NCBI GenBank assembly: GCA_012839295.1
Contig: DUNO01000043.1
Location: forward strand, 62,001-126,000
Origin: Clostridiales bacterium
Lineage (GTDB): Bacteria; Bacillota; Clostridia; Lachnospirales; Lachnospiraceae
Length of the DNA: 64,000 nucleotides
Direction: 5' to 3'
Part shown: positions 1 through 64,000 of the stretch, piece by piece
Position numbering within the stretch: the first letter of the stretch is position 1
Layout of the letters: the number at the start of each line of letters is the position of its first letter
Translations under genes and position numbers: made by a program
Notes under the pieces: generated by a model
Databases searched by the model: none
What the model saw: the letters and a program-made list of their open reading frames with translations, nothing else
Told to the model about the DNA's origin: nothing

Positions 1-1
1 C

Positions 2-1552
2 ATACGGCTTCCGAATTACTCAAATTCCATGGTAGAGAACTCCACCCCTGTCACTGCCACCGTAAGTGCGGCCAGACATAAGCCCTTCCCTCCTGTCTGG
101 AAGGATATGATTAACTTAGGGTTGTGCAATAACTTTGAACGCCCCTCCTTCCGAAGCCACCTGACCATACTGCAAAACGAGCTAAAATTTAAATATGGAC
201 GAATCCAGGGGATTTTAGACCTTATTGATATCTATTCCTCCGAGGATACCACCAACTACAACTTTAATAAGATTTACCGGATCCTGGATTTTCTCCAGAC
301 AATCCATATGTATCCCTTGTTTGAACTTGGGAATAAATCCCCTACGATCTATAAGGATTATATGGATACCCTTCCCTCGAAGCGGCAGGGGAGCCAGTAC
401 AGCAGCAGGCTCAAGAAATTATTGCCCGTCTTCCTGGTGAACTGCATTAACCGTTATGGCTTTAAGGAGGTTTCCAACTGGAGGTTTGAGCTATGGATGG
501 AATACAGTGATTTTATGACCGCAGTGGAAGCACCGGCTGACTATGTGAAGCGTTTCCGGTTTGTAGCTGAAACCGTCAAACAGCATATCCCCCATGCAGA
601 GGTTGGCGGACCGGGCTTTAATACCTTTCTTCCGGCGGACTACCTGGACGCGCTTTTAAAGGAATTTGTTAAAAGCCATGTCCAACCGGACTTCGTTTCC
701 ATCTACCTATATCCTTATATCCATCCGCAAAGCGGCCCCTTTGACGATAAGGGCCAGCTTATTATCATATTAAATAAGGATAAGAATGCTTACAAAAAAC
801 TGGTTGATGGTGCCAGACAGCTCCTGCACAAGCATTTTACAGCCATGCCTAAGCTTTTTGTTACAGAATACAGCTCCGTCATGTATTCCCATAATTACAT
901 CAACGATTCCACCTACCAGGCGGCCTTCATTGTAAAGGAAACGCTGGATAATTATTCTGCCCTGGATTCCTTTGGTTATTGGCTGATTTCTGATGTTTCC
1001 ATGGAATATGAGGAGGCTGTGAATATCTTATTTGGCGGCAACGGCCTGATCAGCCGGGACGGAATCAAAAAACCCAGCTACCACGCCCTGTCCTTTTTAA
1101 GTGCGCTGGGAGACCGCATCATTGCAAGGGATAATAATTATATTATTACCTCAAATTCCAATAATAAATTCCAGATCCTGGCCTATCATTATTGCCATTA
1201 TAGCGAGGAATATTGTGATGATATAAACAGGTACCGGTCCTTCCGGCTTCCGGCCTCGGCCTTCGAGGTTCTGCCGCCCATTGACCTGACCATACAGCTA
1301 AAGGATATTCCACCGGGCACCTATACCATCAGGCAGCATGTCATAGACCATGAGCACGGCAATATCTTAAATGACTGGCTGCGCCTGGATGCCCCCAGCA
1401 ATTTATCGGACCAGGACATTGAATATTTGAAGAGTATCAGCATCCCCGCCTTTAAGATCTATAAGAAAGAGGTTACTGATCTGCTGTCCGTATCCTGCCA
1501 CTTGAATACGAATGATATTATATTGACAGAGATAGATTTATTAATTAAGTGA
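2..1552 (+). CDS. AraC-type regulator fused to GH39-like domain, C-terminal part (5' end outside window)
   Basis: The reading frame is open from the first bases of the window, so the ATG at 29 is internal and the AraC part lies upstream. What remains is a GH39 (beta-xylosidase-like) TIM-barrel domain homologous along its length to the C-terminal halves of the proteins at 1576-4014 and 15473-17890. Numbered from the ATG at 29, the WRFELW block is followed by MEY where active GH39 enzymes have NEP, so the acid/base Glu position (E158) is kept; the second Glu is present in VTEYS (E280). There is no signal peptide in the visible part. The stop lies 23 bases before the next gene, so the two are probably co-transcribed tandem paralogues. 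I infer a cytoplasmic sugar- or glycoside-sensing regulator; residual hydrolase activity cannot be excluded for this copy. Confidence 0.75.
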   Translation: MRLPNYSNSMVENSTPVTATVSAARHKPFPPVWKDMINLGLCNNFERPSFRSHLTILQNELKFKYGRIQGILDLIDIYSSEDTTNYNFNKIYRILDFLQTIHMYPLFELGNKSPTIYKDYMDTLPSKRQGSQYSSRLKKLLPVFLVNCINRYGFKEVSNWRFELWMEYSDFMTAVEAPADYVKRFRFVAETVKQHIPHAEVGGPGFNTFLPADYLDALLKEFVKSHVQPDFVSIYLYPYIHPQSGPFDDKGQLIIILNKDKNAYKKLVDGARQLLHKHFTAMPKLFVTEYSSVMYSHNYINDSTYQAAFIVKETLDNYSALDSFGYWLISDVSMEYEEAVNILFGGNGLISRDGIKKPSYHALSFLSALGDRIIARDNNYIITSNSNNKFQILAYHYCHYSEEYCDDINRYRSFRLPASAFEVLPPIDLTIQLKDIPPGTYTIRQHVIDHEHGNILNDWLRLDAPSNLSDQDIEYLKSISIPAFKIYKKEVTDLLSVSCHLNTNDIILTEIDLLIK

Positions 1553-1575
1553 TTTAGATTAGAACGGAGGTAAAC

Positions 1576-4014
1576 ATGTATCTGTTTTCCCATCTCGCAA
1601 CCACTCTTAATGTGACTATGATGAATGTTAAGAGAGTCAGCCATTATATTCCAGAGCATTATCAGATGCAGATGGTAATTAAGGGCTCTATATCCATCAA
1701 GGATAACGGGGAAAAATATATTTTGAAAAAGGATGATATTATCCTGCTATATCCCTGCTATCAGTATAAGGTGGAGGCAATTACGGACAACACGGTTCTT
1801 GACATAAGTATTCCCGCTAATTTTTTTCACAGTATGGTGAAACCGGGCTATGAGGTTGTCTGTAATTCAGCCATCGGACGAAAAAAAGATTATTTTGCCC
1901 TGAAAAACATCCTGACAGATATGGTGGTATATTACAATAAGGAAGATAACCATCTGAAGATGTGCTCCCTGCTATATTCCTTAATGGATTACCTGAACGA
2001 TAATTTTTTGGTCAGCCGAAGTAAGGAAGGCGCCTCGGTTAACGAATCCAATTACAGCGAGCGCATTGATAAAATTGCAAATTATATCAACACCAATTAT
2101 CCCCTTCCCTTAAACCTGCAGACTCTGGCTGACCATATGTTCCTTACGCCCCAATACCTGTCCAAATTTATCAAGCAGAATTTTGGCCTGAATTTTAATA
2201 AGTATTTGAATAAAGTCCGGATGGAGCACGCGATGGAAGAGCTTAAACATACCAACCATTCTGTTATTACCATCGCATTTAATAATGGTTTTGCCAGCAC
2301 CACCTCCTTTAATAAGACCTTCAAGGAATTTTTTAATGTAACCCCGACCTCATACCGGCAGGCCTATAGCAACAGCAGCCCTGCTCCCTCCGGTGAACGC
2401 CAGGATACAAGGGAACCCAGCCTGGAGCACCTGGCATCAGACCTGGATGCTACAGCTCCCGACCTCCGGGGTACTGTCCATCGCAATATCATTGATATTA
2501 CGGGAAAGAAGGATATGAGATCACCCTGGTTAAAAATTATTAACGTAGGAATTGCCCGCAACATCCTGTCCCACAATTTCCATAAGATTGTCCTCGAATG
2601 CCAGGATTCCTTAAAATTTGACTACGCCCGCTTTGAAAATATTTTTTCGGATAAGATCATTTCCTTGATACCGAATTCCTCGGTCTACAATTTTACTAAT
2701 TTTGATGATATTATAAGCTTCCTAATTAAAAGCAACCTCTATCCATTCATTGAATTAGGCAGTAAGCCGGAAAAGATATTTTATGTGGAGGACAACTTAA
2801 AGGAACAAAAGCACGATGAATCCCTGCTTGAAGAGGTAATCAGAAATGCCCGTGCTTTGGATGCCCTGTTAAAGCACAGCATCAACCGGTTCGGGATTGA
2901 CTATGTATCACATTGGAAATTCGAGCTATGGTATCCACAGAGTGAAAACCTGGAGTTATTAATAAAACCCTCTGAATATATCAAAGGCTATAAGGCCTAT
3001 TCTGAGGTAATACAAAAATACCTGCCCTCCGCCAGGATTGGGGGGCCCGGCTTTAATACCAGCGGAAATATGGAGAACTTTGTTTGTATCCTGAAGGAAT
3101 TGCAAAAGCATGGAATCAATCCTGATTTTATCTCCGCCTATCTATTTCCCTATGAACCTGACACCTATAATGAGAATAAGGGCGAGCTATCCTACCGCAT
3201 CCTCTCTCCTGACCCGTCCAGGTTCAAGAAGGTATTAGCCCAGGTTAAGGAGGTCATTCATCAGCATTTTTCCGAGCCTCTTCCTGTGTATATTACCGTT
3301 TTTAACTCCAATATATCGCCTGAGATATTTGTAGCCAATTCCTCCTTCCAGGCGGCCTTCCTCTGCAAGAATGCCCTGGAGCTAAATGAAGCGGATGCCC
3401 TTGGTTATTATATCTTCACCGATATATCCAATGAGTATGCCACTGACCAGCCAAGTGTATTATCCGGCGTGGGACTGATTGATACCTACGGAATCAAAAA
3501 GCCCTCCTACTTTGCCTTTGAGTTTTTATCAAGGCTTGGTAATAATTTGATTGCCCAAGGCTCTAATTATATCATGACCTCCTCACATGACAACAAATAT
3601 CAGCTTTTAGCTTATAATTATGTCCATTATAATAAGTACTTCTGCATTAACTGCCGCGACAGGATCAGCTTCCAAAATACCTACAGCGTCTTTGAGCCAG
3701 GTGAAAAGACCACGCTCCAATTTGAATTAAGCGAGCTCCCTCCGGGACGGTATAAGATCAGGAAGCACATCCTAAGCCGCAGCAACGGAAGCTTCCTGGA
3801 TGAGGCTATCAATATCCTGGAGCGCGGCAATTCCACCCCTGAGGAGCTTCTTTATATGATGCTTAACATGCAGACTAATGAGGTGGATTATTATAAGAGC
3901 ATCTGTATTCCCAGACAGGAGGTATTCTATGCAAACTGTGAGGATTCCCTCAGCCTGACTTTGGAGCTGGAGCCTCATGAGGTGAATTATATTAGTATTT
4001 CAAGGAAGCTGTAG
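1576..4014 (+). CDS. AraC-family transcriptional regulator with degenerate GH39-like sensor domain
   Basis: 812 residues. Residues 1-110 form a cupin-like AraC sensor, about 163-265 the two-HTH AraC DNA-binding domain (ending TPTSYRQAY, typical of the family), then a linker and a GH39-like barrel from about 310 to the end. The start has a good ribosome site (ACGGAGG, 6 bases before ATG). Both catalytic glutamates of GH39 appear lost: the NEP motif after FELW reads YPQ (P454), and the nucleophile block ITEW/F reads ITVF (V575). The barrel is therefore probably a ligand sensor, not an enzyme. It follows a homologous gene by 23 bases. Position beside the C-glycoside island suggests that it controls glycoside catabolic genes, but no target site is proven. 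Confidence 0.85.
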   Translation: MYLFSHLATTLNVTMMNVKRVSHYIPEHYQMQMVIKGSISIKDNGEKYILKKDDIILLYPCYQYKVEAITDNTVLDISIPANFFHSMVKPGYEVVCNSAIGRKKDYFALKNILTDMVVYYNKEDNHLKMCSLLYSLMDYLNDNFLVSRSKEGASVNESNYSERIDKIANYINTNYPLPLNLQTLADHMFLTPQYLSKFIKQNFGLNFNKYLNKVRMEHAMEELKHTNHSVITIAFNNGFASTTSFNKTFKEFFNVTPTSYRQAYSNSSPAPSGERQDTREPSLEHLASDLDATAPDLRGTVHRNIIDITGKKDMRSPWLKIINVGIARNILSHNFHKIVLECQDSLKFDYARFENIFSDKIISLIPNSSVYNFTNFDDIISFLIKSNLYPFIELGSKPEKIFYVEDNLKEQKHDESLLEEVIRNARALDALLKHSINRFGIDYVSHWKFELWYPQSENLELLIKPSEYIKGYKAYSEVIQKYLPSARIGGPGFNTSGNMENFVCILKELQKHGINPDFISAYLFPYEPDTYNENKGELSYRILSPDPSRFKKVLAQVKEVIHQHFSEPLPVYITVFNSNISPEIFVANSSFQAAFLCKNALELNEADALGYYIFTDISNEYATDQPSVLSGVGLIDTYGIKKPSYFAFEFLSRLGNNLIAQGSNYIMTSSHDNKYQLLAYNYVHYNKYFCINCRDRISFQNTYSVFEPGEKTTLQFELSELPPGRYKIRKHILSRSNGSFLDEAINILERGNSTPEELLYMMLNMQTNEVDYYKSICIPRQEVFYANCEDSLSLTLELEPHEVNYISISRKL

Positions 4015-4033
4015 GTTGTGGGGTTTAGGCTAT

Positions 4034-4179
4034 GGGTTTAGGTTATGAGGTAAGCAGGAGTGTAGCTATGTCCCTATGGGCTTGCCTTTAACATCCCATG
4101 ATCGCCAAGTACAGGCAATCACGGGAGGCCCGGTCTGCGCCCATAGGGACATAGCTACACTCCTGCTCACCGCGTTAGT
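4034..4179 (-). repeat. 146-bp structured inverted-repeat element, copy A
   Basis: Read on the minus strand it starts ACTAACGCGGTGAG and ends near CCTAAACCC. It folds into a long outer stem (+ strand 4054-4081 with 4139-4167, containing GTAGCTATGTCCCTATGGGC) and an inner stem around GTGATTGCC / GGCGATCAT. The 19451-19596 element has the same length, the same core and the same ends, but different outer-stem bases that remain complementary. No open reading frame is present, so this looks like a structured RNA or a non-autonomous mobile hairpin. Confidence 0.8.
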
Positions 4180-4279
4180 ATAAAGTACTTCTTTTTTTTG
4201 GATTAACTATTGACTTATGAACAGTAGTGTGTTACGCTTCAACTATAGTACATAAAACAGTAGTTATGGGGGTTTATTT

Positions 4280-5140
4280 ATGGAACGCAAAAACAGATAT
4301 CTTTATTCTATTGGTATGCATCAGCTCTTTTTTAACTCGGCAAGCAGGGAGGATGCTATTGAAATTGTGCAGGATTATAATGAGAATATGGCTGCTGCCC
4401 TGGGTGAGGGGCTTAGCTTTTATGAGGCCAGGCTTAGGCTTGGGTCTCCCAATGAAATTATGCTGGCACTTAGGAAGGAAAACCGCTTTCGTAAGAGATC
4501 CGTTTACCTGCCCTTTGTAGCTTTAGCTGTTGTCCTGTTTATATGGAGCTTTTTAGCGCTCAGTGAAACGGCTAATAACGGGGTGCGTTCCTTGTTCCCT
4601 TTAGGAATCCTGGAATCTATATTTATCATCATTAGCTTTGTGTTGGTTTGGGTTGCACTGCGCGTACCTTCCCTGTCCATGCTACTTGCACTAAAGATGC
4701 GGGACAGGCGCGAGAGGATTTATCTTCTGCTGCTTAACCTTCTGCCTTTATGCTCCATGCTCCTTTCCTATCTTGGATATTTCTATATTATTACTGGCCT
4801 TGACCTCTGGCTGCTTAAGCCTTGGAGGATTGGACCTGTGGCCTCGCGCATTTTAAATATAACTTTATTCATTAATCTGGCAGTTATGGTAGCCGCGTTA
4901 TACCGTGCCATCAGATATTCGCCTTATTTTATCGCTGCCTTTATTCATACGGCGGGGGCAATCGGGCTTTTGTTGTCTCTCAGCCGTACGCTGCATACGC
5001 TTAGCGACCTGGAAGGGCTGCATAAGATGGTGCTATCCAGCGTTCTTCCTTATGCTACGGGGCTTTCCTTGGCCTTATTGACACTTATATTAGTCAGCAT
5101 CTTTCGTAAAAAGGGGGCTATGGTATGGATGCCCAAATGA
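4280..5140 (+). CDS. HAAS-type multi-pass membrane protein (PadR partner)
   Basis: 286 residues. The first about 70 residues (NRYLYSIGMHQLF, then a helix ending GSPNEIMLAL) resemble the HAAS/DUF1700 signalling domain that usually pairs with PadR regulators. It is followed by about six to seven hydrophobic segments (roughly 78-95, 108-128, 150-175, 192-208, 218-235, 255-275). The last 16 bases overlap the PadR gene, so the two are translated together. The gene order (membrane protein first, PadR second) is the reverse of the common arrangement. Function is unknown; such pairs are thought to transmit membrane or envelope signals. The start is preceded by GGGGG at moderate spacing. Confidence 0.6.
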   Translation: MERKNRYLYSIGMHQLFFNSASREDAIEIVQDYNENMAAALGEGLSFYEARLRLGSPNEIMLALRKENRFRKRSVYLPFVALAVVLFIWSFLALSETANNGVRSLFPLGILESIFIIISFVLVWVALRVPSLSMLLALKMRDRRERIYLLLLNLLPLCSMLLSYLGYFYIITGLDLWLLKPWRIGPVASRILNITLFINLAVMVAALYRAIRYSPYFIAAFIHTAGAIGLLLSLSRTLHTLSDLEGLHKMVLSSVLPYATGLSLALLTLILVSIFRKKGAMVWMPK

Positions 5141-5436
5141 AAAAAGGTGTAGTGGAGATGTGTATCCTCCACCTGATCCAATCCGAGCAGCGGTATGGCT
5201 ATGAGATCATGCAGCTTGTGAACAAAGCATTCCCGGATATTAACGAAAGCACGATCTATGCAATTCTCCGGCGCCTGAATAAGGAAGGGGCTGCCAAGGT
5301 AACCCTTGGTACAGTGAGCGGCGGCCCACCCCGGAAATATTATTTTATAACCGAGCAGGGACGGGAAACGCTAGCTGGTGCGAAATCAAATTGGAGGGGT
5401 CTCATTGCTTCTGTAGCAGCACTTGGTATTGAGTGA
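5125..5436 (+). CDS. PadR-family transcriptional regulator
   Basis: 103 residues with the PadR winged-helix core: KKGVVEMCILHLI, RYGYEIMQLV, STIYAILRRLNKEG, and PPRKYYFITEQGRE. The length fits small PadR proteins. The start overlaps the end of the HAAS-type membrane protein by 16 bases; AAGGGGG lies 7-8 bases upstream of ATG 5125. A second in-frame ATG at 5137 is possible. It probably represses its own operon in response to an unknown signal that involves the membrane partner. Confidence 0.85.
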   Translation: MDAQMKKGVVEMCILHLIQSEQRYGYEIMQLVNKAFPDINESTIYAILRRLNKEGAAKVTLGTVSGGPPRKYYFITEQGRETLAGAKSNWRGLIASVAALGIE

Positions 5437-5635
5437 AAAATAAGCTAAAGGACCAGCGCAAACAAATCCTAAGGAAAGTGAGATTGAGCTGAGCCCGCAA
5501 GCTGAGAGCGGCGGATTCCCATAGATATCACCTGCCGTGCAATCTCCTGCGGAATATAAGCCTTTGATCGGCATCTACTCTCCATTTATTACTTCACATT
5601 TTCCGTTGGTACTAATCCCATCAATAACATGATAA

Positions 5636-6094
5636 GAGCAAGTATATGGCATTGCCGCCTCAGGAGTCTGGTCTTCATCATCTGATATTGAGATATCCTC
5701 CATGCTCTACCGCCTCATGGGAGTTCTCCATAACATCAGATGTACAGACCAGCGCTTGGAGCTGGCCCTGATACATATACATAAGCATTATATGGAAAAA
5801 TTGCGGATTGAACAGCTTGCAAAAATATCCTGCATGAGCAAATATTATTTCATCCGTCGTTTCCAGGAGGATGCCGGTATGACACCACATGAATATATAA
5901 ATGAATTTCGCATAAAAATGGCTCAGGAGCTGTTGGTACGTGATGATGCCACAATATCCTCAGTAGCCCATGCAGTAGGCTTTGAAGACCGGTCCTATTT
6001 TGCGGAATTATTCAAAAAGCTAACAGGCTATTTGCCGCGGGAATATAGGAAACTCTATCGTAAGGATACGAAAAAAACTGCTGCAAACGAATAG
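5636..6094 (+). pseudogene. AraC-family regulator remnant (C-terminal HTH domain only)
   Basis: The translated region from about 5702 contains a near-complete AraC DNA-binding domain: IHIHKHYMEKLRIEQLAKIS, SKYYFIRRFQEDAGMTP, FRIKMAQELL and VGFEDRSYFAELFKKLTGYLP. The frame opens after a TAA at 5633-5635, no ribosome site precedes ATG 5702, and no sensor domain is found upstream in any frame I could read. The 5437-5635 stretch is non-coding and looks like decayed sequence. It is most likely a truncated or decayed regulator; a stand-alone MarA-like protein is the alternative. Confidence 0.55.
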
Positions 6095-6122
6095 TAATAG
6101 AATAAATTCGTTTTGCAGCAGT
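6078..6122. terminator. Bidirectional Rho-independent terminator
   Basis: Inverted repeat ACTGCTGCAAACGAAT / ATTCGTTTTGCAGCAGT. On the minus strand it is followed by a run of seven T. It separates the AraC remnant (+) from the convergent end of the C-glycoside island (-). Confidence 0.85.
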
Positions 6123-6149
6123 CATTTGTCTTTCAAATTTCTATATAGT

Positions 6150-7133
6150 TTATAGCCCCAGTATCCGACGCTCCATCTCCAAATGCCTTCTGGTGAACAT
6201 TTCCCCGCCGCAATACGCTTCGTCTTCATATTCACTCATCAGATATCCGTCAAAATCCGTATCCTTTAAACATTCCAGTATTTCCTTATATGGAATGCTG
6301 GGCTCTACGCAGTCTTCACTCAGGTAGTGGAATTTTGTATGCATCTCAAAGGTGTAGGGAAGAATCTCCTTCATTTCCTCCAGCAGCTTAGGTAATGCCT
6401 CTTTTGACCTGAACTGTACATATCCATACATTCCCTGCAGCGATTCATTGATTGCCGGATGGGCACCCGCCTCCCTCAATTTAGCAGAAGCTTCTTCTAA
6501 GCTGACACCTGCATATCTCATATCCGCCGCCATCTGAAGATGCTCCTCCTTTACTCCCAATTCCAGGGCACGATCCCATTTTGGCTTATTAGGCGCAATT
6601 GCCAGGAAGCCGAAATCCTGGACAAAACCCAGATGCTTTGATCCGGTTTTCTTGATCACATCCAGGTATTCCTGGATATGGGGAGTGGAAGGGGTATCAG
6701 GATTGTGTATTTCAATTCCAACCTTCACATCAAAAAGTTCCGCATATGGAGCCAGCCTCTCAAAAGCAGCCGGTGTCAGCATATACTGTGCCCGCATTAC
6801 CTTACAGCCCAACCTATTGGCAGCCTTTAGGTCTAAAATTGCACCTGCCAGCAATTCATCATCCGTCAAATTCCTATCATGGAGAATTCCTTTGTCATTG
6901 CTTGCCCCATATCCTTCCGGTCCGATCCCGTATTTTGAACGTAATTCCTCTACCAGGCTCAGGAATTCATCACTTACATTCGGATAGGAAGGGAGCATTT
7001 GTGTTCCTACAATCTCATATCCGGAAGCTCCGGCCTGAGCGGCCCGCTTTACACATTCCTCAAAATCGTACTGATGCCTTGCATATTCCGTTCCATAACT
7101 GAACAGGCTGACGCCTAATTTCATCTTACTCAT
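6150..7133 (-). CDS. C-glycoside deglycosidase alpha subunit-like TIM barrel (DgpC-type), paralogue 1
   Basis: 327-residue xylose-isomerase-like TIM barrel of the sugar phosphate isomerase/epimerase superfamily. Putative metal ligands are E141 (GIEIHNP), D173 (VQDFG), H264 (MHTKFH) and E300 (SEYED), with H143 beside E141 as a likely catalytic base. This pattern matches C-glycoside deglycosidases, which cleave the C-C bond of 3''-oxo-C-glucosides. The gene starts 15 bases after the DUF6379 gene at 7149-7583 and has an AGGAGG site, so the pair is co-translated as expected for an alpha-beta complex. It is close to the paralogue at 8990-9964 (shared DRNLTDDEL / DRDLTDDEL and CKVMRAQY blocks). Substrate is unknown; another 3-keto-sugar lyase or isomerase is possible. 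Confidence 0.75.
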   Translation of the reverse strand: MSKMKLGVSLFSYGTEYARHQYDFEECVKRAAQAGASGYEIVGTQMLPSYPNVSDEFLSLVEELRSKYGIGPEGYGASNDKGILHDRNLTDDELLAGAILDLKAANRLGCKVMRAQYMLTPAAFERLAPYAELFDVKVGIEIHNPDTPSTPHIQEYLDVIKKTGSKHLGFVQDFGFLAIAPNKPKWDRALELGVKEEHLQMAADMRYAGVSLEEASAKLREAGAHPAINESLQGMYGYVQFRSKEALPKLLEEMKEILPYTFEMHTKFHYLSEDCVEPSIPYKEILECLKDTDFDGYLMSEYEDEAYCGGEMFTRRHLEMERRILGL

Positions 7134-7148
7134 CCTATTGACCTCCTC

Positions 7149-7583
7149 CTACTCCATCACGGTAACTTTTACTTTGTCTCCACTGTCCAGCGGCATAAAG
7201 TTGTGCTCTGGCCCAAGCTGCATATATGGTATTCTCAGCATAAGCTTTAATTCCAGCTCATGCTCCCCTACTGGCAGCCCGCCCTTTTTTATCACCCGGA
7301 TCCTGGCAGGCAACACCTGGCTCCAGAACTCCGTAACCGCGTATCTTAACTTGTAAATAGGAAGCTCTTTTCCGTTCAATTCAAAGGTCACTGCCTCCTG
7401 GGGCATCTTTTCTCCATCCACATATACCTCCAAAAGCTCAATATCGGAAAGGAAATGTCCCCTGTAATAAGCAAGCTGTACATCAAATTCAAATCCGTTC
7501 TTCGCCCCATTGATATACAGATTGCGAAAAGACTTCGTCTGAATGATTTCCTCATTAATTTTCATCCTCATTGAAAATCCCAT
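7149..7583 (-). CDS. C-glycoside deglycosidase beta subunit-like protein (DUF6379), paralogue 1
   Basis: 144 residues from the ATG at 7583, chosen because TAGGAGG lies 6 bases upstream; an upstream in-frame ATG at 7622 has no such site. Family features are FRNLYINGAKNGFEFDVQL, YYRGHFLS, a VDGE turn, FELNGKEL and KGGLPVGEHELEL. These recur in all five small proteins of this window. The family is the small beta-sandwich partner (DgpB-type) that completes the active site of the TIM-barrel subunit. It directly precedes the alpha-like gene at 6150-7133. Confidence 0.75.
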   Translation of the reverse strand: MGFSMRMKINEEIIQTKSFRNLYINGAKNGFEFDVQLAYYRGHFLSDIELLEVYVDGEKMPQEAVTFELNGKELPIYKLRYAVTEFWSQVLPARIRVIKKGGLPVGEHELELKLMLRIPYMQLGPEHNFMPLDSGDKVKVTVME

Positions 7584-7661
7584 ACCAATCCTCCTAATTT
7601 CTATTTTTTGTTCTTCCGTCATCCTGACTTCTGATACTGTATTTTCTTATCTAACATATAA

Positions 7662-7707
7662 AAAAGCTACAGGAAACACAACAATTTTCGGGTTTCCTAT
7701 AGCTTCC
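7662..7707 (-). terminator. Rho-independent terminator after the flavodoxin-like gene
   Basis: On the minus strand AAGCTATAGGAAAC pairs with GTTTCCTGTAGCTT and is followed by TTTTTTATATG. It lies between the flavodoxin-like gene and the first beta/alpha pair, so that pair probably has its own promoter or depends on read-through. Confidence 0.75.
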
Positions 7708-7824
7708 TACAACATAAGATCTCCCGATATATCATGCTCATTCCATATTTTATCCAGGATTTTGTCAATAGCCATATCAGTATATTAATAGAATTCAATC
7801 ATCAGAAGACTTCACCATACTATA

Positions 7825-7876
7825 AGGATAGATACATATCTACACTCAGGTTTACCTCACAGCCTAACCCTTACAT
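7825..7876 (+). repeat. Right-end fragment of the 146-bp structured element
   Basis: AGATACATATCTACAC followed by CCTCACAGCCTAACCC matches the right arm and right end of the element at 19451-19596 (CCTCACAGCCTAACCCT). The core and left arm are missing, so this is a truncated copy. Confidence 0.6.
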
Positions 7877-7877
7877 C

Positions 7878-8831
7878 TTAATAAGTCGACTCAAAGCTCC
7901 CTATCCTCTTCATGCCCTCTTCAATCTTATCCTTATTCTTTTCAAACTTAGGCATGAAGTTTTTAACAAAGCCTTGAATTTCCTGGTAGTGCTCCGTTAA
8001 GCCTTCCAGCGTGTTTCTCGCCCTCTTCTGCTCCTTTTCGCTGAAGGTTACTTTCACTTCACCGTTTTCAATGGAGAGCTTTCCATGAATACCGCACATC
8101 GGGCATTGTACATCCGTAGTTTTGCCGAGGGTAATCATGGAGTTATGGCATACGGGACAGACACCTTCCTCACCCATCCACTCAACCTGGTCATAGGGCT
8201 TACCGATGGACTTGGCAAGATGCTCGCCCAGCTTTGCTGTTTTCTCCATCAACTCATCCTCCAGAACCGGATTTACGATGGTTCCCATGTTATAAGCGTC
8301 GATCTGACCTACTGCCTTCATTACGGTTGACATACCGAACATATACATATTAGGTAATCCCAAGGATACCCAGTCCTGCGTCTTTGCCCCACCAACAGAG
8401 ATATAAGCCACATATTTATCTGCTAACACACGGGGATCAAGAAGCTCCTCGGCACCTGCTTTGATACGCTTCTCCTGTTCAGCAAGCGCTGCCGCCCTGT
8501 CATGAGCCGCGCCAAAACGGTCTATGTAGTTCTTAAACTGGCCTGTCGGTGCGATGGAATATACGGGTGCTGCTATGATGATACCATCAGCATTTAAAAA
8601 TTCATTCTCAAGCTCCAGATAATCGTCCTTGATTGTCACACATTTGATCTGCTTGCCCTGATCCCTTAATTTACTGCAGGCACCGCAGCCCGTACAATGG
8701 CTGATTTTCATATTCATAGTGTTAATAAACTTTACTTCCGCACCTGCTTCTTTTGCAGCAAAGAGTGCCTGCTTTACCAGAATATCGCAATTCTTATTTT
8801 TCCTACCAAAGGAAACTCCTAAGACTTTCAT
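7878..8831 (-). CDS. Flavodoxin-like NAD(P)H-dependent FMN reductase with C-terminal zinc ribbon
   Basis: 317 residues. The N-terminal half is a flavodoxin/NADPH-dependent FMN reductase fold: MKVLGVSFGRKNKNC for phosphate binding, a CTGCGAC cysteine cluster near residue 50, and APVYSIAPTGQFKNYIDR as the flavin-site loop. A CPVC-N14-CPMC pair at about 225-247 predicts a zinc ribbon, and the C-terminus is helical and charged. The role is likely electron transfer or reduction of an aromatic or quinone-like substrate. Its place inside the C-glycoside island suggests action on a released aglycone, which is inference. A terminator follows at 7662-7707. Confidence 0.75.
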   Translation of the reverse strand: MKVLGVSFGRKNKNCDILVKQALFAAKEAGAEVKFINTMNMKISHCTGCGACSKLRDQGKQIKCVTIKDDYLELENEFLNADGIIIAAPVYSIAPTGQFKNYIDRFGAAHDRAAALAEQEKRIKAGAEELLDPRVLADKYVAYISVGGAKTQDWVSLGLPNMYMFGMSTVMKAVGQIDAYNMGTIVNPVLEDELMEKTAKLGEHLAKSIGKPYDQVEWMGEEGVCPVCHNSMITLGKTTDVQCPMCGIHGKLSIENGEVKVTFSEKEQKRARNTLEGLTEHYQEIQGFVKNFMPKFEKNKDKIEEGMKRIGSFESTY

Positions 8832-8848
8832 TTTATATCTCCATTCTA

Positions 8849-8916
8849 ATTATTCATGTGTTATTGATCTGTAATTATGTCCATTATTCATGCGTTGTTG
8901 ATCTTTAATTATGCCC
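8849..8916. repeat. 34-bp tandem repeat, two copies
   Basis: ATTATTCATGTGTTATTGAT is repeated 34 bases later with few changes. It occupies the leader upstream of the minus-strand flavodoxin-like gene. No gene is seen in 8832-8989. Confidence 0.7.
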
Positions 8917-8989
8917 ATAGGAAGCAGATCTACATCCGACTTATATCTTCCGGCTTTATTTAATCCCTGCTTTAATTTAAATCCCAACT

Positions 8990-9964
8990 TTATTTGATTC
9001 CTAAGATTCTGCGCTCCATTTCAATATGCTTCTTTACCATTTCAAAAGCCTGCCCACTGACATGGTTCTCATATTCCGATACGATATAGCCGTCAAACCC
9101 TGCCTCATCAATGATGGGGAGGATCTTATCATAGGGGATGCTCATTTCATTTCCGTCTTCCTTCATGAAATGGAATTTGCCATGGAAATGGAAGCAATAA
9201 GGCATAATCTTCTTTAGCCCTTCAAAATCCGGATTCTTGTTAAAGGTTAAAAATCCGTACATATTAAAGAAGGATGCCATAACCTGGGGATCAGCATTTT
9301 TCTCCAGCAGGAGCTTCTGTGCCTCAGGCATCGGTACATCATCATATTTTAACTGGACCGCATAATCCAACAGCTCTTTATTGGCACCCCGCTCCAGGGC
9401 TCCATAATAACTGTCTACGTTGGGTTTGTCAGCAAAGCAGCCAAAATCCGGTACAAAGCCGATGTATTTTGATCCTGATTTTTCAATAGCCTCAAGATAT
9501 TCCAGCATCTTCGGGGTGCTGGGGGTCTCCGGGTTATGGATTTCAATTCCCACCTTTACATTATAGGCCTCCCCATAGGGGGCAATCCGCACCAGGTTCT
9601 TTGGAGACAGCAGGTATTGGGCACGCATCACCTTACAGCCCATTTTATGGGCACTTTTAATATCCGTAACCGTCCTGGCAAATAGCTCATCATCCGTTAA
9701 GTCCCTGTCAAAGCGCATACCCCGGTCCGTGTTAGCACCGTAAGATACGGGTCTTACCCCGTACTCCGCCGCATACCGGTTGACCTGTCCTAAAAATTCT
9801 TCGCTGATATAAGGATAGGACGGAATCATCTGGGTTGCGACCAGCTCGTAACCGTCAACACCAATTTCTGCACAACGCCGGATACAATCCTCAAAGGTAT
9901 ATTCACCCGACACATACTCTCTGGTAAAACTATACAGGGTGATTCCCAGCTTTACTTTTGTCAT
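8990..9964 (-). CDS. C-glycoside deglycosidase alpha subunit-like TIM barrel (DgpC-type), paralogue 2
   Basis: 324 residues, same fold and length as the paralogue at 6150-7133. All expected metal and catalytic positions are present: E141 and H143 (GIEIHNPETPSTP), D173 (VPDFG), H261 (HFHGKFHF) and E297 (SEYEN). The ribosome site AAAGGAGG precedes the ATG. It follows its beta-like partner by 13 bases. Together with the dehydrogenase upstream it could complete oxidation followed by C-C cleavage of an aromatic C-glucoside. Substrate preference versus the other four pairs cannot be read from the sequence. Confidence 0.78.
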   Translation of the reverse strand: MTKVKLGITLYSFTREYVSGEYTFEDCIRRCAEIGVDGYELVATQMIPSYPYISEEFLGQVNRYAAEYGVRPVSYGANTDRGMRFDRDLTDDELFARTVTDIKSAHKMGCKVMRAQYLLSPKNLVRIAPYGEAYNVKVGIEIHNPETPSTPKMLEYLEAIEKSGSKYIGFVPDFGCFADKPNVDSYYGALERGANKELLDYAVQLKYDDVPMPEAQKLLLEKNADPQVMASFFNMYGFLTFNKNPDFEGLKKIMPYCFHFHGKFHFMKEDGNEMSIPYDKILPIIDEAGFDGYIVSEYENHVSGQAFEMVKKHIEMERRILGIK

Positions 9965-9977
9965 AATGATTCCTCCT

Positions 9978-10418
9978 TTAGTCAGCCAAAGCCATTATTT
10001 TTTGGTCACAGCTATCAATCGGCGTATAACTATGCTCTTCCTTAGCTCCCGGGAGAGGCATGTATGGGCTATGAAGCATTAAGGTCAGCCTGACATCGTG
10101 TTCTCCCGCGGTAAGACCGCCTGGTTTGTGGACCTTGATTGTTGCCGGGGTAATGATATTCCAAAACTCAGAAAATTGGTGCTTCAATTCTACAATGCCA
10201 AATTCCTTCCCATTCAGGCAGAAGGTTATGTCATCCGCATCCGCCTTTTCGCCGTCCACCTCGACAGAAAGCTCATCAATGACGGATAGAAAGTGTCCTC
10301 GATAATATCCTAACCTTACATCAAACTGAAATCCCAGCTTCTGCCCATCCACATAATAATTGCGCAATGTGCCGTCCCTTAGGATATCAGTGAATTTTAA
10401 CTTCATTACCAATCCCAT
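9978..10418 (-). CDS. C-glycoside deglycosidase beta subunit-like protein (DUF6379), paralogue 2
   Basis: 146 residues from ATG 10418, chosen because GAAGGAGGG lies 8 bases upstream; this start (MGLVMKLKF) also matches paralogue 1 (MGFSMRMKI). Family blocks are LRNYYVDGQKLGFQFDVRLG, YYRGHFLS, VEVDGE, FCLNGKEF, KPGGLTAGEHDVRLTL and HSPYMPLPG. It is the predicted small partner of the alpha-like gene 13 bases downstream. Confidence 0.75.
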   Translation of the reverse strand: MGLVMKLKFTDILRDGTLRNYYVDGQKLGFQFDVRLGYYRGHFLSVIDELSVEVDGEKADADDITFCLNGKEFGIVELKHQFSEFWNIITPATIKVHKPGGLTAGEHDVRLTLMLHSPYMPLPGAKEEHSYTPIDSCDQKIMALAD

Positions 10419-10471
10419 GAAAGCGCCCTCCTTCATCTCTATCCATTGCTGTTTCTTGCTGCTATGGCTAT

Positions 10472-11386
10472 TTAGATTACAAACTGCTCCATATATCTCT
10501 TGCTCAGCTTCAGGCTGTTAAGGACTGCCTCCTTAGAGCCTTCAAAGGCTTTATCCTCTACCTCGATGCAGGTATATCCGTCATAGCCGATGTCCGTTAA
10601 AGCGCTGACGTATTTACCCCAGTCTACATCGCCAAGTCCCGGAAGCTTTGGTGACATAAAGCTTAAAGGATATGCCATGATGCCTACGTCATTAAGCTTA
10701 TCGCTGTAAACCTTGATATCCTTATAATGCACATGGAAAATTCTATCCTTAAATTCATAGATGGGCTTAATATAATCGATCATCTGCCATACAAAATGGG
10801 AAGGATCATAGTTTAAGCCGAAGTTTTTGCTCGGGATAAGCTCAAACAGCTGTCTCCAGATGCTTGGTGTCGTTGCCAAATTCTGTCCGCCGGGCCATTG
10901 GTCCCTGCCAAAAAGCATTGGACAATTCTCAATTGCAACCTTAACATTATTCTCTTCTGCCAGCTTAATGATTGGCGGCCAGATCTCCTTGAAAAGCTCA
11001 ATATTTTCTTCCACCGTCTTTGTCTGGTCCCTGCCGATAAAGGTGGTAACCATTCCAATTCCCAGGCGGTTGCTTGCTACGATAAGCTTCTTCAGATGCT
11101 CTATGGCCGCATTTCTTTTCTCCAGGTCCGCATCCATTGCATTTGGATAATATGCCAGGGATGAGATTTCAACCTTCTTCCCTGCACAATAAGCCTTAAT
11201 ATATTCTATTTTCTTATCATCCAGGTCATCCACATTCAGGTGGCTTACACCTGCATAGCGGCGCTCTGCCTTCCCTTGGGGCCAGCAGGCAAGTTCAACG
11301 CAGCCAAAGCCTAATTCGCTGGCAGTGTCAATAACCTCTTCAAATGAACTTTGATCCAAGATCGCACTAACAAACCCTAATTTCAT
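10472..11386 (-). CDS. Sugar phosphate isomerase/epimerase-family TIM barrel
   Basis: 304 residues from ATG 11386 (a GTG at 11407 would add seven residues but has a poor site). It is a canonical xylose-isomerase-like TIM barrel with ELACWPQG near the N-terminus, AIENCPM (metal Glu), YDPSHFVWQ (metal Asp and His), FHVHYKD (His) and CIEVED (last Glu). Unlike the DgpC-type proteins it carries the DPSH signature, so it resembles IolE, hydroxypyruvate-isomerase or ketose 3-epimerase relatives. I infer that it processes a keto-sugar released by C-glycoside cleavage or isomerises an intermediate. It is the first gene of the transcript that continues into beta/alpha pair 2. Confidence 0.75.
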   Translation of the reverse strand: MKLGFVSAILDQSSFEEVIDTASELGFGCVELACWPQGKAERRYAGVSHLNVDDLDDKKIEYIKAYCAGKKVEISSLAYYPNAMDADLEKRNAAIEHLKKLIVASNRLGIGMVTTFIGRDQTKTVEENIELFKEIWPPIIKLAEENNVKVAIENCPMLFGRDQWPGGQNLATTPSIWRQLFELIPSKNFGLNYDPSHFVWQMIDYIKPIYEFKDRIFHVHYKDIKVYSDKLNDVGIMAYPLSFMSPKLPGLGDVDWGKYVSALTDIGYDGYTCIEVEDKAFEGSKEAVLNSLKLSKRYMEQFVI

Positions 11387-11388
11387 AC

Positions 11389-11412
11389 TTACACCCGTGC
11401 CTTTCACTTTTT
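11389..11412 (-). promoter_or_regulatory. Conserved leader motif before TIM-barrel gene
   Basis: On the minus strand GTGAAAGGCACGGGTGTAA lies just before the ATG. Nearly the same string (TTGAAAGGCGCGGGTGTAA) precedes the alpha-like gene at 22890-23864. It may act as an unusual extended ribosome site or a regulator or sRNA target. Confidence 0.4.
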
Positions 11413-11414
11413 GA

Positions 11415-11612
11415 TGACCTATTCAGAAAGTGAATAGGCCTTAATAATTAGTTTGAAAGCGACTTTCTTTCAAACTTTTCCTCCATTTATATGATTGAGT
11501 GATTATTAATTGTTATATTACCAGGCACTCCCTGGAACCCTCCCGTATGCATGTCTATGTGTCTTTCTCCATATCGCATACACAAGCCTGTGAAGAGTTT
11601 CAGGGAGCCTGG
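11415..11612. other. Intergenic region with three inverted repeats
   Basis: Hairpin 1 is CCTATTCA/TGAATAGG (11418-11438). Hairpin 2 is GTTTGAAAG/CTTTCAAAC (11451-11475). Hairpin 3 is a long-range stem CCAGGC-CTCCCTG with CAGGGAGCCTGG (11521-11612). None has a clear T-tract. They lie between a dehydrogenase gene and the following TIM-barrel gene, both on the minus strand, and may be processing or attenuation structures. No coding sequence is seen. Confidence 0.5.
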
Positions 11613-11620
11613 TCTTCCTA

Positions 11621-12736
11621 TTATTTATTTAAGAATACTTCCTTACCGGTACGGTCGGATTCGTAGATAGCTTCCAGAATCTGTGTTACCACAAATGCCT
11701 GCTCCGGCTTTACAAGGGGCTCACCATCATTGATGACCGCATCCAGCCACTGCTTTGCTTCCATGTAGCCAGGCTCTCCTGCGCCGCCTTCAAAATATGC
11801 AATATTTCCTGCAGAAGAGATCTTCTCCTCTGTCAATAGTCCATGATGTCCACGGTTGTAGATCAGCTGATTTACCGGATAGCTCATACCGGATTGTACT
11901 TCAGCACCGGCCTTGGTACCGCACAGGGTTGTGGAGGCTTCCTTGGACTCGGATACATTGAGGGCCCAGGAGGCTTCCAGATAGATTGCTGCACCGTTCT
12001 CCATCTTAATCATACCAAAGGCAGAATCCTCTACCTCATAGGTCTTGGGATCCCAAGGCCCAAACATATTGCCTTCCGTAGCCTGGGGTAAGCTGCCCAG
12101 CTTATAGAATACGGAGCCGGTTACGCTGACAGGCTTGTAATTGTCCATCATCCATAGGGTAATATCGAGTGCATGGGTGCCGATATCAATCAGCGGCCCG
12201 CCGCCCTGTAACGCCTTGTTGGGGAATACGCCCCAGGTAGGAACTGCCCTTCTTCTTACGGCATGTGCCTTGGCATAGTAGATATCACCTAACTCACCTG
12301 CCTCACAAGCCTTGTGGAGGGATTGGATCTCATCCCTGAACCTGTTCTGGTAGCCAATGGTGAATTTCTTTCCGCTCTTTTTCCAAGCTTCGATCATCTT
12401 CCTGGCATCCTCTGAGTTATGTGCCATGGGCTTCTCGCATAATACATGCTTGCCTGCCTCAAAAGCGGCTACAGTAGCCGGACAGTGAACCACGTTCGGT
12501 GTCAGCACATGGATTATATCCAGATCCTTATCCTTATACATCTCAAGGTAATCCGTATACACCTTTGCATCTGCTGTTCCATATTCCTTTGCTGCCTTTT
12601 CAGCTCTTTCCGGAACAATGTCACAGAATGCTGTCATCACGCATTTGTCTGCCAATTTCTTGAGTGCCGGCATATGCTTGTTATTAGCAATACCTCCGCA
12701 ACCTACAATACCGATCTGTAATTTGCCGTCCTTCAT
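11621..12736 (-). CDS. Gfo/Idh/MocA-family oxidoreductase, DgpA-type C-glycoside 3-dehydrogenase candidate
   Basis: 371 residues. The N-terminal Rossmann fold carries GIVGCGGIANNKHMPAL; the family catalytic Lys is in EKPMAH (about residue 98), followed by IGYQNRFR and the GGGPLIDIGTHALD block with the Asp/His pair. It is roughly three-quarters identical by eye to the gene at 26957-28054, which sits directly before a beta/alpha pair exactly as dgpA does before dgpBC. The expected role is NAD-dependent oxidation of the sugar C3 hydroxyl, which activates the C-glycosidic bond for cleavage. It has a strong AGGAGG site. Confidence 0.78.
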   Translation of the reverse strand: MKDGKLQIGIVGCGGIANNKHMPALKKLADKCVMTAFCDIVPERAEKAAKEYGTADAKVYTDYLEMYKDKDLDIIHVLTPNVVHCPATVAAFEAGKHVLCEKPMAHNSEDARKMIEAWKKSGKKFTIGYQNRFRDEIQSLHKACEAGELGDIYYAKAHAVRRRAVPTWGVFPNKALQGGGPLIDIGTHALDITLWMMDNYKPVSVTGSVFYKLGSLPQATEGNMFGPWDPKTYEVEDSAFGMIKMENGAAIYLEASWALNVSESKEASTTLCGTKAGAEVQSGMSYPVNQLIYNRGHHGLLTEEKISSAGNIAYFEGGAGEPGYMEAKQWLDAVINDGEPLVKPEQAFVVTQILEAIYESDRTGKEVFLNK

Positions 12737-12938
12737 AAAACTTTACCTCCTGATAATATCTTATTATTTTTAAATGATACTTTAAATGATACAAAGCTAT
12801 GCTGTTTTCGACTGCCTATATTTTTTTAACTGGTTTATTCCTATTTCTATTTTAGTTCAAATCTGCGATCTGTACATTTGATTATTTACACTTATATCGT
12901 GATGCTTTTTGTCCAGTTTCTCAGAGACGCACAGAAAA

Positions 12939-12966
12939 AAGACAAATTTTCATATATAATTTATGT
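12939..12966. promoter_or_regulatory. Motif shared upstream of both DgpA-type genes
   Basis: AAGACAA, ten bases, ATAATTTATGT. The same two blocks, seven bases apart, occur at 28203-28227 upstream of the second DgpA-type gene. The surrounding 12737-12994 stretch has no gene and contains a 12-bp direct repeat TTTAAATGATAC at 12769-12792. It is a candidate binding site for one of the AraC/GH39-like regulators. Confidence 0.35.
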
Positions 12967-12994
12967 GCTTTTGTAATTCAAATGCCTTCCATGC

Positions 12995-14041
12995 CTACTC
13001 AAACTGGATTGCCGTATTTGTCTCAGCTGATTTCCTCACAGCGTCCATAAGCCTTAATACCCTTCTCACCTCATCAGGTTTAATGGCCAGCTCCTCCTTC
13101 CCATTCAGGGCATTATAGTAATTCTTGAAGAATTCCATATGGGAGGTTTCTACCTTAGGCAGCTCTTCCTCATATAAGAGGCCCGGTGCCGGAGGTCCAA
13201 AGGACCTGGTTGGGCCGGAGGCGGTCATGGTGATCTTGCCCGGCACGTTTTCCAGAAGGTGCTTCGTCCTTACGATCCTGCCCTTGCCTTCAAAGCCTTC
13301 AATAAACGCACTTCCCTTCTTGCCGCCGATGAACCATTCCCTGGTAGGGTTTAAGTAATAGGTTCCCAATTCAATCTCAGCTGTTACCTTATTTTTAAAC
13401 TTAAGAATAATTTTAAAGTAATCATCCACTTCCTTATTAATGACATTCTGCACATCAGCAAAAACCGTAGCAATCTCACTGTCCACCATGTTCAGCATCT
13501 GGTCAATCAAATGAACTCCCCAGTCATACAGCATTCCGCCGCCCATTTCTTTATAAATGTGCCAGTCATGCATATTGCCGTTAACACCATAAAGCTGGGA
13601 TTTAATAAGATACATATCCCCTACTGCCCGGCTGTCATATACCTCCTTCATAATACGGTAGTCCTTGTCCCATCTGCGCTGGTGATGGATTGTAAATAAG
13701 ACATTGTATTCCTTGGCCGCCTTTACCATCTCATCAAATTCCCCAACCGACATGGCCGCCGGCTTCTCACAGATAATATTTTTGCCAGCCCTTGCCGCAT
13801 CTACTGTCACTTCCTTATGCAGCGGGTTTGGTACCGATATTATCACCGTATTAATCTCCTCTACCTTCAGCAGATCATGGTAGTCCGCGAAGGTAAGCAC
13901 CCCGGGCTTCGCATCCTCAAGCTGCTGGGGGTTCGTATCACACACCGCTATAATCTGTGCTCCCTCATATTTCTCCAGTAGGTTCTCATGCTCATGGCCC
14001 ATGAAACCATATCCGATAATACCAAGTTTAATCTTTGTCAT
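12995..14041 (-). CDS. Gfo/Idh/MocA-family oxidoreductase
   Basis: 348 residues with Rossmann motif GIIGYGFMGHEH, ICEKPAAMS (catalytic Lys), a HHQRRWDKDY block and MLYDWGVHLIDQ with the Asp/His pair. It is only distantly related to the other two dehydrogenases of the window. It begins 8 bases after the end of the degenerate alpha-like gene, so it is part of the operon that starts at 15262. It may oxidise a different glycoside or re-reduce the released 3-keto sugar. Confidence 0.75.
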   Translation of the reverse strand: MTKIKLGIIGYGFMGHEHENLLEKYEGAQIIAVCDTNPQQLEDAKPGVLTFADYHDLLKVEEINTVIISVPNPLHKEVTVDAARAGKNIICEKPAAMSVGEFDEMVKAAKEYNVLFTIHHQRRWDKDYRIMKEVYDSRAVGDMYLIKSQLYGVNGNMHDWHIYKEMGGGMLYDWGVHLIDQMLNMVDSEIATVFADVQNVINKEVDDYFKIILKFKNKVTAEIELGTYYLNPTREWFIGGKKGSAFIEGFEGKGRIVRTKHLLENVPGKITMTASGPTRSFGPPAPGLLYEEELPKVETSHMEFFKNYYNALNGKEELAIKPDEVRRVLRLMDAVRKSAETNTAIQFE

Positions 14042-14049
14042 ATTACCAC

Positions 14050-14829
14050 CTATCCCTTTCTTATTCTTTCTATTTTCTTCTTATTGTTTTCCAGAACACG
14101 GCTACAGCTCTTTACAAACTGTTCCGCCTGCCTCTGTGCATCCGGGGAGGCTTTCCTTCCATTCCTGCACAAAAGATATCCAGGATACCCCGCCTCTGCC
14201 GCTCCTTTGATTATGTCCTGGTTTTTCAGAACCACTTCAGGACGGATATAGATACCAAAGGACATATTCCACAGTGCCCCGGTATCAGCTGCCGGAAGCA
14301 TCAACAGATCCATATCCAGCACAAGGCCAGCCCGTCCTTCTCCCTCACCTTGAATGATCCGGATAAATTCCCTGACATCCCCTTCGTCATGATCCCCAGG
14401 CTCCAGGTCTTCTATTTCAACTGCCAGCTTCATATCCAAATCCCGGCATAAGGTAAGCATTTTTTGAAAAATCCCCGGGGTTATGTCCCTGGAGGTCTTG
14501 ATTAAGGAAAAACCAGCCTTCTTTGCATAAATTAAATTTTTCATCATGGTCTTTTGTATCTCATTTTCCGATAACTCCCTTCCGGTAATGGCGCCGGTAT
14601 CAAGATAAACATTCCAGCAAAAGGGTTCCATATGGTATTTCCCTAAAACTTCCCTGACCAGCCCTACCTCCTCATCGGAAACCTCCGGATGGGAAGACAG
14701 CATCTGGGCCGGCGTAAATTCAATTCCCCGGTAACCCAGCTTCGCGGCTCTTTGGACCAGTTCCCCAAAGGATGCCCTCCGGGCTATAAAATCATCCGAA
14801 AAATTATCCATGCATAATCCAAGCTTCAT
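14050..14829 (-). CDS. Shortened, degenerate DgpC-like TIM barrel (probable pseudoenzyme), paralogue 3
   Basis: 259 residues from ATG 14829 (a GTG four codons earlier abuts the ribosome site). It aligns with the about 325-residue alpha-like proteins but lacks about 65 residues. Two metal positions remain: E138 in VEIED and D172 in VLDMD. The neighbouring His is Glu (E140), the HGKFH block is absent and replaced by GIYIRPE, and the final SEYE is LCRN (R222). With three of five key positions lost, catalysis of the usual reaction is unlikely. It nevertheless starts within about 20 bases of an intact-looking beta-like gene and has no stop or frameshift, which suggests a retained structural or regulatory role. 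Confidence 0.65.
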   Translation of the reverse strand: MKLGLCMDNFSDDFIARRASFGELVQRAAKLGYRGIEFTPAQMLSSHPEVSDEEVGLVREVLGKYHMEPFCWNVYLDTGAITGRELSENEIQKTMMKNLIYAKKAGFSLIKTSRDITPGIFQKMLTLCRDLDMKLAVEIEDLEPGDHDEGDVREFIRIIQGEGEGRAGLVLDMDLLMLPAADTGALWNMSFGIYIRPEVVLKNQDIIKGAAEAGYPGYLLCRNGRKASPDAQRQAEQFVKSCSRVLENNKKKIERIRKG

Positions 14830-14845
14830 GCCATGCTTCACCCCT

Positions 14846-15262
14846 TTATTCTGCCATCAAGGTTCTTGTTATGGTATTTGTTACGCTCCGGTACCCGTCA
14901 GGCTGCCTTCCATACGGAATCCGGTGCTGCAGGGTTATGGCCACCTCGTGGAAGCCCTTTGTAATCCCGCCCTTTTTGATCACCGTAAGAGTTGCATCCT
15001 CCAAAACATACCAATACTCTTTATAGAAAGCCCTGAGCTCTTCCATCAGAAACCGCTTCCCATTCAGAGTAAAAAAGATGTCCTCCTGGCTTAAAACCTC
15101 CCGGTCTATGGCTACCTCCAGTTTTTCTATGCAGCTCAAATACGTCCCCCGCCAAAAGGGATAACGTATCTTAAATTCATATCCCAATATAATTCCCTCT
15201 ACCATATAATTTGTTATGGTCTGCTCTTCCAGCAAGAGCTGATCGAATTCCTGAACCTGCAT
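14846..15262 (-). CDS. C-glycoside deglycosidase beta subunit-like protein (DUF6379), paralogue 3
   Basis: 138 residues. Family features are ITNYMVEGIILGYEFKIRY, FWRGTYLSCIEKLEV, FTLNGKRF, EYWYVLEDATLTVIKKGGIT and GFHEVAITLQHRIPYG. It is most like paralogue 4 at 23960-24376 (shared SCIE, KEYW and HRVPY/HRIPY blocks). It is the first gene of an operon that continues into the degenerate alpha-like gene and a Gfo/Idh dehydrogenase. Confidence 0.7.
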   Translation of the reverse strand: MQVQEFDQLLLEEQTITNYMVEGIILGYEFKIRYPFWRGTYLSCIEKLEVAIDREVLSQEDIFFTLNGKRFLMEELRAFYKEYWYVLEDATLTVIKKGGITKGFHEVAITLQHRIPYGRQPDGYRSVTNTITRTLMAE

Positions 15263-15472
15263 TTTCCTAACTCCACTCTAATCTACGTCACTTCCTGCCT
15301 TTATCATATACCCGCCGGTTCCAATCATCATCCCCAAATTTGATGAATATATATCAATATTTTACCTACTTTTTAACCTCATCCCTCTCCACGCAAAGAA
15401 AGGACAAAAAACAATATACATTTTCTGTCCTTAATCTCTTTATACCTTTAAATCCCACAGCCTCCCCCAATT

Positions 15473-17890
15473 TTAATACTGATACACAATCTGAAGCAGC
15501 TGTATCTCATTCGGTTCCAAAATCGTCTCCAAATTCAGCAAGCCCTCCTTCGCAACGCTGGTCTTCATGAAAATCCTGGGCGTGCATACCTTCTTCAAAT
15601 AATCAATATCCTTTTGGTTCATGTGCTCATAAAAATCCATATTCATCCACTCATCCTGGACGCTTCCATGCTCCTTGTTAATGGTGTGGATAATCACCCG
15701 GTAGGTCCCGTTCTTCACATTGTTAATCTGGAAATTAAGCTTAACCCTCTCATTATCAACAAACATGCGGTGCTGCTTCCTGATATCCAGCTCATCCTCC
15801 GCCTTCATATAATATTGATAATTAAAGTGCTTATAATTATGGCAGGCAATATAATAATCATAATGCCCGTTGGTCGTAACCATGCAGTTCTCGTCCTTCC
15901 TCAGCAGCAGTTCCCCCATCTGGTTCAGGAAGTCCAGGGCATAAAAGGCAGGTTTTCTGATTCCGTCCTTACTAATCAGGCCTCCTCCCCCGTTCAGCAG
16001 GGACTTGCTGTCATAGAAATCCCCAAAGCTGTCAGAGCCTACCCAATATCCCATGACATCAGCCAGCCCAATGCTTTCAATCACATTTTTCATGATGTAG
16101 GCGCCCTTAAAGCAGCTGTCATTCATGGAATTTCTCTGGGATACGGTCACATTCCATTCCGTAACATGGATCTCCTGTACGGAAAATTTTATCTCCTCCA
16201 ATACCTGTCTGGCCATAACCAGCTGGTTCTTTACAAACTTACTGTCCGTGGAGTGCTTGGTAAACTTCTCCCCTTCCTCGTCCCCGGGAACATAAGGGTA
16301 CAGATAAAAGGACAGAAAATCCGGATGGTTCTTACGTTTTCCCCAGGACTCAAGGATCTCATAGAAATTCTTCATGCCAAAGCGGACCGACAGTCCGGCT
16401 CCGCCAAACTTAATCTTATGAGAAAAGGACTTGATAATATCATAGGTCATATCAAATAATTCATAGTAGAAGGAAGCACTTTTATTATCCTCTTCATCCT
16501 TCCAGAATTCAAAAACCCAGGTTTCTACCTCCTTGATCCCATACCGGTTCATCACATAGGACATAAATGCCGGCATGAACCTTTTAAACTCTGCCTTATT
16601 TTCAAAGCCCACGCTGCTCTTCTCATTAATCAGCATGTTATTCACGGATCTTAACAGCTTTCTGGGCTTTAAGCCGATTTCCAGGTAGGGCTTCATCTGA
16701 TTGGCCACCAGAAAATCGAAAACCCTGCTTATAATGTCAAAATTATAATCACCCTCCGGGTTATTGATATCAATGTACATATCCTTGCCCCAGATATCCC
16801 AAAACCGGATATAGGTAAAATGCAGGTCATTTTTCAATATCAGTATATGCTCCTGAATGTCTGAACGCAGCAAGGAGGCGGCTTCGCCGATATTAACCAT
16901 CCTGTTCCAGTTCTGCTGGTAGGCCTCCCCTTTAGCAGAATCTACAATGATATAATGATCCCCCTGCTCCGCCACCACCTCCGGCTTGACCGGATTCCTG
17001 TCGTAAAATTCATGGATTCTCTTTTCAATGAGCTTCTTCTTGCTCTCCGATACATCCTTTGCCTTTTTCTTAAGCTTGTCCTTCTTCTTTGCCTGGTACT
17101 GGGAGGGCGTCGTATGATAGGCCTCCTTAAAGGCCTTATTAAAGGCAGCCGTATTGGCAAAGCCGTTATCCAGGGCAATCCTGGTAATGGAATGGTCGGA
17201 GTACAAAAGCTCCTCCATTGCGTGATGGAGCCGCTCATTGTTTAAATAATCAACAAAGCTCATCCCTAATTGCTTTTTAATATACTTGGAAAGGTAGGAG
17301 TTGGATAAATAGAGCTTATCCGCAAGGTCATTTAAGCTGATGGGGCGGTTATAATTCGCCCTCATATAGTTGACAATATCATTTAACCGGTTATCCAGCC
17401 GTTCCTTTTTCTCGGAGTTAAACCTCTTATCCTCCACATTAATCAAAAAGTTGCTGTTGATAATATGGAGCAGCTCATAATAAAGGCTGTTCAGGTATAC
17501 GATTCCCCTGCTTTTCTTATCAAAATACTGGTTGAGGATTTGCTTTATTATCCTCCTGACATCCATGTAGGCTTCATTTTTATCAATTACAGAATTACAC
17601 CAGATTAAAATAAAATTATTCTGGAGCAGGATGCTCAACATCTGGTAGTTGATATGGAAGCAGCTGATTAAAACCTCTCCCTCCGAGCTGTAGCCATGCT
17701 TTTTATTGGCATTAATGATGATAAAATCATCCTGCTGCATTGAAAAGGTTTCATCCCCTACCGTCAGACTTACCGAGCCCTCCACTACATAAAACAGCTC
17801 AATGTCCTGGTGGAAATGAAGCGGTTCATAGGTATGGATATAAAAATCAAAATCCATGATCTCCCCATTTTTTAAGATAAAATCCTGCAT
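15473..17890 (-). CDS. AraC-family transcriptional regulator with GH39-like sensor domain
   Basis: 805 residues. There is an N-terminal cupin (EPLHFHQDIELFYVVEG, about 22-70), an AraC HTH pair at about 165-266 (ending TTPSQYQAKKK), a lysine-rich linker at 268-290, and a GH39-like barrel to the end. The acid/base position after FEFW reads KDE (D465 in place of Glu), while the second Glu remains in VTEWN (E578). Normal catalysis is doubtful; a sugar-sensing role is more likely. The gene sits in the middle of the C-glycoside island between two blocks of catabolic genes and has its own promoter at 17936-17964. It is a strong candidate for the local activator. Confidence 0.85.
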   Translation of the reverse strand: MQDFILKNGEIMDFDFYIHTYEPLHFHQDIELFYVVEGSVSLTVGDETFSMQQDDFIIINANKKHGYSSEGEVLISCFHINYQMLSILLQNNFILIWCNSVIDKNEAYMDVRRIIKQILNQYFDKKSRGIVYLNSLYYELLHIINSNFLINVEDKRFNSEKKERLDNRLNDIVNYMRANYNRPISLNDLADKLYLSNSYLSKYIKKQLGMSFVDYLNNERLHHAMEELLYSDHSITRIALDNGFANTAAFNKAFKEAYHTTPSQYQAKKKDKLKKKAKDVSESKKKLIEKRIHEFYDRNPVKPEVVAEQGDHYIIVDSAKGEAYQQNWNRMVNIGEAASLLRSDIQEHILILKNDLHFTYIRFWDIWGKDMYIDINNPEGDYNFDIISRVFDFLVANQMKPYLEIGLKPRKLLRSVNNMLINEKSSVGFENKAEFKRFMPAFMSYVMNRYGIKEVETWVFEFWKDEEDNKSASFYYELFDMTYDIIKSFSHKIKFGGAGLSVRFGMKNFYEILESWGKRKNHPDFLSFYLYPYVPGDEEGEKFTKHSTDSKFVKNQLVMARQVLEEIKFSVQEIHVTEWNVTVSQRNSMNDSCFKGAYIMKNVIESIGLADVMGYWVGSDSFGDFYDSKSLLNGGGGLISKDGIRKPAFYALDFLNQMGELLLRKDENCMVTTNGHYDYYIACHNYKHFNYQYYMKAEDELDIRKQHRMFVDNERVKLNFQINNVKNGTYRVIIHTINKEHGSVQDEWMNMDFYEHMNQKDIDYLKKVCTPRIFMKTSVAKEGLLNLETILEPNEIQLLQIVYQY

Positions 17891-17935
17891 CGCTTCCTGC
17901 CTTTCTGTGTAATTTCTGTAGCTATCAATGCTTCT

Positions 17936-17964
17936 ATTATACCAGTCTTGTTATGAAGCTACAA
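17936..17964 (-). promoter_or_regulatory. Sigma-A promoter of the AraC/GH39-like gene
   Basis: On the minus strand TTGTAG, 17 bases, TATAAT, about 45 bases before the gene start. Confidence 0.7.
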
Positions 17965-18019
17965 GCAAAGCGGAAATAATCCTATGCTATTTTTTGTCCT
18001 GTCAGCCACCAGCCACCTC

Positions 18020-19339
18020 TTAGCAAAATTCCTTGATATATTGGTTGTCCCTGGAGCAGGGCTGCCACTTGTCAGGCTCTTCCCCATTAGGGTTTCCATA
18101 TTTTATGAAGTTTGTCCAATAGGCCACCATCTCTTCGGAAAGGGAATAATCCCTTTCTTCCAGCGGTCTCCAGCATCTGTCCAAGGTCCCAAACATATAC
18201 CATAGCTCCGCCGAGTGGAAGGCTCCCTTGTCATCTCCCGGCAGCTGCCTTGTAAAATAATAGACATAGGAAGGTTCATTCCCCGTCTCCTCCTGCTTTA
18301 AGCTCCAGTCAATGCAGCCATAATACAGCTTATTCTTCTCCCCATTCTCACATCCGATGTCATTCTTCGTCAGTCCAACCATATAGGGTATCTTAGGGGT
18401 ATGCCCCCGGTCAACTACCTCTGTATAGCCTTCCGTCAGCACATAGCCGTCGATAATTGGCGCAAAGGGAAGCTCAGGAAGTCCGCCTCTTGTGATGTAC
18501 TTCATAAACAGCTCCCCAGCCTTTTCATTCAGCTTTTGTGGCGGCATTTTCCTCAGCTCTTCCAGGGATTTGGCACCCACAAGCTCCACCAGCTCTTCCC
18601 CGATCTTTTCAGCCTCTGCAAGGCTCCTGTCCTTCATGATTCCTGTCCGGTATCCTCCGGCGCTTTGGAGTATGGCTCCGCTGATCTTCCCCCTTGTCAA
18701 AGGGGAGGACACCAGGGTCTGAACGCTCATGCTTCCGGCAGACTGTCCAAAAATCGTGATTTTAGACGGATCCCCGCCAAAGGCTCCTATATTCTCATAC
18801 ACCCAATTCAGGGCTGCGATCTGGTCAAGGATTCCATAGTTTCCTGATATGCCGGCTTCATTTTCCGCTGACAGCCAGGGATGGGATAAGAATCCCAGAG
18901 GCCCTACCCTGTAATTAATTGTGACAAGGATAACTCCCTTTTTGCAATAGGCTTCCCCATCAAACTCCATTTCATGCCCGCAGCCACCGCTGAAGGCTCC
19001 TCCATGGATCCAGAAAGCCACCGGCACCTTTTCCGTAATGCCCGCCGGCACCCAAATATTTAAGTAGAGGCTATCTTCACTAAGGGGGGTGATATAATCC
19101 GGGTTCCAGTAAAATTCCTTATAGTAAAAGCTTCCCTCCTCAGGCCTGTTCTGGTCAAAGGTAGTTCCAAACTGCTCGGCCCGGTACACCCCCTCCCAGG
19201 GCTCCAGCTTCTGGGGTGCCTTCCATCTTAAATCGCCCACCGGCGGTTTTGCATAGGGAACCCCCTTAAATATGGTATAACCCTGCATTTCAACCCCCGA
19301 AATGTCCCCATTTTTTGTCCAAATCACTTTATCCGCCAT
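18020..19339 (-). CDS. Type B carboxylesterase
   Basis: 439 residues from ATG 19339, chosen for the GGAGGG site 6 bases upstream; an in-frame start 12 codons earlier lacks one. The alpha/beta-hydrolase motifs of type B esterases are clear: FKGVPYAKPP, EDSLYLNIW, oxyanion hole HGGAFSGG, nucleophile elbow FGQSAGSMS, and the His region GAFHSAEL. There is no signal peptide, so it is intracellular. In this context it may deacylate acylated C-glycosides or open a lactone of the aglycone. The preceding intergenic region holds structured element copy B, so it may be transcribed separately from the upstream flavoprotein gene. Confidence 0.85.
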   Translation of the reverse strand: MADKVIWTKNGDISGVEMQGYTIFKGVPYAKPPVGDLRWKAPQKLEPWEGVYRAEQFGTTFDQNRPEEGSFYYKEFYWNPDYITPLSEDSLYLNIWVPAGITEKVPVAFWIHGGAFSGGCGHEMEFDGEAYCKKGVILVTINYRVGPLGFLSHPWLSAENEAGISGNYGILDQIAALNWVYENIGAFGGDPSKITIFGQSAGSMSVQTLVSSPLTRGKISGAILQSAGGYRTGIMKDRSLAEAEKIGEELVELVGAKSLEELRKMPPQKLNEKAGELFMKYITRGGLPELPFAPIIDGYVLTEGYTEVVDRGHTPKIPYMVGLTKNDIGCENGEKNKLYYGCIDWSLKQEETGNEPSYVYYFTRQLPGDDKGAFHSAELWYMFGTLDRCWRPLEERDYSLSEEMVAYWTNFIKYGNPNGEEPDKWQPCSRDNQYIKEFC

Positions 19340-19450
19340 ACCTTTCCCTCCATTTTTTCTTTGCCAAAAGAGCACAAACCGGACAGCTGTGCTCTTTTCA
19401 CTCTATTTTTCAAATTTTATGATTCGCCCAGCAAGGGCTTCTTTACACTA

Positions 19451-19596
19451 ACTAACGCGGTGAATCTGAGTATATCTATGTCCATCTGGGCACAGACCGG
19501 GCATCCCGTGATTGCCTGCACCTGGCAATCATGGGATGTTAAAGGCAAGCCCAGGTGGATATAGATATACCCAGATTCACCTCACAGCCTAACCCT
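19451..19596 (+). repeat. 146-bp structured inverted-repeat element, copy B
   Basis: It starts ACTAACGCGGTGAA and ends CACAGCCTAACCCT. The outer stem pairs about 19460-19491 with 19549-19580; the inner stem pairs CATCCCGTGATTGCC with GGCAATCATGGGATG. Core and ends match copy A (4034-4179, opposite strand), but the outer arm sequence differs and remains self-complementary. It lies between the flavoprotein and carboxylesterase genes. Confidence 0.8.
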
Positions 19597-19605
19597 CGAA
19601 TCCTA

Positions 19606-21051
19606 TTACTCCTCTACATATTCAGCGGCGCTCATGCCAGCAATACGCCCCGTATTTACGGCAAAGCCCATGGAATTGCCGGGAAGGAGGAACATATAGC
19701 TGTCATCATAGATATTGCATGCATCCGTTCCTGCACAGTATAAACCGGGAACCGGCTCAAATTCATCCGTAATCGCCTCACAGTTTTCATTGATCCTGAC
19801 ACCGCCAACGGTTCCATATCCGCCGGGACGGATCTTTGCGCAATAGAAGGGTGCCTTACCAAGCCGCCTTAAATACTTCTTATCCTTGAAGAACTCTTCA
19901 TCCACACTGCTGCAATAATCATTATAATCATCCACAGTATTTACCAGGTTCTCAACATTGATACCTGCCATTTCTGCTAATTCCTCGATGGTATCCGCGA
20001 CAAAGAAATCCTTGGAGCCATTGTCCTGCGCCATCTTAATACCCTCATAGAAATCGGACACGTCAGGATTTGTCCTAACCAGGCTGACAACATCTACGCC
20101 GTTACGGATATAGGACTTAAGGATGGAGGTATCCACGATGCTGTAGCATACCCTGTCCTTCTGGTGGCTGACCACATTGGACAGATAGGTGGCATTCTGC
20201 ATATGATCCTCGTTCATAACGCGCTTGCCCAGCTTATTAACCAGTAAATTAGGCTGGCTGAACACATTGGATACGCCCTGGGGAAGCTCGTCACAGCCCT
20301 CGATATTTGCTGCCATCTCAATGCGGACAGGGGTCTTGCCGGCACCTGCCTCCCAGGCCATCTTCATTCCGTCACCTACCAGTCCCGGAATTGCAAAGTT
20401 GAACATATCCACTCCCTGGGTAAAGCCGGTTTCCTGCTTGATCAGCTCCTTATTTGCCCCAGCTCCGCCGGTACAGATAATTGCCGCTTTACAGGAGATT
20501 TGGATCTCTTCCCCGTTTTTATCGACAGCCAATACACCAGCTACCTTGCCATCCTCCAGGAGAAGCTTTTTCGCCGGAGTTTCCATCAAGAAGGTAACTC
20601 CCAGCTCCAACGCCTTGGAATACAGTGCCTTATTCATAAAGGAGGCTGCCCTTGGCCCTATGGATCTGTCCGTCTTTACGATATGCCAGGTCGCTTCGGA
20701 TTTGGGGAAGTAGCGGAAGGCTCCTTCAAATTCAACTCCCATATCCTCCAGCCATTCGATGGTCTCCGCCGACTGGGCAAAATATCTCTTTACCAGCCGT
20801 GCATCTACCATATAATGGGTATATTCCATAAACATATTAAAAGCCTTTTCCACCGAAATGTCAATCATCTGCTGCTTCTGATATTTCGTACCGATTCCAA
20901 GGGGTCCCATCCCCATGTTAGCAGCTCCGCCAACGGTTGCGGCTTTCTCCAGTACAATAACCTGCGCCCCATCCTCCGCGGCCTGTACGGCAGCAGATAA
21001 CCCGGAGGGTCCCGCAGCAATTACTACGATCTGTGTATCATAAGTTTTCAT
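19606..21051 (-). CDS. FAD-dependent fumarate reductase/succinate dehydrogenase-like flavoprotein
   Basis: 481 residues. The N-terminal dinucleotide-binding segment is VVIAAGPSGLSAAVQAA with the acidic end VLEKA; GGAANMGMG follows as in FAD-binding_2 proteins, and the C-terminus carries GGYGTVGGVRINENC, PVPGLYCAG and the LLPGNSMGFAVNTGRIAG cap. There is no heme or flavin-carrier domain and no signal peptide, so it is a soluble enzyme. Members of this family reduce activated C=C bonds or dehydrogenate steroids and quinols. I infer reduction of an enone or cinnamate-like double bond in the aglycone part. The start has a GGAG site. Confidence 0.8.
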   Translation of the reverse strand: MKTYDTQIVVIAAGPSGLSAAVQAAEDGAQVIVLEKAATVGGAANMGMGPLGIGTKYQKQQMIDISVEKAFNMFMEYTHYMVDARLVKRYFAQSAETIEWLEDMGVEFEGAFRYFPKSEATWHIVKTDRSIGPRAASFMNKALYSKALELGVTFLMETPAKKLLLEDGKVAGVLAVDKNGEEIQISCKAAIICTGGAGANKELIKQETGFTQGVDMFNFAIPGLVGDGMKMAWEAGAGKTPVRIEMAANIEGCDELPQGVSNVFSQPNLLVNKLGKRVMNEDHMQNATYLSNVVSHQKDRVCYSIVDTSILKSYIRNGVDVVSLVRTNPDVSDFYEGIKMAQDNGSKDFFVADTIEELAEMAGINVENLVNTVDDYNDYCSSVDEEFFKDKKYLRRLGKAPFYCAKIRPGGYGTVGGVRINENCEAITDEFEPVPGLYCAGTDACNIYDDSYMFLLPGNSMGFAVNTGRIAGMSAAEYVEE

Positions 21052-21084
21052 AACGCTCTCCTTCTCACATAATTAATTATTATC

Positions 21085-22827
21085 CTACCGGTAAATATAA
21101 TCCCCATCCTGGTATTTCGGAGGTATCACCGGAACCTGAAGGAAGGAATCATACTTCCCGCCGGTATGTATGATGTGTTGCCCTTTATTATCAGCCTCCC
21201 ATTGTAAAGGTTCAAACCATCCCTCACGGATATAGCGCCCACAGATCTGGACCCGGATCTGCTGTCCCTTATGCCAGATACGGCTTGTAGGCCAGATCTC
21301 AATATCCACGGGAACAATCTCCCCCGGTGACAGCTTCTCGCTGCAGGTATGGGCCTGAACCGGCTGGAAATCCGTTGAAAGCTTCTCATCTAATTTACGG
21401 CGGGAAACCCTCATCTTACCCCAGGCTCCGGGATGGGCCTCACCAAAGATGGTGATGGGCAGCCATTCGCCCTTCGTGCTTAATTTTTGGACATTAATGA
21501 ATAGATCCATATCATCATGCCCATCCGCCTCCACCCAAAGGCGGAGCTTTATAAAGCCTGTCAGCTCTGTATCCTCTTCAAAGCGGTAATCAAAGCATAC
21601 CTCTCCAGTTGCCCCCTCATAGGCAGTTTTGCTTTCCAGGGCAACCGGCTCCTTCTTCATGGACAGGTCAGAGGCGTCCAGATATAATTTTTCATATCTT
21701 GTCCTCTTAAGGGGGAAGGCATCCTCCGGCCGGTCTGTCTGATAGTCAAAATCATAGGCATCCTGAACCTCGATCCGAACCCTGGGGGTCAACTCCCAGC
21801 CATTTCTCTCCAGCTTTAAGTACCGGTCAAAGAATTTTTCCAGGTCAGTGAGGTATTTATTGCTATAAGCGTCGGGCCACTCAAAGTTACGGTGGGCGCG
21901 CAGCCATTTTTTAGAGGATCTTATTTTCCGGAAGCCATTGATGGAGCCGCGAAGATGGAAATGGTTCCAGCAGGCCGTTACATAGACCGGTATTTTTATT
22001 GCACTCCAGTTCGGATCCTTATCCTTCCAATATGCACAGTCAATGAAGGGATATTTCTGGGCATTCAAAACCATATTGTCGACATAATTATATCCGACTG
22101 CATCACGAAGCACCATGGATACGAAGGCATGGGCTGGAATTCCTCCTTCATAGAGGGATTCCCGGTACATATCACTGGTTCCTTCCCAGGGAGCAATACA
22201 TGCCAGGTGGGGAGGGCATTGGGAGGCGATTCTCCATTGGGTCATAGCCACACAGGAGTTACCGGACAGCGCAACCCTTCCGTTACACCAGTCCTGCTCT
22301 GCCGCCCATTCAATAAAATCATATCCATCCCTGCCATCCTGGGAACCGAAGCAGATAAAATCACCCTCTGAATGGCCGATACCACGGGGATCCACATTAG
22401 CTACCGCATAGCCCCTCCGGCACCAATAGCCCGGATCTGCACTTTCAAACTTGGACATATTCGATACGGTCTGGGGCGGAACACCCATGATCTGCCACTC
22501 ACTCTGCCCTTCAAAGGGGCGCTTGCCATAGAAGCTCCAGGATACGATCAGGGGTACCGGACCTGAACCAACCGGCCTGTAGATATCTACATATATCTTA
22601 ACCCCGTCACGCATGGTTACAGCCACGTCCTGCATGCACTCAATGCCTTCCTCTGCTATATAGGTCCTGGGGTTTAACGGCGGCAGGTATTTATAAAGCA
22701 TCCTTGTATCAGGATCCATGGCCTCCAGCTCCTCCTTTGTCGCCGGCCGGATCATTTCCGTAAAGACTACGTCCACCATCTCCCCGCACATTTCAACCTG
22801 TTTTGTTTTTCTTTTTAACTCAGACAT
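21085..22827 (-). CDS. CocE/NonD-family hydrolase (X-Pro dipeptidyl-peptidase S15 type)
   Basis: 580 residues. DVAVTMRDGVKIYVDIYRP opens the catalytic domain, NVDPRGIGHSEGDF follows, and the nucleophile elbow is LSGNSCVAMTQW (Ser near 206). The C-terminal third (from about 380) is a jelly-roll domain with RIEVQDAYDFD and PGEIVPVDIEIWPTS. The family includes cocaine esterase, acylases and PepX-like peptidases. It lacks a signal peptide. It is placed between beta/alpha pair 4 and the flavoprotein gene, so it probably hydrolyses an ester or amide in the substrates of this island. The ribosome site AAGGAG is good. Confidence 0.82.
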   Translation of the reverse strand: MSELKRKTKQVEMCGEMVDVVFTEMIRPATKEELEAMDPDTRMLYKYLPPLNPRTYIAEEGIECMQDVAVTMRDGVKIYVDIYRPVGSGPVPLIVSWSFYGKRPFEGQSEWQIMGVPPQTVSNMSKFESADPGYWCRRGYAVANVDPRGIGHSEGDFICFGSQDGRDGYDFIEWAAEQDWCNGRVALSGNSCVAMTQWRIASQCPPHLACIAPWEGTSDMYRESLYEGGIPAHAFVSMVLRDAVGYNYVDNMVLNAQKYPFIDCAYWKDKDPNWSAIKIPVYVTACWNHFHLRGSINGFRKIRSSKKWLRAHRNFEWPDAYSNKYLTDLEKFFDRYLKLERNGWELTPRVRIEVQDAYDFDYQTDRPEDAFPLKRTRYEKLYLDASDLSMKKEPVALESKTAYEGATGEVCFDYRFEEDTELTGFIKLRLWVEADGHDDMDLFINVQKLSTKGEWLPITIFGEAHPGAWGKMRVSRRKLDEKLSTDFQPVQAHTCSEKLSPGEIVPVDIEIWPTSRIWHKGQQIRVQICGRYIREGWFEPLQWEADNKGQHIIHTGGKYDSFLQVPVIPPKYQDGDYIYR

Positions 22828-22889
22828 GTAGTTTCTCCTTTTTGCGCGATACTAGTCTCATCATGCCCCAAGGCATTTGATAGCAGTTG

Positions 22890-23864
22890 TTACGCTTCTA
22901 ATAATTTTGTATTCAAAGCAATAAAATGTCTTAGCTGTTCCTCAGAATCAACTGTATAATCAAAATGATGTCCCTCATACTCGCTGGCAATGTAGCCCTT
23001 GTAGCCCAGGTCACGGAGTTCCTTCATCAGCTCTTCAAAGGGGATGCAGGGATCATGGTCATCATTGTCCAAATAATAGAATTTGCCATGGATATAGAAG
23101 CAGCAGTCGATGGTATCCTTGATCTGGCTGATCTTAGCCGGAGCCGAGAACTTGCCGAACATTTCCAGGGCAGTATGCTTCTCAATCTCATTGAAATCCC
23201 CCTGCTCCGCCGCAGCTATCTTAAGGCTGGTGTCCTCCTTCTTCTGATGGAGGGCAATAATCTCCTCTAACTTATCCGGCCTGCAGCCAAACTCAAGAGC
23301 CTGGTTTAAATACAGCTGGTGGGGCATGGTCTGATAAATGCTAAAGTCGATCACATAGCCCAGATAGCCCTTTCCTTCCCCCTTCATAATCTCAAAATAT
23401 TCCTTCCATACCTCAACCTCCGGGTGATGGGGATGATGCATCTCAATGGTCAGCTTCATATCCAGCTGCTTGCAGTAAGGTATCATTTTTCGGAAAATGG
23501 CCGGTGAGATGGCATGCTGGGTACGGACCATCTGAAACCCTGCCTTTTTCGCATAAATCATATCATTGACCGTATACTGGATGATCTCCTCCTCCGTCAA
23601 GTCCCTGTCAGAGCGGATTCCCATATCAATATAGGCACTCCAGCATATGGGCTCCAGCTCATATTTGTCTAATAAGCCTTTCAGTTCATTGATCCATTCA
23701 TCAGAAAGATATGGATATTCCGGTGCCATTTGAGCCGGAATAATCTCCACTCCCTTATAGCCCATGTCTCTTGCTTTTCTTAATACGCCTTCCAGATCCA
23801 GCTTTTCATGGATGTATTCCGTGGAAAAGCTATACAGCGTGATTCCAAATTTAATATCACTCAT
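22890..23864 (-). CDS. C-glycoside deglycosidase alpha subunit-like TIM barrel (DgpC-type), paralogue 4
   Basis: 324 residues. All key positions are present: E141 and H143 (TIEMHHPHHP), D173 (VIDFS), H259 (YIHGKFYY) and E295 (SEYEGHH). It is closest to the degenerate paralogue 3: both have IYAKKAGF, PFCWN/PICWS and EGEG-like blocks, so paralogue 3 looks like a shortened relative of this one. It is preceded by its beta-like partner after a 95-base gap that holds the conserved leader motif. Confidence 0.75.
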   Translation of the reverse strand: MSDIKFGITLYSFSTEYIHEKLDLEGVLRKARDMGYKGVEIIPAQMAPEYPYLSDEWINELKGLLDKYELEPICWSAYIDMGIRSDRDLTEEEIIQYTVNDMIYAKKAGFQMVRTQHAISPAIFRKMIPYCKQLDMKLTIEMHHPHHPEVEVWKEYFEIMKGEGKGYLGYVIDFSIYQTMPHQLYLNQALEFGCRPDKLEEIIALHQKKEDTSLKIAAAEQGDFNEIEKHTALEMFGKFSAPAKISQIKDTIDCCFYIHGKFYYLDNDDHDPCIPFEELMKELRDLGYKGYIASEYEGHHFDYTVDSEEQLRHFIALNTKLLEA

Positions 23865-23868
23865 TATT

Positions 23869-23892
23869 TTACACCCGCGCCTTTCAATTTTT
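23869..23892 (-). promoter_or_regulatory. Conserved leader motif before alpha-like gene 4
   Basis: On the minus strand TTGAAAGGCGCGGGTGTAA, four bases before the ATG. It has two differences from the motif at 11389-11412, whose downstream genes are only distantly related. There is no ordinary AGGAGG site here, so GGGTG may be what the ribosome reads. Confidence 0.4.
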
Positions 23893-23959
23893 ATTGTTCA
23901 ACATTGGACAGACCCGAATAAATAAGACAGGCCCTTTGATTTTATTTTTAATTACCGGA

Positions 23960-24376
23960 TTATTCCGCAACCAGAGTCTCCGTAACATTGCTGTCCAGTA
24001 CCAGATATTCTCCGAAATAGCCGGTATAGGGAACCCGGTGCTTCAGAAAAGCATTCACCGTATGCTTACCGCTGCTGATGCCCCCTGCTTTCCTTACCTG
24101 TATAGTCGCCTTATCACGTACAAACCAGTATTCCTTAAAACAGTCCTTAAGCTCATCCAACAAGAACTGCTTATTATTTAAGCAGAAGTAAACATCCTCC
24201 TTGGGTATCTCTACCCCGTCCACCTGGAAGCTTAATGCTTCGATACAGCTTAAAAAGGTTCCCCTGTAGGATGGGTATTTGATCTTGAATTCGTATCCAA
24301 TTACCGCATCCTTAACAGTTATGTTTTTGATCTCATCCTTACAGATAAATATTTTGTTATATGCCTGAAAATCCAT
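23960..24376 (-). CDS. C-glycoside deglycosidase beta subunit-like protein (DUF6379), paralogue 4
   Basis: 138 residues. Blocks are DAVIGYEFKIKYPSYRGTFLS (split here as IGYEFKIKY and YRGTFLSCIEAL), FCLNNKQF, KEYWFVRDKATIQV, GGISSGKHTVNAFL and HRVPYTGYFG. It is the predicted partner of alpha-like paralogue 4. The start has AGGAAAGG upstream. Upstream lie a 32-bp tandem repeat and a terminator hairpin, so it begins a new transcript or lies behind an attenuator. Confidence 0.72.
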   Translation of the reverse strand: MDFQAYNKIFICKDEIKNITVKDAVIGYEFKIKYPSYRGTFLSCIEALSFQVDGVEIPKEDVYFCLNNKQFLLDELKDCFKEYWFVRDKATIQVRKAGGISSGKHTVNAFLKHRVPYTGYFGEYLVLDSNVTETLVAE

Positions 24377-24418
24377 ATTCCAACCTTTCCTGCCGCCCCT
24401 TGCGGCATATATTATATA

Positions 24419-24540
24419 TTTGAATCTTTTTGTTCCTGCTTCTTACTATCTTTGAATCTTTTTATTCCCGCGCCTTACTATCTTTAAATCTTCTTGTTCC
24501 TGCTTCTCACTATAATTATATCTTTTCATCCCTGCTTCTA
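24419..24540. repeat. 32-bp tandem repeat, about 3.8 copies
   Basis: TTTGAATCTTTTTGTTCCTG begins copies at 24419, 24451, 24483 and a weaker one at 24515, exactly 32 bases apart. It is intergenic, upstream of the minus-strand beta-like gene 4. No spacers, so it is not a CRISPR array. Confidence 0.8.
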
Positions 24541-24542
24541 AA

Positions 24543-24573
24543 AATGGCCGAATCAAATAACAATTCGGCCATT
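24543..24573. terminator. Bidirectional terminator or attenuator hairpin
   Basis: AATGGCCGAAT pairs perfectly with ATTCGGCCATT; on the minus strand a T-run follows. It probably ends the transcript of the nitroreductase gene before the next beta/alpha pair. The remainder of 24574-24738 shows no gene. Confidence 0.8.
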
Positions 24574-24738
24574 CCTTTCATGTTATTCATGACTCTTTCA
24601 TCCTCATAATAACACTATACCTAATTCACTTTTTTGATTCATCCTAATCTTAGTCCAGTCCTTGTCAAAACCTATAAGATTATTTAATTTGTCCCTGATT
24701 TTCTAGTTAAAATGCCAATAATGTTAAGATTTTATAAT

Positions 24739-25260
24739 TTATTTGAACCTTTTCGTTGCAATCCGGCCAAAGGGAACTTCTCTTTCCTGTACCGGGGCAG
24801 CGGGATAACCCAGGATTACTCCAGATACCGGTGTAAAGCCTTCCGGAAGCCCTAATTCCTTCAGTAAATCCTGATCCGCATTCAGGGCAGCGATGCATCC
24901 ATAGATGTACACGCTTCCAAGTCCAAGCTCCGTTGCTGCCAGACACATATTCTCAATCACACAGCCTGCATTTGCATAAGCCACGGGATTCACTGCATTG
25001 CTGGATACAACAATAAAGGTCGGAGCCCCATATAACGGGTTTGCATCCGGCTTCTGGACAAACTCCGCCGCTGATACCCGGAACCTCTTAAGAAAATCCG
25101 CATTCTGTATCACAGTAAAATGCATCGATTCAAATTTAGCTCCTCCAATCGGTGACGCATAGCCTGCACGCAGGATCGTTTCCAGCTCGCTCTCTTTGAT
25201 CTGTTCCTCTGTAAATGCACGGACTGACTGCCGTTTCAAAATTGTTTCCATCATCTCCAT
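24739..25260 (-). CDS. Nitroreductase-family flavoprotein
   Basis: 173 residues from ATG 25260, chosen because AAAGGAG lies 7 bases upstream; a start at 25305 has no site. Family marks are ILKRQSVRAFT near the N-terminus (FMN phosphate contact), RAGYASPIGGAKFESMHF, the CVIENMCLAATELGLGSVYI helix and VSGVILGYPA near the end. FMN-dependent NAD(P)H oxidoreductases of this type reduce nitro groups, enones and quinones. It is the last gene of the operon that begins with the DgpA-type gene at 28054, suggesting a role in aglycone reduction. Confidence 0.85.
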   Translation of the reverse strand: MEMMETILKRQSVRAFTEEQIKESELETILRAGYASPIGGAKFESMHFTVIQNADFLKRFRVSAAEFVQKPDANPLYGAPTFIVVSSNAVNPVAYANAGCVIENMCLAATELGLGSVYIYGCIAALNADQDLLKELGLPEGFTPVSGVILGYPAAPVQEREVPFGRIATKRFK

Positions 25261-25342
25261 TGCAATTCTCCTTTCTTCACTTCCATACTTCTGCCACATC
25301 TCCAAATAATTGCAAAGCCCAATGTCTATCGCAATTTTTCAA

Positions 25343-26386
25343 TTACTTCCCAATCAATCTGCTTAGCATCTCATGATGTCTTCTTACCTGCTCCACCTCA
25401 TCAATCAGCTTATCCTCGCCTGCATCCTGGCAGTACCTCTGACCCTCGAATTCGGAATTGATGTAGCCGTCAAAGCCGCATTCCTTCAGATATTTGATCG
25501 GTGTCGCATAATCAATGGCCTTATCCTCATATTGCCCCGGCTTTCCAGCCACTTCCGTCATATGATAGAATTTTCCGTGGATGCTTACGATATAAGGAAC
25601 GATATCCTTAATGTCCTCCGGCTTTGCGCAGGATTCCTTAATTAAGATGGCTCCCAGTGTCATAGCATTCAGGCCATGGCCCGGATATTTCCCGTCCAGC
25701 AGCCTGATAACCTCATCCGTATTGCTCTCCTCACCCTGCTCAAGGATGAAATCAACCATCTCCGGATTATAGTGGCGCTTAAAATAATCAATGGCAAGAT
25801 CCGTTGGCGAGTGCTGGAAGATTCCAAAATCAGGAACCAGCCCGACATGCTTTGTGCCTGTCTTTTCAACCAGCTCAATAATCTGGTCTACCATTCTTGG
25901 ATCCATGATGGGATCCTTTACCGATTGCTTCTGTCCCGGCTTGATCGGCAGCGGGAAATGGATTTCCTTGCCGATTCTGACATTGTACTTCTCCGCTGTC
26001 GGAATGGCCATCTCAATTACCTCGGTAGGCACCAGGCACAGGCACCTGACATTCTCAAAGCCCATTCTGGCCGCAATCTTGATATCATTCTTTAAACGCT
26101 CCGCCGCTTCCCCATGAGTCATGACATGGTCGCGGAACTGATGGACATCCAGATATACGTCCATTGTTACGGCCTTCATCCCATATCTGGCCATTTCATT
26201 ATTCCAATCAAAGTAAAACTGCTCGGATGGGAAGGGATAATCCCGTATAATGGCCTCATCAATGATCTCGATACCATCCGTTTTCAAATTATCATGAACC
26301 TCCCGGATCATATCCTTCCAGTTCATTTTTCCAAAAAATTGTGTTTGTTGATAGCTATAAAGCGATACGCCTCTTTTTATTCCCAT
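25343..26386 (-). CDS. C-glycoside deglycosidase alpha subunit-like TIM barrel (DgpC-type), paralogue 5
   Basis: 347 residues, the longest of the five. Key positions are E141 and H143 (KEIHFP), D186 (VPDFG), H270 (IHGKFYH) and E312 (SEFEG). An insertion of about 12 residues after the EIHFP loop (IKPGQKQSVKDP) and a longer C-terminal tail set it apart. The neighbours upstream are a beta-like gene and a DgpA-type dehydrogenase, so this triplet (dehydrogenase, beta, alpha) has the same order as dgpA-dgpB-dgpC. It is the best candidate for a complete C-glycoside cleaving unit. Confidence 0.78.
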   Translation of the reverse strand: MGIKRGVSLYSYQQTQFFGKMNWKDMIREVHDNLKTDGIEIIDEAIIRDYPFPSEQFYFDWNNEMARYGMKAVTMDVYLDVHQFRDHVMTHGEAAERLKNDIKIAARMGFENVRCLCLVPTEVIEMAIPTAEKYNVRIGKEIHFPLPIKPGQKQSVKDPIMDPRMVDQIIELVEKTGTKHVGLVPDFGIFQHSPTDLAIDYFKRHYNPEMVDFILEQGEESNTDEVIRLLDGKYPGHGLNAMTLGAILIKESCAKPEDIKDIVPYIVSIHGKFYHMTEVAGKPGQYEDKAIDYATPIKYLKECGFDGYINSEFEGQRYCQDAGEDKLIDEVEQVRRHHEMLSRLIGK

Positions 26387-26483
26387 AGCAACCTCCCTGA
26401 TACCCTCCGGGTATCTTACTTAAGAGAGCAGAAAGCAAATCCCGCCTTCTGCCAGATGAAATTTTAACAAGTTCCAGACCAGC

Positions 26484-26939
26484 TTATTCCTGCAGCTCAA
26501 GCTCAAAGGTACAGATAGTGCCTGTCTTACCGGCTCCTGAGCCCTTTCCCGGTACGGGAGGATTCTTTACCCACTCTTCATCCCAGGGCATATATCCATA
26601 TTGGGCCAGGATTGACTGCTGAAGTCCGATCACATGCTTTCCGGAGGAAAGGCCTCCCTCCTTCTCTACATATACATAGCCTTCATCATCATAATTCCAG
26701 TGCTCCCAGACGCAGGTCTTAATCTCGTCAAAGGATCTCGGCTCTTTTCCATTGATTTCAAATTTCTGCTTACTAACCGGATATTCCGTCCCATCACAGG
26801 TGATATAATAGCCATTATGCAGGGATAAAAAGCATCCCCGGTAATCCGCGATGCGGACAGCAAACTTAAAGCCTACAACCTTACCGCCTTCTGTTACATT
26901 TTCCAGACTGTCTTTTCTAATCAGATACTGATCAAACAT
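26484..26939 (-). CDS. C-glycoside deglycosidase beta subunit-like protein (DUF6379), paralogue 5
   Basis: 151 residues, the most divergent of the five small proteins. Shared marks are VVGFKFAVRI, DYRGCFLSLHNGY, FEINGKEP, VWEHWNYDDEGYVYVEKEGG, LSSGKHVIGL and the C-terminal PWDEEWV stretch unique to this copy. GAAGGAGGTGG precedes the start. It sits 17 bases after the DgpA-type gene and 97 bases before the alpha-like gene. Confidence 0.72.
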   Translation of the reverse strand: MFDQYLIRKDSLENVTEGGKVVGFKFAVRIADYRGCFLSLHNGYYITCDGTEYPVSKQKFEINGKEPRSFDEIKTCVWEHWNYDDEGYVYVEKEGGLSSGKHVIGLQQSILAQYGYMPWDEEWVKNPPVPGKGSGAGKTGTICTFELELQE

Positions 26940-26956
26940 AACGTTCCACCTCCTTC

Positions 26957-28054
26957 TTAATTTAACTTGATCTCCTTGCCCTCTTCTGCCGATTTATAAA
27001 TCGCCTCCAGAATCTGGGTAACTACAAATGCCTGCTCCGGCTTTACCAGGGGCTCCGTATCATTGATGATCGCATCCAGCCACTGGTTCGCCTCACGGAT
27101 ACCTTCCGCAGAAGCCCCGCCTGCAAAGAAGTCCACATGGGCCTTTGGTGAAATCGTTGACTGCATCTGCTGGTCATTTTCAATAAAATTATAGATCAAC
27201 TCGTCCTGGGCAAAGCTTCCGCCATGGTTGATATGTGCGCCGGATTCTGTTCCGCAAAGGGTTGTTGATGCTTCCTTGGATTCAAGGACATTTAAATTCC
27301 AGGAGGCTTCTACGAATACGGTTGCCCCATTTTCCATCTTTACAAAGCCGAAGGCGGAATCCTCTACCTCAAAGGTCTCGGGATCCCATGGGCCGAATAC
27401 ATTACCTTCCACCTTATCCCTCATTTTATTGAACACGGAGCCGGTTACGGATACAGGCTTGTAATTATCCATCATCCACAGGGTGATATCAAGGGCATGG
27501 GTACCGATATCGATCAATGGCCCGCCGCCCTGTAACGCCTTGTTGGGGAATACACCCCAGGTAGGAACCGCCCTGCGGCGCAGCGCGTGTGCCTTCGCAA
27601 AATAGATATCACCAAGCTTTCCGTTTGCGCAGGCCTTATGTAATGCCGTAGTATCATCACGGAAACGGTTCTGGTAACCGATGGTGAACTTTTTGCCGGA
27701 AGCCTTCCAGGCATCCATCATCTTCTGGGCATCCGAGGTACAATGAGCCATGGGCTTTTCACAAATAACATGCTTTCCTGCCTGGAAAGCTGCCACTGTA
27801 ATCGGGCAATGGGAAACATTCGGGGTACATACATGAACCACCTCAATGTCCTCATTCTTCATAAACTCGTTATAATCGGTGTATACCTTTGCATCCGGGA
27901 TCCCGTATTCTTTTGCAGCCTTGACAGCCCTTTCCTCCACGATATCGCAGAAGGCAACAATCTCGTTTTTCTCACTGCAAGCCTTTAAAGAGGGCAGATG
28001 CTTCTGATTCGCAATACCACCGCATCCAACAATTCCAATTTTAACCTTTCTCAT
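26957..28054 (-). CDS. Gfo/Idh/MocA-family oxidoreductase, DgpA-type C-glycoside 3-dehydrogenase candidate
   Basis: 365 residues. KIGIVGCGGIANQKHLPSLK is the nucleotide-binding loop, ICEKPMAHC holds the catalytic Lys, IGYQNRFRDD follows, and GGGPLIDIGTHALDITLWMM carries the Asp/His pair (quoted as the first 20 residues). It is a close paralogue of the gene at 11621-12736. It heads an operon with beta-like, alpha-like and nitroreductase genes. The family role is NAD-dependent oxidation of a sugar hydroxyl; the puerarin enzyme DgpA has the same position in its cluster. GGAGG precedes the start. Confidence 0.8.
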   Translation of the reverse strand: MRKVKIGIVGCGGIANQKHLPSLKACSEKNEIVAFCDIVEERAVKAAKEYGIPDAKVYTDYNEFMKNEDIEVVHVCTPNVSHCPITVAAFQAGKHVICEKPMAHCTSDAQKMMDAWKASGKKFTIGYQNRFRDDTTALHKACANGKLGDIYFAKAHALRRRAVPTWGVFPNKALQGGGPLIDIGTHALDITLWMMDNYKPVSVTGSVFNKMRDKVEGNVFGPWDPETFEVEDSAFGFVKMENGATVFVEASWNLNVLESKEASTTLCGTESGAHINHGGSFAQDELIYNFIENDQQMQSTISPKAHVDFFAGGASAEGIREANQWLDAIINDTEPLVKPEQAFVVTQILEAIYKSAEEGKEIKLN

Positions 28055-28202
28055 GACGAAACCTCCAAAGTATTATTATTTTTATGAAATTCTTAACCTT
28101 TTTATCATTTCACCCCTTGGGGCCCAGAATAAAAAACAATGCCATAGCATGATATTGCCATAGGAATTTCATATCATAACCCTATTCTACCTTTTTTGTT
28201 TT

Positions 28203-28227
28203 AAGACAACATTCAAATAATTTATGT
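28203..28227. promoter_or_regulatory. Motif shared upstream of both DgpA-type genes (second copy)
   Basis: AAGACAA, seven bases, ATAATTTATGT; compare 12939-12966. The rest of 28055-28395 is AT-rich with an imperfect hairpin near 28280-28320 (AAAGAACAATTTTT with AAAAAATGCTCTTCTTT) and no gene. Confidence 0.35.
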
Positions 28228-28395
28228 ATATAACATCTGTTTTTAACCAATTCACCAAAAAGCAATTTAACAAAAGAAAAAAAGAACAATTTTTCAATGT
28301 GAAAAAATGCTCTTCTTTCAATTTTCTTCTTTCCCGTTTTCAATTAACGGACTCCAATTAAGCCCCTAATAATTAATCCTAACAATCACTTTCTT

Positions 28396-28737
28396 CTACC
28401 GGTTCACAGGATGCAGGACATCCCAGTGCTCTGCTAACTTCCCATCCTCAATACGGTAAATGTCAACGACCCTTGCCTTCGTATTCCCCTCAGGATCTAC
28501 ATTCTTCAAATACACCACGACCAAGTCATCCTCTTCAATCAACATCTTAATCTCCAGCCGGAAGGTGGGATCTACTTTAAATTTATTTGCAAAGCCTTCC
28601 TTTAACCCCTCTCTCCCCTGTGCCACTCCCGGATTATGCTGAATATAATCTTCCTTCACATATAAATCTGCTGCTTCAATGTTGTGCTGATTAAAAAACT
28701 GCTCATAGAAATTTCTTACTAACATTTTATTTGACAT
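28396..28737 (-). CDS. SnoaL-like (NTF2-fold) protein
   Basis: 113 residues with the ester-cyclase/SnoaL pattern: VRNFYEQFFNQHNIEAADLY, YIQHNPGVAQGREGLKEGF, a VVVYLKNVDPEG strand and DIYRIEDGKLAEHWDV. The compact cone-shaped fold binds small hydrophobic or aromatic molecules; related proteins act as cyclases, isomerases or dehydratases. It is upstream of the DgpA-type operon on the same strand but 341 bases away. Involvement in aglycone handling is a guess. Confidence 0.75.
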   Translation of the reverse strand: MSNKMLVRNFYEQFFNQHNIEAADLYVKEDYIQHNPGVAQGREGLKEGFANKFKVDPTFRLEIKMLIEEDDLVVVYLKNVDPEGNTKARVVDIYRIEDGKLAEHWDVLHPVNR

Positions 28738-29201
28738 ATTTTCTTTTTCCTTTCACAAGCTATCCACCAATTATTGGAACAATGGCATACATACCTGTTT
28801 TTCTTTGTTTATATTGCAATGCAGATATTATATCGGATAACCCATCATAAGACATTCAAATATTTAACTATTTTCCATCCAAAATCTTTCAAGTTTTTCT
28901 GCCCGGACCACAATAGCTCAAATTATCTTATATACTTTTTGTTCTTTCCCTATCACATCTTCTTAATCCAATTTTCCCCTTTCCATCGGAACACGCCTGC
29001 GCCTGCTGCTTTCCTATCTTTCCTTACCAACATATTCAATTGCCCATAACGGCAGATTTATAAGCCTTTATTAACATAAATTACAATGAATATTTGTGGC
29101 TTAGCTACACTTTTTACGACGAAACATTGCATCTTACAGTCCATACTACGATTAACCATATATTTGATTATAAAACTTAATTATTCAGAATAGAGGGCTC
29201 T
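28738..29201. other. AT-rich intergenic stretch without recognisable gene
   Basis: Low-complexity AT-rich DNA between the ABC-F gene and the SnoaL-like gene. A plus-strand frame at 28774-29049 has no ribosome site and an unlikely Phe/Tyr/His-rich composition. No strong hairpin or promoter is clear. Confidence 0.5.
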
Positions 29202-30941
29202 CTATCTCCCAAGCCTTTGCAGCAGAACTGTCTTTGTAGCAATTTTCTCCTGAAACACCTTGTCATGCTCCACAAAGACCATGGTCGGCTGATACCGCAG
29301 TATTAACTCCTCGATCTGCACCCTTGAAATGACATCGATGAAATTCAGCGGCTCATCCCACAAAAATACATGGGCCGGCTCTGCCAGGCTTTTTGCAAGC
29401 AACACCTTCTTCTTTTGGCCTGCGCTAAACTCCCGGATGTCCTTTTCAAACTGGCTGCGCCCAAAGTCCAGTTGGCGGAGGACTGTTTTAAATATGGTTT
29501 CATCCAGCCCGTATCTTATTGCAAAATCAGACAGGTCACCTGACAAGCCGGAGGTATCCTGTGATATATAGGAGATCCTCAAGCCCGGTGCCACATAGAT
29601 ATTCCCCTTATAGTCTATATTTTCTCCTAACAGCAAACGGAATAAGGAGGTTTTACCGGAGCCATTTCTTCCCCTGATTGCAATCCGGTCTCCCTCCTGC
29701 AGGGTGAAATTAATATGGTCAGCTATTTCCCTCCCATCATAGAACAGGCTTATTTCCTTGGCATCCATCAGCCGCTTTTTTGGAAAGGGCAAAAGGTTCA
29801 TCTTCAGGGCATCCACCTGTTCCACATTCTTTAGGAGCCCTTTTTTCTCTTCCATGGCATCCAGCTTCCGGCTCTCAATGGATTTCGCCCTCTTCATCAT
29901 TTTTGCAGCCCTATGCCCGACAAAGCCCCGGTCTCCCACATGGGCTCCTATTTTTGACGCCTCCACCTGATCCGACCATCCCATGGCCCGTTTTGCAGCC
30001 TCCCCTAGTATGGTAATTTCCTTCTTCAGCTGCTGGTTTTTCTCTAATTCATATTTATCCTGCTGCTCCTTATTCTGCTGCCAGCTGGTATAATTCCCTT
30101 TCATAACCTCAATATCTGCACGGTTAATCGACAGCACATGGTCAATACAGGCATCCAAAAATGCACGGTCATGGGACACCAGAATAAAGCCCTGCTTTGT
30201 CCTAAGATATTCTGCCAAGACTTCCCTGCCCTCCATATCCAGATGGTTCGTGGGTTCATCAATTAAGAGGAAACGGTTCTTTTTCAGGAAGAGGGCAGCC
30301 AGCATTACCTTGGTACGCTCCCCAAAGCTGAGCGTCCGGAATGGTCTGTCAAGCACTGATGGATCTACCTGAAGCTTACCCAGTTCCTTCTCAATCAGCT
30401 CCCCGGCCACATAGCCGTCATGGGCCTGATATAGGTCAAGCAGCCTTCCATACCGTTCCAGTACCTCCTCTGCCTGCTCTGGGGTTTCCAGGGGCATATC
30501 CTCTGTCTGAGTGTCTCCTGCCTGAGCATCCCTTGTCCGTTGGTTCTCTGTCCCAATGTTCTCCGTCTGAATATCCCTTGTCTGAGCATCCCCCTTCCGG
30601 TGGTTCTCCTCCTGAATGCCCTCCATTTGAATAAGACACTGCCGCATCTGCTCCTCCCATTCAGCAAAGGGGGCTATCTTGTTCTTAATCAGAGCCAGCG
30701 TATTCTCCTCCTCGTCCTCCACCTCAAAGGGAAAATAATCAAATTGGACAGAGCTGGTGATACTCCCCTTATATTCATACTTTCCTAATAATAAATTCAA
30801 AAAGGTCGTTTTCCCTTTCCCATTCCTGCCGATAAAGCCCAGTCTCCAATCCGTATCAATGATAAAATTAACATGCTCAAAAATATTATCATAGGCTGTA
30901 TCATAGCTAAAGGTTAAATCATTTATCATAATCTGCGACAT
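29202..30941 (-). CDS. ABC-F family ATPase, Lsa/Vga-like ribosome-protection type
   Basis: 579 residues with two ABC domains and no membrane segments. Domain 1 has FIGRNGKGKTTF, LSFGERTK and LLIDEPTNHLD; domain 2 has IRGRNGSGKTSL, FSAGQKKK and FLWDEPLNFIDV. The linker of about 80 residues between them (KAMGWSD-type helices) is the part that reaches the ribosomal P-site region in antibiotic-resistance ABC-F proteins. Sequence style resembles Lsa and Vga, which protect against lincosamides, pleuromutilins and streptogramin A; this phenotype is inference. An unusual repetitive insert of about 45 residues (roughly 108-155) lies in the first domain. The leader carries attenuation signals. Confidence 0.8.
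   Translation of the reverse strand: MSQIMINDLTFSYDTAYDNIFEHVNFIIDTDWRLGFIGRNGKGKTTFLNLLLGKYEYKGSITSSVQFDYFPFEVEDEEENTLALIKNKIAPFAEWEEQMRQCLIQMEGIQEENHRKGDAQTRDIQTENIGTENQRTRDAQAGDTQTEDMPLETPEQAEEVLERYGRLLDLYQAHDGYVAGELIEKELGKLQVDPSVLDRPFRTLSFGERTKVMLAALFLKKNRFLLIDEPTNHLDMEGREVLAEYLRTKQGFILVSHDRAFLDACIDHVLSINRADIEVMKGNYTSWQQNKEQQDKYELEKNQQLKKEITILGEAAKRAMGWSDQVEASKIGAHVGDRGFVGHRAAKMMKRAKSIESRKLDAMEEKKGLLKNVEQVDALKMNLLPFPKKRLMDAKEISLFYDGREIADHINFTLQEGDRIAIRGRNGSGKTSLFRLLLGENIDYKGNIYVAPGLRISYISQDTSGLSGDLSDFAIRYGLDETIFKTVLRQLDFGRSQFEKDIREFSAGQKKKVLLAKSLAEPAHVFLWDEPLNFIDVISRVQIEELILRYQPTMVFVEHDKVFQEKIATKTVLLQRLGR
30490..30640 (-). repeat. In-frame degenerate minisatellite within the ABC-F gene
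   Basis: The coding strand repeats units meaning roughly GDAQTRDIQTEN, TENQRTRDAQAGDTQTED; on the plus strand the text CTGAGCATCCC and TCTGAATATCCC recurs. The insert keeps the frame and lies in the first ATPase domain before the second half of its core, where related proteins are shorter. Confidence 0.7.
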
Positions 30942-30946
30942 AACAA

Positions 30947-30976
30947 GCCTCCTGTAGTTTGGAGGCTTTGGCCTCC
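30947..30976 (-). promoter_or_regulatory. Alternative hairpin covering the ABC-F ribosome site
   Basis: On the minus strand the order is GGAGGC, CAAA, GCCTCC, then the Shine-Dalgarno GGAGGC before ATG 30941. The middle GCCTCC can pair with either flanking GGAGGC, so one fold exposes and the other hides the ribosome site. This is the layout of translational attenuation in antibiotic-inducible genes. Confidence 0.65.
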
Positions 30977-31096
30977 TGTCTTAACTTGATAATTCTTAAA
31001 TTAGCATTCCTAATTAAGGTTTCCTAACTTCACGTTACCAATGTTTCTTGGTTTCACATTATCAATCCTTCCCACTTAACATTTCTTGATTGATAT

Positions 31097-31127
31097 AAAA
31101 AAAGCCACAAGAAGCTATCCTCTTGTG
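31097..31127 (-). terminator. Leader terminator (attenuator) upstream of the ABC-F gene
   Basis: On the minus strand CACAAGA, nine-base loop side, TCTTGTG followed by GCTTTTTTT. It lies inside the long leader, about 310 bases after the predicted start of transcription and 155 bases before the ABC-F start, so it is an attenuator more than an end of a gene. A possible 80-residue leader frame (31357 to 31115) ends in its stem, but lacks a clear ribosome site. Confidence 0.7.
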
Positions 31128-31441
31128 ACCCTAATGTCTTTAATGGATTTTTCCTGAAGCTTAATTGCCGAAAACCAAGCTGCCAAAGCCATAATGGCCA
31201 AAAGCCTGATTACCGGAAGCAAGCTTCCAGAAACGCAACTGCCCATACCCATAGCAGCAATAACAAACTGGTAATGGCAGTATCTATAAATAATATCGAT
31301 AAGAATTAGGAATGATAACTTCTTGCCGTAACAAAACAAGACCATCCATAGTCCCATAGTGTTACTTATTCAGTTCACTGATTAGCAAGCAGTAATAATC
31401 ATTCCTTCAACCTCATTTCTTAATACTATACTTATGGAGCT

Positions 31442-31470
31442 ATATTAACATGTTCCGCTTCATATTACAA
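31442..31470 (-). promoter_or_regulatory. Putative promoter of the ABC-F leader transcript
   Basis: On the minus strand TTGTAA, 17 bases, TAATAT. It gives a leader of about 490 bases before the ABC-F start. Confidence 0.5.
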
Positions 31471-31549
31471 CCCCTGATTCCATAATCCTGTTTACGTGCA
31501 CGGGAATCCTTTTCCTAAACAAATATTCTACAATATTCTTCCTGGCTTA

Positions 31550-31578
31550 TTGCCAATTGCATACCGAACGATTATAAT
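31550..31578 (+). promoter_or_regulatory. Sigma-A-like promoter of the flagellin gene
   Basis: TTGCCA, 17 bases, TATAAT, 41 bases before the ATG at 31620. CCGAACGAT overlaps the spacer and faintly resembles the -10 element used by flagellar sigma-28, but no matching TAAA -35 is seen. Confidence 0.65.
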
Positions 31579-31619
31579 ATATCCAGATCAGTAAAATGCG
31601 TGGTGTGGGGTAAAAACAA

Positions 31620-32936
31620 ATGATAATCCAACATAATTTAGCCGCTATGAATATTAACCGTAACCTGAAAATAAACAATGGCAGACGTTCCTCCTCCAGT
31701 GAAAAACTATCCTCCGGTTACCGCATAAACCGCTCTGCAGATGATGCCGCCGGTTTATCAATCTCCGAAAAAATGCGCGCCCAGATCAGAGGACTGGACC
31801 AGGCAAGCTCCAACCTACAGGATGGCCTCTCCCTCCTCCAAACGGCGGATGGCGCCATGCAGGAGGTTCATGATGTCCTTCAAAGAATACGGGAATTAAG
31901 TGTACAGGGTGCCAATGATACCTATACCTTTGAAGACCGCTCCAACATCCAGGAAGAAATCGATACGTTAATCGAACACATCGACAACATTGCTGAAGAC
32001 ACGGAATTCAACGAAATTAAATTATTAAAGGGTGGAAATGAACAGATCATAAAGAACGAAACTACAATAGGCGCCAGCTTACCCGCCGGTGTAGCCTTTA
32101 GCGGAAGCCATCTGGTGCTCCAAAGCCTTCAGTCCCCGGACAGCCCTTCCCCGGCACAGCACGCAACAGCAACCATCGATTTTACTTCCATGGATCCGGG
32201 AGATATAGGCAATTTGGATGGAAAAGGGTTTTATAGCACCTGCTGTACCTGCGATGAAAAATACAGCATCCGCTTCACAACCTCACCGTCCCCCTCCACC
32301 GGCAGTCCCAACCCCATTATTAATGTAGATATCAGCGGTGTTACTACCGTTGACCAGCTAATAGATACTATTATTGACACAGCTTCCCCCCTCATGACCC
32401 ACTATACCAGGCTTATGAAGGATCCTTCCATGCCCGGGCAGCTGATTTTATACGACTGGCGGGAGGATCAGCCTCCCTTGGACAGCTCCTATGGAATTGT
32501 CGGTTCCGGCTACATCCAGACGACAATTACAAGAACCGGAAGCCCCAGCCTTTATATACAGGCCGGCGCGAATGAAAACCAATTTATCAGCATAGATCTT
32601 CCTAATACTACCGCTTCCAGCCTTGGTATTGAAGGTGTGAATGTATTAAGCAATAAGGATGCCTCATATGCAATCGGCCGGGCCTCCGCTGCCCTGGACC
32701 AGCTGAGCAGAAGCCGCAGCGGTCTTGGGGCTGTTTATAACAGAATGGAACACGCTGTTTCCAATGTTAAGAATGCCTCTGAAAACCTGTCTGCCTCCGA
32801 ATCCAGGATCCGGGATCTTGATGTGGCAAAGGAAATGGTAACACTGTCCAAGCTGAATATATTATCCCAGGCAGGACAAAGCATTATGGCACAAGCAAAT
32901 AAAAATCCCCAGGAAATCCTTAACCTGCTTCAGTAG
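31620..32936 (+). CDS. fliC: Flagellin
   Basis: 438 residues. The N-terminal D0/D1 segment (MIIQHNLAAMNINRNLKINN, SSEKLSSGYRINRSADDAAG, LQTADGAMQEVHDVLQRIREL) and the C-terminal helix (SRIRDLDVAKEMVTLSKLNI, ending NPQEILNLLQ) are canonical. The roughly 200-residue variable middle contains a CCTC cluster near 201-205 (STCCTCDEKYSIRF), unusual because flagellins rarely contain cysteine. There is no export signal peptide, as expected for type III flagellar export. It stands alone; no other motility gene is nearby. It ends one base from the convergent MurD gene with no terminator between them. Confidence 0.93.
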   Translation: MIIQHNLAAMNINRNLKINNGRRSSSSEKLSSGYRINRSADDAAGLSISEKMRAQIRGLDQASSNLQDGLSLLQTADGAMQEVHDVLQRIRELSVQGANDTYTFEDRSNIQEEIDTLIEHIDNIAEDTEFNEIKLLKGGNEQIIKNETTIGASLPAGVAFSGSHLVLQSLQSPDSPSPAQHATATIDFTSMDPGDIGNLDGKGFYSTCCTCDEKYSIRFTTSPSPSTGSPNPIINVDISGVTTVDQLIDTIIDTASPLMTHYTRLMKDPSMPGQLILYDWREDQPPLDSSYGIVGSGYIQTTITRTGSPSLYIQAGANENQFISIDLPNTTASSLGIEGVNVLSNKDASYAIGRASAALDQLSRSRSGLGAVYNRMEHAVSNVKNASENLSASESRIRDLDVAKEMVTLSKLNILSQAGQSIMAQANKNPQEILNLLQ

Positions 32937-32937
32937 A

Positions 32938-34287
32938 CTAATTTAACACAAATTTCTTAAATACCTCGCCCCGCTCTTCAAAATTTTTGAAAAACCCATA
33001 GCTGGCTGCTGCCGGAGAAAACAAACAGGTCATCCCCCGTTTCGTTACCTCCTTCGCCTTCTGCACCGCTTCCTCTACGCCGGCTACCGTGATAATGTTC
33101 TTATCCATGTCCGGCCTTTCCATATTTGCAATCAGCGTTTGGATCCGGTAACCGGTGTCAGGCATAAGAATTAAGTTTCTAATGTCTGAAGCCAGAAGGT
33201 AGTCCACCAAGGGCTTATACTCGATCCCCCGATCCATTCCTCCCAGAATGACCGTATCAATATTCTTGATGCTCATTGCCGCCTGAATCGTAGTCTCGCA
33301 AATAGTAGAGATCGAATCATTATAAAAGGTTACCCCTTCCACCTCCGCCACATATTCCATACGGTGGGGCAATGGCTTAAAGGTCTTCACCGCCCCGTAG
33401 AAGCTGTCGTCATCTACTCCCAGGTAGCAGGCCACACTATAGGCTGCCGCTATATTGTACACATTATGATGCCCCTTCAACAGGATCTCAGCATCTATGA
33501 CCTCAATATTTCTTTCCTTATAATAGATGTGGTTCCCCTTTACCCTCACATCCGCATCATCCTCCGTATCAGAGAGGGTAATGGTGCCTGCTTTGATATG
33601 CTTCCCCGGATTAAGAAACTCCTTATTATAAATAAGAAGATCTCCCTTTTGCATAAATTTATAAATATTTTCCTTCGCCTCCGCATACTTTTCAAAGGTT
33701 CCATAATGATCCAAATGCTCCTGGTATAGGTTCAGGTGCATCCCGATATGGGGCGAATGGGTTACATGCTCCAGCTGGTGGGAAGAAAGCTCAAATACAA
33801 CCAACGTCTTCCCGCTGATCTCCTCCAGCACATCAAACACCGGGACGCCGATATTCCCCACCAGGCGCACGTCCCTCCCTGTGCTATGGAGTACATGGTA
33901 AACCAGGGAAGAGGTCGTGCTTTTCCCCTTCGTTCCTGTAATCCCAATGGTCTGGTCACGGTAAAATTCCAGGAACAAATCCGTCTGTGAGGTCAGCTTT
34001 GCCTTATCCCTGCCGTCTCTGCTGGTAAATACAATCCCCGGACTTTTCAAAATTACATCATAGTCTGACAGAATTTCCTGATAAGAGCTTCCGCCGTGCA
34101 GGGTAACCTTGGTCAGACTGTCCTTTATCTCATTTTTATCATAAACTCCCAGGTGCATATCCGGTAAATGCTTTCTGATAAAATGATAGGTGGATTTTCC
34201 TTCCCTTCCAAATCCCAGCAGCAATACCTTTTTATTTTTCAGTTTTTCACATATCTGAGTAATCATGTTTATGTCCATGTCCATCAT
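32938..34287 (-). CDS. murD2: MurD-type ligase, probable UDP-MurNAc-L-Ala:L-Glu ligase (MurD2)
   Basis: 449 residues from ATG 34287; a TTG nine codons upstream is possible and neither has a strong ribosome site. Mur ligase motifs are VLLLGFGREGKS, the P-loop GITGTKGKSTTSS, FELSSHQLEH, NLYQEHLDHYG and NDSISTICETTIQA, with the C-terminal domain VILGGMDRG. It adds glutamate to UDP-MurNAc-L-Ala in the cytoplasm. The gene directly upstream is MurL-like; known MurD2-MurL pairs add L-Glu and then epimerise it to D-Glu. I therefore infer L-Glu specificity. Another ordinary murD may exist elsewhere in the genome. Confidence 0.78.
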   Translation of the reverse strand: MMDMDINMITQICEKLKNKKVLLLGFGREGKSTYHFIRKHLPDMHLGVYDKNEIKDSLTKVTLHGGSSYQEILSDYDVILKSPGIVFTSRDGRDKAKLTSQTDLFLEFYRDQTIGITGTKGKSTTSSLVYHVLHSTGRDVRLVGNIGVPVFDVLEEISGKTLVVFELSSHQLEHVTHSPHIGMHLNLYQEHLDHYGTFEKYAEAKENIYKFMQKGDLLIYNKEFLNPGKHIKAGTITLSDTEDDADVRVKGNHIYYKERNIEVIDAEILLKGHHNVYNIAAAYSVACYLGVDDDSFYGAVKTFKPLPHRMEYVAEVEGVTFYNDSISTICETTIQAAMSIKNIDTVILGGMDRGIEYKPLVDYLLASDIRNLILMPDTGYRIQTLIANMERPDMDKNIITVAGVEEAVQKAKEVTKRGMTCLFSPAAASYGFFKNFEERGEVFKKFVLN

Positions 34288-34400
34288 TCCGGGCAATGCC
34301 CTTATACCGCACAAATCGCCATGAAAGTGCTGGCATGGACCCGGTCCTCCATTCGCTTATCAGTTTTAATTCTTTTAACCTTCCCTTTTTTCAGGTATGG

Positions 34401-35783
34401 CTATCCCTCCAGGTTAAGCATCAAGCTTTTTAAACGCTCTACGAATTCCTCCGGCACCGAATTCTCCCCATTGTAAAAGGTCAGATAAGGATTCTCCGCC
34501 TGGACATATGCCTTATACTGCTCCTTGCCCTTATAATATTCGTAAAGCCTTGGCAGCTCCTTCCCCTCCGTTTCGTAACGGCGGATCACCATGCAGATTG
34601 CCGTATTCACCTCGTCACAGGTTCCCACGCATTCAAAGGGTTTTTCCGGTGCCGCTCCAATCAGCTTATCAAAGACCGGAATCAGGCCTTCATTCTCCAG
34701 CATATCACTTCCAAATATCTCTGCCAGCCGGTCCAGCTCCAAAAACGGCGACAGGATCATATAGACAAACAGGCATTTCGGACAGGCTCCGCACCACCGG
34801 TCCAGCTTACTCCCCACATTACAGCTATGGAAAATAAAATGGTATTTTTCCTGCTTTGCAAAAAATCTCGCTATCTGGAACTCACTAAAGGGGCGGAGCA
34901 AGCTGAAATAATGCACCCCGCTATTTACATATTCCCTTTCATAGTTGATAAAATCCAGCTCAAATTTATAGGACTTGGAATATTGGTGGTTTACCTCCGT
35001 TCCCTCGACAGTGCTTTCATTTGCACTGGCTTCATTGGACAGCACCACATACTCCTTGTCATGAAGATACGCCGCCAGGACGGAGGAAAATGCAACGATG
35101 GCGGAAAACGGGGTATGCCCGTTCAGATATCCCTGCCTGTTCAGCTCCAGTAAATTCCCATCCAGGCTCCGGTCCACGATCAGGATATCCTCCTCCCCAT
35201 AGCCTGCCGCAGTGGCACAGTTAATAGAGGTCAGCTTCTTATTAATCATAAAGCAGAGATTGCTCTCCTTCCGGTCACTTAACAGTTCCAGGGTTACAAC
35301 AGAATCCTTGCCTCCTCCGATAGGAATCATACAGCCCTTCTTTATTTTTTCTAATTTAAAGCAATTCTTTTGATCCTCCGGGGCAAGAACCTCCACCTTC
35401 ATAAATTCCTCCAGGCTGGTTTCAATACCATTCGTATAGAAAAATTCACCCAGCCCAAGATAATATTGCTGCTTCCACCAGGCAATCTGAGCCTCTCCAA
35501 GCCTGCCGGCCTTAATCCTCACCAGCGGGGGACAGGCGCATTTCCAATAGCTGACCAGCTCCACCAGCCCAAGCTGGAACGCCAGCCGGTTCACAACCTC
35601 TTCCTTCTCATAATCCAGCTGTACATGCTTTTTACGGAATTCCCATCTGGGGGTAAAGGCCGCAAATCCATCAATATAAAAATGGTACGTAATAACAAGC
35701 CTGTCACCCTGGTCCAGTATTTCATATTTGTCATATGTAAAAACAGGATGTTTTTCTCTCAATTCATTAAATTTATTCTGCAC
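34401..35783 (-). CDS. murL: MurL-type UDP-MurNAc-L-alanyl-L-glutamate epimerase
   Basis: 460 residues, GTG start with GAGGAG seven bases upstream. The PP-loop ATP-binding motif IPIGGGKDSVVTLELL (about 169-184) marks the HUP-type fold of MurL, together with the SNEASANEST block, HSCNVGSKLDRWCGACPKC with conserved cysteines near 330, and the FTPRWEFRKK N-terminal region. MurL uses ATP to activate and epimerise the terminal L-Glu of UDP-MurNAc-L-Ala-L-Glu, replacing the glutamate racemase route. The MurD-type gene follows after about 113 bases. Confidence 0.82.
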   Translation of the reverse strand: MQNKFNELREKHPVFTYDKYEILDQGDRLVITYHFYIDGFAAFTPRWEFRKKHVQLDYEKEEVVNRLAFQLGLVELVSYWKCACPPLVRIKAGRLGEAQIAWWKQQYYLGLGEFFYTNGIETSLEEFMKVEVLAPEDQKNCFKLEKIKKGCMIPIGGGKDSVVTLELLSDRKESNLCFMINKKLTSINCATAAGYGEEDILIVDRSLDGNLLELNRQGYLNGHTPFSAIVAFSSVLAAYLHDKEYVVLSNEASANESTVEGTEVNHQYSKSYKFELDFINYEREYVNSGVHYFSLLRPFSEFQIARFFAKQEKYHFIFHSCNVGSKLDRWCGACPKCLFVYMILSPFLELDRLAEIFGSDMLENEGLIPVFDKLIGAAPEKPFECVGTCDEVNTAICMVIRRYETEGKELPRLYEYYKGKEQYKAYVQAENPYLTFYNGENSVPEEFVERLKSLMLNLEG

Positions 35784-35845
35784 GGAAGTCTCCTCTCAAG
35801 GGGGCTTTCGCCTCCATTCCTAAAACAGTTCCCTTATTTTTATCC

Positions 35846-35990
35846 CAGCTCCGGCCGCATACCTGCAAGCAAGCTTGCAGTAAGCTCACTACGCCTTATT
35901 ATACTCTGGGCAGAACCATGCCCAGAGTCTTCAGCTCCGATCGCATACCTGCAAGCAAGCTTGCAGTAAGCTCACTACGCCTTATTATAT
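35846..35990. repeat. Direct repeat of 59 bp carrying a hairpin, two copies 86 bp apart
   Basis: CAGCTCCG-N2-CGCATACCTG begins at 35846 and again at 35932; each copy contains the palindrome CTGCAAGCAAGCTTGCAG and ends ACGCCTTATTATA. Between the copies lies a second hairpin CTCTGGGC/GCCCAGAG (35904-35927). It lies upstream of murL and may be a duplicated leader or terminator. The rest of 35991-36218 shows no gene. Confidence 0.75.
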
Positions 35991-36218
35991 TCTTCATACC
36001 CAAAGATTTCAATGACAAATTAAGCATTCCTCACATTTATCAAAGATAAATTATCACCCTTTGGTAATCCCCATATAATGTCTGCTTAATCAAAGGATTT
36101 ATGTGATATATCTGCCCAAATATCTATCCTCTATAATCCAATCCAAAATAATTAGCATAATGATCCAAACTATTTTCTATAAACAATTCGCCCAACAAAA
36201 GACTTCTTCCTATCAAAT

Positions 36219-36252
36219 ACTAACGCGGTGAATATGAGTGTCAATAGCTCCC
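36219..36252 (+). repeat. Left-end fragment of the 146-bp structured element
   Basis: ACTAACGCGGTGAATATGAG matches the left end of the elements at 19451 and 4179. The rest of the element is absent. Confidence 0.55.
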
Positions 36253-36289
36253 GACTTAAATTTATTATATATCGCCAATAAATATATCA

Positions 36290-36345
36290 TTGACAAATAT
36301 ATCGTTTGATGATATATTAAATATATCACAAGTCGATATATAGGA
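36290..36345 (+). promoter_or_regulatory. PadR promoter with overlapping palindromic operators
   Basis: TTGACA (36290-36295), 17 bases, TATATT (36313-36318). The spacer and -10 are covered by AATATATC-N7-GATATATT, and a second ATATATC-N6-CGATATAT follows before the AGGAGG. The arrangement predicts autorepression by the PadR protein encoded next. Confidence 0.75.
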
Positions 36346-36356
36346 GGATGATACAT

Positions 36357-36674
36357 GTGGAAAACAATATGCCCTTAACAGAAGCACTATATTATATCCT
36401 GCTTTCTGTCCGAAGACCAAACCATGGCTATGGAATTATTCAGGAAATCGAATCCATCACAAATTCCCGGGTTGTACTCGGTGCCGGAACCTTATATGGT
36501 GCCATTAATTCCATGCTGACCCGGGGTTGGATCAGGCTTTACAGCGAGGATAAGGCTTCCAGGAAAAAAAAGGAATATCTGATCACGGATACCGGCAAAG
36601 AGATTTTTCAAAAGGAAGTAGACCGTTTAAGCGAGCTCCTTCACAACGCTAAACTAATGGAGGAAACCATATGA
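36357..36674 (+). CDS. PadR-family transcriptional regulator
   Basis: 105 residues from GTG 36357, nine bases after AGGAGG; the ATG at 36348 touches that site and is too close. PadR winged-helix features are LTEALYYILLSV, NHGYGIIQEI, GAGTLYGAINSMLTRGWI, KKKEYLITDTGKEIF. The stop overlaps the start of the DUF2812 gene (ATGA). It most likely represses its own operon through the operators at 36290-36345. Confidence 0.9.
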   Translation: MENNMPLTEALYYILLSVRRPNHGYGIIQEIESITNSRVVLGAGTLYGAINSMLTRGWIRLYSEDKASRKKKEYLITDTGKEIFQKEVDRLSELLHNAKLMEETI

Positions 36675-37189
36675 CGATATTTAAGCTTTATTTTGATAAG
36701 GATGCCGAGGAGGCATGGATTAATGATATGTCCCAGAAGGGCTGGGCCTTTGAAAAATTCTTTTTAGGCTTCTACACCTTCGTTCCCTGCAAGCCTGGAG
36801 AATATCTTTACCAGATCGATTTATTAGAGAGCTGGGCCGGTGACAGGGACTACTTCTCTAACTTTATGGAGGAGCTGAATATCCAGGTTGTGTCCCAGTG
36901 GTACCGCTGGGTCTATCTCAGGAAAAAGGCCTCCGAAGGGGCGTTTGAGATGTATACGGATCCAGAATCTAAGATCAGGCAATACCGGCGGTTGATGCAC
37001 TTTTATATCGCCGGAGCCCTTCTGGAAACCTGGTGCCTATGGTTGGAATTTACTGCTGCCATAAAGCTGATGGCTCCTACCTACTGGCTCTTTACCCTGC
37101 TGGTCGCACTGATGCTTCTTGTATTTCTTCGTATGATAGTGAAATGCAACCGGAAAATACAACAGCTAAAGAATTTTCCGTCCAGATGA
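36671..37189 (+). CDS. DUF2812 membrane-associated protein (PadR partner)
   Basis: 172 residues. The N-terminal about 100 residues (FKLYFDKDAEEAWINDMSQK, GWAFEKF, YLYQIDLLE, then VSQWYRWVYLRKK) match DUF2812, a domain often encoded beside PadR. Two hydrophobic segments follow (about 112-132 and 135-155) and a basic tail. It is translationally coupled to the PadR gene. The role is unknown; by analogy with HAAS proteins it may be a membrane signal partner. Confidence 0.8.
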   Translation: MTIFKLYFDKDAEEAWINDMSQKGWAFEKFFLGFYTFVPCKPGEYLYQIDLLESWAGDRDYFSNFMEELNIQVVSQWYRWVYLRKKASEGAFEMYTDPESKIRQYRRLMHFYIAGALLETWCLWLEFTAAIKLMAPTYWLFTLLVALMLLVFLRMIVKCNRKIQQLKNFPSR

Positions 37190-37396
37190 AGGGAAACATC
37201 TCAGAAGTACATTAGATTTTTATTAAAATTAAAGGAGTCCTGTTTTATCCTTAACAAACCCATGGTATAATCTACCTAATTGAGGAAAATCCTGCTTTTT
37301 TCTCATGATTTTAAGGTAATAAGCTACACAGACAAAGAATAAATACAAATCGCACAGCCCGGACATCCTCCAGGCTGCGCAGGAAAGAGGGGTATC

Positions 37397-38338
37397 ATGT
37401 CTTTAAGTGTTAAAAACCTATCAAAGAGCTATGGAGAAAAATTAGTACTTGATAACCTTAGCTTTGAAATCAGTGAACCGGGTGTCTACGCCCTGCTCGG
37501 AACTAACGGTGCGGGCAAAACCACCTCCTTACGCATCATCCTGGGAATGCTTGCAAAGAACGAAGGGGATGTGCTCTGGAAGGGAAGGCCGCTGGATCCA
37601 GTCCGCACCAATGTGGGCTATCTGGCGGAGGAGAGGGGTCTGTACCCTAAGTACTCCTTACTGGATCAGCTGCTTTATTTTGCAACCCTTAGGAATGTGC
37701 CAAGGCATGCCGCAATGGACCGTATCAAGCATTGGTCGGACCGCCTTATGGTGGATGAATATATCTTTCCTCCAAAAACCAAGAAAAGAGCCGCTTCCAA
37801 GGCTAACCGGGCAGACCAGCTGTCCAAGGGAAACCAACAGAAGGTCCAACTGATGGCTGCACTGATCTCCGACCCGGAATTAATTATACTGGACGAACCG
37901 CTCAGCGGCCTTGACCCTGTGAACACGGATTTGTTTAAGGCCATCATCAAGGATGAGATCCAGAAGGAAAAATATTTAATCTTGTCCAGCCACCAGATGC
38001 CCACCATCGAGGAATTCTGCTCGGACATCACCATCCTGAACCGGGGCAGGACTGTCCTTCAGGGTGATTTAAACCAGATAAAAAAGGGCTATGGCCGCGT
38101 GAACTTATTTGTGAAAAGTGATGTCGACATTGCCTCCTATATCTCCACCTTCGGCCTGCCAATCGCAAATAAGACCCCAAGTGAATACCACTTAAAGGTC
38201 AGGGACGAAAAACAGGCTATGGAATTCTTAACAAAGCTCATTGGTGACAATATCCCAATTATAAAATTTGAGCTGCGTGAACCGTCACTTCATGAAATAT
38301 TCATTGAAAAGGTAGGGGATAACAATGAAGAAAAGTAA
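37397..38338 (+). CDS. ABC exporter ATP-binding protein (NatA-like)
   Basis: 313 residues. Walker A is GTNGAGKTTSLR (about 37-48), the signature is QLSKGNQQKVQ, Walker B is LIILDEPLSGLDP and the switch His is SSHQM. The C-terminal about 80 residues form the extension typical of ABC-2 exporter ATPases. It overlaps the first permease gene by 14 bases. The substrate is unknown; sodium, peptides or drugs are options. Confidence 0.88.
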   Translation: MSLSVKNLSKSYGEKLVLDNLSFEISEPGVYALLGTNGAGKTTSLRIILGMLAKNEGDVLWKGRPLDPVRTNVGYLAEERGLYPKYSLLDQLLYFATLRNVPRHAAMDRIKHWSDRLMVDEYIFPPKTKKRAASKANRADQLSKGNQQKVQLMAALISDPELIILDEPLSGLDPVNTDLFKAIIKDEIQKEKYLILSSHQMPTIEEFCSDITILNRGRTVLQGDLNQIKKGYGRVNLFVKSDVDIASYISTFGLPIANKTPSEYHLKVRDEKQAMEFLTKLIGDNIPIIKFELREPSLHEIFIEKVGDNNEEK

Positions 38339-39680
38339 TCTCGCCGGCTGGAAGGACGTATTTATTTTCACCCTGACCCAGACCCTGAAAAGTAAAGCCT
38401 TTCTTGTCACTTACGCTATCCTCCTCGTACTGATATTAATATCCATGCCATTGGTTACCATACTGACGAATAGGGGCACGGAAGATCCCAATGCACCCAG
38501 CCCCATCGAAAAGGTATATGTGGAGAACAAGACCACTCTGCCGGACATGGACTTTTCGCTACTGACAAACCAGGAGGCCTTTCAGAATATATCCTTTGTA
38601 GCCCTGGAAGAGGATTATAAAGCAGTGGAGGATCGTATTGATTCTGAGGAACAGACCTCCGTTCTGCTGACTATTTCAGAGGAGGACTCTGCCTATTCCC
38701 TGGCTTTTGTAAAGGCAGGCAGCGGCCCAGTCAAAGATAGAAGCTTGGAACAGCTCGGCAGTGCCACCATGGAACAGTTTGAGGCCTTCCGGATCCAGGC
38801 TCTTGGAATTAGCGATGAACAGGTAACCCTGCTCCAGGCACCTGTCACTACCGCCGTATCCTTAACTGATACGGAGGGTAATGCCATAGAAAAAGAGGAT
38901 ACCTCCATTTCCTTTAATGAATACTGGCTGATGTATGGCATATTATTTGTAGTACTAATGGTGAATACCATGGGTTCCACCCAGATCGCTACCTCCATCG
39001 TTACGGAGAAATCCACCCGTGTCGTGGAATATTTATTAATCTCCGTGAAGCCCCTTGCCCTAATGGTGGGTAAGATCCTTGCAACCCTGATCGCCGTACT
39101 GGTCCAGATGGTCTCCATGGTGGTTATGGTATTCATTTCCAACCGGATATCTGCCGGCTTATCTGAAGGAAATGGAACCAGCCTGTTATCTACGTACCTG
39201 CCGAAGAATATATTCGAAAACATGAACCTTGTGAATATCCTCTTCTGCTTCCTCCTCATCATCCTCGGCTTCATCTTCTATGCGACCCTGGCGGGACTGG
39301 CAGGTGCCACTGTGAGCAAGCTGGAAGAGCTTAACGAAGGGCTTACCCTATTCACCTTCACTAATATTATTGGCGCATACATTGCTATCGGTGCCCTGGG
39401 TACCCTCATCGGCTCCGGAACCAATACATTTGTGACCTTCACCCTGCTCTTTCCCCTGTCCTCACCATTTATCCTGCCCGGTGCAATTTTAATTGGAAAG
39501 GCTACCATCCCCATTGTGGCCGCAGCTATCGTATTGCAGATTATTTTCATCCTGCTATTATTTAAATTTGTAGCAGCCATATACGAAACCCTGATTCTCC
39601 ATACCGGCAATACCATCAAGCTAAAGGAGCTAATGAGGATCTCCAAGCTAATCCAGAAGGGAGGAAAAGTAAATGAATAA
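38325..39680 (+). CDS. ABC-2 type permease 1 (NatB-like)
   Basis: 451 residues. One N-terminal membrane helix (about 26-46), a long extracytoplasmic domain of about 150 residues, then five to six helices from about 200 to 430. VNTMGSTQIATSIVTEKSTR followed by VVEYLLISVKP is the usual NatB/ABC-2 signature around the first cytoplasmic coupling helix. It overlaps the genes on both sides, so the ATPase and the two permeases form one exporter, probably a heterodimer of permeases. Confidence 0.85.
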   Translation: MKKSNLAGWKDVFIFTLTQTLKSKAFLVTYAILLVLILISMPLVTILTNRGTEDPNAPSPIEKVYVENKTTLPDMDFSLLTNQEAFQNISFVALEEDYKAVEDRIDSEEQTSVLLTISEEDSAYSLAFVKAGSGPVKDRSLEQLGSATMEQFEAFRIQALGISDEQVTLLQAPVTTAVSLTDTEGNAIEKEDTSISFNEYWLMYGILFVVLMVNTMGSTQIATSIVTEKSTRVVEYLLISVKPLALMVGKILATLIAVLVQMVSMVVMVFISNRISAGLSEGNGTSLLSTYLPKNIFENMNLVNILFCFLLIILGFIFYATLAGLAGATVSKLEELNEGLTLFTFTNIIGAYIAIGALGTLIGSGTNTFVTFTLLFPLSSPFILPGAILIGKATIPIVAAAIVLQIIFILLLFKFVAAIYETLILHTGNTIKLKELMRISKLIQKGGKVNE

Positions 39681-41010
39681 TAATTTCAGAGGCTGGGATG
39701 CCGTATTCGGCTTTACCTTCCGTCAGGCTACGAAGGGTATTTCCTTTAAGCTGGTAACCATCCTCATATCTATCCTGATCATGGGAGCCTTCGTTGTCCT
39801 TAATATCATCATTGCCAAGCCGGAGGAAAAGGATGCAGCTCAGGCCTCGCCGGTCAAGGCCATCTTCGTCCTGGATGACAGCGGCCTGCAGCCAACGGAC
39901 TTTAAAGCCTACAACCCGGAATTGTCCGGAGAACGCTTTCAAAATATTACCTTTACCAACGTAACAGGTATGAACCGCTTAGATGTTATCCAAAAAGCAG
40001 CAGCTGATGGGGCGGAATCTATTGCCGTCATAATAACAGCCACCTCAGAGGGCTATGAATTAGAGGCAGTCATTCCTTCCGGCTCCAGCATAACAAAGGA
40101 GCAGGCACAGGCTGTACTTGCCCCTATGAAGGTCAGCTTTGAATCCAGCAAGCTTATGCAGTCGGGTCTTTCGGGGGAACAATTGACCACCGTCTTAAAG
40201 CCGGTTGCCACAAGCTATTCCGACATTGGTGAGACCCAGAGTGTAATTGCCTTTGTTGTCCGGATGATTGCCCCAATGGTCTTTGGATTTGTGCTTTACA
40301 TGATGCTTATCCTATATGGGCAGACCGTAAGCAAATCCGTTTCCATCGAGAAGACCTCAAAGCTGGTAGAAACCCTGCTCACCTCCATCCACCCTTACGC
40401 CTTGATCACAGGCAAGGTTCTGGCAGCTACTACCATGGCGGTTATGCAGTTTGTAATATGGATTGCCTCCGGCATAATAGGCCTGTATGGCGGAAGCCTC
40501 GTAGCCCAGCAGCTTTATCCGGAGTATAAGAATTCCGTGATTACCATTGTCCAATTTTTACGTGATAATATCGGTGAAACTGCCATGACCATACCCTCCG
40601 TCATCCTTGCCATTATCGTGTTCTGCATCGGCTTCCTGTTCTACTGTGTCATCTCAGGTATGGCCGGCTGTATGGTATCAAAGCCTGAGGATACCTCTAC
40701 GACGCAGACCCTGTTCGTCTTCCCCATCCTGATCAGCTGGCTCGTCTGCTATCTGGCACCGGTGATGGGAAATGAAACATTAACAGCGGTGATCAGGTAT
40801 ATTCCCTTCACCATACCCTTCTGTATTCCTTCCGAAATGATTACAGGAACCATCGGATATGTACAGGGACTTATATCCTTACTGATCCTGGCCGCCGGCT
40901 CCTTGCTTGTCATTATGCTGTCCGCAAGAATATACAAAGGCCTGATCCTGTATACTGGCGAGAAGATCAACCTGAAGCTGATCGGAAATATAATAAAAGC
41001 AAATAAATAA
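39673..41010 (+). CDS. ABC-2 type permease 2 (NatB-like)
   Basis: 445 residues with the same plan as permease 1: helix at about 22-45, extracytoplasmic domain, then helices from 195 to 430. The coupling segment reads GQTVSKSVSIEKTSKLVETL, then LTSIHPYALITGK. AGGGAGG precedes the ATG inside the end of permease 1. The gene ends before a strong bidirectional terminator. Confidence 0.85.
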   Translation: MNNNFRGWDAVFGFTFRQATKGISFKLVTILISILIMGAFVVLNIIIAKPEEKDAAQASPVKAIFVLDDSGLQPTDFKAYNPELSGERFQNITFTNVTGMNRLDVIQKAAADGAESIAVIITATSEGYELEAVIPSGSSITKEQAQAVLAPMKVSFESSKLMQSGLSGEQLTTVLKPVATSYSDIGETQSVIAFVVRMIAPMVFGFVLYMMLILYGQTVSKSVSIEKTSKLVETLLTSIHPYALITGKVLAATTMAVMQFVIWIASGIIGLYGGSLVAQQLYPEYKNSVITIVQFLRDNIGETAMTIPSVILAIIVFCIGFLFYCVISGMAGCMVSKPEDTSTTQTLFVFPILISWLVCYLAPVMGNETLTAVIRYIPFTIPFCIPSEMITGTIGYVQGLISLLILAAGSLLVIMLSARIYKGLILYTGEKINLKLIGNIIKANK

Positions 41011-41085
41011 GCATTTCCCCTATCAAAGGTACTTTTAGCCGGATACCAGCCTTACAGGTTTATGAAATATACCGGTCGAACCATG

Positions 41086-41138
41086 AAAGACTGCAAGCCC
41101 ACAAAAACATTATGTTTCTGTGGGCTTGCAGTCTTTTT
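41086..41138. terminator. Bidirectional terminator between exporter and uridine kinase genes
   Basis: AAAGACTGCAAGCCCACA pairs perfectly with TGTGGGCTTGCAGTCTTT, with T-runs on either strand. Confidence 0.9.
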
Positions 41139-41169
41139 ATAAAGAATATTTTCATCTAAATTTTTACTA

Positions 41170-41790
41170 TCAATCCTCCTGGGAGATTGCCCTAATCCTA
41201 TGGATCAGCATATCCATCGCAATTTCATTCATTCCGCCTCTTGGAATTATAATATCCGCATATTTCTTATAAGGTTCTACGAACAGCTCGTGCATCGGCT
41301 TAACCGTATTAGTATACTGGGCAATAACTGATTCCAAGCTTCTTCCCCGTTCATTTACATCCCGTATGATACGGCGGATGAGCCTCTCGTCCGCATCCGT
41401 ATCCACAAATATCTTAATATCCATCAGCTCCCTGAGCTCCGCATTCTCAAATATCATGAAGCCCTCAACCACAATCACCTTTGCCGGGTTTACCCGCACC
41501 GTTTCCTTTAACCTGTTATTCTCCGTAAAGGAATATACGGGCCTGTTGATCGGCCTTTGCTGCTTCAGCTGCCTGATATCATTGACCAGAAGCTCCGTGT
41601 CAAATGCCGACGGATGGTCATAATTTAGCTTTGTCCTTTCTTCAAAGGTCAGATTATCATATTGCTTGTAATAAAAATCATGGCTTAACAATGCCACGCT
41701 GTCCTTGCACGCTTCCTTAATCCGGTTTGCGACCGTGGTTTTGCCGGATGCAGAACCACCCGATACGCCTATAATGATGACACTTTCCAT
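41170..41790 (-). CDS. udk: Uridine kinase
   Basis: 206 residues from ATG 41790, with AAGGGAGG five bases upstream; an in-frame start at 41811 lacks a site. P-loop GVSGGSASGKTTVA, FYYKQYDNLTFEERTKLNYD with the HPSAFD substrate loop, VVVEGFMIFENAEL and DTDADERLIRRIIRD are typical of uridine-cytidine kinase. The enzyme phosphorylates uridine and cytidine in pyrimidine salvage. Confidence 0.9.
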   Translation of the reverse strand: MESVIIIGVSGGSASGKTTVANRIKEACKDSVALLSHDFYYKQYDNLTFEERTKLNYDHPSAFDTELLVNDIRQLKQQRPINRPVYSFTENNRLKETVRVNPAKVIVVEGFMIFENAELRELMDIKIFVDTDADERLIRRIIRDVNERGRSLESVIAQYTNTVKPMHELFVEPYKKYADIIIPRGGMNEIAMDMLIHRIRAISQED

Positions 41791-41962
41791 ATAGCCTCCC
41801 TTACGCTGCATTAAACTGCACCGTTACTCCCATACATTTTCCCTGTAAGCTCTTTCTGCACCACACCATGTTATCAAAAAAATATATTGGCTGTCAATTA
41901 CTAAAGTCTGACCCCTTTAATTACTTTACTTCTGCCGACTTCTGCCCACATTTTGTTAAATT

Positions 41963-41991
41963 ATTGACAATTGTATCCTAATGTGATATAT
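41963..41991 (+). promoter_or_regulatory. Sigma-A promoter of the OadG/OadB leader
   Basis: TTGACA, 17 bases, TATATT. It starts a leader of about 150 bases that contains the terminator at 42061-42091. Confidence 0.75.
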
Positions 41992-42055
41992 TATAAAAAA
42001 ATATGTTTTACTTTTCCGGTTGGCAGTGAATAACTGTTTCAAGTTTTGGCTTATA

Positions 42056-42103
42056 GGGTGGAGAGCTTTTTATTAAAGCTCTCTTTTTTTATTGCCCTCC
42101 ACC
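42056..42103 (+). promoter_or_regulatory. Attenuator-like terminator in the OadG/OadB leader
   Basis: GAGAGCTTT pairs with AAAGCTCTC and is followed by eight T (42084-42091), an intrinsic terminator. The overlapping GGTGGAG (42057-42063) can pair instead with CTCCACC (42097-42103), a competing fold. This is the logic of a riboswitch or attenuator; I cannot match it to a named class. Confidence 0.65.
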
Positions 42104-42152
42104 TTCATAGGCTAATACGAAACCTTGGAGCGCAATGACAGGAGGTGAGATT

Positions 42153-42305
42153 ATGTCATTTTTCGACAGTGTGCTTGTTGCTATTTTCTGTATGTCCGTT
42201 GTTTTTATTGTTCTTGGACTGTTATGGGCAATGATACGTTTATTTTCGATAGCCATTGCCGCCATTGAGAAGAGGACAAACAAGGCCTCAAATCTTCATA
42301 CTTAA
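42153..42305 (+). CDS. OadG-like small membrane subunit of a sodium-translocating decarboxylase
   Basis: 50 residues ([20 protein letters not shown], then [12 protein letters not shown]). One membrane helix spans about 7-30, followed by a basic tail EKRTNK. AGGAGGTGAG lies seven bases before the ATG. Size, single helix and position just before an OadB-type gene match the gamma (OadG) subunit, which anchors the complex. It is short and easy to miss. Confidence 0.75.
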
Positions 42306-42355
42306 TATCCATGGCAATCATGGAATATAACTACATGCTTAAAGGAGGATTCATT

Positions 42356-43492
42356 GTGTTTATTGATTCATTGGTTAATTTATGGAAGGATTCCGGTTTT
42401 GCCGCGTTGACATGGCAATCCTTGCTGATGATCCTTATTTCCTTTGTGTTGATTTATCTTGCAATTGGTAAAAAATTTGAACCCCTGCTGCTACTGCCCA
42501 TTGCCTTTGGCATGCTCTTAGCTAACCTGCCATTAACAGGCCTGATGAGCGAACCGGCCAGCCAGGAGGAAGTGGGGGGGCTCTTATACTACCTCTACTT
42601 AGGAGTTAAAAAGGGAATCTATCCTTCCCTTATCTTCCTTGGAATCGGGGCTATGACTGATTTCGGTCCTCTCATTGCCCGGCCAAGCAGTTTATTGATT
42701 GGAGCCGGCTCACAATTTGGTATTGTTATCGCCTTTATCATTGCTACTTTACTGGGCTTTAAGCCGGAAGAAGCTGCTTCCATAGGAATTATAGGTGGTG
42801 CTGATGGTCCGACAGCTATTTATCTCACTACCAGGCTTGCACCCCATCTGCTGGCCTCAATAGCCATAGCCGCCTACTCCTATATGGCCTTGATCCCGCT
42901 TATCCAGCCGCCTCTCATGAGGCTGCTTACCACCAAAAGGGAACGTAATATCAAGATGGAGCAGCTCCGTACCGTATCCAAATTAGAAAAAATATGCTTC
43001 CCGGTTGCAGTTTCGGTACTCTGTATTTTACTCTTACCCTCCGTCGCTCCCCTCATCGGTATGCTGATGCTCGGCAACCTGTTCCGGGAATCCGGCGTCG
43101 TGGAACGCCTTTCCGATACCGTCCAGAACGCCCTGATTAATATCGTAACTATATTTTTGGGCGTAACGGTTGGGGCAACTGCCGTAGGCACGAAGTTTCT
43201 ACAACCCGAAACTCTTGGAATTATTGTACTTGGTTTAGTCGCTTTTATGTTCAGCACCGTTGGAGGCTTGCTAATCGGAAAATTCATGTGCTTCGTAACA
43301 AAGGGGAAGATAAACCCGCTGATTGGCTCCGCCGGTGTTTCCGCTGTTCCGATGGCTGCCCGTGTCTCACAGGTTGAAGGCCAGAAGGCAAATCCCGGCA
43401 ACTATCTCCTCATGTTTGCTATGGGTCCGAATGTGGCCGGTGTCATCGGCTCCGCAGTTGCGGCCGGCGTCCTGCTGTCCTTATTCGGATAA
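42356..43492 (+). CDS. oadB: Sodium ion-translocating decarboxylase beta subunit (OadB-type)
   Basis: 378 residues from GTG 42356, chosen because AAAGGAGG lies seven bases upstream. About nine to eleven membrane helices. The conserved [20 protein letters not shown] segment (re-entrant, sodium site) and [20 protein letters not shown] near the C-terminus are diagnostic. The protein couples decarboxylation to sodium export. No alpha (biotin/carboxyltransferase) subunit is in the window, so the partner is elsewhere. Confidence 0.9.
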
Positions 43493-43649
43493 TGGGCAGG
43501 GACAATATTTTTCTTGAATTCACTTGAATTTATAGGGAAAACAACGTACCATAGATTATATCAGCAGTTATAAAAACTCGGTTCTTATACGGATTGCATT
43601 TCACATATAGTGTCCACAGGGAAAATTACCATGAGTGGGGGATAAAAGC

Positions 43650-44894
43650 ATGACATTTGATGCCGATATGATCAAGGAACAGTATCTCACAGCAGTCAAA
43701 AAAGCCTGGCTTACTGCCGAGGCCTCCTTTCCTGCCTTCTTATGTGAGATTCCAACGGAAAGGAAGCTGGTAAATGAAGCATTTATCAGCCACAGCAGAA
43801 CCAGGCTCCAGGAACCCTTAAAGGGTGTTCCCAAAATCCCCTGGAGAAGGAAGCGTTGGAAAGGTGACCTGTTAAAGCTTGTCGGGGAGATATTGTACCA
43901 GGAAACGATAATTAACCTCCACTCCTTCCTGGAGCGTGAAGAGCTTGCGGCCTTCCAGGAAGAGCTAATGGAATTTATGCGGCAGGCCAGAAGCTTCTCA
44001 CCGGAGCTTTCCTTTGAAGAAATCGGGCAGGCTCTCCGTAACTATATTGTCTATGTCATGTTTAAGAAAATACACCAGGATAATTCCGGCTTTAGCAGGG
44101 CCGGTTTTGGATATAGCATGCTTTATCCCTTTACGGACAATTTTATTGACAATGTGGCTGCCTCCTCCCAGGAAAAAGCCAAATATAACCGTATGATCCG
44201 TAATAAGCTCCAGGGCAGGGCGGTATCCCAGAAAACAATCCACCATAAAAAGACCTGCGACTTATTGAAGGCTATCGAAGCTGATTTTCCCAGGGAAACC
44301 TGTCCCATGACCTCCCAGCTTCTACTTATGATGCTGGATGCCCAGGAATTAAGCCTTTCCCAACAGGACGGTGCGACCTTGCTATCTCCCGGGAGCCGTT
44401 TAGATATTTCCCTATATAAGGGTGGCATCTCCGTATTAATTGACCGGTATTTTGTCCGCAAGGAGCTGACAGAGGAGGATATCCTCTTCTATACCGGAAT
44501 GGGCTTCTTCCTTCAGCTGGCAGATGATTTACAGGATATCCAGGAGGATAGTGAACGCGGTTACCAGACCTTGTTTACCTTAGATTTGAATCCAAGCCAT
44601 GAGGAGGAGCTGGTGAACCGGTCACTGCATTTCATACATAATATTATGAGTTCCTATCGGGCGGAGAATAACCGTTTTAAGGATTTTGTCCTCTTGAACT
44701 GCTACCAGCTGGTCTATACCTCCATACTCCGCAGTAAAGCCTTCTTCTCAGAAGAATATCTTGAAAGGATTGAAAGGCTGCTTCCGGTTACCAGGGGCTA
44801 TTATGACAGCTTCCACAAGGAGATGGCTATAAATTTAGGCCTGGAAAACCAGGGTCAATATATGAAGCTGCTGGATGAGCTTATTGCTCCCTAG
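43650..44894 (+). CDS. Class 1 isoprenoid-fold enzyme of unknown product
   Basis: 414 residues from ATG 43650 (GGGGG seven bases upstream). The all-helical sequence holds two acidic motifs at the right spacing for a trans-isoprenoid synthase fold: YPFTDNFIDN near 160 and LQLADDLQDIQED near 292. The first is not a classical DDxxD and overall similarity to polyprenyl synthases is weak. The substrate is unknown; a diphosphate of a prenyl alcohol is expected if it is active. No other terpenoid genes are close. Confidence 0.6.
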   Translation: MTFDADMIKEQYLTAVKKAWLTAEASFPAFLCEIPTERKLVNEAFISHSRTRLQEPLKGVPKIPWRRKRWKGDLLKLVGEILYQETIINLHSFLEREELAAFQEELMEFMRQARSFSPELSFEEIGQALRNYIVYVMFKKIHQDNSGFSRAGFGYSMLYPFTDNFIDNVAASSQEKAKYNRMIRNKLQGRAVSQKTIHHKKTCDLLKAIEADFPRETCPMTSQLLLMMLDAQELSLSQQDGATLLSPGSRLDISLYKGGISVLIDRYFVRKELTEEDILFYTGMGFFLQLADDLQDIQEDSERGYQTLFTLDLNPSHEEELVNRSLHFIHNIMSSYRAENNRFKDFVLLNCYQLVYTSILRSKAFFSEEYLERIERLLPVTRGYYDSFHKEMAINLGLENQGQYMKLLDELIAP

Positions 44895-44904
44895 CCACTG
44901 AAAA

Positions 44905-44941
44905 ATCCCAGATACATCAATATTCTGAATGTATCTGGGAT
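44905..44941. terminator. Bidirectional terminator
   Basis: ATCCCAGATACAT pairs with ATGTATCTGGGAT between two convergent genes. Confidence 0.85.
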
Positions 44942-44946
44942 CTCTC

Positions 44947-45828
44947 TCAGCTTATCTTTAGGCCATCTATAATCTGTCCTAACAAAGGATTGTTATTATT
45001 CTTTTTCCATACGGCAATCGTATCCGCATTTGCGCTGTCCGGCAGGGAGATCATCCGGACATTTGGATTTTTCTCCAAACGGGTATTGCGGTCAAGGACT
45101 GCCACACCCACCCCTGTCTCCACACAGAGCAAAAGATTCTCCAGGTTGTCCGTATAACGGACGATCTTCGGCTCGAAGCCATAGATCCTGCATTGCTCCT
45201 TTAATACCCGGTAACCGCCCAGGGATTCCTCCGGTGAGATTGATACAAACTTTTCCCCCCTGAAATCCATCAGCGTAGGTATTGGCAGCTCTGCCTTGGG
45301 ATTTTTACGGCTCACCGCCAATGCTCCCTTTTGGCTTATTAACGTCTCATAATTATGATGCTGAAGCACGCCCAATTCAAAGGACAGGGTAATGATTACA
45401 TCATAACGGAAGCTGTCCAGCCCTTTCCGCAGCTTACTGAAAGTATCCCTTTCCAGGGTGAAGTCAATCGCCGGAAACTCACCGCTCAGGCGGTGAATAC
45501 GGTCCGACAGGACCAGGTTTACGTCCTGTCCCTCTAAAATACCGATTGAAATTGTCCCCTGCTCTCCCCTGTTTAATGCCTTCGCGTATTCGAAGGCATC
45601 CTCCGTTTTCTCCGGGATGTCCTTTAACTGGTCATACAGGTAACGTCCTGCCTTTGTCAAAAATACATTTTGCTTGGCCCGATGGAACAGGAGCACTCCC
45701 AGCTCATCCTCCATAACGGCTATTTGTTTGCTTAAATTTGGTTGAGTAGTATATAAATTTTTCGAAGCTTCTGTAAAATTCTCACATTTCGCCGCCTCTA
45801 CAAAATATTTTAATCTTAATAAGTTCAT
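44947..45828 (-). CDS. LysR-family transcriptional regulator
   Basis: 293 residues. The N-terminal winged helix is typical (LLRLKYFVEAAKCENFTEAS, LYTTQPNLSKQIAVMEDELG, LFHRAKQNVFLTKAG), followed by a periplasmic-binding-like effector domain from about 90 to the end (GTISIGILEGQD). It is divergent from two MFS genes, the usual layout for a LysR activator of the neighbouring operon. The effector is unknown. Confidence 0.92.
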   Translation of the reverse strand: MNLLRLKYFVEAAKCENFTEASKNLYTTQPNLSKQIAVMEDELGVLLFHRAKQNVFLTKAGRYLYDQLKDIPEKTEDAFEYAKALNRGEQGTISIGILEGQDVNLVLSDRIHRLSGEFPAIDFTLERDTFSKLRKGLDSFRYDVIITLSFELGVLQHHNYETLISQKGALAVSRKNPKAELPIPTLMDFRGEKFVSISPEESLGGYRVLKEQCRIYGFEPKIVRYTDNLENLLLCVETGVGVAVLDRNTRLEKNPNVRMISLPDSANADTIAVWKKNNNNPLLGQIIDGLKIS

Positions 45829-45991
45829 ACTTGTCCCCCATAAAACGCTTTTACTATCCTACAAGCCTATTATATTACATTATCAACTTGTCGACAAGCC
45901 AAATTCGTTGAAAAATAAGGCTTTTTTCAGCTTTTTCACAAATTTTTCCCTGTTTTTTAGTTTTCGTCTTATTGCATAATTTACTTAGTCA

Positions 45992-46058
45992 AATAACTTT
46001 TTCACTATATATTATGACGAAATAGTTATTATACAAATCTTTAGCAAAATTCTATAAT
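45992..46058 (+). promoter_or_regulatory. LysR operator candidate and MFS operon promoter
   Basis: Inverted repeat AATAACT (45992-45998) and AGTTATT (46024-46030) is followed by a weak -35 TATACA and a perfect -10 TATAAT (46053-46058) at 17-base spacing. An activator site just upstream of a weak -35 fits LysR control. The rest of 45829-46139 is AT-rich without a gene. Confidence 0.55.
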
Positions 46059-46139
46059 TAGTAGTAGAAGTCTGCTAATTTTTTGACAAACTTTTGTTGA
46101 AAAAATAGTACCAGTACATATAACCAAAGGAGAGATATA

Positions 46140-47300
46140 ATGAAAGGAAACAACATTCTCAAAGTATCAATTTTATCGCTTTCTTTTTTAACAATGCTCA
46201 GGTTGACAATTTCACCGGCACTTGCCGCGATTGGTGAGGCAGTCAACAGGGATGCAACACAGATGCAAATCATGGTGGTAGTAGCATCAGCAGTGGCGAT
46301 TCCCTTCGGCTTTGTATCCGGCTTACTCGCAGGAAAAATTAAGACCAAGACGATTCTGTATATCGGTTTGATCTTATACCTGATCGGTGGTATGGCTCCC
46401 ATGCTGGTTCCAAATTTCACCTTCATGATCGTATGTAGGGCATTACTTGGCGCCGGTACCGGTTTATTCCTGCCATATTGCGCGGGATTAATTGCAGATT
46501 TCTACAAAGGGGATGAATTCAAGACCATGATCGGCTGGCAGAGTGCTGCTGTTGCAATCGGTAATATTGTTACTTCTGCCCTCGCAGGTATTCTTGCCTC
46601 AATCAACTGGAGACTTTCCTTCTTAATTTATGCCTTTGCCGCCGTTACCTTTATTTTAGTGGCAGCATTTCTTCCTGAGCCTCCAAAGGCGGAGAAAAGA
46701 AAGGAGGAAGGTGCCAAATTCAATGGCAGGATGTCCTTTATCTGCATCGCAATCCTGATCTATGCAGTTATTTACTTCGGTTTCTTCGGCTTCATTTCCT
46801 ATGTGGTTGCTGAATTAGGCGGAAATGCAGCTCAGTCCGGATTAGCAAGTATGGCAATGACCCTGCTTTCACTGATCGCCGGTATTATATATGCGGGCGT
46901 ATTACATATCCTCAAGAAGGCGACCCTTCCAATCCTGTTACTCATCAACGTACTTGGGTTCTTTATCCTATCCCAGGCTACCGGCTTTGGCATCGTTGTT
47001 GTAGGCTCCTGCTTTGTGGGCTTAGGCTTCGGTCTGCTCCTGCCATACGGTATGATGAGGGTTATTGAGGCTGCCCCTAAATCTGCCGGTTCCTTTGCCA
47101 GCGGTATGTATATGACCTTTGTTAATGTGGGAACCGCGGTTGCACCTGCGATTTTAGCTCTGATTGGTGCAATGTTCGGCAGAAAGGATGATGGTCAGTT
47201 CGTATGGTTCGTGTCCTCCATCCTGCTGGTTGCCGGAACTGTGATCGCCATTATCTTAGCCCTGACCAGCAAGAGCACAAGCGCTTCTGCCCAGGAATAA
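46140..47300 (+). CDS. Major facilitator superfamily transporter
   Basis: 386 residues, about 12 membrane helices, with the MFS loop 2-3 pattern SGLLAGKIKTKTIL and a charged centre loop (PEPPKAEKRKEEG). The style is a DHA1-type single-substrate transporter. AAAGGAG precedes the ATG. The substrate is unknown. It is 58 bases before a second MFS gene and probably controlled by the LysR protein. Confidence 0.85.
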   Translation: MKGNNILKVSILSLSFLTMLRLTISPALAAIGEAVNRDATQMQIMVVVASAVAIPFGFVSGLLAGKIKTKTILYIGLILYLIGGMAPMLVPNFTFMIVCRALLGAGTGLFLPYCAGLIADFYKGDEFKTMIGWQSAAVAIGNIVTSALAGILASINWRLSFLIYAFAAVTFILVAAFLPEPPKAEKRKEEGAKFNGRMSFICIAILIYAVIYFGFFGFISYVVAELGGNAAQSGLASMAMTLLSLIAGIIYAGVLHILKKATLPILLLINVLGFFILSQATGFGIVVVGSCFVGLGFGLLLPYGMMRVIEAAPKSAGSFASGMYMTFVNVGTAVAPAILALIGAMFGRKDDGQFVWFVSSILLVAGTVIAIILALTSKSTSASAQE

Positions 47301-47358
47301 ATAATGATAGAAATAACAAAAAAATCAAAATGATAAAACATGAAAGGAATTGAGGGAC

Positions 47359-48639
47359 ATGGGAACAAAAAATTATGAATTTTCAAAAACAAGTAGCAGC
47401 TTTGGAGGTAAGGGTTGGCTCGTCATTCTGTTTTCTTTTGTTTGCATTTTGTTTGACAGCTCCATTATTAACGACTCCCTGAATGTTACCATTGGAGCCT
47501 TTGCGGAGATAAAGGAGTGGAACATCAGCCTGCTTTACATTTTTTCAACCATAACAGCCTGGATCGCCGTGGTTGGTGCAGCTATGTGGGGAATCATATC
47601 CCACAAGATATCCATCCGTTTTGCCTGGGCTCTTTCCTTAGGTATCTGCTCCGCAGCCTGCTTCTTATGGGGGCACGCTTCAAGCCCTATTGTATACTTT
47701 ATCTGCCTTGCAGCTGCAAGCGTTGGCGGAATGGGCTTCGCTTACATAGCAAACCTTAATGTTATCTCTAACTGGTTCCCAAGGAAAAAAGGTCTGGCAA
47801 TGGGCTGGGTTACCATAGGCTTCCCGGTATCCGCCATGATCTCCCTTCCCCTTACGAGCAACCTGCTGGCAAAGGGCGGCTTAACTACTATCTACAACTT
47901 TTATGGTATTGCAACCCTGATCCTGTGCATTATCTGTATCGTATTCATCCGTGATTTCCCGGAGCAGGCCGGTGCCTTCCCGGATAATGACAAGAGCTTT
48001 GACAAGGCTGCTGCTGACCGTCAGTTACAGGAAGGCTTAGCTTACATGAAAACCTCCCCTTGGACCGTAAAGAAGCTGTTTGCTACCAAGACAACCTGGC
48101 TGATCGGTTTCTCCCTTGGTGTTATGGAATTATTTGCCCTTGGTATTATGACCAACTTCGTACCCCGCTTTATGCAGGCCGGCTACCAGATGCCCCAGAT
48201 TATCGGTATGCTTACCATTACAGGCGCGGTTGCCTGTGTGGGAAGTTATCTTTGCGGCGTATTGGATGCCCATGTAGGTCCTAAGAAAGCAACAATTATT
48301 ACATACTTCTTTGGAATTGCCTCTATCATTTTAAACCTGATACCTAACCCTGTAACTGTTTATCTGTCCCTTCCGTTCCTGGGCGTACTGTTGGGCGGAT
48401 CCGCTAATTATCTTGTATCCATCTGTAATACAATCTGGGGACGCTATGATTTCCCTATGTCTTACAAGGTTATCAAGCCCATCGTTGCTGCTTTAGGAGC
48501 CTTAGGTGTAGCGGTGGTTGGTGTTATCGGCCATAGTGTATCCTATACGGCGGCCTATATCTTCCTTGCATGCCTGGCGGCAGTTGCTACCATTGTTATG
48601 TTCTTCGTTGATGATACCCTGGTTGGAAAGGATCTGTAA
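47359..48639 (+). CDS. Major facilitator superfamily transporter (OFA-like)
   Basis: 426 residues from ATG 47359 (a TTG three codons upstream is less likely). About 12 helices, loop WGIISHKISIRFAW, NWFPRKKGLAMGW and a large central cytoplasmic loop (DNDKSFDKAAADRQ). The NWFPRKKGLA motif is typical of the oxalate/formate-antiporter-like group, which moves carboxylates. It pairs with the preceding MFS gene. Confidence 0.85.
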   Translation: MGTKNYEFSKTSSSFGGKGWLVILFSFVCILFDSSIINDSLNVTIGAFAEIKEWNISLLYIFSTITAWIAVVGAAMWGIISHKISIRFAWALSLGICSAACFLWGHASSPIVYFICLAAASVGGMGFAYIANLNVISNWFPRKKGLAMGWVTIGFPVSAMISLPLTSNLLAKGGLTTIYNFYGIATLILCIICIVFIRDFPEQAGAFPDNDKSFDKAAADRQLQEGLAYMKTSPWTVKKLFATKTTWLIGFSLGVMELFALGIMTNFVPRFMQAGYQMPQIIGMLTITGAVACVGSYLCGVLDAHVGPKKATIITYFFGIASIILNLIPNPVTVYLSLPFLGVLLGGSANYLVSICNTIWGRYDFPMSYKVIKPIVAALGALGVAVVGVIGHSVSYTAAYIFLACLAAVATIVMFFVDDTLVGKDL

Positions 48640-48740
48640 TACTTGCCTGATAATACCGCTTGATATCAACAATAATTTAATAGCAATAAAAATACCAGCA
48701 ATAAAATAACAACAATAAATTAGCAACAGTAATTTATCCT

Positions 48741-48778
48741 AAAAAGAAGCAGTCCCGCCTACTGGGATTGCTTCTTTT
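48741..48778. terminator. Bidirectional terminator
   Basis: AAAAGAAGCAGTCCC pairs with GGGATTGCTTCTTTT after the second MFS gene. The 48640-48740 stretch contains A-rich AACAATAA-like repeats and no gene. Confidence 0.8.
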
Positions 48779-48826
48779 CAATTTAATTATTTTCAAGTTG
48801 GAAGTATAATTATTTTATCTATCTAA

Positions 48827-48985
48827 CTACTCCTGCGTCTCATCATATGCCAGCTGGTCGTCAAACTCATCTTCGGCTGCGCTGTCCTCTATCTCTTGAA
48901 AGATTTTAAGATCCTCTCCATCTTCCTCCTGGAATTCAATATCATTTAGCTCCTGCCTTTCGTAAAAATCCATATCGTCCATCAT
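48827..48985 (-). CDS. Small acidic protein of unknown function
   Basis: 52 residues: MMDDMDFYERQELNDIEF, then a stretch rich in Glu and Asp ending LAYDETQE. GGAGGG lies six bases before the ATG at 48985. More than a third of residues are acidic. There is no membrane segment, cysteine or known motif. It is 118 bases from the amidase gene, on the same strand. The strong ribosome site is the main support. Confidence 0.55.
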   Translation of the reverse strand: MMDDMDFYERQELNDIEFQEEDGEDLKIFQEIEDSAAEDEFDDQLAYDETQE

Positions 48986-49103
48986 GCCGGTCCCTCCGTA
49001 ATTATAGAAATTATATGGTTCCTCTATCTAATTCTATAGACCATTTCCTTTCTTTATTACTATTAATATAAACATTTTTAGAGGGCGCACTTCTTAATAC
49101 TTC

Positions 49104-50009
49104 TTATGCTTTTTGTATGAATGCCTTACTAAAGCCTGCCGCCTTAGCCCGGGCCAGCATTTTATCCGCATTTTCTTTTGTAGAGAAGATCCCCAGCTGC
49201 ACCCTATACACGGTCTTGCCACTGACCTTGGCTGAGTGCACATACATTTCCTTAAATCCTTTTTTCTTTAGCTGCTCTGCCGCCTTATTCGCTTCTGTCT
49301 GGCTCCCATAGCTGCCTGCCTGAACCTTATAAATGACAGCCGCTTTCGATCCTGTTGGTTTTTTCACATAGGTAACACCCGTATATTCACAGATGCCCTT
49401 TGCAATCTCAACCGCAGTTTCCTCCCAATACTTCTTCTTACCCATCATGTTAACTGCTTCATTTAAATTAGTCATAAAGGCACTTTCCACTAAGATAGCG
49501 GCTTTTGTATTCATGACCTTACAGTTGCAAATACCAAGATTAGCAGATTGCACTCCCCTGTTCTTCTGTTTTGTCCCCATTACCAGCTGGTTCAGGATCT
49601 TACCCGCCATTTTCCTGCTATCCTTCGGATAACTGCTGTGGATATAGACACTGACACCCTCCGCCGAATTAAAGGTCTTTCCATTCCCATATGCATTAAA
49701 ATGTATAGAAACAGAATAATCGCAGCCAGCAGCCTTAATGGCCTTTTGCCTGCCGCTGATTGACACATCCGCATCATTACCTGCATTGGCATCATCAAAG
49801 CCGGTTTTAGACACCTCAAAGCCACACCTCTTCAGCTCTGCAACTAATAAAACCGCAATCTGGACATTGGCAAAATGCTCCTTGATCGTATTTCCCTTTA
49901 AGACATCCGCTACTCCGTCCCCGTCAAAATCCACGTTTACCGGCAAGGGAGGCGTCCTCTTCCCCGAAGTATTGCTTCCATGGCCTGCGTCTACATTGAT
50001 TCGTATCAT
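49104..50009 (-). CDS. N-acetylmuramoyl-L-alanine amidase with SPOR domain
   Basis: 301 residues. Amidase_3 zinc ligands are visible: His in VDAGHGSN (about 9), Glu in GNTIKEHFAN (about 44), His in SIHFNAYG (about 102), with catalytic Glu in LVESAFMTN. A DFDGDGVADV loop near 27-36 looks like a calcium-binding insert. The C-terminal SPOR repeat (about 228-300: YKVQAGSYGSQTEANKAAEQ and YRVQLGIFSTKENADKM) binds denuded glycan strands. No signal peptide is seen, so it may be released at mother-cell lysis, used in sporulation, or prophage-like. Confidence 0.88.
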   Translation of the reverse strand: MIRINVDAGHGSNTSGKRTPPLPVNVDFDGDGVADVLKGNTIKEHFANVQIAVLLVAELKRCGFEVSKTGFDDANAGNDADVSISGRQKAIKAAGCDYSVSIHFNAYGNGKTFNSAEGVSVYIHSSYPKDSRKMAGKILNQLVMGTKQKNRGVQSANLGICNCKVMNTKAAILVESAFMTNLNEAVNMMGKKKYWEETAVEIAKGICEYTGVTYVKKPTGSKAAVIYKVQAGSYGSQTEANKAAEQLKKKGFKEMYVHSAKVSGKTVYRVQLGIFSTKENADKMLARAKAAGFSKAFIQKA

Positions 50010-50235
50010 AGCTTTCCCTCACTTTCCATAGTATTAAGCCTGCAATAAATTAGGCTTATAATAAGCATAATATGCAGGCTGCCGCCTTATGCTTTCCATG
50101 GCTGCCCTTATTTTCTTTTGCTCCTGCAATGTCCGTAAGGGATCCAGGGAGGCTGGCGGTTAATGCCATATATTTATCTTATTTTTTCTTTCTTTATGAG
50201 CCATATCAAGAATAATATGGTATAATATTCATGAT

Positions 50236-50353
50236 GGGCAGATTAGTCCATGTATGTCATGATATTTGCCGGGCTTGTTCAAGCAGATGCCATGACATCC
50301 ATGGATAAGTGCAGCATGAACGGGCAGACGAAGTCTATGGGCACCTAATCTGC
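50236..50353. repeat. 118-bp complex inverted-repeat element
   Basis: Outer stem GCAGATTAG/CTAATCTGC (50238-50246 with 50345-50353), second stem CCATGTATGTCATG with CATGACATCCATGG (50248-50261 with 50291-50304), and a small hairpin GCTTG-TTC-AAGC. A palindrome CCATAT/ATATGG and a TATAAT box stand just upstream (about 50200-50224). It resembles the 146-bp elements in design (CCGGGC and TATGGGC boxes) but not in detail. The rest of 50010-50433 holds no gene. Confidence 0.65.
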
Positions 50354-50433
50354 AGATACGGCATAATACAGATAAACTAAAAAATTAGGAACAGACAATT
50401 TCTATGGAAGGATTAAGAAAGAGGGAAAACATA

Positions 50434-51099
50434 ATGGATCTATTAGAAGCAATGACAGAACGGCATTCCGTACGCAGCTACACCGAGCAGAAGCTTCCTG
50501 ATGACCTGATCCTGGAGCTTCAGGCTGACATTGAAGCTTGCAACCAGCAAAGCGGTCTGAACATACAGCTCGTGGCAAATGAGCCAAATGCTTTTAGCGG
50601 AATCATGGCTCATTACGGAAAATTTATTAATGTTAGGAATTACATCGCCCTTGTGGGAAAAAAGGGTTCGGGACTGGACGAAAAAATAGGCTATTATGGG
50701 GAAAAGCTGGTTCTAAGAGCCACACAGCTGGGGCTGGACTCCTGCTGGGTTGCCCTTACCTACAGTAAAGGTAAATGCGCCTGCAAGGTTGCCAAGGATG
50801 AGTCCCTTCGCTGTGTAATCGCCCTGGGCTATGGAAAAAACCATGGCATGCCCCATAAGAGCAAGCCCATGGAAGCACTTTGCAAGGCAGCTAATAAGCC
50901 TGACTGGTTCCGCTCCGGAATGAAGGCCGCCATGCTGGCGCCCACGGCAACGAACCAGCAGAAATTCCTGTTCACGCTGACAGGCGATACCGTAACAGCA
51001 GAGGCTACCGGAGGCTTTTATTCCAAGGTTGACCTGGGGATCGTGAAATACCACTTTGAGCTGGGTGCCGGTCTGGATAATTTTAAATGGAGGGAATAG
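50434..51099 (+). CDS. Nitroreductase-family protein
   Basis: 221 residues from ATG 50434, with GAGGG nine bases upstream. MTERHSVRSYTEQKLPDD marks the FMN-binding N-terminus; KLVLRATQLGLDSCWVALTY is the conserved helix. The C-terminal half lacks a strong second FMN motif but has APTATNQQKFLFTL. It is probably an oxidoreductase of the two-domain nitroreductase type. It is followed after one base by the D-lyxose isomerase-like gene, so the two form an operon. Confidence 0.82.
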   Translation: MDLLEAMTERHSVRSYTEQKLPDDLILELQADIEACNQQSGLNIQLVANEPNAFSGIMAHYGKFINVRNYIALVGKKGSGLDEKIGYYGEKLVLRATQLGLDSCWVALTYSKGKCACKVAKDESLRCVIALGYGKNHGMPHKSKPMEALCKAANKPDWFRSGMKAAMLAPTATNQQKFLFTLTGDTVTAEATGGFYSKVDLGIVKYHFELGAGLDNFKWRE

Positions 51100-51100
51100 T

Positions 51101-51787
51101 ATGAAACGTTCAGAAATTAACAATGCGATCCGGGATATGGAAGAGCTGGTCCGCAAGCACCGCTTTGAGCTTCCGCCCTTCTGCCACTGGACTCCCGAGG
51201 ACTGGAGCAGCAAAAATGAAGAATATGATGAAATCCGTGACAATATGCTGGGCTGGGATATTACTGATTATGGCCTTGGAGATTTTGAAAAGGTAGGCTT
51301 TGCGCTGATTACCCTCCGCAACGGTAACCAGAATGATCCAAAATATAAGAAGACCTATGCTGAAAAGCTGTTAATGCTTAAAGAGGGACAGCATTCCCCC
51401 ATGCATTTCCATTGGAACAAGAGTGAGGATATTATCAACCGCGGCGGCGGAACCTTGATTATCCATCTCTATAATGATAAAGGGGATGGCTCCTTTGACA
51501 CTGCCGATGTGTTGGTAAATGCCGACGGCCGCTCCTATTATGTCCCTGCCGGTACGGGAATTGAGCTAAAACCCGGGGAAAGCATTACCCTCTGGCCCCA
51601 TCAATACCATGATTTTGACGTAAAGCCAGGCACCGGGGATGTGCTGATTGGTGAGGTTTCCATGTGTAATGATGATAACAGGGATAACCGGTTCTATGAG
51701 CCGATGGGACGCTTCCCCACGATTGAGGAGGACGAGGCTCCTTACCGTCTGCTTTGCAGCGAGTACCCAAAATACTGTCCCCAGTAA
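51101..51787 (+). CDS. D-lyxose ketol-isomerase-like cupin protein
   Basis: 228 residues, with GGAGGG five bases before the ATG at 51101. The cupin metal site is MHFHWNKSEDI (two His and a Glu) and LWPHQYHDFD (His). The N-terminal helices (EINNAIRDMEELVRKHRFEL, PPFCHWTPEDW) and the C-terminal EDEAPYRLLCSEYP match the D-lyxose isomerase family. These enzymes interconvert D-lyxose and D-xylulose, or D-mannose and D-fructose weakly. Coupling to the nitroreductase is unexplained. Confidence 0.85.
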   Translation: MKRSEINNAIRDMEELVRKHRFELPPFCHWTPEDWSSKNEEYDEIRDNMLGWDITDYGLGDFEKVGFALITLRNGNQNDPKYKKTYAEKLLMLKEGQHSPMHFHWNKSEDIINRGGGTLIIHLYNDKGDGSFDTADVLVNADGRSYYVPAGTGIELKPGESITLWPHQYHDFDVKPGTGDVLIGEVSMCNDDNRDNRFYEPMGRFPTIEEDEAPYRLLCSEYPKYCPQ

Positions 51788-51842
51788 TCCGGCCTGGAAG
51801 CGATAAAAAACATTAAAAAATTCATATTTATAAACTACATTG

Positions 51843-51968
51843 GAACAAGAAAACAAGATACATTAGAATAAGAAAAACAAGATACATTAGATAAGAAAAA
51901 CAAATACATTAGAACAAGAAAAACAAATACCTTTAGAACAAGAAAAACAAATACATTCGGACAAGAAG
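51843..51968. repeat. 22-24-bp A-rich tandem repeat, about five copies
   Basis: The unit ACAAGAAAAACAAATACATT is followed by TAG and recurs about five times with small indels, directly before the carbamate kinase promoter. It is not coding. Confidence 0.8.
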
Positions 51969-51972
51969 TTTT

Positions 51973-52002
51973 TTGACAGCAAAAGCCGCGATATGGTATA
52001 TT
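51973..52002 (+). promoter_or_regulatory. Sigma-A promoter of carbamate kinase
   Basis: TTGACA, 18 bases, TATATT, about 55 bases before the start. Confidence 0.7.
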
Positions 52003-52057
52003 AGAACATATAAATGAGCTATTTATCATATCAGTAAGATGAAATGGGGAATAAAGT

Positions 52058-52990
52058 ATGAAGAAAAAAACAATCGTAGTCGCTTTAGGAAGAAACGCCT
52101 TCGGAGTCAACCTTCCGGAACAGAAGAAATCCATCATCCATGCGGCAAATGCAATTGCCGATTTAGTAGAGGATAAATATGAGGTCATTATCACACATAG
52201 CAACGGCCCTCAGGTTGGCATGCTCCACAGGGCAATGACAGAGTTCAGCCGTTTAGACAATACCTTCACCGTGGCTCCCATGTCGGTCTGCGGCGCTTTA
52301 AGCCAGGGCTATATCGGATATGATTTACAGAACGCGGTACGTACCGAGCTTTTAGATCGGGGTATTTTCAAACCCGTATCTACTATTATTACCCAGGTCC
52401 GTGTTGATCCCTTTGACCCGGCCTTCCAGCAGCCGACCAAGACTATCGGCCGCCATATGACCAAGGAAGATGCTGAGGAGGAAATCAAAAAAGGAAATTA
52501 TGTGGTAGAGGAAGAAGAAGGCTACCGCCGTATCATCGCAACTCCAAAGCCAATTGATATCTACGAAATTGATGCCATCAAGGCTCTTGTCCAGGCAGAC
52601 CAGCTTGTCATTGCCTGTGGCGGCGGCGGTATACCGGTCTTGGAGCAGGGCACAGTCCTCCGGGGTGCCAGTGCCGTAATTGAGAAGGATTTAGTAAGCG
52701 AAAAGCTGGCTGATATGCTGGATGCGGATATTTTACTATTCTTAACCGGTGTGGATAAGGTTTTCCTGAATTTTGGAACGGACAAAGCACAGGCCTTGGA
52801 TGCATTAACTGCAGCCGATGCACAAAAATATATTGCAGAGGGACAGTTCCCTGTTACCTCTATGCTCCCGAAGATTGAGGCCAGCGTCAGCTTCGTAACA
52901 AAAAAGGAAGGCCGCAAGGCTATCATCAGCCATCTGGATAAGGCACGCCAAAGCCTGAAGGGATTGAACGGTACCGTCATTACAGCCTAG
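52058..52990 (+). CDS. arcC: Carbamate kinase
   Basis: 310 residues of the amino-acid-kinase fold: VALGRNAFG (the usual LGGNA reads LGRNA), THSNGPQVG, APMSVCGALSQGYIGYDLQN, VIACGGGGIPV and GVDKVFLNFG, and FVTKKEGRKAIIS at the end. The enzyme makes ATP and carbamate from carbamoyl phosphate, the last step of arginine deiminase, agmatine or purine fermentation. The Gly-to-Arg change in the first loop is seen in several carbamate kinases. No arginine deiminase genes are nearby. Confidence 0.92.
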   Translation: MKKKTIVVALGRNAFGVNLPEQKKSIIHAANAIADLVEDKYEVIITHSNGPQVGMLHRAMTEFSRLDNTFTVAPMSVCGALSQGYIGYDLQNAVRTELLDRGIFKPVSTIITQVRVDPFDPAFQQPTKTIGRHMTKEDAEEEIKKGNYVVEEEEGYRRIIATPKPIDIYEIDAIKALVQADQLVIACGGGGIPVLEQGTVLRGASAVIEKDLVSEKLADMLDADILLFLTGVDKVFLNFGTDKAQALDALTAADAQKYIAEGQFPVTSMLPKIEASVSFVTKKEGRKAIISHLDKARQSLKGLNGTVITA

Positions 52991-53121
52991 GTTTCCCCTG
53001 GTCTTTACCTTTTACCCCTTGGCATTCATATGCTGCCAGAGCTACCAGATCAGCTTCTTTGATCTATTTGGGATATTGTATATCCTTTAGCTGTAGAAAA
53101 TGATCCAAACAGAATGCATAT

Positions 53122-53169
53122 AAAAAGAATTCCGCCAGAGTACCCATGTACTATACGGAATTCTTTTTT
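53122..53169. terminator. Bidirectional terminator
   Basis: AAAAAGAATTCCG pairs with CGGAATTCTTTTTT between carbamate kinase and the convergent sugar ABC operon. Confidence 0.85.
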
Positions 53170-53219
53170 GTTTTTTTCAATCTGCATTCTTAGAAATGTT
53201 TGATACTGTACTATAGGCT

Positions 53220-54722
53220 TTATGCCATGAGCCTTCCAATATGCTCACTTACTTCTTCATAGCTTCTTTCCTGCTCATTAAGTCCTGTAATTTCACCGGT
53301 TATTTTCTGGTCTTTAAATACCAGGATTCTCCTAGATAATGTTATAAGCTCCGGCATATCGGATGAAATTACAATAATGGATTTTCCTTCATCCTTCGCC
53401 AAGCTCCAGATCAAATCGTGGATATACTTTTTAGCTCCTACGTCTACACCGACACTGGGCTCATCAATAATTAAAATATCACAATTGGCCGCAAGCCATT
53501 TTCCGATACTTACTTTTTGCTGGTTACCGCCTGATAGATTTCCAACCTTCGTTTTTATTGTCGGTGTCTTTATTTTCATCTTTTCTATCATGGAGTTAAC
53601 CGAATCCACTTCTTTTTTAACAGAAATTTTACGGAGCTTATTAATGATTTTTGACCAAATAGTAATGCTGATATTAGTGGAAACCGCCAAGTCTAACATC
53701 AGGCCTTCCTCTTTCCGGTTTTCCGTAACATATCCAATCCCATATCTTTCAATACAGTCTTGGAGGGATTTAATCCTTGCCCTTGTCCCATTTACATAAA
53801 CCGTACCCTTGTCCATCTTATCTGCACCGATAACCAACCTGGCAAGCTCCGTCCTTCCCGAACCTACCAGACCATAGAAACCAAGGATTTCACCTCTATT
53901 TAAATGGAAGCTGATATGGTCAAATTGTCCATAAGCAGTAACATCCTTTACCTCTAAGACCTTTTCATCCCTTATGTCCAGGGTTCCTAAATACTCATCG
54001 GTTTCTTCACGCCCAATCATCATCTTTACAATATCCTGGCGTCCAATTCCCTGGCAGCTCTTACTGCCCACATATTTACCATCCCGGAGCACGGACACTT
54101 TATCACATAACTCTAACACTTCCTCGATTTTGTGGGAGACAAAGATTACTGCAACATTGCGTTCTTTTAGCTTTCTTACAATCTTAATTAAATTATTACT
54201 TTCAAAGGTAGTTAAAGAAGATGTGGGCTCATCTAGCAGGATGTATTTTGCATTGGAGGATAATGCCTTCGCAATTTGGATTAATTGCTTTTGTGCTGCT
54301 GTTAACCGTTCTATTTTATCGGCAGGATTAATTTCCAAGCCTACCATAGCTAAATATTGCTCCGCTGTTTCATTGATTGCACTCCAGTCAACTACAGGGC
54401 CTTTTTTAAATTTATCAAGTCTGTCTAATACGATATTTTCTGCTACAGTAGCATCCGGAATAACCTGGATTTCCTGGCTCACCATATTAATATCATGGGC
54501 TACCGCATCACGGAAATTCTTCATTTCTACTTGTTTTCCATCTAAATATATCTGCCCCATGTCCGGTTGGTAGATTCCGGTGATAATCTTCATTAATGTG
54601 GATTTTCCTGCACCATTTTCACCCATCAATGCATGTATTTCACCTGGTGCAAAGGAAATGGAAACGTCATCTAAGGCCTTTACACCGGGGAAAATCTTAC
54701 TTATATTTTTTAACGCTAACAT
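53220..54722 (-). CDS. Sugar ABC transporter ATP-binding protein (RbsA/XylG-like)
   Basis: 500 residues with two ATPase domains. Domain 1: GENGAGKSTLMKIITG, LTAAQKQLIQIAKAL, LLDEPTSSL. Domain 2: GLVGSGRTELARLVIG, LSGGNQQKVSIGKWL, LIIDEPSVGVDVG. This is the monosaccharide (CUT2) arrangement. It is the last gene of an operon that starts with the URO-D-family gene: URO-D, permease, binding protein, ATPase. Transport is likely of a deoxy- or pentose-type sugar, given the mutarotase nearby. Confidence 0.92.
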   Translation of the reverse strand: MLALKNISKIFPGVKALDDVSISFAPGEIHALMGENGAGKSTLMKIITGIYQPDMGQIYLDGKQVEMKNFRDAVAHDINMVSQEIQVIPDATVAENIVLDRLDKFKKGPVVDWSAINETAEQYLAMVGLEINPADKIERLTAAQKQLIQIAKALSSNAKYILLDEPTSSLTTFESNNLIKIVRKLKERNVAVIFVSHKIEEVLELCDKVSVLRDGKYVGSKSCQGIGRQDIVKMMIGREETDEYLGTLDIRDEKVLEVKDVTAYGQFDHISFHLNRGEILGFYGLVGSGRTELARLVIGADKMDKGTVYVNGTRARIKSLQDCIERYGIGYVTENRKEEGLMLDLAVSTNISITIWSKIINKLRKISVKKEVDSVNSMIEKMKIKTPTIKTKVGNLSGGNQQKVSIGKWLAANCDILIIDEPSVGVDVGAKKYIHDLIWSLAKDEGKSIIVISSDMPELITLSRRILVFKDQKITGEITGLNEQERSYEEVSEHIGRLMA

Positions 54723-54755
54723 TGCTTAACCTCCATAATCAACCCGCCCTAGAAA

Positions 54756-55838
54756 TTATTTTGTCAAATATTTTGTTGTTAACGAGTCTAATATATCCTT
54801 TGTAACAGCCTGTAAATCCTTTTCATAAGAGTCCATATTATCTTTTGTCACTAAGGTATTACCTGCATTAACAAAATATTCGCCTTCCTTTACCTTATAG
54901 CCTTCACTCAGATATTTCAATAGCATACAGGATATATATCCGTGGCCAACCGGATTCTGTGCAACTGTCGCATCTACGATGCCGTTCTCAATTCCCTTTA
55001 AAACACCGGGATCCGTATCGATTGCTACGGTGAAAATATGCTTATCGCTTCCCTGCTTTTCATAATAATCAGATAAGGTTTGGGTCATACCGACACTTGT
55101 AACAAAGCCTGTACATACAATTCCATCTATTTTACCTATATTGGCCGATAATGCGCTTTCTATTTTGTTTACCGCTTCTTCCTGTGTTTTGATTCCTGCA
55201 ATTTCTTGAATTATTTTGACATCCGGGTACTTTGCGACCGCTTCCTCCACGCCTGTTTTTCTGAGTGCAGTATTCGGATCCTCTAAAACCTCAAGAACAT
55301 TTAAAATATTACCTTTTTCGCCCATCATTTTTATTACAGCTTCCGTTGCATCAAAGGCTGCCTGCTTTACATCAGTTGCCACTGCAAAAGCTGCAGTCGT
55401 GGGCTTTGCAGTATCCGTACCGAAGTTAATTACGTCTACACCCATTTTTTCAGAAATTTCCTGATATAATCCATTTGCACCGGATGCATCACATGGATAG
55501 ATAGATAATGCATTTACCCCCTGTGCAATCAAGGCTTCCACCTTTTCATTTTCACTGGCTTGCGTCCAATCAGGCCCGATTTGAATAATAACGTCTACAT
55601 TCTGCTCGGATTTAAATTGTTCAACGCCCTTTTGCACCTCTTCAAAATAAGGATGCGGCGCCGGTGCATACCAGGCCATTTTTAAATTTGATTCTGTGCC
55701 TTCTGTGGCTGACCCGTCTGCAGCCCCTGATGTTTTTTCATTCCCGTTACCTTTTGTCGGAGCAGAAGGCGTACTGCAGCCCGCTAATCCAAATATCATT
55801 GCTGCACATAATAAAACTGAAATGGTCTTTCTTTTCAT
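54756..55838 (-). CDS. Sugar ABC transporter substrate-binding lipoprotein (RbsB-like)
   Basis: 360 residues. Lipoprotein signal MKRKTISVLLCAAMIFGLAG followed by Cys (lipobox LAGC, Cys21), then a Gly/Ser/Thr-rich linker. The mature part is a periplasmic-binding-protein type 1 fold: KMAWYAPAPHPYFEEVQKGV, QGVNALSIYPCDASG, and VAIDTDPGVLKGIENG. It is anchored outside the membrane and delivers the sugar to the permease. Confidence 0.92.
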   Translation of the reverse strand: MKRKTISVLLCAAMIFGLAGCSTPSAPTKGNGNEKTSGAADGSATEGTESNLKMAWYAPAPHPYFEEVQKGVEQFKSEQNVDVIIQIGPDWTQASENEKVEALIAQGVNALSIYPCDASGANGLYQEISEKMGVDVINFGTDTAKPTTAAFAVATDVKQAAFDATEAVIKMMGEKGNILNVLEVLEDPNTALRKTGVEEAVAKYPDVKIIQEIAGIKTQEEAVNKIESALSANIGKIDGIVCTGFVTSVGMTQTLSDYYEKQGSDKHIFTVAIDTDPGVLKGIENGIVDATVAQNPVGHGYISCMLLKYLSEGYKVKEGEYFVNAGNTLVTKDNMDSYEKDLQAVTKDILDSLTTKYLTK

Positions 55839-55860
55839 AACTATTTCCTCCCTTAATATT

Positions 55861-56898
55861 TTATTGTTTTATAGTTTCCCTTTTTAAACTTTCTTTTAAT
55901 TTTCTTGCATTAATAATATTTTTAATACTATCCAACGAAACAGCCAATAGTAAAATCAGACCTAAATATGCTTGTTCAAAATAGATATTTGCATTCAACA
56001 TAACCAGCCCATTTTTCACCATTACAATTAAGAACCCTGCAAAGAATACACCGATAGGATTAAACACACCGCCTTTTAGTACCGTCCCTCCAATTACTGC
56101 TACTGCAAATGAAATAACCATCCAATCAACGCCGGTGGAGGGCTGTGCCGAGCCAGTCCTTGAAATCCAAAGTAGTCCTGCCATTGCCGCAAACACACCT
56201 GAACCGATATTAGCTAAGATGATCATTTTATTTGTATTAACACCTGACATTTTAGCTGCTTCAATATTACCTCCTGTAGCCAGGACCCTTCTTCCTGTTA
56301 CTGTATATTTAAAGAAATAACCTAACAGGATTAGGGCAAATGCTGCTAACCATAATAAAAAGGGTATTCCCAAAAAGCCCTCCCTGCCTATAAAGGTAAA
56401 CCCTTCCGGAATATCATTATATGGATACCCCTGGGATACTCCGTTAATCAGGCCGGTAAATATAAATGAGGTTGCTAAGGTTACAACAAAAGAATTCAGC
56501 TTTAAGGCCGTTATAATAAATCCATTTAATAAACCTGCTAAAACGCCGACCAATAATCCTGCGATAACGGCTGCCAATGGAGGCATATGCAATATCTCCA
56601 TACAATAACCGGCTCCGACTACAGTCATTCCTCCAATTTGTCCCAGAGACAAATTCATGCCTCCGACAATAACAACCAGTGCCTGCCCGATTGCTATGAA
56701 TATGTAGATTGCAGCTGTTCTTCCCATATTAAACATATTATAGGAGGTTAAGAAGCTCTCCGAAAAAATAGTAAATATAATTCCTAATGTCAGGACTGCA
56801 AGGATAACCGTTACCTCTCCTCTTCCAAATATTTTCTTCCAATTATTTTCTCTTAATATATTTCCGGCTTTCATATCCGTCTCCTTACTATTTGTCAA
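55861..56898 (-). CDS. Sugar ABC transporter permease (RbsC-like)
   Basis: 345 residues with about nine membrane helices. The conserved GGMNLSLGQIGGMTVVGAGY segment and GINTNK/GVNTNKMIILANI, plus SAQPSTGVDWMVISFAVAVI and GGTVLKGG, are typical of CUT2 permeases. It starts five bases after the URO-D-family gene ends. Confidence 0.92.
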   Translation of the reverse strand: MTNSKETDMKAGNILRENNWKKIFGRGEVTVILAVLTLGIIFTIFSESFLTSYNMFNMGRTAAIYIFIAIGQALVVIVGGMNLSLGQIGGMTVVGAGYCMEILHMPPLAAVIAGLLVGVLAGLLNGFIITALKLNSFVVTLATSFIFTGLINGVSQGYPYNDIPEGFTFIGREGFLGIPFLLWLAAFALILLGYFFKYTVTGRRVLATGGNIEAAKMSGVNTNKMIILANIGSGVFAAMAGLLWISRTGSAQPSTGVDWMVISFAVAVIGGTVLKGGVFNPIGVFFAGFLIVMVKNGLVMLNANIYFEQAYLGLILLLAVSLDSIKNIINARKLKESLKRETIKQ

Positions 56899-56903
56899 AC
56901 TGT

Positions 56904-58145
56904 TTATTTTCTGGCATCCGCAATTGCACGATACATTGCAATAATATTTTCCGGCGGGACATCCGGCATAATATTATGCTCTGTGTTAAATACAAAGCCG
57001 CCATTATCTGAAAAAATATCAATCATGCGGCGTGAATATTCATATACCTCATCCGGTGTTGCCCTATTAAGGACCGTTCTCGTATTGCATCCTCCGCCCC
57101 AGAATGTAATGTCCTTTCCAAACTCTTTTTTAAGAATCACCGGATCCATTTGATAAGCAGTTGTCTGAACCGGATTTAGTATATCATATCCGGCATCGAT
57201 TAAGTCACCAATAATCGGATAAATAGAACCGCAGGAGTGTAAAAATGTCTTCATCTTACTGTGCTTATGTACATAAGCATTTAATTGTGTATGATACGGC
57301 TTAAATAGCTTTTGGTATTTTTCACGGGACATGAACATTCCGGTGTCCATACCAAGATCATCGCCAAATCTTAAGATATCAACCACATCTCCAACCGTAT
57401 CACAAACCTTTTCCAGCGTCGCCAGATGTCTTTCCATAAGCTGCCCTATTAATAGCTCAACATTTTCTTCATCGGCATAGGTATCCATTAAGAAATTATC
57501 CATTCTTCTTAAGAAAGTCCCCCATTCAAACAGGTTACATCCGCAGGTTATCATTAATGCTTTATCTGTTGAGTTTCTAAGTTCAATGGTTCTTTCCCTC
57601 AGCACCTTATAAAAATCTTTTTCTCCTGCATGATCCCAGGGGCTATGTACCATTGCACTCCATAGCACTTTACCCATCTGATGGTCCAAATCAGAATAAT
57701 CCTCCGGATAATCCTCCAGATATGGGAAATAGGTCTGGTCAAAGAAGGTTGCTCCAACCGGCATCTTCGCTATCTGTGTACCTTCCTTATCAATTACAAC
57801 ATAAGCTCCATTACTAAGCTTTTCCGGCTTAAACCATATTGGATACTGTCCGGTCGAGCCATCTGCTAAGGTCACATCATACCAATCCTCATCCTTCCGG
57901 TTGAATACTCTCCCAATATCTATAACATCTACTCCAAACCTATCTAATATTTCATCCTCCGGCTGTACCACCTGCTGGACCACGTCGTAAATACGTGTAT
58001 GTCCGCCTTCCATATTTAAATGCTTCTTTAAATTATTGTACGCAATGGCGGAAATGCCTGAACTCGGTGTCGCTCCCAAGTCAAGTGGCACATAATCAGG
58101 CTGTTTATGATTAACTGCCGCCAAAATTCTCTCTCTAGAAGTCAT
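56904..58145 (-). CDS. Uroporphyrinogen decarboxylase-family protein (MtaA-like methyltransferase fold)
   Basis: 413 residues. MTSRERILAAVNHKQPDYVP is the usual opening. The zinc or corrinoid-methyltransferase-like residues are visible: FLHSCGSIYP (His and Cys), GGGCNTRTVL (Cys) and NTEHNIMPDVPPENIIAMY at the end. Heme biosynthesis is unlikely here: the gene heads a sugar ABC operon. Many Clostridia carry such genes in carbohydrate loci; the reaction is not known. AAGGAGG precedes the start. Confidence 0.8.
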   Translation of the reverse strand: MTSRERILAAVNHKQPDYVPLDLGATPSSGISAIAYNNLKKHLNMEGGHTRIYDVVQQVVQPEDEILDRFGVDVIDIGRVFNRKDEDWYDVTLADGSTGQYPIWFKPEKLSNGAYVVIDKEGTQIAKMPVGATFFDQTYFPYLEDYPEDYSDLDHQMGKVLWSAMVHSPWDHAGEKDFYKVLRERTIELRNSTDKALMITCGCNLFEWGTFLRRMDNFLMDTYADEENVELLIGQLMERHLATLEKVCDTVGDVVDILRFGDDLGMDTGMFMSREKYQKLFKPYHTQLNAYVHKHSKMKTFLHSCGSIYPIIGDLIDAGYDILNPVQTTAYQMDPVILKKEFGKDITFWGGGCNTRTVLNRATPDEVYEYSRRMIDIFSDNGGFVFNTEHNIMPDVPPENIIAMYRAIADARK

Positions 58146-58254
58146 AGCTTCCTCCTTGTTTCCATGTATTATTTGCTATTTAAGGACCGGTCACTTTGCA
58201 ATTCTTATTATATCAACTAAACCCTCCGATTCAATATAGATGTTAAAATATAAT

Positions 58255-58268
58255 TCTAAACGTTTAGA
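58255..58268. promoter_or_regulatory. LacI-type operator 1
   Basis: Perfect palindrome TCTAAACGTTTAGA, identical to 58673-58686. It overlaps a -35-like TTTAGA with TATATT 16 bases further on the minus strand, just upstream of the URO-D/ABC operon, so it predicts repression or activation of that operon by the LacI fusion. Confidence 0.8.
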
Positions 58269-58270
58269 TT

Positions 58271-58594
58271 TTAATCCAGATGATAGACCTCTTCCATACC
58301 AGCCCACCATTCCCCCTCTTTTGCAGAAGCAACCGGCTCCTGGCAGGGGTCGGTTTCCTTCCACCAGCTCCGGGTCCATTCATCCTCTGCCATCCTCTTC
58401 ATATCCTCTTCAAAATTATCCCCTACATATTCAAAGTAGCTGAACAAGAAGCCATCCCTATAGTAGATGGAGTAATTTTGTATCTTGCATTCTTTAATTT
58501 TTTCATTAATCTGAGGCCATGGATTCGCATGTAATGCCTTGTACTTTTCTAAGTATTCTGGTTTCACTTTAATTATTTGTCCATATCTTTTCAT
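58271..58594 (-). CDS. rhaM: L-rhamnose mutarotase-family protein
   Basis: 107 residues matching RhaM: RYGQIIKVKPEYLEKYKALH with His22, NYSIYYRDG with Tyr41, DEWTRSWWKETDPCQ with the two Trp, and a C-terminal WWAGMEEVYHLD. The family interconverts alpha and beta anomers of L-rhamnose or of related sugars. It precedes the URO-D/ABC operon on the same strand and is divergent from the LacI fusion gene, with one operator on each side. Confidence 0.88.
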   Translation of the reverse strand: MKRYGQIIKVKPEYLEKYKALHANPWPQINEKIKECKIQNYSIYYRDGFLFSYFEYVGDNFEEDMKRMAEDEWTRSWWKETDPCQEPVASAKEGEWWAGMEEVYHLD

Positions 58595-58672
58595 ATAAAC
58601 TATCCCTCCGACAACTTTTTATATATTATATATTATTTGAAGCTGATTTCACGTCTGTTTCTAAAATAATTT

Positions 58673-58686
58673 TCTAAACGTTTAGA
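58673..58686. promoter_or_regulatory. LacI-type operator 2
   Basis: Perfect palindrome TCTAAACGTTTAGA in the divergent region between the mutarotase and LacI fusion genes. A nearby partial site TTTCTAAAATAATTTTCTAA precedes it. Confidence 0.8.
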
Positions 58687-58759
58687 TAATTTGACTTAGG
58701 AAATTTTGTATGGTAATCTTATCCTAATATGATTTACTGAAACACATGAGAAAGCGAGA

Positions 58760-61060
58760 ATGAATATGGCTACTTTAAAAGATGTTGCAAAAGATGCCGG
58801 CGTTTCCATTGCAACTGTATCCTGCTGCCTTAGCGGAAGCAAAACAGTAAAGCCGGAAACCAAGATGAGGGTCATGGACTCCATAGAAAAATTAAAATAT
58901 ATTCCAAATGCTTCCGCCCGGAATCTTAAATCCTCTTCCTCCAATAGAATTGGTGTTGTATTAACGGATATAGACAATCTGTACCATGCAGAAATATTTA
59001 AGGGAATATCTTCTTTTTTACAGGACAAAAGTTATACAGTAAGCGTCGCTTTTTCCAATAACTCTCCTGATATTGAATGTGAAAGGATTGATGATTTTAT
59101 CAGCCAGAATGTATCAGGCTTAATCATTATTACCTGTCAGCCGAATAATACTGATTTCTTTAAAAACAGAATAAAAAATTACAATATACCCACTGTCTTT
59201 ATTGAGCGCTGCCCTGATGATATTTTTGTAAGCTTTATTTCCTTTGATAATTACCAGACTACATATTATATTACCTATGAGCTTTTAAGAAAAGGCTACC
59301 GAAAGATAGCGCTTATTACAGGTTCAGAGCATTTTTCTTCTGAGCGTGAATGTATATCCGGTTATAAGGATGCTTTTACAAACCATAATATGGCATATGA
59401 TGATAATATGGTCGGAAATACAAATATGTCAAAGGAAGGTGCATTTAAGTATACTATGACTTCCATTGACACTAAAAATATAGAAGCGGTCATAACTACA
59501 TCCCAAAATATTGCAGAGGGCGTATTAGAGGCATTCCACATAAAGGGATTAAAGGTTCCGGAGAACGTACAATTAATTACCTTCAGTGAAGAGTGCTGGA
59601 ACACCACAGCAAAAATCCCAGGTGTAGTCCACAGCTCCCGGACAGCCTTTACACTGGGTACAGCAGCGTCTAATTTGTTACTGCGTAATATCAAATCCCC
59701 TCTTTTATTTGAAGAGGAAACCATCACTTTTTCCGATGATATTATTAATTATCCATTAGACGTACCTATGGTGGATGCCCTGAAGCCCCCAAAGGATAAT
59801 GTTCAAGTGAATCCCTCCGGGCTGCGTGTTTTAATGGTGGATTTAGCTACCTCCCATTCAACCATGCTTTTATCAAGTAATTTTACAAGAAGAACCGGAA
59901 TTCCTATCTCTTTTGATTTTGTTCCCCAGAACAAAGTACTGAAAACGATACAAGATATGATCTCTAGCAAGGATGCCTATGATATCTATATGTATGACGT
60001 ACCATGGCTTGAATATATGGTCCAGAACTCTTTCGTCAGTGATATATCAGAGTTTGTGGACAGCAATGATTTTAACAAAGATCTTTTGTTTAAAGAAAAT
60101 ATGGATAATTGCAGATGCGAAGATAAATTCTATGGTGTTCCCATAATCGGCGGTTCACAGATTATGTTTTACCGTAAAGATTTATTTGAAAACAGGGAGA
60201 TTATTAAGACCTTTAAGAATAAATATAAAATATCCCTCCGTCCCCCAAAAACGTGGACAGAATTTAATGGCACTGCTGAATTTTTCACCAGAAGCTATAA
60301 CCCCAAATCTCCCACAGAGTATGGTACCTCCTTTGCCGGTATCATTGATGAGGAGCTGGCTCCTGAAATATTAATTAGATTGTGGTCTTATGGAGGGAAG
60401 ATATGGGATAAGTATAATCGCGCCTGCTTAAATTCCCCTGAAAACGCAAAAGCGTTCCACAGTATATTACGGACTGTAAAATATACTGGGCAAAGCCCTT
60501 TTGAGGTTTCAATCCAGCAGACAGTATCCGATTTCTGCCATGGAAAAACTGCTATGCTGATTACTTATACGGAATATGCTGCACAGATCAGCGAAAGTAT
60601 CCACAAAAAGATTATTGGACGGGTTGGTTATGAACCTTTACCGGGAAAAACTCCTGTAAGTATCGGTTGGAATTTTGGGTTAAATCCATTTTCCACGAAA
60701 ACGGAAATGGCCTATTTATATTTTAATTGGCTATGCAAGCATGATACCAGCTATTATATGACAATATTAGACGGTCAATCACCGGTGATTGCTCCTTACC
60801 ACAGCCACGAACTTTTAAAATTGTACCCTTGGATGGAGATAACCGAAAAAAGCTTTGAGTATGCCAGAAAGCGGAACGGCCCCTACCGCAGCAAGGCTTT
60901 GGTAATTCCGCAGAATAAGATTGAGACAATCCTTTGTAATGTATTACGTCTGATCCTTACCCAGGGATTATCGATCCAAGCCGCTTTAGATATTGGCCAG
61001 AAGCAGATGGTTACATTATTCAATTATTATGGATATCCGAAGCCATTACACTTCATATAG
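58760..61060 (+). CDS. LacI-family regulator fused to an extracellular-type solute-binding domain
   Basis: 766 residues; start at ATG 58760 or the ATG two codons later, with a weak ribosome site. Residues 1-60 are a LacI HTH and hinge (TLKDVAKDAGVSIATVSCCL, PNASARNLKS). About 62-340 form the LacI sugar-sensing domain (NRIGVVLTDIDNLYHAEIFK). About 350-766 look like a family 1 solute-binding protein (YDIYMYDVPWLEYMVQNSFV, YGVPIIGGSQIMFYRKDLFE, VGYEPLPGKTPVSIGWNFGL) but lack a signal peptide, so the whole protein is cytoplasmic and may sense two ligands. It is divergent from the mutarotase and ABC operon. Confidence 0.85.
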   Translation: MNMATLKDVAKDAGVSIATVSCCLSGSKTVKPETKMRVMDSIEKLKYIPNASARNLKSSSSNRIGVVLTDIDNLYHAEIFKGISSFLQDKSYTVSVAFSNNSPDIECERIDDFISQNVSGLIIITCQPNNTDFFKNRIKNYNIPTVFIERCPDDIFVSFISFDNYQTTYYITYELLRKGYRKIALITGSEHFSSERECISGYKDAFTNHNMAYDDNMVGNTNMSKEGAFKYTMTSIDTKNIEAVITTSQNIAEGVLEAFHIKGLKVPENVQLITFSEECWNTTAKIPGVVHSSRTAFTLGTAASNLLLRNIKSPLLFEEETITFSDDIINYPLDVPMVDALKPPKDNVQVNPSGLRVLMVDLATSHSTMLLSSNFTRRTGIPISFDFVPQNKVLKTIQDMISSKDAYDIYMYDVPWLEYMVQNSFVSDISEFVDSNDFNKDLLFKENMDNCRCEDKFYGVPIIGGSQIMFYRKDLFENREIIKTFKNKYKISLRPPKTWTEFNGTAEFFTRSYNPKSPTEYGTSFAGIIDEELAPEILIRLWSYGGKIWDKYNRACLNSPENAKAFHSILRTVKYTGQSPFEVSIQQTVSDFCHGKTAMLITYTEYAAQISESIHKKIIGRVGYEPLPGKTPVSIGWNFGLNPFSTKTEMAYLYFNWLCKHDTSYYMTILDGQSPVIAPYHSHELLKLYPWMEITEKSFEYARKRNGPYRSKALVIPQNKIETILCNVLRLILTQGLSIQAALDIGQKQMVTLFNYYGYPKPLHFI

Positions 61061-61118
61061 GTTAACAGCAAAACTAAAATGACACTGATATCAACAAATT
61101 TTACGAAAACTAATTTCA

Positions 61119-61246
61119 AAATAGCTTCTACACAAAGCCATATTTATTCCAAATAGCTTCCATGCAAAGCCATATTGATTCCAAATAGCTTCTATGCAAA
61201 GCCATATTGATTCCAAATAGCTTCTATGCAAAGCCATATTGATTTC
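61119..61246. repeat. 32-bp tandem repeat, four copies
   Basis: AAATAGCTTCTATGCAAAGC starts copies at 61119, 61151, 61183 and 61215; the last copies are identical except at the ends. It lies after the LacI fusion gene. The period equals that of the unrelated repeat at 24419-24540. Confidence 0.9.
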
Positions 61247-61252
61247 ACCCTT

Positions 61253-61289
61253 AGGGGAAAGTTAAATGTAGAAATTCAACTTTCCTCTT
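61253..61289. terminator. Terminator-like hairpin
   Basis: AGGGGAAAGTT pairs with AACTTTCCTCT and is followed by TTTCT. It separates the LacI fusion gene from the convergent cbi operon. Confidence 0.65.
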
Positions 61290-61352
61290 TTCTGGAAGAA
61301 TTAGCTTATTACATAGGTACGGTTTGGGGGTTCCCACTTACAGCCTAAGCCC

Positions 61353-62153
61353 CTACCTTCCTTTCAGATCCGAAATAGCCCTGGGGAGAGGATTGATATT
61401 ATATAGCTTACCCACCTGGAACAGGGTAGGCTGTACTAATCCACACCTCCTTAGGAGCTCTTCATCCGAAAACACGGCCTCCGGGTCAGCGTCTGCCACC
61501 AGCTCACCGGCATGGAATACCAGAACCCTATCCGCCCAGCGCCAGGCAAAATCAACGTCATGGGTCGCAATGACCAGCCCCAGACCCTTTTCGCTCAGCA
61601 TCTCCAGGTTTCTTTCCAGCAGAAGCGTATTTTCCGGATCCAGGCTGGCTCCCGGCTCATCAAAAAGGAGCAGCTGGGGATTCATTGCAAGGACATCCGC
61701 AATACTGACACGCTTTTTCTCCCCTCCCGATAAATAGTGGGGTGCCCGTGTGCGCATGCTTTCCAGGCGCATTTTCTCAATCGCATCCTCCACCTGGCTT
61801 CGTACCACGGCTTCAGGTAATTTTAGATTCATGGGGCCAAAGCTGATTTCAGCCTCTACGGTTCCCGCAATAATCTGGCTGTCCGGATCCTGGAATACGA
61901 TTCCGACGGTTTGGCGCAGGTAAACACTTTCCTTCCTGGTGGCGCCTATCTCCTTATCCCTTAAAAACATCCGGCCTTTTTGCGGCTTTACGACCCCGTT
62001 GCAGCATAAAAAGAAGGTACTTTTTCCGGCTCCATTATTACCGAGAACCGCCACCTTCTGGGCTTTGTATAAGGAAACAGATATATTTTTTAAGGCAACC
62101 CGGTCTTCCTCATAACTAAAATTAATTCCTTCAAAACGCAGGATTTCTTCCAA
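61353..62153 (-). CDS. cbiO: Energy-coupling factor cobalt transporter ATPase
   Basis: 266 residues. Walker A is LGNNGAGKSTFF, Q-loop VFQDPDSQ, signature YLSGGEKKRVSIADVLAMNP, Walker B LLLFDEPGASLDP and switch His VIATHDVDF. It is the ATPase of the CbiMNQO importer, as shown by cbiQ, cbiN and cbiM upstream. Last gene of the operon. Confidence 0.92.
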   Translation of the reverse strand: MEEILRFEGINFSYEEDRVALKNISVSLYKAQKVAVLGNNGAGKSTFFLCCNGVVKPQKGRMFLRDKEIGATRKESVYLRQTVGIVFQDPDSQIIAGTVEAEISFGPMNLKLPEAVVRSQVEDAIEKMRLESMRTRAPHYLSGGEKKRVSIADVLAMNPQLLLFDEPGASLDPENTLLLERNLEMLSEKGLGLVIATHDVDFAWRWADRVLVFHAGELVADADPEAVFSDEELLRRCGLVQPTLFQVGKLYNINPLPRAISDLKGR

Positions 62154-62247
62154 GCTCTATCTTCCTCCCATCTGGTACATTGTTTACCAAATAACCGTGG
62201 CATCAGTAAAATCAGGCCAGAAATACATAGTTATTTAGCAACGGTTA

Positions 62248-63192
62248 TTAATGCAATGTAATGGTCAATCCGGAAATAATAACAACTAACGAAGCAGCTA
62301 CAATGGCATGCAGCCGTGAAAGCTCTTTCTTATTCTCCAAAAACCGTATCTCCCCTATATAGCAGCGGCTTTCCATGGCATCAAAATTATTCATGGACTT
62401 CTGATAGCTTCTTGCCAGCAGATTCGTGTATATCTTTCCCGTTGTCTTTACACTGGTGGAGAAATTGACGAACCCAAGCCGGCTCTTTGCTGCGTCCTTC
62501 ATGGAACGGTACATTTCAAACAGTACAAAGGTATAACGGTATATTAAATACATCAGCTCAATAACAATGTCCGGTACATGCGCTTTTCTTAAGACGGAGA
62601 TGATTTCCGGCATGGGGGTTGATAAGCTGAGTAAATATAAGCAGCTCAATGCTCCCAATGCCTTTGACAGGACCAGAGCCGTCCGCAGCTGTGCTGCCTG
62701 GCTGACGACAAGATAGCCCTGGGATACCGGCAGGTTGATGACCCCAAAAGGTGAACTCCCATAATCAACCAACAGTGCCAGGGCACTGATGAGAACAAAG
62801 GATACGGGCAGGGAAAGCAAGGAAAGATAGTCGTGCAATTCCAACCCTCCGACAGCTACAGTCAAAAAAAGCATCACTGCCATTAAAACCAAGCCGACCA
62901 CCACAGATCTGGATGCAATACATAAAAACAGGAGTATCAGCACTGTCCAAAATTTCAGTGGCGAATTTATCTTATTTAACTGTGAACGCTGCGCTATGAT
63001 ATCTATTACCAAAAACCCTTCATGCTTATGACGGCCCACCACAGCCAAAAAGCCTCCCATAACCAGGCAAAGACAAACCAGGGCTACACCGGGAACTGCT
63101 CCATAAAACAGGCACCAGATCACGAGCATTGTTAATATTGCTGTTATTATCATATACCGCTCCCAAAGAGCACCCGGTAACCTGCCCATCAC
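62248..63192 (-). CDS. cbiQ: Energy-coupling factor cobalt transporter transmembrane protein
   Basis: 314 residues with six to seven hydrophobic segments. FYGAVPGVALVCLCLVMGGF lies near the N-terminus, and the C-terminal cytoplasmic helix contains MYRSMKDAAKSRLGF and SYQKSMNNFDAMESRCY, the pattern by which CbiQ couples to its ATPase. It lies between cbiN and cbiO. Confidence 0.88.
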   Translation of the reverse strand: MMGRLPGALWERYMIITAILTMLVIWCLFYGAVPGVALVCLCLVMGGFLAVVGRHKHEGFLVIDIIAQRSQLNKINSPLKFWTVLILLFLCIASRSVVVGLVLMAVMLFLTVAVGGLELHDYLSLLSLPVSFVLISALALLVDYGSSPFGVINLPVSQGYLVVSQAAQLRTALVLSKALGALSCLYLLSLSTPMPEIISVLRKAHVPDIVIELMYLIYRYTFVLFEMYRSMKDAAKSRLGFVNFSTSVKTTGKIYTNLLARSYQKSMNNFDAMESRCYIGEIRFLENKKELSRLHAIVAASLVVIISGLTITLH

Positions 63193-63215
63193 AGAAAACC
63201 GGGTGCTTCACTTCT

Positions 63216-63533
63216 TTATTTCTCTTCCTTCAGGGAATATTTTTTACGGGCTACCAGATATCCAAAGGCATATGCGATAATTCCAACTCCGATTCCTGTC
63301 TGCACGCAGAAAAGTAAGCTTTCGATTTCTCCCGGAATCTCCCCGCCAAGGGCTGATTCAAAAATTGGGGTAAACCAGGGCTCGTAATCATCTCCGGCTA
63401 TCTCTGCAACTACCTGGCTGCCGGCATCGTCACTTCCTCCAAATTCAGCTCCCTTCAAAGCAAATAAAGGAACAACCACCATAAGCAATACAATGATTAA
63501 TAAACCAATTACTATTTTCTTGTCCTTTGACAT
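63216..63533 (-). CDS. cbiN: Cobalt transport protein CbiN
   Basis: 105 residues. Two membrane helices (about 8-28 and 72-93) enclose an external loop with DDYEPWFTPIFESALGGEIP and IESLLFCVQTGIG, diagnostic of CbiN. It assists metal loading of CbiM. Confidence 0.92.
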   Translation of the reverse strand: MSKDKKIVIGLLIIVLLMVVVPLFALKGAEFGGSDDAGSQVVAEIAGDDYEPWFTPIFESALGGEIPGEIESLLFCVQTGIGVGIIAYAFGYLVARKKYSLKEEK

Positions 63534-63534
63534 A

Positions 63535-64000
63535 TTAGTTGCCCTCCTTTATAAAGCCTACCTCTTTTAATTCAGGTGCTGCAAAGCTTTCCATACCCAT
63601 AACGATGATAACTGTCAGGATACCCTCGATAACAGCTAACGGTACCTGGGTCGGTGCAAATACAGCCAGGAACTTTAATGCACTTGCTGCAACACCGCCG
63701 GATTCACTTGGATAAGCCATGGCCAGCTGCATGCTGGTCACACAATATGTAAACAGATCCCCGAGGGCAACCGCGATAAATACATTCACTTTACGGTTCA
63801 GCTTGAATTTAATGCCTGCCTTATAAAGCAGGAAGGAAAAAATCGGCCCGGCTATTGCCATACTGAAGGTATTGGCTCCCAGCGTTGTAAGACCGCCATG
63901 TGCGAGCAAAATTGCCTGGAACAGTAATACAATAATACCCAGCACGCTGGTAGCCATAGGTCCGAAAAGAATTGCCGACAGCCCGGTACCTGTCATATGG
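63535..64000 (-). CDS. cbiM: Cobalt transport substrate-specific protein CbiM, 3' part (5' end outside window)
   Basis: The frame is open to the window edge. [39 protein letters not shown] and [17 protein letters not shown] are the conserved central CbiM region, so the Met at 63996 is internal and about 70 residues are missing. CbiM binds the cobalt ion. It ends one base before cbiN starts. Any cobalamin riboswitch would lie beyond the window. Confidence 0.9.

What the first reader, a model, noticed from the sequence alone, without database searches (positions are those of the whole stretch)
6150..28054. C-glycoside catabolic island with five beta/alpha deglycosidase-like pairs and three dehydrogenases
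Five DUF6379-type small proteins are each encoded just before a DgpC-like TIM barrel, all on one strand, together with two DgpA-type dehydrogenases and a third Gfo/Idh enzyme. Known clusters (puerarin dgp, dfg and carB/carC type) carry one or two such pairs. The pairs differ in loops and partners, which suggests several C-glycoside substrates handled in one locus. This is the most likely undescribed system in the window.
Basis: partly seen in the sequence, partly recalled or inferred. Interest (0 to 1): 0.92.

Follow-up and report, generated by a model that had tools for sequence, protein, structure and literature searches.

The report
Five-pair plant-glycoside breakdown gene island
A bacterium of the family Lachnospiraceae carries, in one stretch of DNA, four intact-looking sets and one dead-looking set of the known two-part enzymes that strip sugar from very stable plant compounds, together with likely helper enzymes; it is an unusually dense version of a known kind of system.

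Summary
Five CGDB (PF19906) small proteins each precede a DgpC-like TIM barrel on the minus strand, with three Gfo/Idh dehydrogenases.

Four pairs (1, 2, 4, 5) keep all eight catalytic positions I tested: five metal ligands, the His base and its Glu helper in alpha, and Tyr39 in beta. Pair 3 does not. Its 263-aa alpha lost the base, three of five metal ligands and the lid region, and its beta has Trp at Tyr39. So there are four competent-looking lyases plus one dead-looking pair.

The pairs are not recent duplicates. The island also holds a possible keto-glucal hydratase, a flavone-reductase homologue, a vinylphenol-reductase-like flavoprotein, two esterases and an AraC-GH39 regulator. Much of the gene order recurs in two relatives, but the five-pair state was seen only here.

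Most likely it is an oxidation/beta-elimination pathway for several flavonoid C- and O-glycosides. Genomes with many such pairs are published (Catenibacillus decagia, PMC11170127), and 5 of 80 other loci have 3-4 pairs. This is a new variant of a known kind, with a testable pseudoenzyme question. No activity was tested.

The parts
6150..7133 (-). alpha subunit T1 (TIM-barrel lyase subunit, 327 aa); closest of six solved references: W974-1 DgpC2 (56%), PuCGD alpha (44%)
   Evidence: Pfam AP_endonuc_2; heptad EHDHKEE intact; identities
7149..7622 (-). beta subunit B1 (157 aa), Tyr39 equivalent present
   Evidence: CGDB E 3.2e-35; YYRG context
7878..8831 (-). flavone reductase (FLR) homologue, 317 aa
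   Evidence: only PDB match at E up to 1e-5 is 7d38 = FLR, E 6.9e-46; FMN_red
8990..9964 (-). alpha subunit T2 (324 aa), PuCGD/DgpC-like (53-54%), 78% to a Catenibacillus scindens protein
   Evidence: heptad intact
9978..10436 (-). beta subunit B2 (152 aa), Tyr39 present
   Evidence: CGDB E 1.1e-37; DgpB E 3.9e-46
10472..11407 (-). TX: unpaired AP_endonuc_2/IolE-like barrel, candidate 2-hydroxy-3-keto-glucal hydratase
   Evidence: weak partial match to 8ro4 hydratase, E 7.2e-6, third after 2zds and IolE; homologue present in 43 of 80 other CGD loci
11621..12736 (-). GFO1, DgpA-type glycoside 3-dehydrogenase
   Evidence: 7xr9 DgpA E 5.3e-167
12995..14041 (-). GFO2, DgpA2-type Gfo/Idh dehydrogenase
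   Evidence: 9m37 P581a DgpA2 (isoorientin complex) E 4.4e-128
14050..14841 (-). alpha-like T3 (263 aa), degenerate: E147 and D179 kept; base His149 is Glu; H269, K271, E305 and E307 not found; lid region deleted; predicted to fold as an eight-stranded barrel
14846..15262 (-). beta-like B3 (138 aa), Trp at the Tyr39 position
   Evidence: CGDB E 3.2e-32; W
15473..17890 (-). AraC-type regulator fused to a GH39 domain (805 aa)
   Evidence: Pfam; presumed acid/base position is Asp
18020..19375 (-). type-B carboxylesterase
   Evidence: COesterase E 4.9e-100
19606..21051 (-). flavoprotein ene-reductase, vinylphenol-reductase/flavocytochrome c-like (481 aa)
   Evidence: NF053717 E 9.2e-85, below its cut-off; fumarate reductase PDB matches
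21085..22827 (-). CocE/NonD-type hydrolase (S15 + PepX_C)
   Evidence: TIGR00976 over cut-off; Pfam
22890..23864 (-). alpha subunit T4 (324 aa), in a clade holding none of the six solved references; best PDB match PuCGD alpha (34%)
   Evidence: heptad intact
23960..24376 (-). beta subunit B4 (138 aa), Tyr39 present
   Evidence: CGDB E 2.1e-36
24739..25305 (-). nitroreductase-family flavoprotein
   Evidence: Pfam E 3.1e-20
25343..26386 (-). alpha subunit T5 (347 aa); best PDB match Deinococcus aerius CGD 8qvc (35%)
   Evidence: heptad intact
26484..26939 (-). beta subunit B5 (151 aa), Tyr39 present
   Evidence: CGDB E 4.1e-37
26957..28054 (-). GFO3, DgpA-type glycoside 3-dehydrogenase
   Evidence: 7xr9 DgpA E 1.9e-159

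Best explanation
The stretch 6150-28054 is a catabolic island for plant polyphenol glucosides that works by oxidation and beta-elimination, not hydrolysis. DgpA-type dehydrogenases (GFO1, GFO3, and DgpA2-type GFO2) oxidise C3 of the glucose. Four alpha/beta lyases (T1B1, T2B2, T4B4, T5B5), each with a metal site, a His base and a Tyr39 in beta, cut the C-C or C-O bond and release the aglycone and 2-hydroxy-3-keto-glucal. TX probably hydrates that to 3-oxo-glucose, which a DgpA-type enzyme reduces to glucose, regenerating NAD+, so the sugar steps are redox-neutral. The FLR homologue, the vinylphenol-reductase-like flavoprotein and the esterases then process the aglycone and acyl groups. The four lyases most likely differ in aglycone or attachment position. 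T3B3 is a non-catalytic relic or pseudoenzyme pair. Shown here: gene content, residues, phylogeny, synteny. Inferred: all activities, the substrate split, TX's role and the regulator's role.
For: Family matches. The seven tested alpha positions are intact in T1, T2, T4 and T5, and Tyr39 in B1, B2, B4 and B5. Changing these residues reduced or abolished activity in published mutants (PMC8563793, parts 1-4 of 8 read; PMC10628242 passages). Homologues near CGD pairs in 80 other loci: TX in 43, GFO1-type in 49, GFO2-type in 33, FLR-type in 13, FAD-type in 8, COE-type in 6. Much of the gene order recurs in G228 (same genus) and G110 (same family); shared proteins other than T3 and B3 are 75-96% identical. 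COE, FLR and FAD homologues stand beside a T5-type and a T1-type alpha in the Clostridiales MAG RUG534 (L142), and FLR and COE homologues beside a T5-type pair in Clostridium caldaquaticum (L100).
Against: No activity data. TX's hydratase match is weak (E 7.2e-6, over residues 143-284 only), it is also IolE-like below cut-off, and its single-sequence model was unusable (pLDDT 51). None of the genes of the island is a transporter by Pfam. Two PuCGE residues given a role by simulation, Asn144 and Tyr303 of alpha, are not conserved (Asn in T1 and T2 only, Tyr303 in none of the five), though Tyr303 is also absent from the other five solved references. The T4 clade has no characterised member known to me, so C-glycoside specificity there is extrapolated. 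Eight gaps of 129-362 bp argue against one transcript. The five-pair state was seen only in this genome: G228 lacks T2-B2 at that place.
Confidence: 0.78

Rival explanations
1. The lyases mainly serve O-glucosides, or mixed and acylated glycosides; C-C cleavage is a side activity of some pairs.
For: PuCGE cleaves 3-keto-phlorizin as well as C-glucosides (PMC10628242 passages); DgpA oxidises O-glucosides (PMC11239390 passages); two esterases lie in the island; T4 is only 34% identical to its nearest solved alpha.
Against: Tyr39 of beta, specifically needed for C-glycosides (Y39F keeps O- but loses C-activity), is kept in B1, B2, B4 and B5. Natural Phe variants exist elsewhere (3 of 119 beta rows), so the position can vary.
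Confidence: 0.35
2. Pair 3 (T3/B3) is a decaying pseudogene remnant with no role.
For: T3 lost the base, three metal ligands and the lid region; its end branch is 2.08 against 0.35 for its sister. Beyond T3 itself, the best match in 61 relatives was T4 of the same island at 39% (G110 not among them), and a genome-contig scan with T3 found nothing.
Against: Both frames are open, with gaps of 4 and 8 bp to neighbours. Neutral decay to 60% and 50% identity gave means of 4.1 and 5.0 stops in 176 codons, with none in 7 and 2 of 300 runs. The best of five models keeps eight strands. B3 changed less than T3 (0.57 against 0.25 for its sister) and still matches CGDB.
Confidence: 0.5
3. The multiple pairs are redundant copies for one substrate (gene dosage).
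For: The four intact pairs share the same catalytic residues.
Against: Intact pairs share only 24-48% alpha identity and fall in separate clades shared with other bacteria.
Confidence: 0.12
4. The barrels are ordinary sugar isomerases/epimerases unrelated to deglycosylation.
For: Generic Pfam AP_endonuc_2 annotation.
Against: The best PDB matches of T2, T4 and T5 are CGD alpha subunits (T1 was compared with six reference chains only), each of T1-T5 has a CGDB partner, and the catalytic heptad is intact in four.
Confidence: 0.02

Closest known systems
dgp operon of Dorea sp. strain PUE (DgpA, DgpB, DgpC = PuCGD/PuCGE)
   Same: DgpA-type dehydrogenase plus beta/alpha lyase with the same catalytic residues; T2 and B2 are 53% identical to DgpC and DgpB; operon described as oxidation, elimination, hydration, reduction (PMC10628242 passages)
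   Different: one pair there; here four intact-looking pairs plus one degenerate pair, three dehydrogenases, and FLR, flavoprotein reductase and esterase genes in the same island
dfgABCDE of Eubacterium cellulosolvens (EuCGD)
   Same: alpha/beta lyase and Gfo/Idh oxidase (DfgE) in one cluster
   Different: T5 and B5 are only 27% and 30% identical to it; the other genes differ
Catenibacillus decagia and C. scindens genomes (PMC11170127)
   Same: Lachnospiraceae with many DgpA (11) and dgpBC (6) homologues plus flavone reductase in C. decagia; among 80 fetched loci the nearest relative of T2B2 is in C. scindens (78/74%, L130)
   Different: the abstract reports the dgpA genes as located apart from dgpBC, and no five-pair island appears in the parts I read; our assembly (6.36 Mb, 82 contigs) is not that one (6.64 Mb, 36 contigs)
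Agrobacterium tumefaciens GlycDH/AtOGE/AtHYD/Gfo operon (PMC10628242 passages)
   Same: same four-step logic, with a putative hydratase annotated, like TX, as a sugar isomerase
   Different: eliminase unrelated in sequence and without a beta subunit, inactive on the C-glucosides tested
P581a and W974-1 DgpA/B/C proteins (9m37, 9m3a, 9m3b, 9m3d)
   Same: GFO2 is closest to P581a DgpA2; T1B1 closest to W974-1 DgpB2/C2 among the references
   Different: known to me only from PDB names and titles; no paper found

Membership tests
CGD / C-glycoside eliminase (DgpBC type), pairs 1, 2, 4, 5 | beta subunit of the CGDB family adjacent to an alpha TIM barrel | tested here: met
CGD / C-glycoside eliminase (DgpBC type), pairs 1, 2, 4, 5 | metal ligands E147 D179 H269 K271 E305 and base H149 with E307 (AgCGD2 numbering) | tested here: met
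   EHDHKEE in T1, T2, T4, T5
CGD / C-glycoside eliminase (DgpBC type), pairs 1, 2, 4, 5 | Tyr39 of beta (needed for C-glycoside but not O-glycoside cleavage) | tested here: met
   Y in B1, B2, B4, B5
CGD / C-glycoside eliminase (DgpBC type), pairs 1, 2, 4, 5 | cleavage of a 3-oxo-C-glucoside | not testable with these tools
   needs assay
CGD / C-glycoside eliminase (DgpBC type), pair 3 | metal site and His base | tested here: not met
   base is Glu; H269, K271, E305 and E307 not found, the last columns aligning differently; E147 and D179 kept
CGD / C-glycoside eliminase (DgpBC type), pair 3 | Tyr39 of beta | tested here: not met
   Trp in B3
CGD / C-glycoside eliminase (DgpBC type), pair 3 | common descent with CGD subunits | tested here: met
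   B3 CGDB E 3.2e-32; T3 and B3 both group with one pair of G110; T3 model's best PDB match is DgpB-C
DgpA-type glycoside 3-dehydrogenase | closest to DgpA/DgpA2 among solved Gfo/Idh proteins | tested here: met
DgpA-type glycoside 3-dehydrogenase | oxidises C3 of a glucoside with 3-oxo-glucose as acceptor | not testable with these tools
   needs assay
2-hydroxy-3-keto-glucal hydratase (TX) | sequence kinship to a characterised hydratase | tested here: inconclusive
   8ro4 E 7.2e-6, third best after 2zds and IolE; model too poor to compare folds
Flavone reductase FLR | closest solved relative is FLR, over most of the length | tested here: met
   7d38 E 6.9e-46, residues 1-289 of 317
Flavone reductase FLR | substrate residues W149, H271, I275 and C-terminal tail | not tested

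The most novel reading that the evidence does not exclude
T3/B3 is a selected pseudoenzyme pair. Both subunits lost catalytic residues while keeping their folds and their place next to the AraC-GH39 regulator, a place that also holds in G110 (probably Anaerobium acetethylicum), where the base His is Tyr. It would bind glycoside or lyase subunits as a sensor, chaperone or assembly modulator of the multi-lyase island.
Probability: 0.2. Interest if true: 0.65.

Novelty: new variant of a known kind. Interest (0 to 1): 0.47.

Why it matters
Enzymatic cleavage of the aryl C-glucoside bond is rare, and few such lyases are characterised. One locus with four divergent intact-looking pairs, three dehydrogenases and a likely aglycone reductase would allow a direct test of how beta and alpha subunits set aglycone and position specificity. 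It also brings in the T4 clade (25 rows, with Lachnospiraceae, Oscillospiraceae and Clostridiaceae among the titles, none of the six solved references in it), and a natural pair that lost the residues His149 and Tyr39, whose roles rest on mutants.

Tried and rejected
A one-sequence structure of TX gave pLDDT 51 and was not used. A genome-contig scan with T3 found no relative. A look for shared words in ten intergenic stretches found only short ones, plus a hairpin repeat that is not island-specific. Promoter and terminator scans of 6000-25900 were at shuffle level. Rfam found nothing in the island. Assignment to the published Catenibacillus decagia assembly was rejected on size and contig number. 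Whether G228 holds T3/B3 could not be settled: its contigs break inside GFO2 and about 250 bp after the regulator, and neither T3 nor the rest of GFO2 was found elsewhere in it. No dN/dS for T3 was made for lack of a close orthologue; the neutral simulation ignores indels and takes one relative as ancestor. In the larger quick tree T3 groups with L083 instead (support 92); the G110 pair was not in that set, and T3 is a long branch there too. The 80 loci are the best of 410 hits to query A3, of at most 21 kb, some cut short by contig ends, so they are not an unbiased census. Cluster densities in other family genomes were read by eye from the table, in which at most 11 candidates per genome were scored. 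PMC12940152 held none of my terms.
Full report
WHAT IS THERE. On the minus strand of 6150-28054, in transcription order, lie GFO3, B5, T5, nitroreductase, B4, T4, S15 hydrolase, FAD reductase, carboxylesterase, AraC-GH39, B3, T3, GFO2, GFO1, TX, B2, T2, FLR homologue, B1, T1. All five B proteins match Pfam CGDB with E between 3.2e-32 and 1.1e-37. T1, T2, T4 and T5 pass the AP_endonuc_2 cut-off; T3 does not. TX is a sixth barrel without a beta partner. Gaps within pairs are 4-97 bp; eight other gaps of 129-362 bp suggest several transcription units rather than one.

HOW UNUSUAL. The window lies at G000:C48:62001-126000 of a 6.36 Mb, 82-contig assembly that has 14 CGDB matches, one of them on the same contig about 6.5 kb outside the window. 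CGDB matched in 36 of 396 family genomes at least 90% complete (35 over the cut-off), 3 of 34 genus genomes, 4 of 398 phylum genomes and 0 of 14 controls, each count except the controls including our own genome. One other family genome, G067, also has 14, but scattered. In the table our five betas in 19.8 kb are the densest group; next are G110 C69 (4 in 20.4 kb) and G447 C27 (3 in 8.2 kb), read by eye. Among 80 loci of at most 21 kb fetched by similarity to the alpha subunits (80 of 410 confirmed hits), 55 have one beta, 20 two, 4 three (L085, L087, L124, L125) and 1 four (L086). So multi-pair arrays are a continuum, and this one is its upper end as far as I saw.

FOUR INTACT-LOOKING PAIRS AND ONE DEAD-LOOKING PAIR. 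Published mutants mark E147, D179, H269, K271 and E305 (metal), H149 (base) and E307 in alpha (AgCGD2 numbering; the E307 change halved PuCGD but nearly abolished MiCGD activity; PMC8563793 parts 1-4 of 8). In beta, changing Tyr39 to Phe removes C-glycoside but not O-glycoside cleavage (PMC10628242 passages). The seven alpha residues are intact in 50 of 55 rows of one set and in 119 of 124 rows of the other. Six reference chains and the window's five are in both sets, and some genomes occur in both. Of the five exceptions in each set, three are short or incomplete pieces. The rest are T3 (both sets), a G110 protein with H149Y (first set) and L099_12527 with CSDEKME (second set). Tyr39 is Tyr in 50 of 52 and in 115 of 119 beta rows; B3 alone has Trp, three have Phe and one fragment a gap. 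Two further PuCGE positions, Asn144 and Tyr303, vary both here and among the references. Hence pairs 1, 2, 4 and 5 look competent. Pair 3 lost catalytic residues in both subunits.

PAIR 3. Separate alpha and beta trees put T3 and B3 next to the two halves of one G110 pair, support 100/96 and 100/99, within the T4/B4 clade. The G110 pair sits in the same place, between GFO2 and the regulator, is full length, has Tyr for the base His and keeps Tyr39. T3 lacks the lid region and the strand-7 ligands as well. Against simple decay: both frames are open, and neutral simulation to 60% and 50% identity left no stop in 7 and 2 of 300 runs over 176 codons. AlphaFold2 on the five window barrels gives pLDDT 80.7 and pTM 0.81 with eight strands for the best of five models (the others 67.8-78.0), and the best structural match is DgpB-C. 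For decay: a very long branch, and no other close copy in 61 relatives or in 396 family genomes searched with the G110 protein, where the next best matches are T4-type proteins at 49-50%. I leave relic against pseudoenzyme open, leaning slightly to no role.

ORIGIN OF THE PAIRS. T1 and T2 lie in separate subclades of the superclade that holds PuCGD (T2 with Catenibacillus scindens, 78%). T4 belongs to a 25-row clade with none of the six solved references (Blautia parvula, Parasporobacterium, Clostridium caldaquaticum and others). T5 lies in another clade; its best solved match is Deinococcus CGD. The fused 8qrz chain was not in the trees. Intact pairs share 24-48% alpha identity. They look like old lineages brought together, not recent tandem copies.

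SYNTENY. The small genes at 4280-6094 and the pair T2-B2 have no room at their places there, and two FeS/flavin NADH oxidoreductase genes stand between the FAD reductase and the esterase. I saw no orthologues of T1-B1, T2-B2 or the esterase in the G110 stretches fetched. Shared proteins are 75-96% identical, T3 (40%) and B3 (56%) apart. In our window the FeS genes are missing from that gap, and a copy of a hairpin repeat stands in it.

PATHWAY. GFO1 and GFO3 are closest to DgpA, GFO2 to P581a DgpA2. DgpA works ping-pong, regenerating NAD+ with 3-oxo-glucose (PMC11239390 passages). The lyase product is 2-hydroxy-3-keto-glucal; Bitter et al. report preliminary evidence for a hydratase, annotated as a sugar isomerase, in an analogous operon. 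TX is the candidate here by weak homology and by its presence in 43 of 80 CGD loci (no background rate was measured). The 7878-8831 protein matches only flavone reductase in the PDB at E up to 1e-5, and 19606-21051 is vinylphenol-reductase-like, below cut-off. These fit removal of sugar followed by aglycone reduction, as seen physiologically in Catenibacillus (PMC11170127 passages and sections 14, 17). All activities are inferred.

NOVELTY. Multi-copy dgpA/dgpBC genomes are in print (PMC11170127). My full-text searches (open-licence PMC only; of the papers listed I opened nine, in part) showed me no five-pair island and no pseudo-CGD pair, but subscription papers and supplements were not searched. 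I file it as a new variant of a known kind.

Noticed in passing
window 4035-4179, 19451-19595 (inverted copies), partial 7836-7883: Palindromic hairpin repeat of about 145 nt with 40 places in the own genome among the 40 of 116 candidates that were scored; in 41 genomes searched it was found only in G000 and G228. No Rfam match. The 19451 copy sits where G228 carries two FeS oxidoreductase genes.
   Followed up: partly
window 15473-17890 and 1576-4014 (AraC-GH39 fusions), 29-1552 (GH39 alone); homologues in L030-L034: A homologue of the AraC-GH39 protein stands in five of the six other CGD loci of this genome that I fetched. In 58 homologues the presumed GH39 nucleophile column is Glu in 54 but the presumed acid/base column is Glu in only 8 (catalytic positions recalled, not looked up), so the domain may be a glycoside sensor.
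   Followed up: partly
L129:9531-9995, L115:7839-8297, L097:9529-9972: Three beta subunits carry a natural Phe at Tyr39, and their alphas form one clade; by the published Y39F result they may be O-glycoside lyases.
   Followed up: no
L099:12527-13621: Full-length alpha homologue with the catalytic heptad changed to CSDEKME, a second candidate dead subunit.
   Followed up: no
L031:5654-7078 (G000:C34), L036:5956-7374 and L037:6389-7927 (G110:C69): Open frames that match both the beta and the alpha profile, so natural fusions; a fused CGD of Microbacterium testaceum, 8qrz, is in the PDB.
   Followed up: partly
window 24415-24535: Tandem repeat of 32-nt period, three copies, upstream of B4.
   Followed up: no
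window 42018-42067: Sodium riboswitch aptamer (RF03071, 44.8 bits), outside the finding.
   Followed up: no
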